A stretch of 64,000 nucleotides of DNA, taken from assembly GCF_040712315.1 (NCBI RefSeq), contig NC_134016.1:8841282-8905281 (forward strand), written 5' to 3'. The DNA comes from Castanea sativa. Taxonomy: Eukaryota; Streptophyta; Magnoliopsida; Fagales; Fagaceae. This document shows, in pieces, positions 1-64,000 of this stretch. The notes below the pieces were generated by a model. The model saw only the letters and a list, made by a program, of their open reading frames with translations, did no database searches and was not told the DNA's origin. The position numbers and the translations under genes were made by a program. Each line of letters begins with the position of its first letter. Position 1 is the first letter of the stretch.

Positions 1-631
1 AAACGCTCAGACCGTCCTTGGACGGTCATCACCTCGGTAGCCGTCCAGGAGTTATCCTCAGGATGAGGGTAACGGACAAGGCCGTCCTGAGGATGATAGC
101 GAAGCTACATCCCTCGTCCATGGGATGCGCACAGCCTGCCCCGAGAGGACTCGTCCACATAAAGATTCGTGGACGAGGATGCTACACTTGGAATTATCAA
201 GCACACTCGACTAGGGAATTCTAGGACGAGGATATCATACTTAGGAGAATCTCCGAATATAATGTGACAATCCCTTATCCCACGCATAACTGTCATGTAT
301 CCGTTGTGAAATAGAAGTGTAACTCCTAAGCGGTTATGGCAGTTGCGTTTAATCCTCCTTGAATCCAGGGGAGGTTCCAATTTCGATAACCGTCTATGAA
401 GGCACTATATAAAGACTGATTCAGACAAGGCAAAGGTATGTGAATTTTTACTCCAAAAAAGTTGGAACTCCAAAAATATAGAGAGAAAAACTAACTTTAC
501 CATCGGAGGGTTTTTCGCCGGCAGCCCCGGTCGCCTTTGATTCGCTTCTCTTTTTTCTTCAGGCCGCAGAGAGAGCAAGTGGTCCTTTCAAGTCCGAAGC
601 ATCCAGCCTACTGATCTTCTTTGCATCATCA
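1..631 (+). repeat. 5' LTR (first 13 bases outside window)
   Basis: Collinear without any indel with 9623-10253. By hand count there are about 16 substitutions in 631 bases, 15 of them transitions. The 3' LTR shows that the full repeat is 644 bp, beginning TGATG and ending CATCA. Confidence 0.95.
406..413 (+). promoter_or_regulatory. TATA box of the 5' LTR
   Basis: TATATAAA about 225 bases before the LTR end, conserved at the matching place in the 3' LTR (10028-10035). It is the expected start signal for the genomic RNA. Confidence 0.7.
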
Positions 632-632
632 G

Positions 633-650
633 TTGGCGCCGTCTGTGGGA
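633..650 (+). other. Primer-binding site
   Basis: TTGGCGCCGTCTGTGGGA begins one base after the LTR end. TGGCGCC at this spot is the usual tRNA-primer complement in plant Ty3 elements. Which tRNA was not determined. Confidence 0.8.
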
Positions 651-721
651 AAGAACAGTGTTCTTTTCGTTCGGTTATTTGTTTTGTTTTCAACGATTAG
701 CCTTTCCAGACAAAAGGCTGA

Positions 722-1279
722 ATGGTTCGAACAAGATCAAGGGCTACAAGCCCAGGCCACCAGGAGGGTAGGGATGCTTCTAGCAACCCCCTTTCGCGAT
801 CGCAGGTCAGCGCCTGTCGTGCAACCACCCTCCATTCAACATATACAATCCATGGCCGCCGCTATGGCGGAACTGACACGTCAAAACCAGGAGTTGAATA
901 GGGAGATCAACCTCAGGAGGCAGCGCCAAGATGGGCACGCAGATAGACGGGCACCGAGTCAGGAAGGTGGATGAGAAAATGTCGAGTCCGAAGATCAAAC
1001 AAGGGGTACCGCTTCAAGAAGGGTGCCACACTTGGAAAAAGAGATGGACCAGATGAGAAAAGCCATGGATGAAATGAGGGAAAACATGAGGCGAGCGAAC
1101 CCAGTGGATGATATGGTTCACCGAATGGACTCCCCCTTCATGGCTTCCATCAGCAGTCACCCCTACCTCCAAAGTTCAAAATGCCTTCTCTGGACTCGTA
1201 TGATGGAAATCGCGACCCTTGCGATCATATTGCAACTTTCAAGACGACCATGCACCTATAAGGAGTCCCGGACGAGATT
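722..1279 (+). pseudogene. gag: Retrotransposon gag, 5' portion, broken
   Basis: A start codon at 722 opens a basic N-terminus (MVRTRSRATSP). The reading frame then changes near 800-820 and a helical MAELTRQNQEL-type segment follows in the next frame. A TGA stands at 972-974, the frame changes again near 1150-1165, and a TAA stands at 1259-1261. Downstream the frame joins the long open frame that starts at 1280. Gag is the capsid precursor that packages element RNA in cytoplasmic particles. With at least two frameshifts and two stops it cannot be made as one protein from this copy. The helical and Glu/Arg-rich segments match the general look of Tat gag, but exact frameshift positions need alignment to an intact relative. 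Confidence 0.8.
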
Positions 1280-4200
1280 ATGTGCAGAGCTTTTCCCACC
1301 ACACTTAAGGGATCGGCGCGAGTGTGGTTCGGTAAGATACCCCCAAACTCAGTGGGATCCTTTGAAGAGTTGAGTAAGTTGTTTGTCAACAATTTCATTG
1401 GAGGACAGCGTCACAAGCGTTCCTCCTCCAGCCTACTGACCATAGAGCAAGGGGAAAATGAGAGTTTGCGATCCTTTATCACCCGGTTTAATAGGGAGGC
1501 CCTGACGGTGGACGAGATGGATGACAAGTTATTACTGGCCGCTTTCCACAATGGGGTCAATTCTGACTTGTTCATTCATAAGCTCTATGAGCAGGAACCA
1601 CAGACCATGGCCGATCTCGTCCATTCGGCCCAGAATTTTATGAACGCTGAGGACGCTATCATAGCCAAGAAAAGAAAAAGGGCAGAACGTTCGGAAGCGG
1701 GTCACCATCATTATTCAGATCAAGGACCTCGTCCAAAGAAAGCTCGGGTAGACGAGAGGAAAGATAAGGATGGTAAGAAGGCCAGTTCCTCCGCGAGGAA
1801 TCAACAATACACGCCCCTGACTATGCCACTAGAGCAGGTTCTTATGCAGATCAAGGATGATCCGTCCTTGAAGTGGCTGGACAAATTGAAGGGAGACCCC
1901 AACAAGCGTAATAGGAGCAAGTACTGTCGCTTTCACAGGGACCATGGGCATGATACGGACGAATGCTTTGACTTGAAGCAGCAGATAGAAAATCTCATTA
2001 GACAAGGAAAATTGAGGAATTTCCTTGGACGAGACCAGAGAGATGAGAAAATGAAGGCCAAGGTGGAAGAATCATCACGCCCCCCACTAGGAGAGATAAG
2101 GGTAATTATAGGAGGAAACTCGACGGCGCAGTCGTCCAAGTCAAGGAAGACATACCTGAAGGTGGTGCAGAACATCCAACTTTCTGGACGACCTCTTAGG
2201 ACGAGGGAAGTAGACCAACAGGCTGTTACGTTCACGGACGAAGAGGCAGGACGACTTCACCACCCACACGATGACGCGATAGTCATCACCCTACTCATCT
2301 CTGACTACATGACCAGGAGGGTATTGATAGACAATGGCAGCTCTGCAGACATTCTCTACTACCCCGCATTCCAACAAATGAGGCTAGGACGAGATCAGCT
2401 TCGACCAGTGAACTCGCCGTTGGTAGGATTCGGAGGAATGAAGGTGCAACCTGTGGGCACCATCACGTTACTAGTGGTCGTTGGAACGTATCCGCAACAG
2501 ATAACCAAGGAGGTAAATTTCCTCGTTGTTGATTGTGCATCGTCATATAATGCAATTATTGGAAGGCCAACTTTGAATAGCTGGAAAGCGGTAACCTCTA
2601 CCTACCACCTGTCCATCAAATTTCCAACCGAGCACGGAGTAGGCCAGATACAAGGAGATCAGCTGGCCGCCAGAGAATGCTACTTAGCTATGCTGGCCAT
2701 GGACGAGCACATGCAGGCGATGAGTATAGACGGAAGAAGGGTCGTGGCTGAGCCCACTGAAGCATTAGAAGACGTCCCTTTGGACGATAACCAGCCCGAG
2801 AAGTCTACTAGAGTTGGGGCGAGCATGGAAGAGGGGGCAAAGCACGCTTTGATTCGGCTTCTGAAGAAAAGCCTCGATGTCTTTGCATGGAGTCATGAGG
2901 ACATGCCTGGCATTGATCCGAGCGTCATTACCCATAGCCTGAACGTGTGTCCCTATTCGAAACCAGTGCGTCAGAAGAAAAAAGTTTTCGCTCCCGAGCG
3001 AGACAATGCCATTAAGGAAGAGGTGCAGAAGTTGGTCGCCACGAAGTTCATCCGAGAAGTTCATTACCCAGATTGGTTGGCGAACGTGGTCATGGTCAAG
3101 AAAGCTAATGGCAAGTGGCGAATGTGCGTGGACTTCACTGATCTAAACAAAGCTTGCCTCAAGGATAGCTACCCATTGCCACGCATTGACCAGTTAGTAG
3201 ACTCAACAGCAGGTCACAGGATACTCAGCTTCATGGACGCTTTCTCGGGTTATAACCAGATACAGATGGATGAAGCGGATCAGGAGAAGACCTCATTCAT
3301 CATGAGCCAAGGGTTGTATTGCTACAAGGTAATGCCCTTCGGTTTGAAGAATGCGGGGGCGACCTACCAAAGGCTGGTTAACCATATGTTCCGTCCTCAA
3401 ATCGGGCGAAATGTAGAGGTTTATGTGGACGACATGCTGGTGAAGAGCCAAGACGAGGATAAACATCTGGACGACCTCCAAGAGACTTTTGATACGTTGC
3501 GACGGTACATGAAATTAAATCCGAGCAAGTGTGCTTTCGGAATTTCATCCGGGAAATTCTTGGGGTTTATGGTGTTGCACAGGGGAATTGAGGCGAATCC
3601 GAATAAGATCCAGGCAACACTGGACATGGAGCCACCGAAAAATATCAAGGAAGTCCAGTCTCTTACTGGACGAGTTGCCGCCCTCAACAGGTTTGTATCG
3701 AAAGCTACTGACAAATGTTTACCATTCTTTAAAGTCCTTAGGAAGGCTTTTGAATGGACAGACGAGTGCCAACAGGCCTTCCAAGACTTGAAGACGTATC
3801 TCATGACGGCGCCACTGTTGAGTCCGTCTGTACCTGGGGAAGAGTTGTACTTGTACTTGTACTTGGTAGTGTCTCCACACGCAGTAAGCTCAGCATTAGT
3901 CAGAGAAGAGGGGAGAATCCAGAAACCGGTCTATTACACAAGCCACGCGATGAGAGGGGCAGAAGGACGATACCCGATGATGGAGAAACTAGCCTTCGCA
4001 TTAATCACGGCTTCCAGGAAGCTGAGGCATTATTTTCAGGCACACGTCATCAACGTCCTAACAGACCATCCCATAAAAAAGGCGATGAGCAAGTTGAAAG
4101 CTGCTGGACGGCTAATACAGTGGGCCGTTGAGCTCAGCGAATTTGATGTCAGATACCTCCCAAGGAGTACAATAAAGGCGCATGTGTTGATAGATTTCAT

Positions 4201-5095
4201 CGCAGAATTCACCCCCAGCCAGGACGACCTGAACAAGGACGAAGGAAATGAAATGTGGGTGATTAACGTAGACGGATCGTCCACATTATATGCAGGAGGG
4301 ATTGGAATTGCACTAAAGTCCCCTGAGGGTGACAGGCTGGAGTACGCGGCTCGTCTGCAGTATCAAACTACCAACAACGAGGCTGAGTACGAGGCTCTAC
4401 TCAAGGGATTGGAATTAGCCAAGTCCTTGGGGGCAGAGTTGTTAACAATTAGAGGAGACTCTCAACTGGTCATTAACCAAGTGAATGGGATGTGTGATGT
4501 TAAGGAAGATCGAATGAAGAAATATCTCAACAAAGTGAAGCGCCTTGCACGAAAATTTTCAGCCATAAGTTTTATTCAACTTCCCAGGGAGGAGAATGCG
4601 GAAGCAGACGCCTTGGCGAAAGCCGCTTCGGCAGGGGTCATAGACGAGTTCGACAACATCCAATATATGCCAAGCATAGACATCCCTGACATACAGCAGA
4701 TAGGAGGAGGAGAGAATTGGATGAGTCCGATAATGATTTACCTCAAAGATGGAAGGCTTTCAGAAGACAAGGATGAAGCGAGAAAGTTAAAGGTCAGGTC
4801 GGCCAAGTATGTACTCATAAATGAAGTGTTGTACAAGCGAGGTTTTTCCCAACCTTACTTAAGATGCTTGGCTCCTGACGAATCAAACTATGTTCTAAGG
4901 GAAGTTCACGAAGGATCGTGTGGAAATCATTCAGGAGCAAGGTCGCTAGTCCATAAAATCGTCCATGCCGGCTACTATTGGCCCACAATGCAGGCAGATG
5001 CTAAAACTTATGTCAAGGTATGTGACCAATGCCAGCGCTATAGCAATGTGCCTAGACAGCCGTCAGAGTACCAGACCCCAATAACGGCCTCATAG
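1280..5095 (+). pseudogene. pol: gag C-terminus - protease - RT - RNase H - aRNase H - integrase N-terminus
   Basis: An open stretch of 1271 codons. A zinc knuckle of the CRFHRDHGHDTDEC form lies near residues 216-230 and ends the gag part. Protease follows with the active-site run DNGSS at 351-355. Reverse transcriptase carries the catalytic YVDD at 715-718. A Ty3-type RNase H follows (LTDHP region), then a second RNase H of archaeal type starting at VDGSS (Asp998), with NNEAEYEA at 1032-1039 and a late DALAKAAS. The C-terminus holds the integrase zinc finger (His1210, His1217, Cys1248, Cys1251). The frame ends at a TAG that probably replaced a Trp codon, just before the integrase catalytic core. 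The first Met here is internal to gag, so 1280 is only where the open frame begins, not a natural start. Confidence 0.92.
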
Positions 5096-5952
5096 CCCTT
5101 CGCACGGTGGGGACTGGATATCCTAGGCCCCTTCCCCATGGGAATCCGACAGATGAAGGTTTTGGTGGTAGGAATAGATTACTTTACCAAGTGGGTAGAA
5201 GCCGAGCCTCTTGCAGCAATCACTTAGCAGAATGTGAAAATTTTGTATGGAAGAATATCCTATGTAGGTTCAGAGTACCCAGGGTATTAGTATCTAACAA
5301 CGGACGTCAATTTGACAACGCACCCTTCAGGGACTTTTGCAATCATTTCAGGATCAAGAATCACTATTCCTCACCCTCCCATCCACAGGCAAATGGACAA
5401 GCAGAAGTAGCAAATCGATCCCTGCTGAAAATCATCAAGACTCGGCTCGCGGGGGCAAAAAGGATATGGCCAGACGAGCTACCAGGTGTTCTTTGGGCCT
5501 ATAGGACGACTGCACGAACTCTGACAGGAGAGACCCCCTTTAAACTAGCCTATGGGAGTGAAGCTGTCATACCAGCGGAGGTTCATATGGCAAGTCATCG
5601 AGTGATGGAGTACCAGGAGAAAGACAATGGGGAACAACTTCGCTTTGACCTCGATCTTGTTGACGAGGTAAGAATGAATGCGGAGCAAAGGACGGCAAGG
5701 TACAAAAATCTTATGGCCAGACAGCATGATGCCATGGTAAAACCCAGATGGTTCGGTGTGGGGGACCTTGTTCTCAAAAGAGTCTTCTTGGCGACTAGGA
5801 ATCCAGCTCATGGAAAACTGGGACCCAATTGGGAAGGACCCTACAGGGTAATCAACTGCAAGAGGCAGGGGTCTTACTACTTGGAAGCCTTGGATGGGCG
5901 GAAGTTAGAGCATCCATGGAACGTGGAACATCTGAGGAGGTACTATCAGTGA
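5096..5952 (+). pseudogene. Integrase catalytic core and C-terminus, broken
   Basis: The frame of the preceding pol continues past the TAG at 5093-5095 with the DYFTKWVEAEPL segment that carries the first catalytic Asp. It meets a second TAG at 5225-5227 and shifts frame near 5240-5260. The rest is open to the TGA at 5950-5952. The motif around the second catalytic Asp reads SNNGRQFD where the family has an acidic residue before NG, so that Asp is lost. The HPQANGQAEVANR motif with the catalytic Glu is present, and the C-terminus holds the GPNWEGPY DNA-binding/chromo-like segment. Integrase inserts the cDNA copy into chromosomes. Two stops, a frameshift and a missing catalytic residue make this one dead. 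Confidence 0.88.
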
Positions 5953-7065
5953 TAAGCAGGGACGAGGGAAGTCAGTAGCAAAGTTACAGCTATGATTTGC
6001 GTGTTTGCTTATATTTACTGCTGTGTGTTTACTACTATTATGGTGTGTTACGAATAAAAGTGCATTAGTTCTTAAACTTTTGCACTACTTACAGACCAGC
6101 TTACAAAAGACGAGGCTATGTACTTTTTAAGTATCTTAATAAGGCACTAGCTTATAGGCATGTGCCACGTTTGTGAACAATGTTCATGTAATAATATGGT
6201 TTGAATTTCTTATGTATTTGATGCATAGATTTAGTTTCCATAATACCCATAGAAGGGGCAAAAGCCTAAGACGAATTGAAAACTTTGGACGCAGAAACAC
6301 TCGTCCAAAGCTTTCCGTTGAAAAGGATAAAGCAAAGAGAAAGAAGCCAAGGCCTGCTCGTCCAAAGCTTTCCTTTAAAAAGGAAAAAGCAGAGAAAGAA
6401 ACCAAGGCCTTCTCGTCCAAAGCTTTCCTTTAGAAAGGATAAAGCAAGAGAAAGAAGCCTAGGAATACTCGTCCAAGGTTTCCCTTTAAAAAGGATTAAA
6501 AAAAAAAAAAAAAACTAAGGCTTGCTCGTCTAAGACTTTCCTTCAAATGAGCATAAAGCAAAAGGAAAAAAGGGCAAGGCCCACTCGTCTAAGAAAGAAA
6601 AGTAAGCATTAAGGTATAGCATTCCAAAGACGAGCACTCGTCAAGACGAGAAAACATAAATATTACGGACTTCTTGCGAGAAGGCGAGTAATAATGGCCT
6701 AAAGGACAAGCAAAAGTAATGCAGTCATCGTCATCGTCCTAAGTGGGTCGTCCATAAAAAGATCGTGTAGACGATCATTCAACACTTAGAGCATTGTTTG
6801 AAAGAAAATTGCATAAATGATAACATATAAGCTCGTCCATACAATAGATAACAAATAAAGAAGATATTCTTTAGCCTAAAGAGGGTAGACGGCAACTGTC
6901 CAAAAACCCTCATAAAACAAGCATTAAAAGGCATTGTTAATAAACTCATCCAGAACACTCTAGACGAGGTAATTGTACTTGAATACATTTCAAATTCTTA
7001 AATACATTTTAAATAGAAAAGAAAGCTAAACAACAATAACAATTGGTTAAAAAGAAACATTTTCT
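5953..7065. other. Noncoding spacer between pol and antisense gene
   Basis: AT-rich, with no convincing coding sequence. It contains the tandem array at 6284-6600 and many CTCGTC/GACGAG words shared with the rest of the element. Confidence 0.6.
6284..6600 (+). repeat. Degenerate tandem array, about 57-bp unit, 5-6 copies
   Basis: Each unit opens with CTCGTCCAAAGCTTTCC (starts near 6300, 6357, 6412, 6468, 6523; a partial unit near 6584) and continues with an A-rich AAAAGGATAAAGCAAAGAG-type segment. Divergence grows toward the 3' side. Short open frames here are by-products of the repeat. Confidence 0.85.
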
Positions 7066-9268
7066 TCAAGAGGAAGGGGCATCAATGTTGGGGTCGTCCT
7101 GAGCTGGTTTGGTGGAAGCGTCGTCCTCGATGTTGACATCGTCTGAGCCTGTGTGGACGAGAGAACTTGTAGCAGCAGCAAGGTTGAGTTTAATGGTGCT
7201 AAAGTCAACTTCAGGAAAGTTGTCCATAGCGTCCATCCTAAAATCCTCAAACCCTGCTGCGTAGTTCGTATCCATCAGGTCAGTGAACTCTTTGGACTGT
7301 TTGACTTCCTCCACTGCCTCGTCTTTAGCTTTCTTAAGAAGTAGACTCAGCTCGTCATTCTCCCTTTGAAGAAGTTCAAGACGGTCGTCCTTCTTGGTAG
7401 CGTCGGACTTCAGCTCCCCCACCAAAGCCTTCAACTCCACAGCCTCGTCCTTGGCTTTGCTCGCCACCTCCGCCCACGTCCTACAGTCGTTCTTGATCTC
7501 TTCTATTCTTTTCTCTAGAAGGGTCCTCGTCCTGTCCATCTCTGTGGCCTGCCTGGACGCAGCTATGAACTTTGACATTGCCTACATGGAAGAATAGAAA
7601 GTTCAGAAGATAGAAATAACATTGGGTAAACATGGATAAACAAAGACGAGGAAAAAATGGTCACCTTGAAGAGATCGTGGACGCCAGAGTGCTCGAACTC
7701 TTTCAAGGACATGTCGTAGCACGCAGCTACGTCCTCGCCTTTCACAGCCTCTTGGAATCGTTCCCAAGCCAGATCCTCGTTCTCCAATAAATTAGTAGAA
7801 ATCCTTTGAGGAGGCTGGGACGAGTCAGGAGCAGGGGACTTGGACGGAGTGACACTAAGGGGCGTGGACGAGTCTACATCAACGACCAGGACGGGCGGCT
7901 GGGAAGGGAGTTCAGGCCTAGTAGTTTCAGGCCTGGACGACCCAGACTTAGCCTTCTTCCCCCGACGACTTGGCAAGCTAGCCAAGTCCACATGCTTGGA
8001 CAAGCTTTTCCTTTTTTCTCCAGAAGCAAGACGAGGCTGGGGCTGAGGTTCAGGTCTAGCTGCCTCGTCGATCACTTCCTTCCCCTTGTTTCCCTTCATG
8101 GTTGCCATTCCTAAAAAAGAAAAAAAAAAGTGTGAACACATACATACAAATAAATAATAATAAAAAAACAAAAATGAAAAACGCATATCTTAAGAGGAGC
8201 ACTCACGTCTACGGGTAGTCAATTCGTGTGCTAAAGCTTCGACGGACGGTTCGGGGCCAAGTCCCCACCTGTGTAGACGTTGAAGGGTCACCAACGAATG
8301 AAAGTCTCGTTCAGAATGTAGACAGGCCCTGTGGACGCGATCACGGTGGAACTTGCTCAAAGAGGGGCGTCCAACGGCTGGAAAGGGAAGAAGGAAGTTA
8401 AGGTTAGACCATCGTCCAAAGATAAAATATAACAAAAAAGAAACAAAAAAGAAGAAGAGCATAACATACCTTCTGGACGAAGGTTCCCTAAGTCTCCAGT
8501 ATAAGGAGCAAACGAGTCTCTACCAACCTTAACGGGATGCCCCGCCCAGAAACCAGAGACGAAGAAAAATTCCGTCTTTCAGTTTCTGTCAGACGAGGGC
8601 AAAGACTTAATCAGTCTACAGTCATTGCCCCTGGCTGTGAACTGATGGAAGCCTCGAGATTGACTTATCTCGGAGGGTTTATAGCAGTACAAGAACTCGT
8701 CCACGGTGATAAGACGGTCCTCGTCAAACACCTCCATCCATAAAACTTGCATGGAGACAATTAGTCTCCATGCGTTGGGGTTAAGCTGACACACTCCCAA
8801 GCCCAGCCTAGTGAGTAATTCCCTAGCAAAGGCATTCAAAGGAAGTCTAAGCCCCCCTAACAGATAAGCTTCATAAACACCTATTCCAAAACGAGGCTGG
8901 CAACACCATTCACCTCGGACAGCTAACCTAGGGTTTATATCATCAGGAATTTGAAACCAACTCCTAAGGGCATCTAACCTTCTCTCGTCCGTCCTAGAAG
9001 GAACCTCTAGAGCACAACTATATACGGTTTCCCGTTCGTCCAAAGGGGAGGACGGTGGGGAGCTCGTCGAGGTGTCAGCCCCAGAGGCTGTCCTCGTCCT
9101 AATACTCTCTTGAAAGGTTTCTACAGGAATTCCAGGAACACCAGATGTGTATTCCTCAGTTGTGTGACCACTACTACTACTGACATTACTGGAGGTGTCA
9201 TAACTAGAGTCGTCGTGATACTCGTCTATGGCCTTGACCACACTGTCGCTAGACAAGCAGGAGGCCAT
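7066..9268 (-). pseudogene. Antisense extra gene of the Tat element (PF04195-like domain + coiled coil), 4 exons
   Basis: Exons on the minus strand: 9268-8470, 8377-8207, 8110-7665, 7581-7066. All three introns are GT-AG and the phases match (1, 1, 0). The joined length is 1932 bases, giving 643 codons plus stop. The Ser-rich start (MASCLSSDS) leads to a segment with YEAYLLGGLRLPL and LNPNAWRL, typical of the plant 'putative gypsy type transposon' domain PF04195. A basic/Pro-Ser-rich middle has KKAKSG-type nuclear-signal-like residues, and a long heptad coiled coil fills exon 4. One TGA at 8579-8581, where Trp is likely, breaks exon 1. Antisense extra genes between pol and the 3' LTR are known in Tat elements such as Grande; their function is not settled. 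A TATA box lies upstream at 9438-9445. Confidence 0.82.
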
Positions 9269-9437
9269 TGAAAATGTCCTAACACTTAAAAAGGAAAGCT
9301 AGAATAAGTGTAGAAAGATTACCTGGCTCTAGACGAGGGACACTAAGGACGCTGAGGGTATTCTTAGACGAAGCGACGGACGAGAGTGTCAAAGCAGAAA
9401 ATTTGAAAAAGTGAAAGGGGCGTGAGAGAGAAACCAC

Positions 9438-9445
9438 TATTTATA
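9438..9445 (-). promoter_or_regulatory. TATA box of the antisense gene
   Basis: TATAAATA on the minus strand, 170 bases before the antisense ATG at 9268, in the spacer next to the polypurine tract. It suggests a promoter separate from the LTR. Confidence 0.6.
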
Positions 9446-9595
9446 GGCAGAAAAGTCTTGGTAACCGCAACGACGGAACCAATTAGAAGGCGACACGTGG
9501 CGCATGCCTCGAAGGAGTAAACTAGTTGACTAACCCCCTATGGATGTGCGACACGTAGTGCGTTTTAAAGTCTGTCGATACGTTGCATAACTCCT

Positions 9596-9605
9596 GGACG
9601 AGGGG
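9596..9605 (+). other. Polypurine tract
   Basis: GGACGAGGGG ends four bases before the 3' LTR, where plus-strand DNA synthesis would be primed. One pyrimidine interrupts it. Confidence 0.6.
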
Positions 9606-9609
9606 CAAC

Positions 9610-10253
9610 TGATGTGGGATGAAAACGCTCAGACTGTCCCTGGACGGTCATCACCTCGGCAGCCGTCCAGGAGTTATCCTCAGGACGAGGGTAACGGACA
9701 AGGCCGTCTTGAGGATGATAGCGAAGCTACATCCCTCGTCCATGGGATGCGCACAGCCTGCCTCGAGAGGACTCGTCCACATAAAGATTCGTGGACGAGG
9801 ATGCTACACTTGGAATTATCAGGCACACTCGACTAGGGAATTCCAGGACGAGGATATCATACTTAGGAGAATCTCCGAATATAATGTGACAATCCCTTAT
9901 CCCACGCATAACTGTCATGTATCCGTTGTGAAATAGAAATGTAACTCCTAAGCGGTTATGGCAGTTACGTTTAATCCTCCTTGAATCCAGGGGAGGTTCC
10001 AATTTCGATAACCGTCTATGAAGGCACTATATAAAGACTGATTCAGATAAGGCAAAGGTATGTGAATTTTTACTCCAAAAAAGTTGGAACTCCAAAAATA
10101 TAGAGAGAAAAACTAACTTTACCATCGGAGGGTTTTTGGCTGGCAGCCCCGATCGCCTTTGATTCGCTTTTCTTTTTTCTTCAGGCCGCAGAGAGAGCAA
10201 GTGGTCCTTTCAAGTCCGAAGCATCCAACCTACTGATCTTCTTTGCATCATCA
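9610..10253 (+). repeat. 3' LTR, 644 bp
   Basis: Begins TGATGTGGGATG, ends TTTGCATCATCA, and matches the 5' LTR base for base in length. TATA box at 10028-10035. The flanking duplication cannot be checked because the left flank is outside the window. Confidence 0.95.
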
Positions 10254-10679
10254 AATGTAACAATGGAGAGGGTGAGAGTAGAAGAATTTGGAGAATCAAA
10301 AGATAAAGATTGTGGATGAGTCAATCTTGTTTTTCTCTCAAAATTCTCTCTAGAAGCTCTCTACATTTCGTGGGTATAAGGGTATTTATATTAGGGTGTG
10401 TATGGAATGTGAAGAGTCAGTTACAACCAAACAGGGCATTCTGATGACTCGAGCTCGCGACTGGAATGAGTCGCAAGTTTGAGTCGCGAGCTAATTGCCT
10501 GACCAGCTAGAGGTTTTGTCCTGTAGTGCAACAACTGGCGTGACCTTTTATCTTCCCTTGCATGCTTCACACGTGTGCCACATTTGGCGACTCGCCAATC
10601 ACGAGATCCAGTCGCGAGGCTCTTCTTGAGTGCACACTCTTGAACTTTTCTTCACACTCTCTCACACACTACCCTTACA
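10254..10679 (-). repeat. Truncated older LTR, target of the Tat element
   Basis: On the minus strand it starts TGTAAGGGTAGTGTGTG at 10679 and runs to 10254, where the Tat 3' LTR begins. It carries repeated TCGCGA/GAGTCGC words and a TATAAATA-like stretch. No coding sequence. Read as part of a copia-like LTR split by the Tat insertion; its other half would lie left of the window. Confidence 0.5.
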
Positions 10680-10797
10680 TGATTCCCACCTAAATACAAG
10701 GTTTTTAAATGCTGAATTACAAGCAAATTTGGCACGGGATAAAACCAACAAAATGATTGAATAAATTCAACCTTACAAAAGCTTTCTCGTAAGTCAT

Positions 10798-12630
10798 TTA
10801 TGCATGTTGGAAGAAAGACTGGCCATTTTCGCGATACTGGAAGCTTAGGATGAGATCTGCAAATAAACACTTGAAAGTTTTGAAGAAATAAAAAGCCTCA
10901 TGCAATGCATCTGGAAAATTGTTGCGTGTAATAACTATAGGAGCTTCAAATATTCCTACTAAAATCTTGAATCCTTTAGCTTTCTTGGAGCTGTAGCCAT
11001 CCATGAATTTTGCGTAGTTAGGTCCTGGGTCAGGTCGAGGGAGCATGGAATCTTTGAAGACATCACTACTTGCAGAACGCAGAACCCATATCCTCACCCC
11101 AAATTTAATTATTCCAGCTATGAAAATTGGAATTGCTAGAACATTAACTAGGGTGCCTTCCCATGACCGTAGGAACACATAAAATGCCACCACAAACTGG
11201 ACTACTAGCTCAAGCAAGCGCCTTGGCCATAATTCATTGTCTTCCAATGAATAGGCTGTAATGGTGTCTGGACCACCTAGATGCAAGAGAAGAAATGGTG
11301 CCCAACGTGACATTATGATATAGTTAGGACCAAATGACTGATCCTTGCTATCACCTTCAGCTTGGGAGAGGACGCCAAGTGAAATTTGATAGGCCAAGAA
11401 TGTATTGACTCTTTGTAATGAATTAATTGATTAATTAGCCAAGTTTATTAATTAATCAAATTAACATGTAAACGTGTGGTAGCACAAACAAATCACCAAT
11501 TAACTAAAGTATGCAACGAAAAATAAATTGACACGGTGATTTGTTTGTGAATGGGAAAAACCTACACTGCAAAAACTCCACCAAGTGATTTTAAAGTCAC
11601 CACTCCCGAGAATCTACTATTATCAAAACAAGTTGTTACAAGTAAAGGAATTCTAGTACCTTATACCAACTTACAGTTGAACTCTTACCACAATACACAA
11701 TTGGACTTATTCTGTAGTGACAATCTCTCATTTTCAATGCACAACTCCCATTACGTGACTAATCAATTACGCGAATCCCAGTACGCAACTTCAATCACTA
11801 ACTAGAGAAGAAGGTTGGCTGCAAAGTTATTCTGTTCTTCAACATAGGAAGATTACGAAGTTGCTTGGTCACAAATCCTATGGTGTACAAAACACAGCAG
11901 CTTCTCAAGAACTAGGGCAAACTAGGTTTCTGGTCACACTTGATGAATTACGCTCTTGTGCAATTGTGCTCTTGGTTGTGCAACCTGATACAACCCTTAA
12001 AATAATCATTTTATATGTTTAGGGTTGTGAGAAAAGAAAGCCCAAATATATAATCATAGATTGGAGGAAAAACAGACTCGAAAATCTGAGTTTCATAAAC
12101 CTTGATAGATTACCTATCTGTCGAGTTGCTGTCGAGCCACGGGTTGGAACAGCTCTTCAAGGCTCGATAGATACTAGTTGTCGAGTTTTAATGAACAACA
12201 CTTTTCACACTTGAATCTTAGGCACACTTGAATCTTAGGCAGACTTGCATGGCTTTAACACTTGGACTTGAAATAAGGTTTCTTGAAGTATTAAACACAT
12301 CCTAAATCTACCAAATTACAAGTAAAGTGTGTTTTGTCAAAGGATTAGCCAATTACATAAATAGTGACATATGTTCCTAACATGTGAAACACATATGTCC
12401 TAACAAAATTGTCGCAATCCAATTTGCAGACAAATATGCAACCCAAAGGACTGTTCTTATCCAATTTTTGGCAATGTACTTCCTTTGCTTGCCCAAAAGG
12501 ATGAGAACCATTTGTAAGAAGAGACTCAATAAAACCAATACACGGAGCGCACATCCATTCCAAATTGTCCTAACACTTTTAGAGAAGACCTCTATCAACT
12601 TCCTCTTTTTGAAGATCAAAGTGCCAAGAA
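10798..12630 (-). pseudogene. DUF4220 family membrane protein gene, split by a solo LTR
   Basis: The upstream part (12630-12411) follows a TTTTTTCAG acceptor and encodes a membrane segment (ALRVLVLLSLFLQMVLILLG) and AYLSANWIATI. The downstream part (11381-10798) continues with WAPFLLLHLGGPDTITAYSLEDNELWPRR and FIAGIIKFGVRIWVLRSAS, signatures of plant DUF4220 proteins, which are multi-pass membrane proteins of unknown function. A 1019-bp LTR with AAATT duplications sits between the parts; removing it and one duplication restores a continuous region. The frame stops at 10798 after SFFQHA, short of the usual C-terminal half, and no clear ATG heads the first part. It is a disrupted host gene or gene fragment. 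Confidence 0.82.
11387..12405 (-). mobile_element. Solo LTR (copia-like), 1019 bp, copy 1
   Basis: On the minus strand it begins TGTTAGGACATATGTG and ends TTGGCCTATCA, with perfect AAATT target duplications at 11382-11386 and 12406-12410. It is homologous along its length to 50499-51512, including the GGGGTTTTCGCCGTG-like block near its 3' end. No internal region remains, so it arose by LTR-LTR recombination. Confidence 0.88.
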
Positions 12631-12659
12631 CTGAAAAAATTAATGTGTTAGATATATAA

Positions 12660-15020
12660 GGAAAAAAACATAAGCTATGTAGTTGATGAAGAAGGCAGAA
12701 TTTGCAGTGAGTTTACCAGCGATTAGCATGACTGCTCTCTCTCTCTCTTTCTTTCTGTCGTTCCCCTACTTTTTTGCCCAGTTATTATTGAATGGTTCTT
12801 AATAGACTTGTTGAAATCACCATATAGAGAAAATTAGCGGGCAATTTACTATTTGAAGAAGAAGGCTAATGCCTGCATGTTTTCAAGAAAAAGAAAATCA
12901 CAAACTCAACATACACTAGGCACATGGAATTTCCTCAAAGATTGTAAATCCTAGAAAAAATTGGAGACCAACTATGGAAGAATAATCAGACTCATTAAAA
13001 ACAAAAAGGATATAGGGAATTGTGGAGAGAGGAAATCAGAATTCTTGCCCCCAAAACACCTGAAACTCAACTGGAGATTGCTTATGGTAGGAGGGCTAGG
13101 ATGTCATTTGCCATGTTGAGAGTGAAAAATCTAAGCTAAATTTAGGGTTTGGGAGCCTAGGTAGAGGGTGACAGCATAAACAAAAGACAGAGAACCAACC
13201 ATTAGTGCAAGCCGTTTAGCTAGAGGTATTGCCAAGAGCCTTGTAGTTTAACTGGAGAGCACCTCCTGTTATTTCCAAGACATTCAGGATTCAAAATCCT
13301 CCCTCCCCCTTTGTACTATCAAATTATCAATAACAAAAAATGTGTATTACCCACTTGCATTACTATAGAATTGATTAACTAGGACAAAATTGGGATTGAT
13401 TGGAGTGAGTTAGATAGGAAATTCTCAACTGAACCTCCCTGGCAGGTTGAGAAAATCACAATTTATAGCCAAATCAACAGACCCTCACTACTGACAGATC
13501 AATTGAAGGTAGGGATGAGTTTTGACGTGGCAGGTTGGTGGGTTGAGAAAATATGAAGCATTCTCCTTTGATTTTTCTGTTGTATTAATTATTCCAAATA
13601 CTCAATTTCCTTTTCTTGCAAGTTCTTGGTAATCAAACAAGCTTTCATTTAAAGGAAAACTAAATAAAAAAGAGTGAAAGAAACTTTTGAAGGAAAAGGA
13701 CACAAATCTATGGAAAAGCTTTGGAATATATATCTTAGTGGAAGGAAACCGGTGGCCTTTTAACAAAATCTTTTGAAGTTCATAGAAATGTGTGGGACCT
13801 CTCAAATACAGCTATAGATTTGGTTTGCAGATGAAAATATTATTTATGAAGAGATAACTCTTCAAACTTGATTTGTAACTTTTTAGCAAAAAGAATTTTT
13901 TGGTCCTCAATTTTTAAGCTCAACTAGCTAATAGCTCACACGATGCATGGGCAATGTTAATAGACTTTACTTAAAATTGTATTGACGTAGTCATGGATGA
14001 TTAAATTGTTACTGCTTCACAAATTTGTCTATTCAAGGCTCTTTTATGGGATCCATGTGTAAATTCCAAGAAACAAAACTTATTCAAGAAAACATTTCAT
14101 GAAAGGAAAAAACTTCTATTCCTCTAATTCTAGCGAAATTACTCTTGATTCCCACATTAAAAGATCCAAAAAATGCACATAGAAGGGAAAATAAATAAAA
14201 ATTATGTATCATGTGAAATCAAATACTGACTGATCACACTATCAGATTCCATCTGACATCAAACAGCATAACAAGCTAGTGATTTTTAACACACTCATCA
14301 CATTGTAAAACCCCCCATTCTGCTGTTTAAAAACAAATTCCATGCAAAGTAATTCATCATTAAACAAAATGGAAAACAAATTAAAGGAATAGCAAAGAGG
14401 GTACCTCTATTTTAAAAAAAATACAATAGTCAAAAGCGCAACAGCACCAAAACAATTAGTATTCTTCATCAGATACAAAGAAGCAAATTACAAGAAGCCC
14501 AAAACAAACAAATCAGTTAGTATCTTTATTCAGGGATTCTTTCAAGCCAGAGGATGCTTAAATGGAAGGGGACATGCTTCTTTTGTAAAGAATAAAGATA
14601 TATAGGAAGGGGAATCACATGCTAGCCGGTTGTCACAACTGGACAGCCTCTGACAAGTCAACAACTATCTGTTTAGGATTAAGAGTGACTGTAACAAGGC
14701 CAGGAGCAACAGCAGTGCAGAGAACTTTGATTCTAATTAGTATTACATGTGGATTGTAGGAAGGTCAGCGAGAAAATGCATGCTGTGTTTATTGTCATCA
14801 GAAGTTTGGCTGTGCCTTTACATGGTCTCTACTTAAGCGAAGTGGGCAGAATAGTTCTAGAAGAGTTCTAACAGAAGCTGAAGAATATGCTAATGACTCA
14901 GCTTCATTATTTCCATAAAATTTTTCATTATGCAAGTTATCAATGATAGGAAATAAAGTAACGTCGTTAAACAACTCACCATATCAACTCTCATGGAAAA
15001 AGTAGTGAAAATGTTGTCTG
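12660..15020. other. Gene-free interval with one SINE-like piece
   Basis: Short CT microsatellite near 12733-12755. No open frame with recognisable coding character. A tRNA-like SINE fragment is listed separately. Nothing else could be supported. Confidence 0.5.
13237..13340 (+). repeat. tRNA-derived SINE-like fragment
   Basis: An A-box-like TAGTTTAACTGGAGAG is followed about 40 bases later by a B-box-like GGATTCAAAATCC and an A-rich end. Spacing fits an internal pol III promoter. Family not identified. Confidence 0.4.
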
Positions 15021-15027
15021 TACTCTG

Positions 15028-15304
15028 TAGCATTATTTACGAACATCATTTGGTCACTTAACTCTCTACACTCTAAAGGCTTTCGTCTATCCTGGAACCT
15101 TTTGTTTTGGGTTCTTGTATTTTTCTTTTAATTATGCTAGTAGGGGCATAGCAAAAAAATTTTGTTTTGAATGGCCAATTTATGATACTAATTTATCAGC
15201 TTATACAAACTTTCATAAACATGCACAAATACAAACATCTATATACAAATATAACTTAGAGTGTAGAGAGTTAAGTGACCAAATGATGTTCGTAAATAAT
15301 GCTA
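15028..15304. repeat. Perfect 49-bp inverted repeat around a 179-bp spacer
   Basis: 15028-15076 and 15256-15304 are exact reverse complements (inner ends CTCTAA/TTAGAG). Outside, one mismatch is followed by five more matching bases. No target duplication was recognised, so fold-back element and local inverted duplication are both possible. Confidence 0.85.
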
Positions 15305-15751
15305 GAGAGTTAATTATTAAAGTTTTCATTTTTAATATAAATTACCAAATTGTCTACTAAAGTGAGTAAAACAATTTCAATTAAACTAATAAAGTATTCA
15401 AAGACAAAAATGATTCAAAAATTTAACAGACACAAGAATACATTTTATAATAAAAAATTAATGTGAGAAAAAAAAAACATTCTCTATAACCACAAGATCA
15501 ATTGGATAATTTTTTTAAGAGCCTCATTGGACTAGCTCAAATATTGGGGGGAGGGGGGAGTTCCATTTTTGTAAACTAATAATTAAAATTTTAAATATTT
15601 ATATATAGTATTAAAATATTTTAAAAATTTGGGTGGGTGGGGGGGGGGGGGACAATAGCCCCCCACTCATACATGGAGAGTATCAGATATACTACTTGGT
15701 AATTGTTGTAGACAATAACTACTAACAACCAATAAGAGATAAAGGGAAAAA

Positions 15752-15956
15752 ATTATTACACACTTTTTATTGCACACTTTATACACAATTTTTTTGAAAT
15801 TATGTTTTTAAAACATGATTTGAGTTAAAATTATGAAATAGTATTTTAAGTTAAAATTATGAAACCGTGTTTTAAGTTAAAATTGTGAAACAATGTTTTA
15901 AAAAACACAATTTTCAGTCACGCAGCAGTTAGTGTGTAATAAAATGTGTGCGACTA
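15752..15956. repeat. MITE-like element with 26-bp internal tandem repeats
   Basis: The ends carry roughly inverted ATTACACAC/GTGTGTAAT words. The interior (about 15823-15905) repeats GTTAAAATTATGAAA units three times. The terminal match is imperfect and no target duplication was found. Confidence 0.45.
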
Positions 15957-15989
15957 TCATTACTTAAAAGAGAAATAGATTTTTAGGTA

Positions 15990-16749
15990 TATGTACAAAT
16001 TTGAACACAGAGCTCAAACGTCTACGAAAAATTTGAAATCAATGGGCATGACCTATTTGTTTTGCAGACCTAAAGCTAACCTGAAAGATACAGCTATTGC
16101 AATTTCTTTGTTCCGATATATTATAGTTTTGATATATATATCTCCTGTCATCAGCTGGTTGCGCACAATGTAACTGAAAACATCGAATCACCAAAAAAAA
16201 AAATTTGTTAGCAGATTAAATAACATATTTTATTGTTTAAAAAACATAAATATGAATTTGGTATGATTGTTTAATTACCCAAGTACGAAATAATTGTTTT
16301 TTTTTTTTTAATTTTGTGAAAAACTGACCCAAGGCAAGATGTAGGTTGCCTTGCACTTGAATTCGGCGTGAATCTTCAGAAGAGAGGAGACAAGATGGGA
16401 AAAAAGCTGACCAGGTGGGCCCATTTTATTGTCCAAATAATTACTCAAATGCCACTCAAAACTTGTGTTTATGTTTTAAAATGTGGCTGGAGGTGATTTC
16501 AAAACAGGCTTTTCAAAACATGGTTTTTGAACAACGTGTTATCAAATACTGGGTTTACAGACGGTCCACCAAACCGTGTTTTTGCCTTTGAGATATTTTA
16601 TTAGTTTCAGAACAATTATTGTGTCGTGGTGGACCTGAGTGTGTTAGAGAATCTGAATATTTATTTAGCAGTGCTTTTGTTTTGTTTCTCTTTCAAAAAA
16701 GTCTGTTTTTTTCCAAAGCAGAAAACACGTCTAAAGGCACCGCACCTAC
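15990..16749. repeat. Left flank of the giant MULE; half of a duplicated host segment (copy A)
   Basis: 16050-16195 resembles 48505-48660 (shared CTAAAGCTAACCTGA and CAATGTAACTGAAAA), and 16640-16749 resembles 51670-51755 (shared AGAATCTGAA). The matching right half is 43580-43720. The last nine bases, CGCACCTAC (16741-16749), are the probable left target-site duplication. Confidence 0.65.
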
Positions 16750-17000
16750 GCTCGAAATTTTTTTTTAAATAACTATAAAATCAGAACTATATCATTAGTA
16801 AACGAAAGTTTGAAACAAATTTGGTTTCTAACAAATCGAGTCCAGAGAACTCGATTTTGGGCAAAGAAATCGAGTTCAATGGACTCGATTTGTTCATCTG
16901 CCAGCAGCTGACGTGGACAGGGAGGCCACGTCGGCCTAGAAATCGTGTCCATTGGACTCGAATTAAAAATGTAGTAAATCGAGTCCATTGAACTCGATTT
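16750..17000 (+). repeat. Left terminal inverted repeat of the MULE
   Basis: Inverted homologue of 43430-43579. Four copies of a 23-bp hyphenated palindrome lie at 16834-16856, 16868-16890, 16941-16963 and 16977-16999: AATCGAGTYCA, one base, then its reverse complement. GACGTGGACAGGGAGGCCACGT is shared in form with the right end. The outermost ten bases (GCTCGAAATT) lack a clear partner. Confidence 0.85.
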
Positions 17001-17060
17001 CCTTGAAGCTTAATTCCACTTAATCCCTCAATTTCAAACACTCTCACCATCTCTCTCAGT

Positions 17061-17424
17061 TTGGCTCTGAAATCTCTCTCAGTCTCCACCGTCTCTCACT
17101 GTCAATCTCTCAGTCTCTCCACCGTCTCTCCACCTCTCTCCACCGTCTCTCACTGTCAATCTCCCCGTCTCTCCACCTCTCTCCACCGTCTCTCACTGTC
17201 AAGCTCTCAGTCTCTCCCCCGTCTCTCCACCTCTCTCCACCGTCTCTCACTGTCAAATCTCTCGGTCTCCACCGTCTCTCCACCGGTTCTCCACCGTCTC
17301 TCACTGTCAAATCTCTCTCATTCTCCACCGTCTGTCAGTCACACCAGCGTCTCTCAAACACTCTCCCACCGTCTCTCCACACACCCAAATCCGACCCAAA
17401 GACCCAAATCATCTCCATTGCAAG
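17061..17424 (+). repeat. CT-rich tandem repeats in the PMD gene leader; 5' UTR exon
   Basis: A roughly 25-bp unit built on CTCTCCACCGTCTCTCACTG is repeated 8-10 times with variation, ending before a good donor CAAG/GTAAGT at 17424/17425. Position directly inside the TIR and before a leader intron suggests transcribed 5' UTR. Open frames in both directions here are repeat artefacts. Confidence 0.75.
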
Positions 17425-20309
17425 GTAAGTTTTTACTAATTTTCCCCTTCATTTTTCTGGTTCTTAATTTATTCTTGTGTTAATAAATGGTTGATTTTGT
17501 ATTTACATAATTTAATTTTTACTATTAATTGGCTAATGAAATTTGAGGGCATTTGTTGAGGAGGAGGAGGATAATCTGTGCTATATGTTCAAAGTCCAGC
17601 AAGATTTGGTTTTTGCATATGTCCTAGTTTATGATTAGTTTTAGGGTTATTTTACAAAAGAAATACAGTTGATAAAAATTTGGATAAATAATTAATGAAG
17701 TAGATAATATATATATATATATATATAAGAATTTGTTTTTGTTGCATGTAATATTATAGGTGTTGAACAATTATTGTATCACAGTAAAATCGAGTCTAAA
17801 AAATTCGAAATGTTAGTTTGCTAATTAGTTTGAAAACGATGTTAACTAACGTACATGTTTGAAAATGGGTGTCTTATGCCAATTTTCTCCAGGATTCCTT
17901 ACTCCTTTTATCTTTCAAATGCCCATTTGGTACTTTTTTTTTCACTTTTTTTTTTGTTGAAAATTTAGCACTATTAGTTTACCTTCTATATGTAAGATTA
18001 ACATAAACAAATGCATGAACTTTGTATAAGATTATACAATGTTATGCAAATGTGCACAATAAATGTAAACTAACAATTATCCATCCTCTTATTGGTTAAA
18101 AAATCACTCATTTTTAAAAAAATTGTAAAAAATAAATAAATAAACTACATCAATTTGAGGGCAAATGTGCACAATTATTGTTTATAATAGATTCTTTTAT
18201 GGTTTTTCTGTAATTGTGCTTTTTTTAATTTAGAAACAATAATTGTGCTTGTTTCCTTCAAACTAATATAATGTTCATATGATGAACAACTTAATTAAGA
18301 ATTATAATATAAACTAGAGACAAATATTTTAACCATACAATTAAATTAAATAGAAAATTATAGGGGATTATATAATTTACTAATGTTTTTAATAAAGGAG
18401 GGTCACTTGACACCAAGAGAATTTAGCTACTTAGGACAAATAACTTTGAGACACAACTAGTGAAAATTAGCACCCTTGAAAATCATTATCATTATTATGA
18501 TCATATTTGACACCATATTATCACACATTTTTAAGAGAGATTTCTCTAACAGGAGTTGCTTTTAGGCTCAACTAGTTTGATGGTGTAAGTGTGCATGGGA
18601 TTTCAATTTCATAAATGAACTAATTGAGGATTTTTCTTTGAAAAATTAACAGATAATATAGAAATTTACTTAATAGTTAACTAGCTATTCACATGGATGA
18701 GGTTAATACTTTTATGAAGTGCTTAAACACCTATCGTGCTTAGTCATGTCAGTTCATCAACTTGGAAAAGTTTGGGGGGGGGGGGGGTTCCCTTCAAAGT
18801 AGTACACTAAAAATTTCTAAAGCAAGTTAAAAACCAATTGGCACTAATTAAGCTACATTATGGGGTCAAATATTAGGGGCTCCTTAAGTTAAAACTAGTG
18901 GTTGGAAAAGTAAAAAACTATCATAGGTAGGCTACACTTACTAAATTAGTGGCCTAGGCCACCCCAATTGATACTACATTAGCCTTTCAATCCCCAAAAG
19001 CATGTGTGAATATATGGATGTAATATTTAGGGGATTATGGTGTAAGTCAAAGAAAATAGTCCTCCAACCATCTCGTACCTTTGGTATGGTCATCCCTATG
19101 TAAGTTGTTGGTTGAAGGAGACAAGGGTTTAGGCTTTTTTTTCTTTACAAACAATATAGCAATGCTTGCCAAACTTGCTTGGTATGCTATCACGTAAGAA
19201 TAACTCATGTTAGAATCCTATTAGCAAAATATAGGTTGGGAAGTAACTAGTTGAGGAAAAGTTCAACAAAGAAAGCACCATGGATGTGGAGAAGTTTGGA
19301 GAGGGTTAAGTCATTGTTGTCAAAAGGAACTTACCGCCTAGTTCGGAATGGGGACCTAGTTTGGGAGGATCACATCAATGGAATTCATATTTATTAGACC
19401 ATAGTAATTAATTACTTAATATGCGTTATTCCTAAGTCATAAGCCATAGTGAATTTGTTAAATTAGCAATAATTTATCCAATTTTTGCACACAATGAAGA
19501 ACTCTACAAGTAGAAATGATGGGGACAGATCGGTACCCACAATAGAGCCAAGATAGGGAACTGCACTGTGCAGTCCATCGGGCATAGCCTCCAGGAGAAG
19601 AAACAGTGGCTACTTGATGGTAGGCATACAGTCGTATAAATACATGACATGTTATATACTTGCAATGTGTTCTGTTCAGTCCTCAAATATTGACTGTACT
19701 GAAAAAACAAAGTAGGAAAGACAGAAGAAAAGAATTCCATCTCCCCCCCCCTAGCGGATAAGCAATGTAAATTTTATTCAACTAAGAAAAAAAAAAAGTC
19801 ATCCAATTAAGTACACAAATTACATCCTGTATACACCTGGGGACCAATACAATGAAGTACACAAATTACAAGCATCCATCAAAGCATAAACTGAGAAAAG
19901 AGAATGATTTCCTACAACTAAAATCTATTCCGATAACGTTTTATAGAGGAAAAGAATTCCATCTTTACTTGCCAACTTTACTGCAATCATAAACTTTGGG
20001 TTGGTTCTATCTTCTATTCAAAAAAATAAAAATAAAAGAACAAACTATGGGCTGAATTAATCATGCCATTTTGGAAGAGTAGGCATAATTTAATGGGACA
20101 CGTTTCAGATCTTTAGAAACAGCAGAATACTACCAACAAATTCGGTCATGCCAAAAAAATATCCTGGTAATATCTGCTAGAAATTCCTTGTATGTATTTT
20201 TTTGTGGGAAATGAGACTTGGGGACGGATTTACTTTAAAGAAATCATGCTAACTTCAAAGATATAAAGCTTTAGGCAATTGATGCATTTTCTTCTAATTT
20301 AATATGTAG
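17425..20309 (+). other. Probable leader intron of the PMD gene
   Basis: Donor GTAAGT at 17425; acceptor TTAATATGTAG ending at 20309, two bases before the ATG. AT-rich, with poly-G (about 18774-18787) and poly-C runs. A degenerate copy of the terminal palindrome lies at 17788-17810. No other gene found. Confidence 0.55.
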
Positions 20310-20310
20310 T

Positions 20311-23300
20311 ATGGCTGCCGTTGCTGGGGTGGATGATGAGTTCGGTCCTGGTCCCAGGGTTCCTTCGGTGTTAAGGTTTCTAACAGAACATCGATCATCT
20401 GCTGTTTGGGAAGGCCAGGTAAAATTAAAATCGACGACCTGCTAAATTTCTATATTCTTTTCTTATCCTTTCACATTATGTTGATTTTTTTTTTCATTTC
20501 TAAAATCCTAAGTTTGTCAATGGTATCACTAGCTTTGAATGCATAGTAATGCTCTTGCAAAATGGTCTCTAAATAATTATCTACCTCTTATCATTTTCAT
20601 TTTAGGTTATACTCCTGATTTTGTTGATGTAATTCTTCTTGAGCATAACCTTAATCTTGATATATAGCTTTTGTATTTTTGGTTTTTGTATAAAAAAAAT
20701 AAGAAGACTACAAACCCTTCATTAAATAAGTTGTCATAAACTCATGGAAATTCCAATTGAAGAACTTATAGTCTATTTTCCCAACAATAGCTACAATCAT
20801 TTATACAAAGGTTATGGCATATTACATCTCATCACCATGGTTCTATCATGTGTAGGATCCGGGGGTATTGAAATGTCGTGGTCGTAATGAGGAGTTTCGA
20901 AAACGAAGCCCGATGGTGGATGATCGCATCCTCGACATTGTCAAGAGAATTGGATTAGAGGGGCTGTATAGGACTCCATTTAGAGAGCTTGACCATAATT
21001 TGATAACGGCCTTTGTTGAGCGATGGCGGCCTAAAACCCACACCTTCCACCTTCCACATGGTGAGATGACGATCACATTACAAGACGTGGAGGTTCTGTT
21101 GGGGATTCCAATCGATGGTGAGGCAATTGTTGGAACTTGTGCCTTGAAATGGGCTGTTGAATGTCAAGAAATGCTTGGAATTGTTACTAATTCCGTGGTG
21201 CTTAAAGGACAGAGGATCCAAATCAAGAAGCTACTTGAAAAAATTGACCAAGGGTTGCCCGATGGTGCATAAGAGGTTGTTTTGCATCAGTATGTACGGT
21301 GTTATATTCTAGCACTCCTAGGGGACACAATTTTCGCTGACAAGTCTGGCGATAGGGTGCATACGATGTGGTTGCAGATGTTGAGGGACCTTCACAATCC
21401 ACCTCGGTACAGTTGGGGGAGCGCTTGCCTTGCATGGTTGTACAGAGAGTTATGCAGGGCAACCGACAAAAACGCTAGTCAGATTGGTGGGGCCTTAATA
21501 CTCGTTCAATATTCGGCATGGTCCAGATTCCCTTTCTTGTGCCCAAGGATGGACCTCCCACCAGATGGTGCATATGGCCCACCATTACCATCTTCGCCAT
21601 TGTCTATTAAGTAAGTCTCTTCCTTGACCGATTCTCTCTATTTTTTTTGGATCCATCATTTTAAACGATATGACACATTGAACTTAGCATTATTCAACAT
21701 ACATATCCTTTTTCTTTTTTATTACATTGCATATTTGGTAGATATTGATTTCCTCTTTCTTCATTGTAGGTTGGTTTGGGTCGTGAGCACGAAGAATAGC
21801 CCCGCCGAAATCTGTTTGGTTCGGTACCATCAGCTTCTAGATTCTATGTATCCCAACCAGGTATCCAAATTGTGTTTCTTGTAATGTTATCTTAGTGTAT
21901 ACTCTTATAACTGTAAAATATGTCAATTCAAAATAATTGAACATTGCATAATGTGTTGCGCTTTTTTTTTTACTACAACAGGTGGTGTGGCAACCATATG
22001 AAGCCGAATTAGGCCACCTGCCTGCGTTCTGTGTAGCAGGACGGGACAAGTGGATGGCGAGGGTGCCGCTTGTATGTTTCTGGCTAGTAGAGAAACATAC
22101 ACCGGATCGTGTTCTTCGTCAGTTTGGGATGGTGCAAGAAATTCCCGAAAATGTTGATACTGACGATGCCCTTCATAAGATAGACTTGAGGGGGAAGATT
22201 GAAGTGGATTGGAGGGTCAGACATTTTAGCCACATCCAAGTATGGAATACGAGAGCACAGAAACTATGTCATGGAGCACGACTAGAGGGTGCTATGTCGA
22301 GTGTTCATCCATACTTCGGCTGGTATGGTAAAGTCACATGGAGGTTTGTCGACCACACTAGCGCCTCTCTTCTTATTACGGTAATCGCTTTGACCTTTCT
22401 TTCCAAATTTTGTTGCGTATTACCATTTTTGCGTTACGTGTACTAATTGTATTACAACATTTGCAGGTCACCATGCACAAGCAAATGTTGATGCGTTATG
22501 TAGTAGACAGTCCTGAGCATAAGCTGATTACAGCTATGCTGAAGGAAGTGGATCGCCTTCACCGTCTAGCTGCCCATCTTCCCTTGGAAGATGCGGATAC
22601 AGCAAATCCAGAACTGCCAGAACATAATGCACGACCAAGCACGAGCTCAACTCCTGCCAGCCATAGCCATGGCCAGTGTGTTGCACCCCATCAAGGCCAA
22701 AATCAACCCCCTCCACCCCCACATGCTTATCCTGCCCCAGAGTTCCCTCCACCCCCACATGCATCACCTGCCCCAGAGTTCCCTCCACCCCCACATGCAT
22801 CTCCTTCCCCAGAGATCCCTCCTCGTAGTACTCCCGCATTTCCTGACCTACAGATCCCTGTACCCACTGCACATGCATCTTCTCACCCCGAGATCCCTTC
22901 ACCCACCCTATGTACATTTTCTGACCCCGCGCATCTATCCCTTACTCCACCATCCTTTCATCTCGGCATTGATTTCAATGACACCCCTCAGGTCATGCAC
23001 ACTCAATCTCCCTCGTACAGCATTGGTCATATACACCATGTACCACCCCATAGTGACTCCATGTCATTCATGCCCACTCCTGGACTGCATACAGCTCCTA
23101 TGACTATGAGCTTCACTCACATTTCGTCCGCTACACCATCCTCCCCCGCAGTTGTAGTATCTTCAGTTGTTGGGAGTCAAGCAAATCAACCAGCTGTGCA
23201 TGTTGAGAATGAGCAAGTTGATGAGCTACAGTCACCCCCACAAGGTCGGCCTAAACGCACAAGAAAAGCACCTCCTTGTGGGACAGGTGGTCACAAAGCA

Positions 23301-23516
23301 GGACACAAGGCTGGCCCCACGGTATGCATTGGTCATTTACTAGCTTTGAATACTTTCGTGACTGCTGTTATAGTTGGTATTAAAATTCATTTGATCCATT
23401 GTTTCTTTGTAACTTCGTCTTTGCAGCAACGCAAGGAGCCTGACCAAGGAGATGCGGTACCCCCTCCCCCACATACCAGACATTATACAAGACAGCGTAA
23501 GCGTCAAGTGCCATAG
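20311..23516 (+). pseudogene. Plant mobile domain (PMD) protein gene, one nonsense codon
   Basis: Coding exons: 20311-20418, 20856-21610, 21770-21860, 21982-22380, 22467-23321, 23427-23516. All introns are GT-AG and phases agree; 2298 bases give 765 codons plus stop. Residues 37-451 form the PMD fold, with motifs such as LKCRGRNEEFRKRSPMV, FVERWRPKTHTFHLPHGEMT, VEVLLGIPIDG, VWQPYEAELGHLPAFC and RVPLVCFWLVEKHTPDRVLRQFG. Residues 452-765 are a Pro/His/Ser-rich tail with tandem FPPPPHASPAPE units (about 22717-22830) and a basic GRPKRTRKAP patch. A TAA at 21270-21272 stops codon 175; everything after it stays in frame. Host PMD proteins (MAIN, MAIL1) act in silencing and genome stability; many PMD genes travel with MULEs. 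The nonsense codon is recent-looking because no other damage was seen. Confidence 0.88.
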
Positions 23517-23582
23517 GGTTAGCACCCCATCTGCCCATAACCCTATGCTTTTCAAGTGCCATAAGGTTAGCACCCCATCTAC
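23505..23582 (+). repeat. Tandem duplication across the PMD stop codon
   Basis: TCAAGTGCCATAGGGTTAGC at the stop codon recurs as TCAAGTGCCATAAGGTTAGC near 23551, followed each time by ACCCCATCT. Period about 46 bp, two copies. Confidence 0.8.
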
Positions 23583-24088
23583 CTCTCTTAACCCTTGATT
23601 GTTTATTGTTCCTTAACCCTAACAAGATTGTTTATTGTGCTCATATGCTCATATGCCCATATGCCATTCTTTCTTTTTTTGATATCATAGTCGTGAGTTT
23701 GGATTTTATACATAATGTTTATGTGCTTAATAATGAGTTTTATTTCTTTTGATGAATATGAATGTTCTTTGTAGGTGAACATACTTGTTGTTGCAAGAGA
23801 GAGTGACCAGTATTTGCAGTGGCAAAATTTCATCCCCATGAAGTTTGTGACTTTCTTACTTTCTTTCTGCATAATCAAAGAATATGAGTTAGTGTTCTAC
23901 AAATCTGTCATGTGAATCTTGACAAATTTTCTTATATTTTGAAAATTATGGTTGTTGTGTATTTAAACAAATAACTTTGTTAGATGCACTGATGTAATCT
24001 GGTCCAACCCATCTTCAATTTAGTTGCAATTAAGCTTTTGACTGCAGCAGATTTTCCTCTCATAATTTTGAATTGGTTTCATGTACAG

Positions 24089-24307
24089 GATATAGTTAAA
24101 TATGTTGAAAACCAATTGCAAAATATTGGTGGAAATGTGAAAAAGTTCTATTCTGATGTTGTCCAAGATGCAATAGTGGATTCTGTAAAGCGTGAAGCTC
24201 AAGCTGTGGCTTTGAAAAGTAATGCAGCTATTGGCACCTATTTGAAGTCAATGATGGGTGATGAAAAAAAGCAGGAAGTTACTGTCATAATGCAATCAAA
24301 TGTGCAG
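24089..24307 (+). pseudogene. Captured exon of an unrecognised host gene
   Basis: After an ATGTACAG acceptor a 73-codon open stretch begins DIVKYVENQLQNIGGNVKKF and ends near QSNVQH, with clear coding character (helical, mixed charge). I do not recognise the parent. At 24309 the sequence switches to a 25-base stretch otherwise found in the right MULE end. Then a RimP-like exon follows. Same orientation as all other captured pieces. Confidence 0.55.
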
Positions 24308-24663
24308 CACATGACACGTGGATGAGTTGGGGATGGAGTTGGAGGGGGTGGAATTTGTCTGGCAGGGACATGGTGGGATAAAGAAGCATTAAGGATAGCT
24401 GAAGAGGTGTCTCTATCATTTGATGGTGATCTCCAAATCTATGCCTTCAAAACTACTTTAAATTCCACCATTCAACTCCGCATTGACAACCTCTCTAACA
24501 AGTAATCTATCTACCTATCCTCTCAATTATAAAGTCTCATTCTACTTGAATATTTTTTCATCTTTTTAATTAAAAGAGTGGATGTTGAGTGCTTTGATTC
24601 ATTAGTGGTGTCAATCCCATAAATGTTGTGATGTCATGCTTGTATCCCACCAATTATATGCCT

Positions 24664-24666
<3 letters not shown>

Positions 24667-24694
<28 letters not shown>
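24667..24694. repeat. GA microsatellite
   Basis: Uninterrupted GA repeat in the RimP-like intron. Confidence 0.9.
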
Positions 24695-25402
24695 CGGAGC
24701 TTTATGTCTAATAACAATGATTGTTTTCTTATTCTAAACATCAATCTAGAAAACTAAGTCTGCTTTTATCAGATGCCATGATGTCAAGTTTCTTTTTTGT
24801 ATATTGTATTCATGATCCAATTCGCAAGACCGATGATTGGGAATATTGTTCTGGACAAATCTGGCTTAACCAAATTGAACTTGATGTGATGAAGTTTTTC
24901 CTGCGAAAAATGGTGATTTCTCGAGTTCAATAGATCCCTGGAAACTGTTTTTCTTTCGTTGATTTTTCATGAATGGGCAAGTATGTTTTAGAAGTTATAC
25001 TTCTTTCATGCACATTCCAATTCTTTCCCACACATTACTCCTATTATTTTTATAACTTTATGAGACTTCTCTGCTATATATTTTTATTCTTCATAGTTTT
25101 CGGTATGCGAATGTGCAAATTTAAAGTAAGTCGTGGGTTTGGATTGGTTGATAAAATGAGATTCAAAAAATACCCATAGCCCCAAATGGTTGGGCTGTAC
25201 AGGAAAAGAGTTATTTGTGAAGTTAAATTATGTCTCATAATTCAATTAGGAGATTGACACAATTTTTCCTACCTTTAAGGGATTTGACGGAAGGGAATAG
25301 TTTCATACAGACAATTGGCCTGAGAAGGGAGAAAGGTGCATAAAATTTATAAAAAAAATTCTGAAAGTATGTTTTAAGGCTCTAAACAAACTCAACTGGT
25401 GG

Positions 25403-25500
25403 GCTTTGACTAAAATGATACTTCTTCTCACAAGAGTGGCGGGTGGAGGGTAAGGTTGTGAGTTTAGAACTCACTAGGTGCATGTGTAACGTATCAATAA
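25403..25500 (+). repeat. SINE-like fragment
   Basis: A-box-like start (GGTGGGCTTTGACTAAAATG), B-box-like GTGAGTTTAGAACTCAC and a 3' end AACGTATCAATAAAAAG. The tail style resembles Au-type plant SINEs; assignment is tentative. Confidence 0.4.
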
Positions 25501-26229
25501 AAAGAAGACTCTAATCAAACTTAAGCCTTTTGACTTTGTGTCAAAGGTGTATGAGTGTGTCAGGCCAAATTCATTTTATTTTTCCATTTAAATTTTTCTC
25601 ATATGTAATTGATTAGAAAAATTTGTTGTTGTTTTTAAAAAAAAAAAAAAAAAAATTATTTCATGTGATCAGATTTTCTTGCTAAATGTAACTTTCTATA
25701 AATCATACATGCCTTTTGCTTAATAATTAAAGCTTCTACAGCTTTAACTCAATGTGATTTGCAGGTCTGGTTCCCCCAGTATGGAAGATATTGAAGCCTT
25801 TTCTGTAACCTATAGAGCACGTTTAGATGAAGCATAGCTCAATAGATCTATTCCTGAGAATATATCTTTGGAGGTATCTGTTTCCCAATTGTTTTCATTT
25901 TTTAGTGTTAATTTGGGTGGGGGAGACTCAACTCTACAACATAGAAACCTTAAATTTAATTTATGGGTGTAGATGTACCTAGCTGTGCACTTGACATGTA
26001 GGCCTGTCTTTGATAGATCAAATGATCAATTATATTATTTGAGACGTGTTGTTTGTTTCAAACTCTTTTCAAGATTGAAAGTTAATATAGGTGAATCTGT
26101 AATAATAACTATTGTTTCAAACTCTTTTCAACCAGTATATTTTTTTCTTATTTTCCTGGTGTATTCTAGATCTCTACCTCGTGGATTTTCAAGTTGTTTT
26201 TAAGGTCTAGTAATGCACTAATTCCTCTC

Positions 26230-29200
26230 GGTATCACACTGTGTCATCTATACAATTAGGGCTAGGTGTTGGAGAAGCCATCTGGGTCAATTATTTAGAC
26301 TTGGAATCAGATAAGGTGTCTGAAAAACCTGATAAAGATGAGGCTTTAGCGCCTTTTTTGAAGTTCTTCAAGGGGGGAGATTCTGAGGAAGAAATGAAAG
26401 AATCATATGAGTGAGGTTTATTAGTATTAGAGGAAAAAAGTGATGTGGATGGTAGGAATGAGGAAGGTAAGAAGGTTGATATTGAGTACTATGAGCCCAA
26501 ACCTGGTGATTTTGTGGTGGGGGTGGTGGTTTCAGGTAATGAGAATAAGCTTGATGTGAATGTGGGGGCAGACTTGTTGGGTACAATGTTGACAAAGGAG
26601 GTGCTTCCCTTGTATGACAAGGAAATGGAAAACTTGTTATGTGATACGGATAAGGATGCCAATGAGGTTATGGTTAAGGGGAAGATGGGAATTGTGAAGA
26701 ATGATGAGGCATTGAGTGGGAGACAGGGGCTTGGAAGGCCTGTTGTTGAGATTGGAACTGTTTTGTTTGCGAGGTTCTTGGGAGAACACTTAGTGGTAGG
26801 CCATTGCTTTCTACTAGACGGCTGTTCCGGCGGCTTGCCCGGCATCGAGTGAGGCGGGTTCATTTCTTGCTCTTTTCTTTTCCGTTTAGCAGATTTGGAA
26901 ACTTTTGTGCGAGAAAATAGAAAATGTTGTGTAGCGGTGTTTAGAAAATGTTCTTTTTAAGAAAAAGAAATGTATATAGGAGTACATTTTTTATGATCTT
27001 TAAAATGAATCAAGATAGATTATACAATTACACTATGATTTTCATTTTCCTAACTTTATTACGGCCAATATTAAGCTACTACTTAGCTTTTTATTTTTAA
27101 TGGTTGATTCTATTTGATGATGTGAACACATCTTTTGCTTTCTGTTGAGCGAGATAAAACAACTCAATGAACCCATTGAGGTTAGAATAACAGTGGAATA
27201 CCGGAGGCCTTCGACAAGAATTGAGGTTTGTTTGTCTCTTGTATGTCTAATTTGTGTGTATGTTCTTATGCATTTTTCCGGTTGTTTATCATTTTTTAAA
27301 AGCTACTTTGCGGGGATTGCGAGCTTTTCTTCCCAAAGCTGAGTTGTTGAATAGAGTGAACAACTTCACCGAGTTGAAAGAAAATGTGAGTAGTTTTCCC
27401 CCCTTTGTGCATGTTTGGGACAAATTAAAAGGCTATCATGCATAATTAGAACAATTGGGGATTTTAGATGTGTCAAATACATGATTTCGGCTAATATGCG
27501 GATCATGGATAGAAAAGTTAATTAATTTTGGGGAAATCTTCATATATTCATATATTTTCACCGACCATTAATGGCCCAATTGGGGACCGACTTGATTTCA
27601 TCCTTTAAGTGTTGGGGGAGATCCTTAAAAGCAATCTTGGTGGACGTTGTTTGAATCAAAAGTACTTGTTCGGATCATGATCCTACATGTATTTGTATTT
27701 GCTTGATATGCATAGTTGGCCCCCTTCTTGACTGCTTTAACCTTTCATGACTGATGGTTTAAAACAATTAATCAATATATGTAATTTGACATCATTGAAT
27801 ATGGAAAATGGAAGTTTTACAATTTTGGAAAGCTTCCATTGGATCATAAATCATTGGTCTACCTTGGTTATAAAATCCTAAGGGGCCTTTGATTCTACTT
27901 TTTATTTTAATTTCAAGGTCAGAATAAATTTAGTTCAACATCCCTTTCAATTCTAGACATGCAAACATACACACAGAGTTGTAGAAACATTCTTCCAGGT
28001 ACATAAAGTTTCTTAATATATAAATATATCATGTTTAATCCAAAATTTTATTTCATTGAATCATAAAACATCAATCTGGTTCTGCAACTCAACCTTCATA
28101 TAATTCATGTGTTATTCTTGTTTAGGTTCTCCATTTGAAAAACTTACCCAAAAAAAAAAAAAAAAAAGGGAAGAAAGACCCTGGCTTCTAGTAAAAAGAG
28201 TATATACTTGAATTGCTTTAATACCCATAGTTATTTTTCTTGTTCACAGTCATTATGCAATCTTTACTTATTGGGTTTAAGGCTGTCTACCAGCTACCTT
28301 TTCAAGATCCCACTTCTAGCATTTGGTATGACCTTTTTTATTATTACTACTGTTACTAATATATGAGTAAATCAAATGGAGTTGTGAAAATGGGCCATAT
28401 GGTCAACTACTGCCCTACTATATTTATTCTAGGCCCTAATGTAGAGCTAGTGGTGCAGTTGGGCGAGCTACCTACTACTTGATATAGAAACTTACACGGA
28501 ACATACTTGCATGTAAAGTAAGATATATAAACTTATATGGCAAAGTAAAATGAGCCATCTGGGCAACTGCACAGGTACCATATTTATTCTATGCTTTAAT
28601 GCAAGGGTTGGGGTCCGGTTGGGAAGAGCAAAAGCATTACATACTTAATACTTTTACTTTGCGATAATGCGATGCAGGACTTTCTAACCTTTCTATTCTC
28701 TGTTTGTTTATATACATTCACCTAGGTTCAATGCAAACCTTTTATGCTTCTTAGACATAATATGTTTATTGCTGGTGTAGGTTGGACGCCGGGTATATGT
28801 GCAGATTACTAGAATTGATGAGGCTAAAAATGACTTAATATTGAGTGAGAGGGAAGCTTGGGTTAGTTTTTCTTATGTCATATGGTGTTTCTTTTGCTCA
28901 ATTTGTTTCTTGCAATAATATTTTCTGTAGTTCTCATTTGGTTTTCTCTCTTTTACTTTTCTTTAAAAAGACCTGCTATCTTTTCACATAATTTTGCAGG
29001 AAATGTTAAACCTTAGAGAGGGAACACTTCTAGAAGGGATGGTTAGAAAAATCTTCCCGTATGGAGCTCAAATAAGGATAGGCGAAAGTAACAGAAGGTG
29101 AGGAACAATTAGTATTTGCTTTGAAAACTTGTCCTGGAAGTAAGTTGGATATGTGTATTTTCTTGATTTTTCTATTTTTGAAAAAAGAAAATTCTAAATA

Positions 29201-32200
29201 TGTGAGTGAGTTGGGATCGGAGTAGCTAGACAAGGAGATAAACAAAAAGATATTATGTTATTGGTGAAGGTTGCTGATTCTGGTACATTAAAGAACAGGG
29301 AAAAAGGACAAAAGGGTGTAAAAAAAAACATTTTATGAGATTTCTGGTGAGCTGTCTTGAAGAACAAACTTTCATGCATATGTGTTGCTATTCTTTCTAA
29401 CATAAAGCTTCAACAGTGAGTCTTATGAATGACAGCTACCATAATGGAGATTAGGGGTAGTCAAAATGGATGACCTAGTGCTTCAGTTTATAGATTTTAT
29501 GGAGGGGGGCATAAAATGAATGCTTATGTTATGGCTGAAATAAGAAGAAATTGTTGTAGGAATTTCTGGAAGTGATAGAAATTACAGGTTTTTGGTTCCA
29601 AATTAGTATTAATAATGGTCATTGTTTGGATGGTCTTGTATTTGGGGTTTTACGCAATGTATTTTTGTATTTGATTTCCTGCAATCTATTTCTGTTTCTT
29701 TGTGATTTTTTTTTTGTGTATTTGTTTCAAGTCGGTCTGTTCATCATCGTGAACATGATGCACTTTTTTATTAATGAAATATCTATTACCTATAAAAAAA
29801 AAATTAGTATTAATAATGGTAGGTTCAGTTGAAACTAAACCCTATTACTTTAACAAGTATAAAGTAGATAAAATTCATTACCAAACTCCTCCAAACAACT
29901 CATCTTCTGTCTATTTCCTGATTAACAGATGAATGCAAATATAGGGAACGATCGGTAGCTATACTTTTATTTTTATCCCCTAATATTAACTTTTCAGTTT
30001 CCTTCTAATTTAAGGATGTTTGAAACATATATGATTAATTATACCCTATGGAAAATACTCTTTTATTATATAGGACCTTTGGTGGGTTCCATTAGTGAAC
30101 CCACATTGGCTTTGCAAATTGCAATGAGCACCATATGCATTGAAGGGCCTTTAACATCATTTTGCCTTCCATGTTTCATGGATGTAATTCATATATTAAA
30201 TTTGCATCTTTTATGTTATTTAGAGTGTGTTTGGGAAGTGATGAAACTCACAGCTTATTAGAGTTTTTAGCTTATGTCTGGTACTATTCATGGGTCCTAT
30301 TGCATTTTTTGGTACTATTCGTAGATCTTATCGTACTATTCAGCTAGCTTTTAGCTATTTTTACAATTTTTTTAGCAAAAAAATTTCAATTTCAGCTAAA
30401 TAAGTTGTTCCCAAATGGACCCTTAGTTTATAAATGGTCGATGATTGTCCTCATTTTTTTTGTCTCACAGTGGGTTGCTGCATATCTCAAACATCACCCG
30501 TGCCCGAATTACTTCTGTCAGTGACTTACTTGCAGTTGATGAGAAGGTTAAAGTTCTGGTTGTGAAGTCAATGTTTCCTGACAAAATCTCTCTCAGGTGA
30601 CTACGGACTGGGTTTCTGAGTGCAATCCATGCATGTCTAGTGCACCAAAAGCTCTTGCTTTACGAGTAAATGCATAATCATTTACTTTTTTACTAGCAAT
30701 CTCAAACTTTTCATTATTAAATTTTTTGGTGCTATAATTCATGTCTGAATTAGACATTCATGAATACCATAGTTAATTTGGAAGAAGAATGATATAGTTA
30801 TATGCCCAAGCAGATGGGCTGAAATTGTTGTTTGTGGTTCGTTTGGTATGCAAATAGAATGAAGAGTTTGACATTCCTTATTTCAATGGATTGATGTCAC
30901 TAGTAGAGAATCTTTCCTTGTCTACCTAACTATCAATTATGGTCCCCACCCCCCCTCCTCTTTTTCTGCCCTTATAATCTCATTTTTGATTTTCACAAAC
31001 TTAGTTACTTCTAATATGTTCCAATTCCTGTGTTTGTGCTCCATAAGTTAGAAATAACAGTACCTTTATTTATGAAAGTCTGAGCACGTTAAACAGGGCC
31101 TGAGCATGTGGCTTTCGTTGTAAGTAAACTTAAGTGATTATATTTCTTTTCAAGGATCATATTTGTTTGAATCTTTTCTGGCCTCCAAAACAGTAGACCA
31201 TAATGGAGAAGCTGTTGATTTGAAGGTTTAATTCCTTAAAGATTTGCAATAGTTCCATCTTCATGTTTGTAATAGCAATATGTATTTAACAGTCAACAAA
31301 AGCTGTCTTAACTTTTATTACTCATATAAGTTTGCATTGGTAAAGTGATGAGTAGCTCTGTCATTGCATTAAGTCCATCTCTACAACTCGTGAAATATAT
31401 ATACTTAGCGATTGTGTTTTATTTAGTAAAATCTGTAAATTCCATAACTATTAGAAGATGATCTTACTAGAGAGTTGTTATTGAGAAGTATGTGAGTATG
31501 TTAAAGTGGGGACTTTTTTGGGGTGGGTCGGAGGTGTAAAAGAGGAAGAGAATTATCATCCCCAAAACACAATGGCTAACAGGATTCCTGGGCCAAATTC
31601 TCGATGCGATCAATTGCAAAAAAATGGGGGCCTGTCATTTATTCACTAAATGTTATTATAAGATTTGGCGGGCATTTCATAAGATCTGGAGGACCAATCT
31701 ATAATCATCATTCTATGTTTTCTAATCTTTCTATAGGATGAATTTGTTCCTCTTATGCAATTTTGAAACACAATCGAATTATATTTTATCATGAGGCATT
31801 CCAGTGTACATTCAATCTTTCCATAAGGACCTTAACTCATCTAATAATGCAATATGATGGTGTACTTATTTGGGGTGTTATATTAATGCAAATAATTTTG
31901 ATATAAAGATATTGAGTAGTGGTTATAGTACTACTTATTTGGGATGTCATATTAATTCAATGATGCGTTTGATGTGGGTTCATTACCTGATGAAGGTTTA
32001 ATCCTTGAAGTTTTAGCCTCCACAATCATCACATTCTGATGAGCAAGATACTGCCTTTATTAGTTTTATTTTTTCCATGTTAGAACCTTTTTTGGTTAGG
32101 AAATTTGTGCCAATGCCAAACAGTGGCCCTAAGTAGGTGCTAGTGATAATTTTGCTTCTGTGTCTTGCAGTATTGCTGACCTTGAAAGTGAGCCTGGCCT

Positions 32201-32501
32201 ATTTATATCAAACAAAGAGGTGCTTATATTGTTAATCTTTTTCTCAAAATTGAGATTTATTATATGGCCTATGTGTTGCTTCCATCCAGTTTCCTTAACA
32301 GAAAAATTCATTCCTTTTGGCAGAAAGTATTTGCTGAGGCTGATGCAATGGCAAGGAAGTACAGGGAAAAGCTACCTTCTGGTTTTGCCCCTCATAAATC
32401 GGAACTCCCTCCAACCAATGCTTTACCCTTTGAGAATGAGGTAAAAATGTATAAAAAATTGGAAGTGGTTCAAATTTGAAAGAGAATATGAACCAGCGTG
32501 A
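26230..32501 (+). pseudogene. Captured plastid S1-domain RNA-binding protein gene (RLSB/PDE338-like)
   Basis: Eight exon pieces: about 26230-26830, 27150-27225, 27313-27385, 28781-28861, 29000-29097, 30471-30596, 32171-32219, 32324-32501. They encode an acidic leader, YYEPKPGDFVVGVVVSGNEN (first S1-like domain), LRAFLPKAELLNRVNNFTEL, VYVQITRIDEAKNDLILSER, and LREGTLLEGMVRKIFPYGAQ with LLHISNITRARITSV (second S1 domain), ending in WKWFKFERE. This matches the family of Arabidopsis At1g71720 (PDE338/RLSB), a plastid RNA-binding protein linked to rbcL mRNA. Damage: TGA at 26412-26414, one base lost near 26770, indels in exon 2, acceptor AG changed to GG at about 27311-27312, one extra A near 32455. 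The transit-peptide exon is missing. Almost a whole gene was captured, introns included. Confidence 0.78.
30219..30426. mobile_element. hAT-type MITE inside the captured S1 gene intron
   Basis: Ends GAGTGTGTTTGGGAA and TTCCCAAATGGACCCTT are inverted matches typical of plant hAT MITEs (GTCCGTTTGGGAA type). The interior is AT-rich and noncoding. An exact 8-bp duplication was not clear. Confidence 0.6.
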
Positions 32502-34043
32502 CCCTTAGGGTTGCCCTGTGACAGCATCAAATTAGAAAAAAGGGAGGGCTCAGACCTTGCTATCCTCCCCTAACCCACACACACCCCATAATGAAAAAAA
32601 AGTAAATATCTCTCAAGTCTCAACAAGGCCATTATACTCTTGATTTCACAAAAATCAAGTTATTCGGCATGTGTTGCACTTAGATCACAAGCCATTGAAA
32701 ATCTATGGAGACATGAGCATATGTTCTTGCTGTTGACATAGTTTTCCACTTTATTATTCCATACAAATCTGTAATATGATGAGTCAAAATATTCCCAGTT
32801 GTAGTTGCAAACCTTGTCCTTAGTGTTTGCTGTAATATGATGAGTCAAAATACAAGGCTCACAGTGCTTGCTGTTGTTCCTTGACCAAATTGGATATATA
32901 TCATATGTCTGGCTGCATAACTTAGATAAGTTAATTGGGGTAGCATTTGTATTTTTACTTAATATGACAGCAGAGCTGCATTTTTAACCTCTACTTTTGG
33001 GTAGCATTGAAGTTCATCTTATTGTTTGGGTCAGGCTTGGTTGTGCTATATCATTATTGTTATGACATGTACATTACTACTTAAGATATATTGCTGATTC
33101 GGAAGGTTCTTACAAATGGTAAACAAATCTGGTCACAAGTCATTTTTTAATATGTATACATGTATATAACTCAAACTTGAAAAGAAGGAAACATTGTTCT
33201 TTAATTGTAGCAAACTATTTACAAAATCATAGGATTGCTGTTTATTTATCTTTGATTTAAAAATAATTTATGCATGAAAACTATCTATTAGGAGAGGGGC
33301 GACATAGTTATGGTTAACATGTGAACGATGGATTTCTATTTTTAATTCATGGATCTTTTCCTAACTGTCTCAAAAGGTTTAGAATTTGTCATAGTTTGGT
33401 TATCTAGGTGAACATATTTGTTTCTTTTCTAGTAATTTATCTTTTGGTGTTGATCAAATATACCTACCTGACCTTAAAAAGTTCATGCACTTGACATCAA
33501 TCTGCCTGGTTTAATTTTTAAGGTTCAGTAAGTTTAGGTTTATAGATGAAATTATATGTAACTCATATGTGATGATGATGCTAAAAAAAATGCATGAAGT
33601 TAAAATCCATTTGTCTCCGTACTTTCAGCTTGGAGGTATTCCCCTATTTAAATCTTGACGATAAAGTGGATTTATGGGTTCTACTTCTAGATACAACCCC
33701 TGTGTGTGTGATTAATCTATCTTTGTCTTTCATTCTCTCTAAGAATGTGTGAGTTATAATATGTTGACTGTTACAGCAGTGAGAGGGGGATGACATATCT
33801 AGTCCGACATCATTGTTTCATTATCCACTATGTTGGGTCAACATTTGAATCATATACTTCTTATCTTTTTGTTAAATGGAATCATATACTTTTTATCTTT
33901 TTGTTGAATGCTAATATTTTAGTTCATCAATCTGCTCTACTTTGGAGATTGCAGTAGTTTACTTGTGTTTATTATAGCCACTTTCTGTGGAGCTGAGTTT
34001 GTCTAACTGTGGTCCTCAAGTATGTTTCCAAAATGTTCTGCAG

Positions 34044-34151
34044 GAATCATTGGCACAATCTCATGGCTCGCAATTTGGGTTTTGTACTCCGGGTTTTATC
34101 ATGTCCATGTATGCCTTGCTGAGGTCATGTCAAACACCACCTAGTGAAGTT
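34044..34151 (+). pseudogene. XDH: Captured xanthine dehydrogenase exon ([2Fe-2S] domain)
   Basis: Follows a TTCTGCAG acceptor. The 36 codons include [20 protein letters not shown] and TPPSE, the second iron-sulphur segment of xanthine dehydrogenase, a purine-catabolism enzyme. The family has Cys at the position that is Phe here (SQFGFC versus SQCGFC), so one cluster ligand is lost. The sequence after SEVE no longer matches XDH and leads into unknown sequence before the SRP68 fragment. Confidence 0.75.
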
Positions 34152-34330
34152 GAAGGGACAACCTTTTGTGTCTGAAGTTGAAGAAGAGCAGATAAATTAT
34201 TTGCACATTGATTCGAAGGGTGAGAATTTTGTAGATAGGGTACATGGGACAATTTTGTAGATAGGATCAGCTGCTGTAAATTAATAAAGCTTCCAACTTT
34301 TAACAGTTTACGTTACTTGGATTTGAAATA

Positions 34331-35814
34331 GGTTTCTTCATCTTGTGCTTTACACGGCGAGAGAGAGCTTGGAGCCATGCCATGGAGAAGAGGCAGCTTC
34401 CGGATGGTCCAAATTCGCGTCGGCGTATCTATTTGATTGGAAGGCCGAGGAAAGCGGTTAAATGGGCTACACTGTTTGCTCGGTTGTGCGCAATCAAGGG
34501 AGATTCCGAACATCGTTAGAAGCTGAGGTGTTGCTATAATATATCATTTCACCGTCAAGTTTTCACAGGATTTTGAAATGCTTGAGGGAGTATGAATGAT
34601 CTGTGGGTCTTGTTCAAAACTATAGGCTATTTAATCAGTGTATCACTTTTTACCATTAACACATTGAATCATATGTTGATTATTGAATTGCTGCCTAATT
34701 TTTTTGGATATTGAATGTTTTGATACTTATCTTTTGATTACTCTATTTTGAGAACTATCTTTTACTTAATCTAGTTTTACATAACTTCTTCCATTTTCAT
34801 TTTGCTAACTTTCAATTTCCAATATGTAGGCTTATGCCTCCTATATGAAAGGGAACTTCTTGTTTGAACAAGATCAGAACTGGGACACAGCATTAATGAA
34901 TTTCAAAAGTGCCAGGTGCAGTCTTGTCTCCTTAAATATACTGATTTTTACTCTTGATACTTTGCCATTGGAAATGAATTTGATCATCAAATCTCACCTC
35001 AAAAATAAAATAATAATGAATTAATTGATTTAGGCGTAAATTAATTTTGAGTGGAAATTTATCTCAGAAATCCCTTTGACCTGTTCCTTGTTTGGTCTAT
35101 AAATGAAAGTGAATTTCTTTAAAATTGCAGCTTAGCCGAGATCTACACACGTCAATAATTGAGGGAAGGTTTCCAGAGTATGTTTTTCTTTTGCTCCCCC
35201 CCCCCCCACCCACTCATTTTCTCTTCCTCTTTTCTCTTTCACGTCCTTCTGAAGTAGCCATTCTCCATTCTTGTTCGGTAAATAACTTTATGCCGCTTAA
35301 ATTCCTCACTTCTATCTTTTGGGTAATGACTATTTTAACATTCTTCTCAATCTTATCTTATTGTAGGTTTGTATGTAATTTTTTGCGGATAATGGTATAT
35401 TTATTAAATTCTTTAAGTACCATGAGTTAAACCAAAATAAAAGCCTTCGATGGTTTCCGGCCACAACCGGATATTTGGCGATGATTATATTTTATGCAAC
35501 TATCCTGTTTGTGAAAAATATACCTTTTTCTCTTGCTTAACTAGTGCACTTGTAACTTCTCTGAATTTATTCAAGTATGGTTGTGTCTGCTGGTTTTTTT
35601 TCTCCCCTTCTTTACTTTTATAGTCCAAAAAGTCTCAAGTTTTGCTTTGTGTCTCAAGTTTTGCTTTATGTGACAAATTTGTTCAGCTCAAGAATTGGAA
35701 AAAGATTTACATGGTCCAGCCGCAGATTCACTGCCAGCAGAGAAAAGACTGGCCATCTTTGACAAAATTTTTACTGCATATCATGAAGCCAGGAGCTGCA
35801 TTCGTAGTGACTTG
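34331..35814 (+). pseudogene. SRP68: Captured SRP68 fragments, three exons, interrupted
   Basis: Exon pieces 34331-34527 (AWSHAMEKRQLPDGPN, IYLIGRPRKAVKWATLFARL), 34830-34915 (AYASYMKGNFLFEQDQNWDT) and 35687-35814 (QELEKDLHGPAADSLPAEKR, IFDKIFTAYHEARSCI). These are in the order found in the 68-kDa subunit of the signal recognition particle, which targets secretory proteins to the ER. Donor and acceptor sites are preserved. A one-base indel near 34508 shifts the end of the first piece. Exons between the second and third pieces are missing and a different gene's exons (35131-35394) occupy the gap, so this is a shuffled mosaic. Confidence 0.8.
35131..35394 (+). pseudogene. Captured fragment, probable queuine tRNA-ribosyltransferase C-terminus
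   Basis: 35131-35177 encodes LSRDLHTSIIEGRFPE and 35367-35394 continues FVCNFLRIM across a GT-AG intron with matching phase. The LHxSIIEGRFPEFV pattern resembles the C-terminus of the catalytic queuine tRNA-guanine transglycosylase subunit, which modifies the wobble base of some tRNAs. Only about 25 residues are available, so the assignment is moderate. Confidence 0.5.
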
Positions 35815-36056
35815 GTATGGAAAGTTACTTCATAATGTCATTGTTTTATTTCTATTAGAAGTGAGGTCCATTTAACCCCTAGAGATAACATGGTTGGGAG
35901 CCATGACTCATGTTACGGAGGTTGGTCAATGTGAGTTCAAATGTTGTTTTGTTATTTTCTCTGATTTCTCTATTCACATGAGAGAAAAGTAGAAGTTTAA
36001 TTGGCTGAATATTGACTCTTTTTTTTTGTTTTTTTTTGTTTTTTTTTTTGTTTCAG

Positions 36057-37196
36057 TTTGATGGATTCCAAAAAGAGGCTATACAGATGGTGAAGCCAGC
36101 AAAGGGAACCACCACACTTGCGTTCATATTCAAAGAGGGTGTCATGGTTGCTACTGATTCTCGAGCTAGCATGGGAGGCTATATCTGTATGTTATTTCTG
36201 TTCTTTCTTTTTTCCTATCTTGCATATAATTATATATGGGTTTTGGATGCTGATTTTGTACATATCAATTTCTTTACAGAAACTAGACTTGTTGTTGATG
36301 ATCATGCTTATGTCTGTAGTTACACAAACATGCTCACAGTTAGCTTGGTATTATAAATTATCCTTTGTTAGTTAACTGGAATAGCATGTATTAGTTCCTT
36401 TTCGAGATAATTGACTAATTAATGTTGCAAGTGACAGTAATCGTAGTGTTCAATTGCATTGTCTAAAGTGGATGGGAAATGTCATGTTGCACTTACTCTT
36501 TCTTTCCTTATCTTATCAGCATCACAGTCTGTAAAGAAAATCATTGAAATCAATCCTTACATGCTTGGCACTATGGCTGGAGGAGCTGCTGACTGTCAGT
36601 TTTGGCACAGAAATCTGGGCATTAAGGTAATGTATTAAAATGATTGTGCTGTTTTCCCCAGATTCAGAACATATTTTTTCAGGCATGTTGGCTCCAAATC
36701 ATTTGAGTCAGTGACTGTATAACGATTATTATAACTTAGTATCGTTAGCTTTATGCTGTTTGCTTTGTAGTGTTGATGTTATCAGGAAAAGTCCAATTTG
36801 TTAAGCGACCCTTTTTAGTATAGTGAAGTCTTATTGCTTTGTATATACATTAGGCAGCTAGAAATTGGTGTAGTGGTGGCTGGTCCAATGCCCACTGAAG
36901 AGACCATAGCCTAGCCATAGAAAATAGCCTGGCATGCCTTCGTGTGAATATAGCATACGATGTAGGCACTTTGTTTTTACATATTCTGCACTTGATCAAT
37001 TTATATAGCATACGATGTACAGGATGCTTGAGAATTGTGGTGTAATTTGGACTTGTTCTTTTTATCAGTTTATTATGTGGGACCTGATGGATGGAAAAAG
37101 CTCTCTGGTGATGATGTTGGAGAGCTTCATTACCACTACTATCCAGTTATGCCGAGCACAGTGGAACAGGAAATGGTTGAAGTAACTGGGGCATAA
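36057..37196 (+). pseudogene. PBE: Captured 20S proteasome beta-5 gene, middle deleted
   Basis: Exons 36057-36186 (FDGFQKEAIQMVKPAKGTTT, LAFIFKEGVMVATDSRASMG), 36520-36626 ([33 protein letters not shown]) and 37069-37196 (VYYVGPDGWKKLSGDDVGEL to a TAA stop). The catalytic Thr of the mature subunit (GTTTLAF) and its natural stop and 3' UTR are present. About 125 codons between the second and third pieces are absent, and the interval 36627-37068 holds no coding sequence. Beta-5 provides chymotrypsin-like activity in the proteasome core. Splice sites are intact, so a spliced truncated transcript is possible, but it lacks most of the fold. Confidence 0.88.
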
Positions 37197-38854
37197 AGCT
37201 CTTGCCGAACTTGGACTCGCTATAGATGTTTTCTCCGTAGGAGATGGGGGCCTAAAATCCTTTAAGCACATGCATTTCCAGTTGGTCTTTGAAACAATTT
37301 ATAGATAGACTTGTCTCTAAGGTTATATCACTTATCAGAGCCCTATGATTCATGGCTGTGTAGTGTTGTTGGACAGACTATTGTTGCTAATTGTTCTAGA
37401 GTTTTAATTAAATTCTATTTGGTTTTACCATTTTTTAGTTCTATGTGTGTGCGCGCTTTCATGGCAATACCTAAGAAAAATCTTGCTTTAGCTGCTGCTC
37501 TTGTGGGCAATGGAAGACCTCATTTGGTTTGAGAGGTTCTAGTAACAAGAGACTTTATTTGGTTCAGTAACAATGATATTGTAGAGTTTTACCCAATGTT
37601 TATGCTAGTATCTTTTTGGGAAGGAATGATTGAGTATATAGTATATACCAATAATATGGAACTTAAAGGAGATGAGGTATACCATTGGCCACTAGTTAAT
37701 TTAAGTAGAAATGTTTTAAATTCCATTTTGCACCCAATGCATATTCCAGTAACCCAAAAAAAAAATCTCTTTCCATGCTGGGGTGTTCTGGGCGTTTAGC
37801 TTATTTTGGCTTCAGCATTTTTACTATTTTTTACTCCCCAAATCAAATCTGAACATGTACATGTTATTTAAAATTGGCCATTTCAAAAAGTTTGATTCTT
37901 CTTTTGAAAATATTATAGGAAAGGTATTTGAAATGACTCGGTTGTTATTCCTGATATTTTCGTAGTATAAACATTATCATTCAAATTATAATAAAAAAAA
38001 CATTATTATGTATTGAGTAATGACCAAAGAGTGGGATGATAAATTATTTTTTAGTTATTATATTTATTTTGTGAGGCATATTTAGTTACTATTGTAGTTA
38101 TTTTAGTTTTATTCACACAATTTTATTTAAAACTTTGACATGTTTACAACACTTTTTAAATAGTACGCCAATTGCCAAATGCTATAAATATATTCAAAAT
38201 TTTTGGCATAACAATTTTTTTATTTATTTAAACATGCTCATAATATTAACTAGTCATAAACTCACAATAACTCTATTACAAAATAGTTAGACTCTTATAA
38301 AAAAAAAAAAATTATTTTCACTTACAACTTTTTAGGAGAAAAACTCTCCATCTAAAACTTTACACCATACAAACTCCCCAAATTCGAGTTTCCAGGCAGA
38401 TGGCTCAGCCCAGAGAGTTGGGACAAACTCGATCCCTATGAAGTCGATTTTTACTAGTTTTATTCTCAATTTTTTATTCATTACTTTTTTCGTATCCTTT
38501 TTTTCTTACTATTTTTTACTTACTTTTTTTTTTTCATTTATTTATATTACTTTTTTTTCTTAAATTTTTTTTACAATTTTCTTTATAAAATTTTTTTTTT
38601 CCTACATTTTTCCATTTTTTTTCTTACTTTTTTTTTTCCTTTCTTTTGCTTTACTAATTTTTCTTACCTTTTTTTTCCCATTTTTTTTCTTACCTTTTTT
38701 TTTTTCCGTTTTTTTGCTTACTTTTTTTTCCTTTTTTTTTTCTTATTTTTTTTTTGCTTTTTTTTCTTATAGTCTCAACAAGAAGCACCAACACAGATGA
38801 GTATAACAGCTAATAGAAATAATTAACAACTAATTGAAAGATAAAATTAACCAT
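37197..38854. other. Spacer between captured genes and mudrA; poly-T tracts
   Basis: The start is beta-5 3' UTR. A long C/T-rich run with many T tracts fills 38460-38770. A degenerate copy of the MULE palindrome lies near 38426-38449, after a TTCGAGTTTCC half-site at 38382. No gene recognised; a short open frame at 37441-37532 has no clear family. Confidence 0.5.
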
Positions 38855-39145
38855 TCATAATATCACAATATAGAAACAGATACATTGGATACAGAATACT
38901 TCGATTACAAGTGCATTCAGTGATAAAAGAAAATAATAATTGTGCCGATATAACCCAGTAGTAAGTTCAAATACACAATAAGGAGAACCACAATTTACAT
39001 CTAGAATGGCATTCCAAAATCGAGTATCTGCATACCTGAGAAAAATTGAAATATTGTCGTTAGGTACCAACAGCCAAAACAACGGTACTAATCTATGTAA
39101 CTTGGATGATTGATACAATCATGAAATTTTATATAAAAGCATCAC

Positions 39146-41903
39146 TTACCTAGGTTGGGTATTGCTTGTCGAAGCCCCACGAGAAAGCGGACATTTTCTA
39201 CGGTTATGCCCATGTTGATGACACAGTCCATAGCTCTGCTTTTGTTGAATCTCCCTCAAGTCAGAATCTGGCCTTCGGCTTCCCGGTTTTCGCCGGACCC
39301 CATCCATCTCATTCCGTATCCTAGACTTCACAGGTCGGCCTTTGGCCCGCAACAGGTCTGGGTCAGGCACCCACTTTGGACCTTCCACATCCCTCCACAA
39401 TGACTCTGACTTTGGCACCACAAATTGGTGTGAGTAGGTGCGAATGGCGTTGTCCAAACTATAACATGGGTCAATATATGCAGTTCCATCTTGCCCCAAG
39501 TACTGAAGAACTGTAATCGCATGTGAACAAGGGATCTTTCGATTTTGCCACTTTCCACAACCACATGTTCTGGCCAATATTTTTACTTCATGACTATGTT
39601 GTCCCCCTCCAGAGCTATGGATGTTGTACGCAGTCGTTACTTGATATACACCATGGACATTATTAAACGGCCTTACTTGGTGTGTTTTAGATTTTTTCAA
39701 ATTTGCATCAAAGATTTCTAAGGCATATTTACTCCACACCTTGCCCTCCAAGAGATCATGAGTAATTTTTTTGTGTCGATCATGGAATTACGCAACAAGT
39801 TTGCTCCAAGTGAATTCAACCAGTGCAGCAATGGGCAGGCCACGGGCACCTTTGAGTACTCCATTGAAGCACTCTGAGACATTGGTTGTCATAGCCCCAT
39901 AACGGTATCCACCATCACGTAGCTGGGTCCACTTCTCTATATCCTCTTTCATTAGATATGTGTATGGCATGATGGATGGGTCAGGTTCACTTACCTGTTG
40001 TTCAGTGGCTGATTTCTTCCTAAGGGCCTCGATCTCGGCTTCCTTGATAGGTTGCATGTACAACTCAAATTTAGCTTCCTGAGTAGCATACCCCGCTTTC
40101 AAGGCCAATGACTTTAAAGTGGCGTCTTGAAAATGCGTGTTGAAGTTGCTAGCAACATGTCGAAGGCAATATCTGTGGTATACTCGTACTCGTCCATGAT
40201 CATCTCTAGGCCAGTTGGCAATTGCATTTCGAATACCCTTATGTCGGTCAGAAATTATGCATATGTCCTTATTTGCTATCACATCCCCCAGTGCAAACCT
40301 GACGCAATCTAAAAACCACCTCCAACTAGGCCCTGACTCTTTGTCCACAACAAAGAAAGGCGAGAGGCAAAACCTTGTTGTTGGCATCGGTGGCCATTGC
40401 AATCATCAACACCCCTCGATATTTACCATACAAATGGGTCCCATCAATACTGATTACTGGTTTACAATGTCTGAATCCTTCAATGCAAGGAGCGAAAACC
40501 CAAAATACATATCGCAATATTGTAACACCTTCCTCCCTCGGTTCAGTGAGATACCAGTACCGGGTGCCAGCTTCTTGATCCAAGTATGCCAACAACAACT
40601 TTTTCAGCCTTTCGTAAGACTCTTCCCAATCGCCGAATATCTTTGCAATAGCCCTTTGTTTCGCATCCCATACCTTATAGTAAGAAAGCTTATGTTCATA
40701 ATACTTCCCTTTGATGTAATCTCTAAGGTGTTGAATTGTTGCCGTGTGATTTTCTCGCAACATTGGAACAAATTCTGCTGCAAGAAAATTACAATCCATC
40801 ATTCTACCATCAAGAGCCATGCCAAGGGTCATACAACTGTGAGGACCCCCATAAGATGTGACCATCCATGTTCCCTGTTTAGGCTTCATCACTGCTCCAA
40901 CGTACCACTTGCATGACTCATCCATGCATTTCACATACAGTCTACTTTTGGTCGACCTACTAGTCAGAAAGTTTCTGTTATGCTTTGCGGCATAAATTGT
41001 TAATGCACGTTTCACAGCTGCTTTATTCGCAAAAATCAAGCTCGTACAAAAATTCATGTCCGCATTCCAAGAAGAAGCAAATGCTTGCTCACCAACTTCA
41101 GGATCAACCATATTTTCCCAAGTATTTTCATAAAATGATAAGGCGGGAGGTTCATAAACGGGGGTTGCATTTGTAACATGCTGAACTCTAACAGTAGGGT
41201 TTGCATCATCTTCATCACATTCATCCATATCATCAACATTAGGATTGAGAGTAATTTCATGGTCATCAACACCCCTATCAAAGTCACCTCGCTCAATCCT
41301 CTCTTCGTACTCATCTCTATCGTCAAGATCTTCCCCAACACAGTGTTCGTCTTCAGCTTCAACTACTGGAACTGTAGAGGATTCACCTCGATGTGTACAA
41401 AATTGATCTTCATATCTATTAACAGGTTCGCTCTCAACTGTTCTTGGTGTCTCTTGAAAAGGGGGTGTATAGCCGCCCAACGTGGTGCACTGATCATCTA
41501 GGACTGCAAACTGTAGAGATGTAGTTGTTTGTACAATATCCTCTATGCCGACTTCTGCACGCGGCTCCAAAGTGACGTACAACTCAAAATTTGCTATTTG
41601 TTCCCATTGACGCATCTTGTGAAACATGAACTTCACATGTTTGTCTTATGTTATCGCCATATATCTGTAATTAATGCATTGATTGAGGACTTCATGTGGA
41701 GAACGGAAAGTAATATGTATGTCATGCAAAGCAGGGTTCAGTTGCAGCTCTTCCATAATTTTTATCTTCAAATCACTTAAGGTCTTTAACTTATGGCGTA
41801 TCATCATATAACAGCACTGGATACCCGGACCTTGAAATGGAAATCCGTCATAAGGGTTGGCATTGCTAAGGGATCCACCGTAGTATATATTTATATAGAT
41901 CAT
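39146..41903 (-). pseudogene. mudrA: mudrA-type MULE transposase, broken
   Basis: Start chosen at 41903, where MIYINIYYGGSL opens the PB1/ubiquitin-like N-terminus usual in mudrA. An acidic linker, the MuDR DNA-binding region, and the MULE DDE domain follow: first Asp in VISIDGTHLYGKYRG (near 40443), second in IISDRHKGIRNAI (near 40255), likely Glu in SECFNGVLKGAR (near 39860). The SWIM zinc finger CGCGKWQNRKIPCSH is near 39530-39575, and a C-terminal knuckle CHQHGHNRRKC near 39200. Damage: TAA at 41646-41648 (codon 86), a frameshift near 40360 and TAA at 39788-39790. The frame ends at a TAA that overlaps a GTAAGT donor, so a small further exon (acceptor near 39037) is possible. The protein cuts and joins MULE ends; this copy cannot. 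Confidence 0.9.
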
Positions 41904-43139
41904 TATCAACCTATAGATCATCAAGTGCAATTGTGTTAGTGACAAATTTATAACTCTCAATCAACATCAATCACAAAACTTTGGGTATGACATGCCAACA
42001 ATACTAACCTCAACCAAATTTGCATATACTCACATCCAAATCATTCTAGAGGCATGACTTTCAAAACCCATTCAAATAAGATATGATGAACAAAAATATT
42101 ATAGCAACTAGTTACCCATTGAAATCTTTGTTACAAATCTGAAACAACTATATCTTGAAATAATTTATACTAAAAAGACTGTAATGGGTGTCTTAGGTAT
42201 CAAACTCATAATTCATTTCATACCAATGACAAAAACCTAAAAGTACTAAATATTCCTAACAATTGATCACAATATTTAGTACTAAATATTCCCAATATTA
42301 ATTTTGAATAAAAACCTAGCATAATCACAATATTTGGTACTAAATATTTCCCCAATACTAAATATTCCCAATAATTAATCACAATATTAATTTTTTTTTA
42401 AAACCTACAAAATAATTTAATCACAATATTAATTTTTTTTAAAAACCTACAAAATAATTTAATCACAATATTTACACTAACAAAAAATAAGCAAATATTC
42501 CCAATATGTTGTAATAACATAATTAATCACAATATTTGGTACTAAAAATTCCCAATTTACAATCACAATATTAATTTCCTAAAAAAAACTTAGCAAATAA
42601 TTTAATCACACTATTTACACTAACAAAAAAAAAATTTCCAAATATGTTGTAAGTTATAATCACAATATTTAGTACTAAGTATTTCCAATAATTAATCATA
42701 ATAATAATTAAAAAAAACTAACAAATAATCACAATATACTAACAAACTACCCACAAACAAACAAACTAATCACAATATTTACACTAACAAACTACCCACA
42801 AACAAACAAACTAATCACAATATTTACACTAACAAACAAAAAAACAAAAATTTTCCTAATATGTTATAATTGTTTCTTAAAAAAAAAAAAACCTAGCAAA
42901 TAACCACTATATTTAACTAACAAAAAATATTATCAATATTGTAAAAAACATTACCTGAGAGTTGATGAAAGTTGATGAAAGATGAGTGTGATTGTTGTGT
43001 GAGTGAAGTAAGTTGTGTGAGTGATGAGGGTTGTGTGAGTGGTGCTGCTGTGAGAGCAGAAGAGAAATGAGAGCATAAGTGAGCCGGGTAAGGGGGAAAA
43101 AGGTCCCAGTTGGGACCCACATGACACGTGGATGGGTTG
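41904..43139 (-). other. mudrA leader region, AT-rich
   Basis: On the minus strand a leader exon likely ends at CAACTCTCAG/GTAATG near 42951, before a long AT-rich intron full of CACAATATTT/AATATTCCC repeats (42240-42900). Layout mirrors the PMD leader at the other end. Confidence 0.45.
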
Positions 43140-43579
43140 GGGACCATTCACATCGAGTTCAGGAGACTCGATTTTTAGAAGCAAATAAATCGAGCCTCCT
43201 TGACTCGAGTTACATCCACGTGCCTGAAAACCATGGTGCCCAAAAATCGAGTCCAGTAGACTCGATTTACCTTAAGTGATCACGTGACCAAAAACCGAGT
43301 CCACTGGACTCGATTTACTAAAGTGATCACATGCACCCCCGTGAGTGTGAAACATAGAAATCGAGTTCATTGAACTCGATTTTCTTGACCAAAAATCGAG
43401 TTCAACAAACTCGATTTTTGTGCCTACGTGGCCTTCCTGTCCAGCTCAGCCAGTGCCGCGATGGAGAAATATAAACCGAAAATCGAGTCCAATAGACTCG
43501 AATTGTTAGAAACCAAATATGTTTCAAACGTTTGCTTACTAATGATATAGTTTGAGTTTTGTAGTTAGTTCTGTAAAAA
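43140..43579 (-). repeat. Right terminal inverted repeat of the MULE with palindrome array
   Basis: Outer part (43430-43579) is the inverted match of the left end. Seven copies of the 23-bp palindrome lie at 43151-43173, 43188-43210, 43245-43267, 43293-43315, 43359-43381, 43394-43416 and 43481-43503. CACGTG G-box words lie between some of them. The array makes this end longer than the left. Confidence 0.85.
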
Positions 43580-43740
43580 CGCCCCTACACTCCCTTGTTT
43601 TCTTTTTGTTGTGGTGGGCCAAACGGGTTGATGGTAACTTTAAAGTGAGAAATTGTTTATGCGAAATTTGATTTGAAATTTCCAGTGACTGTAGCAGAAG
43701 AGCTTGGAAACTCAAAAAAATTGTTTTTGCTAGCTCAATG
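43580..43740. repeat. Right flank of the giant MULE (copy A continued)
   Basis: CGCCCCTAC (43580-43588) is the probable second target duplication. The following sequence parallels 51755-51890: CTCCCTTG / CTCCCTTT, TTTTTGTTGT, GATTTGAAATTT and AGAAGAGCTTGG / AGAACTGGAGCT. Confidence 0.7.
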
Positions 43741-44100
43741 TTCAATACGCGATGCTTGGCGGCGCCAAGTTAAGGCACCTTCTTAGGTACTCCGTAGCAC
43801 TTCTTCACTCACATTTATGGCAGGTTTGTTCATTAAATTTATGGTACGTTCATTATAAATATGAGTAGAGGGCACTATTTTTTTTGGTTCAAAAAATGCT
43901 CCTCATATATTAGAAGCAACAAGTCTATTACAAAAAGATGTTAGCTTTATCACGAGCTAATAGAGACTCCACCACAGGCAGTGAGACACCATTTTACTAT
44001 ACTTAGGAAGTACTTAAAGTATTTTCCCTGGTCAATAAACAAAATTATGTATAAAGTAGATGATATGGCATGAACTATTTTACAATTTCTTTTAAAATCA

Positions 44101-44101
<1 letters not shown>

Positions 44102-44142
<41 letters not shown>
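44102..44142. repeat. TA microsatellite
   Basis: About 20 TA units followed by TG units. Confidence 0.95.
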
Positions 44143-44150
<8 letters not shown>

Positions 44151-44547
44151 ATATGTATATATATTAAGACCTACATTTAGTACTTATTTTGTTATATAAT
44201 ATTTATGTTTGCCCATAATATTATTGAATACTTTGAAACTTGATTTTCTTAATCTATATTTTATTAAAAAAATTGTATAACACTACAAGACTATAACATA
44301 TTATAATATTTACCATTAAATTTAAGTAGGTTTTATTTTTTAAACTAATTAAATGATTTTGAAATATATAATTAAGAATTTAAAGCATAAAAAATTTATA
44401 TATATTCTAAAACTATATAAATTTAAGCAACATACCAAACACTTTCTCAACCACTCTATTCTCACAACTAAATATGGAGACTTTAATCGCAAACACCCAA
44501 TTCATTATCTCAATGAAATTAAAGAAATCATTTTTAAGTATCAACAT

Positions 44548-44940
44548 AAAGAGAACTGTGGGGTCTTGGGCTTTGGCCGAAAGCATGGGGCTTTGGCCGA
44601 GATCGTGAGTAGTTCGAATCCGAGGAGGAATATCTCCTCGGATAAGCTAAACGCAGATCGAGTATAGATCCTAATGATCAAAGTGACCTTCCAGGAAGTT
44701 CTAATGATAGGGACGAGCATCAAGAACATACAAGAGGGATAAAGACTAAAAAATATCTAAGGAAAAGCTGTTACACCACATTGAATGCCCTACAACTAAC
44801 TTTCTGATTGCATTTATGTGAAAAAGACCACTGAACAGTACTACCTCGGCAACCACAACTCACAGAAGGCCAGAAAGGGTGTCTGATGGGACAAGCACTC
44901 AAGTGGTGGCTCAAAAGATCAACAAGTGTATGATTAAGAT
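44548..44940. repeat. Possible LTR fragment
   Basis: GGGCTTTGGCCGA repeated twice, TCCGAGGAGGAATATCTCCTCGGA (a palindromic block) and CCTCGG words resemble plant gypsy LTR sequence. No termini or coding sequence found. The flanks 43741-44547 and 44941-46065 hold nothing recognisable. Confidence 0.35.
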
Positions 44941-46065
44941 CGTAATTAAATAAAGAGAAATTAGCTAAAAACATATCAATTTATCAAAATTTAATTTTTT
45001 TTTTTAGTTGGGCTCCCGTATCCTTAAAAAAAAATAGAAAATACTTTAAAATCATCATCAATTTTTATTACTATGACTCATACTGCACAAAACAACAGTA
45101 AAAAAAACCTACAAATTATGAGTTATAACTTATAACCCAAAATAAAAAAAATAGTAAACTTCATAAATAATCAATTAGAATGTTTCTTTTTCTTTTTCTT
45201 TAGTTCTAAAACAAAATACATTTATGACTTTCTCAAACCAAAATCTCAAACACCCAAAGACTCAAAGCGAATCACTACCTTCACAAAATCCACAACATTC
45301 AATTTCAACATCAAAATCGTAAGCTACCATCACTGAATAAAAAATGCAATCCCCCTTCCTTGGTCTTAGCCTACTCACACAGGTTAGAATCAAATGGTAC
45401 CACAATGTTGAAGTTACGTATGTGTCTTTGAAAGGCTGAAAGTAAATGACATCGTTTTTGTTTGAATGTATTTGAGATGAGATGTCATGAAGGGTTGTGG
45501 GCATGTTTATATAAAGGAGTAGAAGTGCAAAGGGTGAACAGAAATGCAAAGAGTTTTTTATGTGTGAGAGAGAGGAAAAATCTTGAAACATTGAACCAAA
45601 TAAAAGAAATAGTAGTCTTAAAGCATTGAATAAAAAATGTAACAAAAAATAGTCTTGAAACATTGAACTAAAGGAAATAAAGAGTCATTATTTTTAAATT
45701 TGTTCTTATCTCTAATATGGCTTAAGAATATTTCAATTCTCTTCATAGAGTACGCCACATAGCAGAACTTCATACTTTCCCGCATGAGGTCTCTATTTTT
45801 ATATATATTGATATTGATGATTGATTAATATTTTTAAAATATTTTTATTTTGAACCTCTAAAAGTAAAATTTTGTACCCTATTACCCAATTTTATTTTTA
45901 TTTTTATATCCAACTAAAATAAGCTTCAATATAATTATCTTGAGAATGTCTTGGCCTTTTTAAACACAGAAAAAGCTCAATAATAAACAAATTTGATCTA
46001 ATCTAGGGGAGGAAGGAATTGTAAGCCCAACATCAGAAGTAGAAATTTTTTGATCCCATTTAGAT

Positions 46066-46759
46066 TGTAAGTGCACAATTGCACCTGGACCCAAAGAAGA
46101 TTATGGGCTCAGGCCCAATGAGCCTTAAACAATAAAATTTGTAGAGTGTGGGCTTGAAACCTAGGTTAGAAGTACTGGGAGCTTGATAACAGGCTTTTAT
46201 AAACAAACACAAGTAAATAACGAACGATAATGACAAATGGATCTCCTCGGACTCGAGCCGAGGACTACTTCTTTATTATTTCTCTTTCTTCCTTCAAGAT
46301 TACAATTTCTTAATTTCTTTCTTAGTTTTCCGATCCCCTTTTTCTTTGGCCTTTACCCCCCTTTTATACTTCCTTCCCTGATACTTTTTGAACAGTGACT
46401 AGAAGTTTCCACCTCACTGTTCAGGGGTCGCTTCCCCATTAATGCAGCCAGGGAGGTAGGTGCAGAGTCTTTAATGCGAAGGTGGCAGCCTTTGCTCTAG
46501 ATATTTTCTTTAACATTAGGGTATCGAGAAGGTTCAGGATGTCCCCTTTTAACCACTAGTCTTTCCAGAGTTGTGCCTTGACCTTTATAATGGAATCTTG
46601 AGTTCTCTTGGATCTGTCCGAGGTGAAACTCTCCCTCGGCTGTATCCTCGGACCCTCGGCGTATGGGCCAACTCATAGAGTGTAATCCTGGAGCAGGTCG
46701 GCCCTCCATGTTACAGCCCAAAGGCCCATATGCCCACTTGGGTCCTTTTACTCCCCACA
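46066..46759 (-). mobile_element. Solo LTR, 694 bp, with TAGAT target duplication
   Basis: TG...CA ends, with TAGAT at 46061-46065 and 46760-46764. A minus-strand TATAAAAG (46361-46368) sets orientation. CCTCGG/CCGAGG words recur. No internal sequence, hence a solo LTR. Confidence 0.85.
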
Positions 46760-47329
46760 TAGATCTTAACAAATTTGATAAAAAAAATTACTTTTCTTCT
46801 TTACTTTGACTTATAAATTGGACCGAATCTATAAGTGCAATGGTTGAAACTCATATACTTTTAATTTGTTATTTGTTGAGTGAGGATTGGAGTGTGAGTC
46901 AGTCAGTCAGTGGAAGAAAATGTTCATACTAAATGACAATTAGACAACTAGATATTGGGTAATTCTTAAAAAAGAAAAAGAAAAAGACAAGCAATGTGGG
47001 ACATGAGAGAGATTAAGTGAAAACAAAAGCAACTGTTAACAAAAAAAAAAAATTTGCATTGCAATTACGAAGACTAATAATTGCCAAGGTTGAAGTCAAT
47101 TGTTAGATAAATAATTGTAAAGAGTAAAGATTTAAACTAATAGATAAAAGTATTCTAAGCAATAATAATTAAATTTTACTTAACAACAATGATTAATATA
47201 TATATTGTATTTAGAAATAATAGATGATTTCTAAAATTTAATCTTAGCAAAAATAATTAATATGTTCATTGTATTAAGAAAAAACATGCTAAATGAAGTT
47301 AGAGTTTATCTTTTGTTCTCTTGCCAATA

Positions 47330-47465
47330 TATTTTTTTGAGAGAGTTTCAACTTATAGTGTCTGCTCTTGATGATAACTCTTTATCATCAGACCAAGATA
47401 TCAATCCGTTTTTGATGTAGGCAGGAATTGAACCCTAGATCTCTTGCCAATATTATGGACAAATT
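47330..47465 (-). repeat. SINE-like fragment
   Basis: The reverse strand shows GGGTTCAATTCCTGCC, a pol III B-box look-alike, and ends in CTCTCAAAAAAATAT. No clear A box. Confidence 0.4.
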
Positions 47466-47534
47466 TGTAATAAGAAACCACGTAGAGTACTACAAGATTC
47501 ATCTTCTTATACTAATTAACCCCATAGGAAAAAA

Positions 47535-47936
47535 AAGGACAAACTTTAGCTACAAAATTGGTTGTAGCTTAAAACTACAAACTCACTCAATAAAATAAAT
47601 ATTATTACATATTTTGAAAATCTAACCATTGAATTACATGTTCTTTACACTTTTAATACACATGCCAAATTTTGTGTCAATAAGATATTATTTATTATGT
47701 GATTTATAAGCTTATATTTTATATATAATTTTAAATTACAAAAACTTGCAATTTAAAAAATTTATTGATGACATAGTTATTGATCTTTAATATTTTTGAA
47801 ATTTTACAAACATGGAGGATATAAAAAGAAAACGTAATCCAATAGTGGATTTATTAAAATTCATCTCTACTAAAAAGATATTGAGTAAGGTTGTAGCTTA
47901 AGACTACAACTAATTTTGTAACTATACTTTATCTAA
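47535..47936. mobile_element. MITE, about 400 bp
   Basis: Long imperfect terminal inverted repeats: the left end has AGCTACAAAATTGGTTGTAG and the right end, inverted, has AGTTACAAAATTAGTTGTAG. The interior is AT-rich and noncoding. Confidence 0.65.
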
Positions 47937-48033
47937 AAACAAAAATATCATAGAGCCACCATTACCCAATTGATTACGCCATAGTTGTTGTGCCCTTTAC
48001 AAAGAATTCCAGGGTTAACACAACGGGGGTCAA

Positions 48034-48454
48034 AGTTAGTAGTGCTACCTCTTCAAAAGTGCTGGAAAGTATATGAGGGACTTGGTTTGGCTATGGATTT
48101 GAGCAATTGTGACCTGAAGATAGAGAGGATTTCTTGGTTTTTTTAAGGGTAGTGTTTGTTATACACACTATTACACATATTAAAAAAAAAAAAATCTAAA
48201 GTAAAAGAAATCATGTCTTCAACTCACGATTTCAAGTACAAAAAAAAGAGTCTGTAACAGATTGTGTATATCAACTGCTGCCCTTAAAAAAAACCAAGAA
48301 ATCCTCTCTCTCTTCAGGTCACGTTGCTTGTCACAATATGTTGCTCAAATCCATAGCCAAACCAAGTCCCTCAAATGTTGCTCAAATCCATAGCCAAACC
48401 AAGTTTCTCAAATGTTTTCCAGCACTTTTGAAGAGGGTAGCACCACTAGCTTCG
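48034..48454. repeat. Long hairpin-forming inverted repeat
   Basis: Arms about 48034-48167 and 48262-48454 pair at roughly 90% (for example CTTCAAAAGTGCTGGAAA with its complement, and GGATTTCTTGGTTTTTT with its complement), around a loop of about 95 bases. The second arm has an extra tandem copy of a 37-bp unit (TTGCTCAAATCCATAGCC twice). Confidence 0.8.
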
Positions 48455-48884
48455 AAAACTAAAGCTAACCTGAAAGCCAAACCAAGTCCCACCTATTTGT
48501 TTTGCAAACCTAAAATGAAACAGGAAGAAACCCAGAAAACTAAAGCTAACCTGATAGATACAGTTATTGCAATTCTTCGGTCCAATATAGTAGTTTTGAT
48601 ATATCTCCTGTCAGCTGGTTCCGCATAATGTAACTGAAAAGTGCTAAAAACAACGAATCACCTAAAAACAAAATTAAAAAAAAAGAAGTAATTTTGTTCT
48701 AGATGAGAGTACTGTACAACAATAATTATAAAAACCATAATTGACAATGGGGTCAATTTCTTCAATAACGTAACAGAAATGTTCTGAGCTAAACAAACCC
48801 ATTAGACTTCAAAAGAGTGGAAAAAAGAAAAAGAAAAAAGTGGGTATGGGAGAAAGAAGCATACATTATCATTTTAGATATAAT

Positions 48885-50368
48885 TGTAAGGGTCATATTT
48901 TTATGTAATTGCCATATCTTATGATAAGTGCACTCTACTTGTAGCTGGGAAGGTTCTAAGGGGTTTCAAGAACAATATAACAAGTGGTCTGTTTAAAGAC
49001 ATGAAAATTACTCAAGCTACGGTGCAGAACAGGCAAAACAAAAAATCTTGATACCTCTCGATCTATCGAGATTTAATGAATTGCGATACCTACATCGAGA
49101 CATGCAAATTTCAACTATTCAAATCTTTTCAGCCCATGATGACAAAAGATTTGTTGGGTATCATGCCTAAGGTTTTCAGAGATATAAAAGATATATTTCA
49201 TAGCCATTATCAAATAGAGAGATAGACACAAAGACATGTATTGTGCTACACGCAATTGTGAAGTTGCTGCGACTCTTGTGTGCCTTAGGGTTATGTACTA
49301 AGTTGCTTTCAGATCTACAAGTGTGGATATAAGAACTTTACACCCAACAACAACTCTCAAGTTGCTTGTGTTAGTCATGTACTGAGATCTGTGCAAAAAG
49401 AAGAAGTCTTCTACAAGATCTAGTTCAATTAGGAATTGGAGTAAAGGTTCAATTGTAAGTTGGTATTTTGAGATAGGCTAGATAGTTGTAAGATCTTTTA
49501 TACCTATAACCTCTTATTCGTGATTGATGGATTCTTGAGAGTGGTGACCGAAAATTCACCTGGTGGGGAGTTTTTGCCTTGTGAAGGTTTTCTCAATTTG
49601 TTAACAAATTACCGTACCAAATTTAATTTCTGCCGCACTTTAGTTTAGATTAGGGATTGCATAGGTCTGGTTGGGTTGAGTTAAGGGAATTTTTTGACCC
49701 AACCCACCATGGTGGGTTAAAAAAAATTCAACTCAACCCAACTAATCATGTAAGTCCAACCCAACCCAACCTAGCCCAACCCACATGGGTCAAGTTGGGT
49801 CGGGTTGAACCCATGGGTTGGACAATTTTTTTTATTACTATTATTATTAAATTGAGTAGAAAAAATATAAATATAAATATATTAAAAAAATCTAAAGATT
49901 AGTATCAATGTAACTCCTTAAAGGCAAACAACACTAATGACTAAACAACGATAGTAATTTACTAGGGTTTATTTGAACTAATTGGTTTTTATATAGGATA
50001 GGAAGAGTTGGTTATTTAAAAGAAATTATCATTTATATAATATATATTAAATATATGGGTGGGTCAGGTCGGGTCGAGTTTGGCGGGTTTGGAATTTTAT
50101 CGCCTAAACCCAACCTGACTCGCTATAAAAAAAAAAAAAAAATTGTAACCCAACTCAACCCACCAAGCCCTAAAAATCGATCCAACCTGGCGGGTTGGGT
50201 TGGGTTGGGTCGGGTTGGTTTTGGCAGGTTGGCGGGTTGGTGGGTTAGTTGCACACCTTTAGTTTAGATGGGTGATTTGTTCATCTCTCCACATTATTGC
50301 ATGTAGTTTGAATAATTAATCAATTTGGGTAATTGAATTAATTAATTTGGTCAATTTATAACCCAACA
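48885..50368 (+). mobile_element. Solo LTR with ATAAT duplication, itself split by a hAT
   Basis: Begins TGTAAGGGTCAT, ends ATAACCCAACA, with ATAAT at 48880-48884 and 50369-50373. Distantly related to 50499-51512 (shared GAGAGTGGTGACC block near the 3' end). Net length without the hAT and its duplication is 865 bp. Confidence 0.88.
49651..50261. mobile_element. Non-autonomous hAT element, 611 bp
   Basis: 8-bp duplications GTTTAGAT at 49643-49650 and 50262-50269. Terminal repeats TAGGGATTGCA and (inverted) TAAAGGTGTGCAA. Rich in GGGTTGGGTC and its complement near both ends. No transposase. Confidence 0.85.
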
Positions 50369-50498
50369 ATAATGAATCAAGTAAAGAAGTTCTTTAATGT
50401 ATCAACTTGGAACTTCCAAATAAGCTGGCTTTTGTAAGTTTGCTGGTTCTATCTCTATTCCATGTTCGGGAGCTATATAGCCTCTCATAAACAAAAAT

Positions 50499-51512
50499 TG
50501 TTAGGACATATATGATTTGATGTTAGGAACATATGTCAACATTTTATGTTTTGATTAATCATTTGACAAAACATACTTTACTTGTAATTGGGTAGATTTA
50601 GGATGTGTTTAATACTTCAAGAAACAAGGTTTCAAGTTCAAGTGTTAAAACAGTGCAAGTCTATCCAAGAATCGAGTGAAGATGTGCTGTTCATTAATGC
50701 TTGACAGCTAGCTCGACAGTTAGTATCAATCTAGGTTTAAAAGAGCTGTTCAGCCCGAGGCTCGACAGCTACTCAGCAGCGAGGGTATCTGTTGAGGTTT
50801 ATGAAACTCAGTTTTTCAGAACTATTTTTCATCTAATCTGTGAGTATGTGTTTGGGCTTTCTTTTCTCACAACCCTAAACATATATAAAGATTATTTTAA
50901 GGGCCTCATAGGTTGCACAGAAAAGAGCTTAGTTGCATAAGAGCATAATTCCACAAGTGTGATCGAAAACCAAGTTGCCCTAGTTCATCTTTAAGAAGCT
51001 GCTGTGTTTGTACACCATAGGGTTTTGTGACCAAGCAACTACATGATCTTCATCGTGTGATGAGCTGAAGAACTTTGCAGTCAACATCCTTCTTAACTTG
51101 GTGATCAAGTCGTGTATAGGGATCCGCGTATCTTTTGGTTAGTCACGTACTAGGAGCCATGTAATACAAGGAGAGATTGTCACTGCAGAACAAGTCCAAT
51201 TGGGTAATGAGGTAAGGATTCAACTGTAGGTTGGTATAAGGTATTAAGATTCCTTTACTTGTAACCGCTTGTTTCGATAATAGTGGATTCTCGAGAGTGG
51301 TGACCTTAAAATTACTCGGTGGGGTTTTCGCCGTGTAGGTTTTTCCCATTCGTAAACAAATCACCGTATCATTTAATTTCTGTTGCATTTTTAGTTATTT
51401 GGTGATTTGTTTGTGCTACTACACTTATTGCATGTAATTGAACCTAATTAATTTACTTAGTTAATTAATTGGTTAATTCATCACAAGGGGTTAATACATT
51501 TTTGGCCTATCA
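50499..51512 (+). mobile_element. Solo LTR (copia-like), 1014 bp, copy 2
   Basis: Same family as 11387-12405, with identical ends TGTTAGGACATA and GGCCTATCA. Target duplications AAAAT (50494-50498) and AAAAC (51513-51517) differ by one base. Carries GGTGGGGTTTTCGCCGTG near the 3' end. Confidence 0.85.
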
Positions 51513-52552
51513 AAAACAAAAAATCACCAACTTTATTATGTATTGCTCACGTAACTTTTGAGGTAGTGTTCGATTTGACAATCACAACATGGTATGAAAA
51601 GGTCGACAAACCCCTTTTCCTTTCAGAAAGTATATATAGGCGGTTATTTTATTTTTAGACCAATTTTTGTGTGTTAAAGAATCTGAACTTTTCTTTGGCA
51701 GTGTGTTTTTGTTTTTTGTTTTCAAAGAAGAAAACAAGTCTACAGGCATTGCACACTCCCTTTTTATCTTTTTGTTGTCGGCCAAATGGTTTGGTACTTG
51801 ATAGTATCTCTATGTGAGAAAGTGTTGTGAAACTTGATTTGAAATTTTCAGACTGTAGTAGAACTGGAGCTAGGAAAGACAAAAATAATTGAGGTATGGA
51901 TTTTTGGAGATCTATGGGGTGTTTGGTATTGTTATTTAAACAACAGTTTTCAGTGTTTAAACAAAGGGATGACAGTGGGGCGAGATGGGGTCAAAGGATG
52001 GGGTCTTCGTCCCCGCCCCTCATAGTTTTGTCTTGCCCCATTCCCATCCCGCCTCGCTTCGCATGATGGGGAAAAACTTTCTCACCCCATCCTCGCCCTT
52101 TGGGCCCAGCAAAGCCCCGCCCCACTCGGTAAAACTCAACTTTTTGTTAATTTGCCCTACAACTAGTACATTTTTTTTAATAAAACCTATTTCATTAATA
52201 AAAATATACTTGAAATTACAACTAAATTTATCCCATCAAATCAATTTTTAGAAAAAATTGAATAATATATCCAAGTGTTTAATAAGACAATCACAAAAAA
52301 AAAAATTCTCATAATATAACACATAACAAAATAAAGGCAGAGAACTACATTAGGTAGAATAAAATAAGCTAATATTAATATGTTTGTTTAAATAGTAGGG
52401 TTTTAGGGTCTGAAAAATTTACTATTATAACCCTTAACAACGTGGCGGGGCTAGGGCGGGGATAGGGAGGGGCAGGGCTGGGTGGGTCTAAAAAGTCTTA
52501 ACCCATCCCCGTCTCGTCCCGTGATGCGGGGCTAAAATCTTGCCTCAGCCCC

Positions 52553-53648
52553 TGTAACGTCTAAGTCAATCTGACCAAAAGAAAAAAAAAAAAAAAAGTG
52601 TAAAGTCAGATTTTTAACGGTTCACATGTGCCTCCCAACTACCCCACCCTTCCCCACCACTCATTTTGCACTTATCTCTTTACTCTTTGGCCGGCTCACT
52701 CTATTGTTTTCCTTTCATTTTTTTTTTTGTTTTCTCTCATACACTCCTCTCTACTCTTTTACCCTCTTACCGATTCTACTACACCACCACCACCACCATT
52801 TTCACCATCATTTTCCTGCAAGATCACCGGAAAATTCTTGTGAACCCATAAGCACCTTCACATCTTTTATTTGAGGTAAAAATTTCTAATCTTTTTGGTG
52901 GGTTTTTTCACTTTTGCTTGAGGTTATTTTTATCTAAACTTTAATAATGATACTCATGTGATTTATGAGCATTGGAAGTGATATTTATGTGTTTTTATGT
53001 ATGCGTTTTGTATTGGTGGAATTATTTGATGAGTGGGTATATAATTTGTGCTAAAAATGGCTACTTAAGGTTTATGTATGGTGAAAAATTTAGGGGTTTT
53101 AAGTTATGACATGTGATGGTTACTAAATTTAATTTTTCCATTGCTATTGGGTTTATTTGGAGTTAGTTGAAGTCCTAAATTTCTTGTCTTGGAGGATATT
53201 TTGATTTTGCTTTCATGGGTCTCTTAATAATGTAATGTAAATTTTATAGAAGCTAGTCATAATGTTGATATGAAATGGGTTAACTTGATAAATTGGAGTT
53301 GATGCCTTGTGAATCAATTTGTTGAGAAACTTTGGAAGTGGTATATATTATTATTGATGAGGTTAAATACTGGGCTTACCTAATTAAGTGCTTATTTGGC
53401 AAATCCTAAATTGTAGCTAGACACAATTTCAAGCTCTATGCTTATTGTGATAGGTTTACTTGATATTGTTTAAGTTCTAGCTAATCTCCTTGGAGCTTGG
53501 AGAATTAAGATTTTGCGGTTGCGAGGTAAGTAGCTTTTTAATGGGATTTTTGGAAAATAATCACATTGCATAAATGTTGTTTTTGGGTTAGACACACTTT
53601 TGGAAACTACCTATGGAAACTATATTTTCCTAAAAACTATTATGTCGT

Positions 53649-53711
<63 letters not shown>

Positions 53712-55056
53712 CTATATATATGAAAATGCATCATATTTGGTATTGCATTTGGGAAAATGCATGAATTGTTGACATGGAAAATATGAGCATCTTTTGTTTA
53801 ATCTTTGATAAGGAAATTATGAATTTTATAGTTTATTAGAAAATCTAAATATGCTTATCTTGCCTTGTTATTGGGAAATCGATATAAATCTTTTTGACAA
53901 GAATGAAGTTGAAAACCTTACAAACCTTGTGGAAGTTAGATCATTTAAGGTTTTCCTGAAATTACCTAGATATAAACTATGTATTTGGAAGTAATGTAAC
54001 CTGTGAGCTTTATGTGGTTTTAACACCATGCCATGTGTGATTTCTCAGTGATCACCCGATTTGGTTTTCGTAGTCTTTGTGACAACGGAATCAAATCCAG
54101 GTCAGTGCCCTTTCACTTTAGATGACCCGTTCTTCCTTGCTACCCATTGGAGAAAGAGGTTCTTTGATTGTGTGTGGGTGAGACCGCTGTCCATGTGGCC
54201 AAGAGACCACATGCAAGAGAGGTCTTATTTGATGCGCTCTCTCTGCTGCCCATGGGGAGAGAAAATAACCTTGAGGGTATGGGTGAGACTGCTGTCCATG
54301 TGGCCAAGAGTCTACATACCAGAGAGAACAATATCATGCCAGTTGTGAATGGGTGGATCTCCTGACCGGTTTATGTGGTAGTGTGGTATATTTGTGATAA
54401 TTTACCGTATGTTAGATTTTATGACTTTGAAAATTATATTGTTAGTGCTCACAGATTTTGGTATAGTTTCAAGGTATTTACTTTGAGAAACTTTGTGTTT
54501 CATTACTTAATCATTCTTGTCATATTATTATTATTGAAGATGAAACTTGCATTTTCCCTATCCCCATTAATTATGCTACTTACTGGGCTCTATCTCATTC
54601 CATTATTTTTATACCCTTTTCAGAGTAGGCAACAATCTTTTGATCGAGAAAGCTTTTTTGGTGGCTAATAGTAGTTAGACTAACTATTGATGGAGGCTGA
54701 ACTTTTATAATGGAGTTATTTGATGATGTACATCTTAGAATAGGCTTGACTCATTCTTTTGTATATTATAGTAGTTATGACTTTATTCCCTATGATGGGA
54801 CAAGCTGTTGATATGTAATTGTTTATTCAGACCTTTATTCTTTTGTGGCCAATGATCATTGTAATTAATATTTAGAGCTCTGACTTACTTTGAGAGTATA
54901 TTCAATAGAATTATTATGGTAATTCTTGATGTGGTACTTGATAGGATTTATGTGAATTGAATTGTCAAAAAAAAAAAAAGGAAAAAAAAATTTACAACTA
55001 CTTGAGACGTCTTTCTCATGCTTTGGATCCTTTGGGGTTTGGGGCGTGACATCTCC
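52553..55056 (+). mobile_element. LTR-like insert, about 2.5 kb, inside the hAT
   Basis: Begins TGTAACGTCTAAG and ends near GGGGCGTGACATCTCCA. The host hAT sequence resumes directly after it. Contains an internal imperfect 114-bp tandem repeat (GACCGCTGTCCATGTGGCC / GACTGCTGTCCATGTGGCC at about 54181 and 54287). No gag or pol, so a large solo LTR is likely. Exact right end and duplication are uncertain. Confidence 0.5.
53652..53710. repeat. TA microsatellite
   Basis: Nearly uninterrupted TA repeat of about 59 bases in the LTR-like insert. Confidence 0.95.
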
Positions 55057-55158
55057 ACCCCACCACCTTTGCGGGACGGGGAAAACCCGTGCGGGGCGAA
55101 GCGAAGAGGAGCGAGTTAAGTTGGGCAGGGCAAAATTGTCATCACTATTTAAACAACA

Positions 55159-55279
55159 CTAGTCGCAGACTCGTGCGCTGCACGTCATAATATTATCGTT
55201 TTAGCTATTATTTATTAACAGTTGGTTTTTCATTATCTTTTAAGTTAACAAAAACCATACATATACTTTTTCTTAAACC

Positions 55280-55326
<47 letters not shown>

Positions 55327-55861
55327 TATTTATTTATTTATTTATTTAATGTGAATCTTTACATATATAAACTCTATATGTTCCATTTCTTTATATACAT
55401 AAAACCATAGATGTGTGAGTATATATATATTATTTACTTAATGTGAATGTTTACATATATAAACTCTATATAGTACATTTCTTTATTTACGTAAAATCAT
55501 AGACTACTACTCTATAATGATAGTGACTAATTAGTTTTATCATTTTTTATAATGCAATATGTTGAATAAAATAATATGAGAAAAAAAGTAAAAATAAAAA
55601 ATATAACACTAAACACCAAATTAATTATCTCTATTAATTATGTTACAATTTTATTTATTTGAATTTAAATAAAATATTATATGTTTTTTATAATAAAAAA
55701 TAAGAAAACATAAATAATTTAATTATGTGGAGGATATGGCTGAGTTTGAATATTGAATAAAATAAGATGAAAAGAAATGTAAAAAAAAAAAAGATATAAT
55801 AATAAACACCAAATTACCCAAATCATGTTATGTAATAGAATAATATATCTTATATTCATAC

Positions 55862-55905
<44 letters not shown>

Positions 55906-58176
55906 CTTTAATTTTTATAACATAATAGAATAACATTTAACAATCAAAGAGAACAAAAAAAATTAAAACACAAAACTAAATCACATCAACCCAAAGTAGA
56001 GTTATAAAGAGCACAAAAATTTATCACCTTAAAGTAGAGATGCAGAAAAATAAAAAACAATACTCCAAAAAATATTGAGAGAGCGAGACCCCCCCCCCCC
56101 CCCCCAAAATGAAAAAAAAAATTCTTAGTATGTGTGTACAAAAATTTAATTTTAAATTTGCCCCAAAATATGCAATCTTGGCTCCCTCCCTCCAAAAAAA
56201 TTATAAATTGGCCCATGAAATCCAAAAGTATATGTTCTATTCTATTCCTTTTGCCCAGTTGCCTGAAGAATAATTGCAATTACCTTTGGTTAATAACAAA
56301 TAAATAAATAAATAAATAAAATAAAGCACAAATTTGGTCCAAAGAAACTCAGTTGCCTAAAAAATAATATGAATTACCTGCAGACAAAGAAATCCAATTT
56401 TCCCAAAAATAATATGAATTACCTATAGACACACTAATATTGGCAACAAAAGTATAACACAACTTTGACATTATCAAATGTATGATTTTCAGTTCACATG
56501 GGGTGAACTCTGAAGTGTTTAATGTTATATTTTATAAGTTACTTTTTCAAAAGTTTTTAGTTGTGTTTGTTGTAATAATAATGTTTATTTTCTTATTAAA
56601 AAATTATATAATGAGTTTGCTCTAATAAATTGTTTGGTAATGTTACTTTTGAAGAAATGGGAGAAATTTGTCAATCTTATGTCAAAATATTATTTAAATG
56701 GTTAGGTAGATGTAGGATAAATTCCTTATAATTAATTATTATTGCCTTTTTTTTTTAAGATCATGGAAAATATTGTTCAATTTTGATTTTTTTTATTAAG
56801 AAAAATTCAACATAATTTAGAAGCTAATATTGAAAATGTAGTATTGTCAACATCTAGTTTGATGTCCCAATTTCTAAAATCCATAAAATAAATTTTTGAA
56901 AAATCACCATATATAAAATTGGTAATAGTTCATTATAGAATAATCTAGAATTACCATGAATTTATTATGATGTTAATTAACACGATGCAATTGAACAAGC
57001 TTGTGCTAAGCTTGGTCTATACCTTTTTTTTTTTTTTTAATTTTTTGTTTTATACTTTGGCCCCCCTCATTTCCTAATTCTAGTTTGTGAGATAACCTTT
57101 TTGTGAGGAAAACTTTGCAAAAAATTGAAGAAAGTAACAAATTTATAGTGAGATGATTTAAATATGAAGAGACAAAATAAAGGAAGATGAAGGGAAAGCT
57201 GAATAGTGATATTAAGGTTGAGAGTAGTGGGGAGATAAAAAGGTAAGCGAGGGAAAGATGAAGAGACAAAATAAAGAAAGATGAAGGGAAAGATGAATAG
57301 TGATATTAAGGTTGAGGGTAGTGGGAATTGGGGAGATGAAAAGGTAGAAGAAGGAAAAAGGTTGGAAAAAGTGTAATTATTAAAAAAAAAAGTAAACGTT
57401 AAAAAAATTATAGGAAATTGGAAAGAAAAAGGATAATGATGTGAATGCTGATGTGGCTCAACTGGAGCACATCAACAATAAATGCTATGCTTCACCTTTT
57501 AGATATATATAGATATAGATAATAGAATAATATATCTTATATTCATATATATTATCTTTAATTTTTTTTATAATGCATTAGGATAACATTTAACAATCAA
57601 AGAGAACAAAAAAAACTTAAAACACAAAACAAAATCGCATCAACCCAAAGTAGAGTTATTACAAACCCAAAAATTTATCAACTTAAAGTAGAGATGTAGA
57701 AAAAATAAAACATACTCCAAAAAATATTGAGAGAGAGAAAGAGAGAACCTTTTTGTGAGGGAAAATTATGCAAAGAATGGAAGGGAGAATGACAAATTTA
57801 TAATAAGATGATGTAAATATGAAGAGACAAAATAAAGAAAGATAAAGGGAAAGATGAATAATGATATTAAGGTTGAGAGTAGTGGGGAGATGAAAATGTG
57901 AGGGAGGGAAAGATGAAGAGACAAAATAAAGGAAGATGAAGGGAAGATGATTAGTGATATTAAGGTTGAGGGTAGTAGGGGCTGGGGAAATGAAAAGGTA
58001 AAAGAAGAAGAAATGTTGGAGAAAGTATAATTATTAAAACAAAATAAGTAAACGTAAAAAAAATTATAGGAAAATTGGAAAGAAAAAGGATAATAACGTA
58101 GATGATGATGTGGCTTAACTGAAGCGCAATATTAATAAATGCTACACTTCAGTTTTTAAATATATATAGATATAGA
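55159..58176 (-). mobile_element. Non-autonomous Helitron with duplicated 5' end
   Basis: On the minus strand it starts A/TCTATATCTATATATA at 58176 and ends CTAG/T at 55159. A 13-base stem-loop CGTGC-AGC-GCACG (55172-55184) lies ten bases before CTAG, the classic Helitron 3' terminus. A second 5' terminus occurs at 57519, and 57520-58176 repeats the sequence found at 55835-56095 plus 57070-57519. No Rep/helicase gene. Interior has AC and AT microsatellites (55282-55324; 55865-55901) and a C17 tract (near 56089-56105). Confidence 0.7.
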
Positions 58177-58526
58177 TTACACATATTTTCATACACTTTT
58201 TTACTCACACATATTTCCACAAAATAACAACAACGTTACTAGAAATCTCTTACCAAATGGGGCCCTGATTGCGTGTATTATGGTTTGGTTTTTACTTTTT
58301 GGCTATCAAACAAGCCTGGGTCACTTTTCTTGAAGTTTGGTCTCCATCTTTGGTCCTTGGTAAATTTACCAAATAGTATGTTTTAGAAAAATTTTAGAAG
58401 AATAATACCCAAATGAAGTTATTTAGTTATATAGCATATTTTTTTGAACTTAAGTTTGTCAACCTCGAGTTTGGGGATGATCAAACCTGAGTTCCAATCA
58501 CTATGGTTGCATACGGCTTGGAACAC

Positions 58527-58917
58527 TGTTAGGAATGCTAGAAGCATATGGATAATAATTGTTGTATTGAGATGTAATTAATTAGTTAGTTACAATTCTA
58601 AGCATGTTAATTACATTTAGCACATGTTGAAATTATCAATGTACATGGGGAATAATAGAACCAATAGGATGAGGCCATGTGGGCCAATGAAATTAAAGCT
58701 AGTTTCCTATAAATACATGATTGTAATCCAACATGAGATATCAATTGAAGAATAAACCAACTTCTTAGTGCATTAGTGCATCTCCATCTCTCTCTCTTAA
58801 TCTCTCTCTTTCTCTATTGAGGGTGACTACTTCGAATTAAGTCTATTTCCCTACAATCCCCATCAATTCCCTTATAATTCCCATCAATCTCCATTAGGAA
58901 CCATCAGGTTTCTAGCA
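58527..58917 (+). repeat. 5' LTR of the small retrotransposon
   Basis: TGTTAGGAATGC start, TTTCTAGCA end, 391 bp. Contains TATAAATACATG and a CT-rich tract. Has an extra CAATTCCCTTATAATTCCC block absent from the 3' LTR. Confidence 0.85.
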
Positions 58918-59692
58918 TTTGGTATTAGAGCCGTCGATCTTGATACGGGTGAATATGACTGGCAAGGAATCGTGAAAATGGTGAATGAAGTTTCAAAGAA
59001 TTTCAAGACTTTGTATGAATTGAGGTGCCATTTTAGAGAAGGTCAAGGCCTTGGATGAATCTAACATGGCCATGAAGGAAGAGCTCTCAAGATTGCAAGA
59101 GGGTCTCGAGAACATGACGGAAGAGGAGTTACAATCTCTTGATTCAATGAAACTCGAAGAACAAGTTAAGTTTCAAGAATCTATTTCTATTGTTGCAAGC
59201 TGGGATGTTGATTTTTGAGTGAAAGTGGATGATGATATACATGTACATGCTGCTTTTGGAGTTCAGTCGAAAGAACCAACAAAGAAGGTGATGATGATCT
59301 TCCAAGAACCAATTCTTAATGCACCATTGGAGGCTTTCATTCAAGAGTCTATGATTCAAGAATTGGCAATTCAAGTGTTGGTGATCAAGCGCCAACAATT
59401 TAATGCTTCTAGAATCAAATGAGGTCTTGAGGATACAAGAACATTTAAAGGTTCAAAGAACTAATGAGATCTTGAAGATTAAAGAATCATTAAAGGCTCA
59501 AGAATTCGAGCAAATTTTGAAGATCTACGAAGAAGAAACCTTCATGTGCACGAGACTGCTTGTCAAAGAGAAATGCATGAAGATGGTGATCAAAATTTCA
59601 CAACGGTATTGGTCCCTTGGAAGATCTCCTTTGATGAAGATGCTATTTCACAACAACACCTTGTGAGCAAGGTGTTTTCAAGGGGAGGGAAA

Positions 59693-60034
59693 TATTAGGA
59701 TTGCTATAAACAATAATTGTTGTATTGAGATTTAGTTAGTTAGTTAGTTAGTTACAATTCCAAGCATGTTAATCACATTTAGCACATGTTGAAATTATTA
59801 ATGCACATGGGTAATAATAGAACCAATAGGATGAGGCCATGTGGGTTAATGAGATTAGAGCTAGTCTCCTATAAATACATAATTGTAATCCAACATGAGA
59901 TATCAATTGAAGAATAAACCAACTTCTTAGTGCATTAGTGCATCTCTCTCTCTCTCTCTCTCTATGGAGGGTGACTACCTCGAATTAAGTCAATTTTCCT
60001 ACAATCTCCATTAGGAACCACGGGATTCCTAACA
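59693..60034 (+). repeat. 3' LTR of the small retrotransposon
   Basis: 342 bp. The first dinucleotide is TA instead of TG, and the end is GGATTCCTAACA. Differs from the 5' LTR by several indels, indicating an older insertion. Confidence 0.82.
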
Positions 60035-60112
60035 AACACAAGTTTGTCAAACTCGAGTTTGAGTTGGAACTTGAGTTTGACAAAGTTGAGTTCTAAAAAT
60101 GTGCGACTTAAC

Positions 60113-61206
60113 TAAATAACTTTGTGTTGAGATCTAAAATATTACAAGTTTTGAAATCCAAAACTAATGGGCCCTCAAAGATGAAGAGGGCCTAATCCGT
60201 AAACCAAGGCTCATTTAAAATGGGTAAAAGGAAGCCCAAGCTCATGAATAGGCAAGCCCCAAGTCTTAGAAAAAGAAGAAAAGGTAGAGGAAGTTTGGCC
60301 TAGCTTTTGTGAGAAGAGCTCCCAAGGAGCCTAGAAAGAAATTGGACTAGGATACCTTGGAACTGCTAGAATCAAGAAGGATCCTCGGGAAATGCAGGAT
60401 AGAATCAATTGAGATTTGGATAGCTCAAGGAAGCATGCTCATGGACACAAGGGACTAAGATATGTCCTATCAGCCGCCTATGACCCAGAAAAAACTGGTG
60501 ACTTAGTAATCAGCAGTTAGTAAAAAGAAGCCTAGTATCTCAGGAAAAGCAGGAAGGTGGCTGGGGATCTTTCAACTTGACAAGGGGGAATCTGCCTATA
60601 TAAAGAAAAAGACAAAGGGTGAAACATCTAAAAAGAGGTTCTTAAAAGGTCTCTTTAGAAGCCTTGGAAAAGGAGATTAAAAGCTAGCCCTCAAGACCTC
60701 CCAGAAGAGGAAAGTCAGCTGGAGACTTATTGATGGGTAACCTCGAAAGAAGAATATAGTGAGAAAATGAGGAAAAGATTAGTCACCAATGTTGCTAACA
60801 CAATATTGGTTCTGGTACCCAGGGCAGCAAATGGAGGGAATCAATGGCACACCAAAAACCTTAGGAATGTATTATAAAAGGGGGATCAAGTCATCAACAA
60901 AGGCATTCAACAACAATTAATCAGAGCAAAAAGAACTTTTAAGAGACTCATTTAAACCTCAAAAAAGAGAGAAAAGAGGGAAACACTATGAGGGATCCTA
61001 AGATAAGTGCCAGAGGATACACTTGGATTCACAAGGATTCAAACCTTACAAGTCTTAGAAGCCTACAAAGAGTTATCTAAGTGTGTGACTTTTGAACTTA
61101 TTTGAACCTTATGACATATCCCAGTGAGAAGTAGGATCCAATGTACTAAAACTCAATATAATGATATATCACTTTATTTATGAGGATCCCTGACATCCCC
61201 ACATGC
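60113..61206 (+). repeat. Possible solo LTR or LTR fragment
   Basis: Purine-rich, non-coding, with CTATATAAAG (60595-60604) followed by AAAAG/GAAAG-rich sequence as in gypsy LTRs. Candidate start TGTTGAGATC. No matching duplication found, so boundaries are approximate. Confidence 0.35.
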
Positions 61207-61259
61207 GTTTTTTTTTTTTTTTTTTTTTTTATTGATCTTTAGCCAATTGTTTTACAATA

Positions 61260-61269
<10 letters not shown>

Positions 61270-61340
<71 letters not shown>
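61270..61340. repeat. AT microsatellite next to a poly-T tract
   Basis: About 35 AT units; T22 at roughly 61209-61230. Confidence 0.95.
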
Positions 61341-61343
<3 letters not shown>

Positions 61344-62810
61344 CATGTATGCATATGTATGTGTTGTAGGGCTTATATTTTGTTCACAACTTGGTTTGTA
61401 ATTAATCCAATATAGCTGTTGTGATCCAAGTCCAGTCCACCTAACAAGAAGTATAAAATTCTTTGGAGGTCCAGGATTCTTGTTTTCTACATGGGCCTGG
61501 GTACTGTCCAAAATAAGAACCCACACTTTGTTTGGTGCTATTCTCCTAAAATTTTTCTAAAATTGTGCTATTCAACAAATTTTTCCTTAGTCCTCTCCAT
61601 AGTTGTCATGCCCTGTGTGGAGAAGTAGTCGTTTTTGCACCTCTACAAAAGAGATAGAAACACCATTTGGTAGTGGTTTTCTTTTCCCAGTGTTGTTATT
61701 GATATTTTCGGCCATATAAACACCATTTGTTTTTCTAAAATTTATAGGTAAAAATTTACATGTAAATCATTTTAAGTAAAATATTTTTGGATGTTTAGTA
61801 AGACAAGTAAAATTGTTCAAGTAAATCATCAAAATTAATGGCTTAGCCACTAGAGCCAAAATCGGTAATTGAAACGGTGGCTCTGGCAACTGGATTGTTG
61901 TAAACCACTGCCATAACAGTGTCTCCAGTTACTAGACCGTCAACATTCATGGCGATGTCTCAGCCACCTAAACAACAATTTTGGTTATCGAACCTCCATA
62001 AAAAAAAAAAAAAGAAAAAGAAAAAAAAAAGATATCTCGAATGGCTGAGCCTTCAATATCGGTCGTCAGAACAGCAATTCTGGCCACCAGACCACTGGAA
62101 CTACTAACCAGAGTAGAGATTCCGACCATTAGACCTTCACGCCAATCATCAAAGTGGCGGTTCCGGCCACTAGACCGGTGACCTAGCCACCAGATCGGAT
62201 AAAGGAAGCTATTGAATGTTTTTGTAAAATATTTTACTAAATTTTTAAAGGTAAAATATTTTACAACTTTTTATAAATGATTTTTTATGTAGGACATAAT
62301 CTAAAATTTATTATTTTTAATTCATTAATTTTGGTATATTATGTAATTTAAGTTACTTTAGGTTTAAGGTATTTATTTTTATGTGTTATTTAGTTAAATT
62401 AGAGTTTTGTGTGTTTTCCTAACTACCTTAGGTTTTCTTTTGTTGAAGTTCACAGTGCACCACACGAATTATTGAATTAGCAGTTATGTATCTGCACACA
62501 CAAAAAAGATTTAATCACTGTCCATAGACTCCTTACGATTTCAACAGCTCTTGCACAATGGCCATTGGCAATACTGCTTCATAACATGGCAATTTCAATC
62601 AGTTTGACCACACAATCAGATACAAAATGTTAGGGAACCACTTATCAATCACAAGCCATCTGAAGCTACAAATATAAGTGGCCAAGTCATTTAACTACCA
62701 ATATAGTTACACAATCAGAAATCAAGTCACCCATCTAATACACCACACTTAAACAAATACAAATCCCAATAATTTGTTTCAGCAAAATCAAGTTTTAAGG
62801 CCTTAACTAG
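61341..62810. other. Intergenic DNA with degenerate CCACTAGACC repeats; 3' flank of the SSL gene
   Basis: 61840-62200 has scattered variants of CCACTAGACC/CCACCAGACC and CGGC words, perhaps an old tandem repeat. 62500-62810 is probable 3' UTR and downstream DNA of the minus-strand gene. No other gene seen. Confidence 0.4.
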
Positions 62811-63939
62811 CTAAGGGGTAAGGGAGGGTGGCGATGTAGCCACAGTACCAATCCATAGCTTCCCATTTGCCTCTTTAACTTCACTCACTAGCTTCATCAC
62901 CACGCCCTTTCGATCCTCAAGAACTTCCAAAATCTCCCCTTTCTCATTGAAAAGTGAGATTACCGTATACATCCTCATCCCAATGACTTGGGCTAATAAA
63001 CTCATTCGGATTGGTAACCGGAAGTAGAGACTTCGTATCCATGGATTGTTTGTGAGAAACTCTTGTGCAGCTGTCCTGCAACAATCTATTGCTACCCAGA
63101 ACTGGCCTTTCTCAATTATTCTTACATTGTCTGGGAAACCTGGCAGGTCTGCAACAAGTTCTGTGATTCCAGATTTTGGACCTTCCAACCAGTATCTCAT
63201 TAGCCTGTCACAGTGCAAATGCAGAATGTATAATGGAATTAATGTCATTACATAGTTTTTGTGCTATACTCAAGAAAAATAGGTGGCTGACTTCTAAATG
63301 TCCAGCTTAGTAACAGATTTGCAGGACTTCAACAGAGAAATTTTGATGTGAATACTCTTGTATTTTTATATAGTGGTGAAATTGGTAGCTCATAATAATT
63401 TGCTTGATTGTCTGAGAAATACCAAACAATTTGGTCCAGGTGAATGTGAATGTGATAGTGGATGGTAAATTACTGATTAGCCCAAAAGTTAAACGGTTAG
63501 GAAATAGTGAATTTAAATGGGAGGTAGAGTGTAGACATGTATTAAATCTAGATTTCCTGTTTTGATATCATTAAAAAAAAAAAAAAAAAATCATTTGTCT
63601 CAAAAGCATAAACTATATAAAATTATGGATTTAATTATTTAACTATAATTCTAAAATAGGCATTTTATACATCTCATTCATTATTAATCATTTGAACCAT
63701 ATAGAAATTAATTGACACTGTTTAAGGAGGGAGAAAAAGAGAGGGGGGGGGGGGGGATGGGTATTACATACCTGCAGTTGGTGGTTTCAGTATAAAGGAG
63801 GAAGGTTTGATCCCTAGATAATTGAACTCCATTTGGAAAAGCCAAGCCCTCCAAGACAACATGAGTTGTTTTAGTAGATGGATCATATCTGAGAAGCCTA
63901 CCAGTGGCTTCTCCTTCCAACAATATAAAGAAATGGTCC
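62811..63939 (-). CDS. Strictosidine synthase-like protein, 3' exons (5' part outside window)
   Basis: Exons 63939-63772 and 63204-62811 on the minus strand, separated by a GT-AG intron. The Arg codon is split and rejoined correctly, and both lengths keep frame. The upstream exon follows a TTGTTGCAG acceptor, so more exons lie beyond 64000. Residues include GRLLRYDPSTKTTHVV, LEGLAFPNGVQLSRDQTFLL, TETTNCRLMRYWLEG and ELVADLPGFPDNVR, the core of the strictosidine synthase / adipocyte plasma membrane-associated protein-like beta-propeller family (PF03088). The C-terminus has the usual GEILEVLEDRKG and NGKLWIGTV. Most plant members are not true strictosidine synthases and have uncertain substrates, often in vacuole or ER. 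No stop or frameshift seen, so this appears to be the one intact host gene here. Confidence 0.88.
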
Positions 63940-64000
63940 CTGCAACAAGAAAATTTAATATGCTTCAATGTTTGGCATATTGAAGGATGTTTTATTAATT

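Follow-up and report, generated by a model that had tools for sequence, protein, structure and literature searches.

Most descriptions of gene capture by MULE transposons concern small elements that have no transposase. A 64,000-nucleotide stretch of the Castanea sativa genome (here the window; positions in it carry the prefix w) contains what a first-pass annotation took for one exceptionally large MULE, holding a mudrA transposase gene, a plant mobile domain (PMD) gene, and multi-gene host cargo. The locus raises the question of whether all of this belongs to a single transposon or to separate ones that enclose host DNA. Here, we compared the window with sister copies elsewhere in the chestnut genome and established the ends of the element, its 9-bp duplications, a recurrent chassis, a variable bay, and the presence of the same cargo at several sites.

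Extent and genes of the window element

The window copy is a single MULE of 26,830 bp (w16754 to w43583), and it has the features that define the superfamily: mudrA-type transposase domains, a target-site duplication (TSD) of about 9 bp, and long terminal inverted repeats. The left end (w16754 to w17002, + strand) comprises a terminal inverted region and subterminal palindromic repeats of the AAATCGAGTCC..GGACTCGATTT type; the right end (w43357 to w43583, − strand) comprises subterminal repeats and a terminal inverted region with the tip GGCGTTTTTACAG. The inverted match of w16758 to w16861 with w43476 to w43579 is 81% over 104 nt, and homology between the ends spans about 220 nt, with 181 of 212 aligned positions identical and an alignment score of 149 compared with 30 for the best of 300 shuffles. 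The inverted ends noticed at first pass were thus upheld, but the bounds proposed with them, 16750 and 43579, are each 4 bp off, comparison with sister copies having fixed the ends at w16754 and w43583. Flanking these are CCTACGCTC on the left (w16745 to w16753) and CCTACACTC on the right (w43584 to w43592), which match at eight of nine positions.

Pfam matches on the + and − strands of the window bear out the convergent PMD and mudrA genes, which lie about 15.6 kb apart and are separate genes on opposite strands, not parts of one polypeptide. The PMD gene (w20311 to w23516, + strand) has several exons and a Pro-rich tail, the start at w20311 and the exon edges being our reading of the sequence; its domain matches (PF10536, w20856 to w22443, + strand) fall in three pieces with E values of 6e-24, 1e-21, and 4e-20, and an in-frame stop interrupts it at w21270. 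The mudrA gene (w39149 to w41645, − strand) is broken: it has a stop at w39788 and changes frame around w40330 to w40400, and its DBD_Tnp_Mut, MULE, and SWIM domains are split across three separate frames. Both genes are present, as the first-pass annotation held, but both are broken in this copy, which from its reading frames is predicted to be unable to make either protein whole. Sister copies have open mudrA frames of 937 amino acids (aa) in two cases and 898 aa in a third; the open frame of C11_639 matches MULE (8e-18), DBD_Tnp_Mut (8e-9), and SWIM (2e-7). PF10536 occurred in none of the 33 listed relatives of the transposase, so no PMD-transposase fusion was seen among these relatives. 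A scan of viral contigs with mudrA gave two pattern matches, of which none was confirmed.

A family of copies with paired ends and perfect duplications

Both ends recur in the Castanea sativa genome in the same relative orientation as in the window, which is what a genome search with the terminal sequences had been expected to reveal. We scored 40 of 414 right-end candidates and 40 of 454 PMD candidates. Of 40 scored left ends, 18 (counting that of the window) have a partner among the 40 scored right ends. Among the 22 unpaired right ends, five were paired from sequence, C9_68 was chosen for its cargo, and C4_223 was read in part; four of the 22 unpaired left ends were examined further, and the right end was reached for one (C5_181, which lies outside the 40 PMD loci). 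This gave 24 other end pairs (17 + 5 + 1 + 1), paired by eye. The left end of C4_223 lies outside the sequence examined, and this copy stands outside the bay mapping and the mudrA-frame, window/C11_538 block, and pN/pS comparisons. Block comparisons of copies display BLAST pieces of at least 60 bp that are not contained in better ones. Scored PMD copies are found on 12 of 13 contigs, and 25 of the 40 scored PMD loci (window included; matched by eye) lie no more than 34 kb from a scored right end that matches them in orientation.

A perfect 9-bp TSD flanks 23 of the 24 other end pairs examined. The exception is C7_80, where the TSD is absent and the flanks agree at six of nine positions. For C8_45 the TSD is ATAAAATTT on both sides (9/9) when read at the GAAC start of the family; automatic scoring at a shifted place gave 8/9. 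Altered right tips occur in C5_222 and C10_181 and altered left tips in C11_53 and C6_45, their TSDs being counted as read. When flanks of the window and the 23 perfect pairs (C7_80 set aside) were mispaired, the maximum over 552 combinations was 7/9, which rules out chance as the source of the TSDs; none of the 552 attains the 8/9 of the window, whose flanking near-duplication is thereby substantiated.

Fourteen of the 23 TSD-perfect elements measure 12 to 25 kb and the other nine 1.9 to 8.7 kb. Full-length copies with perfect duplications, proposed at first pass as a check on one large transposon, are present, and all 14 elements of at least 12 kb carry both PMD and mudrA, with mudrA in the window orientation (compared directly in seven and through 300-bp samples, at 96 to 99%, in the other seven). 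Contents were read for two of the nine short elements, C10_192 and C5_181. Long members share one layout: left end, PMD gene reading inward, mudrA gene reading inward from the opposite side, right end. Several family members, and not the window copy alone, are exceptionally large.

Across copies, pN/pS was 0.39 for PMD exon 2 and 0.41 for mudrA, both from pooled pairs that are not independent. The PMD tail gave 0.59, with stops in two of eight copies; the PMD comparison covered copies other than C7_80 and C10_192, which are without PMD, and skipped gap and stop codons. The captured cargo also gave 0.59, on too few changes for a test of selection, and with cargo and PMD tail at this value, selection on the chassis stands out only weakly.

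Cargo, its origin, and the unity of the element

A cargo bay (w23536 to w38374) separates the 3′ ends of PMD and mudrA and differs among the nine sister copies mapped whole. Its left edge falls at w23535 in five sister copies and at w23547 in a sixth, and its right edge at w38375 to w38411 in three; further copies break elsewhere, and the edges are not identical across all copies. Bays of different copies contain pieces of different host genes, as seen in four of five listed bays, where frames of 55 aa or more without a stop were scanned once low-complexity sequence had been filtered out.

All recognized host-gene pieces between the two genes of the window lie on the + strand. A xanthine dehydrogenase fragment with the [2Fe-2S] domain (w33978 to w34172) is followed by an SRP68 fragment (w34304 to w35832), whose three pieces stand in profile order with intron-like gaps, two of them below the Pfam cut-off, and by a fragment of proteasome subunit beta type-5 (w36009 to w37193) that reaches the last residues of the protein. 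The middle exons of beta-5 were not seen in the window; a decayed form of them is present in sister C11_53. These three substantiate the host-gene cargo noticed at first pass. Pieces taken for an S1 RNA-binding domain gene (w26214 to w30597, + strand) match weakly, best at w30445 to w30597 and under curated cut-offs, and the outer pieces may, on our reading, belong to the same gene. Coding-looking pieces at w24060 to w24502 (+ strand), tentative candidates for parts of a RimP-like gene, had no usable match in the libraries searched.

Cargo is shared between insertions. The window and C11_538, at two sites with different TSDs, have about 22.9 kb in common in three blocks with 189 mismatches, and the same 3.4-kb cargo occurs at 98% in both and in C9_68, at a third site with its own TSD. 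Identity of the cargo is 92 to 99% among verified elements and 71 to 91% against two presumed host beta-5 loci. The cargo is closer among elements than to these loci, which suggests to us that the capture is old and the spread recent.

Another agent, a Helitron or a segmental duplication, might have delivered the cargo into the bay of a MULE chassis that then carried it passively. Helitron captures habitually lie on one strand, as the recognized window cargo does, and the capture of several different genes with introns kept is in line with such delivery. However, differing cargo is found at the same bay edges in several copies, a pattern that favours repeated, chassis-linked events, and we regard delivery by another agent as unlikely. 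Helitrons have TC...CTRR ends, no TSD, and a RepHel protein; the whole element, with its inverted ends and TSD, is not itself one.

We consider it very improbable that the locus consists of a PMD-bearing and a mudrA-bearing MULE, adjacent or nested, that trapped host DNA between them and whose outer ends match by coincidence or shared ancestry. Single-gene elements exist: C5_181 (C5:18154841-18163511, 8.7 kb) carries PMD only, and C10_192 (5.0 kb) carries a truncated mudrA only, each with a perfect TSD. On the surface, these are the separate, complete elements that a pair of parents would leave. Yet each has one left-type and one right-type end, like the two-gene elements, and we therefore read them as deletion derivatives of the family, not as two independent parents. 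C11_639 joins w23069 to w38503 and has no cargo. Subterminal-type repeats also occur internally, beside the 3′ end of mudrA; they are clear in C12_216, C4_223, and C5_222, and a degenerate stretch with such motifs, recognized by eye and under the score cut, adjoins the gene in the window (w38375 to w38460). These motifs would accommodate a fusion of two MULEs in the distant past. The terminal tip is absent from the internal repeats of the sisters, and, its own subterminal repeats excepted, the interior of the window element has no match to either terminal region scoring above 41, whereas the true partner reaches 119; matches of w38290 to w38460 to the window element are limited to poly-A/T-type stretches. 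Furthermore, the outer ends are flanked by identical 9-mers, and the same arrangement with its TSDs is repeated at 14 of 14 loci for the long TSD-perfect elements. For the present long copies, two separate MULEs are thus rejected, and a pair survives solely as a possible origin of their ancestor. An assembly artefact, or a lone degenerate locus without wider meaning, would explain why both genes of the window copy are decayed and nothing else, and is refuted by the family, with copies on 12 of 13 contigs and TSDs that differ from one examined site to another.

With a probability of roughly 0.88, the window contains a full-length and decayed representative of a giant-MULE family in chestnut, whose long members combine a fixed PMD/mudrA chassis with a variable host-gene bay. 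The first-pass reading of a single element with transposase, PMD, and multi-gene cargo is supported by the recurrent end pairs, the TSDs, and the two genes in every long copy.

Proposed mobility and comparison with known systems

In the mechanism we propose, a MURA-type transposase from intact sisters would recognize both ends, probably via the subterminal ATCGAG/CTCGAT repeats, and move the entire 12- to 27-kb unit. Host DNA, introns included, may enter the bay when breaks are repaired or templates switched, and captured cargo would then be multiplied by transposition, re-sorted, and eroded through deletions. The host PMD proteins MAIN and MAIL1 are silencing factors, and because of this the PMD protein of the element would most likely aid escape from host silencing. 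More tentatively, at somewhat less than even odds, these copies may represent a Fagaceae lineage of giant self-mobilizing transposons of 12 to about 27 kb, with a coding PMD and mudrA chassis and a bay marked by an internal subterminal-repeat array; host genes with their introns would repeatedly enter this bay, multiply, and pass between elements, even those with different left ends, and PMD would be an anti-silencing helper that lets so large an element persist.

With transposase-bearing elements whose multi-gene cargo reaches about 14.8 kb and has been inserted at several sites, plant DNA transposons become a vehicle by which blocks of introns and exons can be moved. Copies with the same chassis and different cargo form a natural series whose junctions record capture, exchange, and loss. 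Among the open-licence titles and abstract openings listed in a literature search, none indicated a MULE with a separate PMD gene or one with mudrA and multi-gene cargo. The giant Starship transposons of fungi combine a conserved mobility gene, a tyrosine recombinase, with interchangeable cargo; they resemble the chestnut family in pairing a mobility gene with swappable cargo and differ in their unrelated enzyme and fungal hosts.

MuDR of maize is about 5 kb, with two convergent genes. Like MuDR, the chestnut family has a mudrA-type transposase, long inverted ends, a 9-bp TSD, and a second gene opposite mudrA (PMC9168764), the last in the window as well as in all 14 long sisters; here, that gene bears PMD, long members reach 12 to 27 kb, and there is a multi-gene cargo bay. 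Abermu MULEs, compared by description, share the 9-bp TSD, the transposase with an opposite extra gene, and above-usual size: many members have the oppositely oriented ORFR, of unknown function, and the termini are 5′GGG...CCC3′ (PMC9168764). The Abermu reference is 8.2 kb, and among the Table 1 spans free of nested elements the longest is about 15.4 kb (PMC9168764), so "exceptionally large" holds for the window element against these published sizes. The multi-gene captured cargo found here is not described for Abermu in the sections of PMC9168764 covered.

Pack-MULEs likewise hold host gene fragments between MULE ends. They are without transposase genes (PMC6446971), usually 2 to 3 kb long (PMC9168764), and have a median captured size of 305 bp (PMC8277862), whereas here a bay of about 14.8 kb rides with mudrA, which the window copy has in broken form and all 14 long TSD-perfect sisters also carry. 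VANDAL/KIU and Ulp1-bearing MULEs also carry a helper or host-derived gene, VANC acting in anti-silencing, and those of Arabidopsis are described as non-TIR MULEs (PMC13317346); the helper protein differs from that of the chestnut family, and the passages of PMC13317346 covered describe no large cargo bay. Several grasses, and also Amborella, have MULE transposases with a fused PMD-C domain, for which an anti-silencing use has been speculated (Ikeda et al. 2017, PMC5418596). The common trait is a MULE-borne PMD; in this Fagaceae genome it is instead a separate, convergent gene, apparently constrained beside mudrA, and with it the published anti-silencing conjecture becomes directly testable.

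Extent and genes of the window copy

The inverted terminal homology that the first-pass annotation had proposed for this Mutator-like element (MULE) was confirmed: the ends, 81% identical over 104 nt in a first scan, are homologous across about 220 nt (identical at 181 of 212 aligned positions) and align with a score of 149, whereas none of 300 shuffles scored above 30. The suspected 9-bp flanking near-duplication is a target-site duplication (TSD) matching at 8 of 9 positions; mispaired flanks of the window copy and 23 TSD-perfect elements agreed at no more than 7 of 9 across 552 combinations. Given this control and the perfect TSDs of sister copies, the exact element spans w16754-43583 (w, position in the window), or 26,830 bp, with edges set from TSDs and sister copies. 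A TCTCCACCGTCTCTCACTGTCAA-type unit is repeated in tandem at window positions 17083 to 17333, past the left end and before the PMD gene.

The gene with the plant mobile domain (PMD) lies on the + strand, where three exon pieces match Pfam PF10536; mudrA, with DBD_Tnp_Mut, MULE, and SWIM domains, is on the - strand, so that the two genes converge, as had been claimed. Host-gene cargo between them was likewise recovered as pieces of xanthine dehydrogenase (XDH), SRP68 (two of three pieces in the window score below Pfam's cutoff), and proteasome beta-5, together with a weakly matching S1-domain gene piece, all on the + strand. A further coding-looking piece near w24.1-24.5k is tentatively taken to be RimP-like, an identity that none of the libraries searched supported. 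The recognized cargo pieces in the window copy are gene fragments. Its PMD gene has an in-frame stop at w21270 and its mudrA is spread over three frames (stop at w39788, frame change near w40330-40400), so this copy is unable to make either protein whole.

Outside the MULE, direct repeats at window positions 1-631 and 9623-10253 (97.5%) flank a 1277-aa frame, giving the stretch 1-10253 the appearance of an LTR retrotransposon. The MULE copy C4_223 contains an 86% relative to the left of its mudrA (copies are named by contig and approximate position). An inverted pair of ~1 kb (11385-12406 and 50498-51514; 79% alike, about 39 kb apart) flanks the MULE on both sides, with partial similarity also at 49371-49645.

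A genome-wide family of long two-gene elements

The genome (716 Mb, 13 contigs) was searched with both terminal sequences, the check that the first-pass annotation had proposed. The right end (w43300-43600) gave at least 78 matches (40 of 414 candidates scored) and the left end (w16740-17060) at least 106 (40 of 602 scored). Pairing the two lists by eye on contig, orientation, and distance yielded 17 loci besides the window; five further pairs were read from the sequence surrounding right ends, one (C5_181) from four inspected left ends without a listed partner, and one (C9_68) was picked because of its cargo. Same-orientation pairs thus recur, and 23 of these 24 have a perfect 9-bp TSD at the element edge, C7_80 being the sole pair without one. 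C5_181 contains PMD, at a locus outside the 40 scored for that gene, and its right end has diverged (80-84%). The same right end accompanies two left-end subtypes (GAATTTTTTTTT... and GAACAAAATTTTTAAATAAC...), which are 75-77% alike, as though left ends had been swapped. Within 600 bp at C10:9204050-9204622, two left-type ends adjoin back to back in opposing orientations; one of them is part of a TSD-perfect element of 5.1 kb.

Of the 23 TSD-perfect elements, 14 reach 12 kb or more, in lengths that may include nested insertions: C11_538 (22.8 kb), C12_442 (25.3), C9_308 (21.8), C5_222 (18.8), C1_496 (23.0), C11_53 (22.5), C6_04 (20.0), C10_181 (19.7), C12_489 (23.4), C9_363 (20.4), C12_216 (19.5), C8_45 (14.6), C11_639 (12.5), and C9_68 (23.4). 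The other nine measure 1.9-8.7 kb, and contents were read in two of them (C5_181 and C10_192). C4_223, outside the 14, includes 10 kb of DNA that is 86% similar to the w105-10262 element of the window. That a single element carries both genes held throughout: all 14 long elements have a PMD match in place and mudrA in the window's orientation, the latter seen by whole-copy comparison in seven and in the other seven from a 300-bp sample at the predicted right-end distance (96-99% identical).

Scored PMD loci (40 of 454 candidates) occupy 12 of the 13 contigs, and for 25 of them, window included, the 40 scored right ends include one within 34 kb in matching orientation; no fitting partner was found among those 40 for the remaining 15. 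One of the 15, C5_531, runs through PMD to w23535 and then into >9 kb of other DNA, reaching no right end, and part of this stretch is common to the variable cargo stretch (bay) of C5_222. At C3:49960949-49994429 and C4:22277376-22306020, PMD and right end lie 33.5 and 28.6 kb apart in matching orientation; these are possibly still larger members, or swollen by nested insertions.

Between the window copy and C11_538, three aligned blocks cover about 22.9 kb and contain 189 mismatches (w23579-27509 is missing from C11_538); the two sites carry different duplications. Such copies at sites with different TSDs argue for past movement of units in this size class. At a third site, C9_68 has the window's 3.4-kb XDH-SRP68-beta-5 cargo at 98% identity and bears the second left-end subtype; this cargo is therefore common to elements with different left ends.

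Constant chassis, variable bay, and one-gene copies

When the window copy and nine sisters were mapped, PMD blocks appeared in all copies except C7_80 and C10_192; every copy had mudrA blocks, those of C10_192 being truncated, and the middle varied. On the left side of the bay, shared sequence runs to w23535 in C5_222, C6_04, C5_531, C5_181, and C6_201 and to w23547 in C12_216, directly beyond the PMD stop codon; the right bay edge is w38375-38411 in C4_223, C5_222, and C12_216. Breaks fall elsewhere in C11_538 (w23578), C11_53 (w23944), and C8_45 (w26114 and w38565), and C11_639 joins w23069 to w38503 with zero cargo.

Pfam searches of stop-free frames in four other bays identified TIP49 and gelsolin (C5_222); proteasome, a [2Fe-2S] domain, and SNF2 (C11_53); SRP68 and proteasome (C6_04); and WD40 (C12_216). 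C11_53 keeps decayed middle beta-5 exons, not seen in the window, with their introns, so capture was at the DNA level; the window's beta-5 looks like a later, shortened version. Beta-5 is only 71-91% similar in pieces to two presumed host loci (C3:41221828-41225643 and C6:26978132-26978883) versus 92-99% among verified elements. SRP68 or beta-5 pieces occur at many further genome loci, counted as loci and not as elements.

Frames of mudrA reach 937 aa in C7_80 and C11_639 and 898 aa in C12_216. Relative to the C11_639 frame, three of 10 copies are free of in-frame stops (C11_639 itself, C7_80, and C8_45); gaps break the frame in C8_45 (longest mudrA frame, 591 aa), and C12_216 has one stop and two gap positions. 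PMD exon 2 is stop-free in seven of eight copies, the window being the exception, and the PMD tail has stops in two of eight (C5_222 and C8_45). Pooled pN/pS, from nonindependent pairs, is 0.41 for mudrA, 0.39 for PMD exon 2, and 0.59 for the PMD tail; cargo gives 0.59 on few changes. These values suggest constraint on both proteins, with cargo not clearly different.

A segment amounting to about 10-15% of the mudrA protein has matches (58-60%) within P0147-P0152 and P0140, proteins of Castanea and Quercus whose source names are mostly disease resistance proteins. P0140 joins a MULE domain to PF23598 and PF25019, presumably leucine-rich repeats; such proteins may be gene-model fusions or contain an exonized MULE piece.

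One-gene elements superficially like those that the first-pass annotation had named as evidence against a single unit do exist, as C5_181 (8.7 kb, PMD only) and C10_192 (5.0 kb, with only a truncated mudrA), each with a perfect TSD, but both use the same end pair. Since C7_80 (mudrA and cargo, PMD and TSD absent) also has these ends, we read all three as derivatives of the two-gene element. It is possible that the family itself began with an ancient fusion of two MULEs: palindromic subterminal repeats of the family's own, lacking the terminal tip, adjoin the right bay edge in C12_216, C4_223, and C5_222 and could be its trace. At the corresponding window stretch, such repeats fell below the score cut used for the sisters.

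Comparison with known elements

Among titles and abstract openings returned by searches of open-licence literature, we found no MULE with a separate PMD gene, mudrA, and multigene cargo. For several grasses and Amborella, MULE transposases with a fused PMD have been described (PMC5418596), but those elements have one fusion protein, whereas in chestnut PMD and mudrA are separate genes on opposite strands; PF10536 occurs in none of the 33 listed transposase relatives. Anti-silencing use of the fused PMD is speculation in that paper, and a review proposes PMDs made by transposable elements as a counter-silencing strategy (PMC8616336). Abermu MULEs exceed 8 kb and have an extra gene in opposite orientation (PMC9168764). 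Pack-MULEs are described as without transposase (PMC6446971), with a median capture of 305 bp (PMC8277862); the chestnut element works like them as to cargo but carries a transposase gene, and its right filing is among the MULEs.
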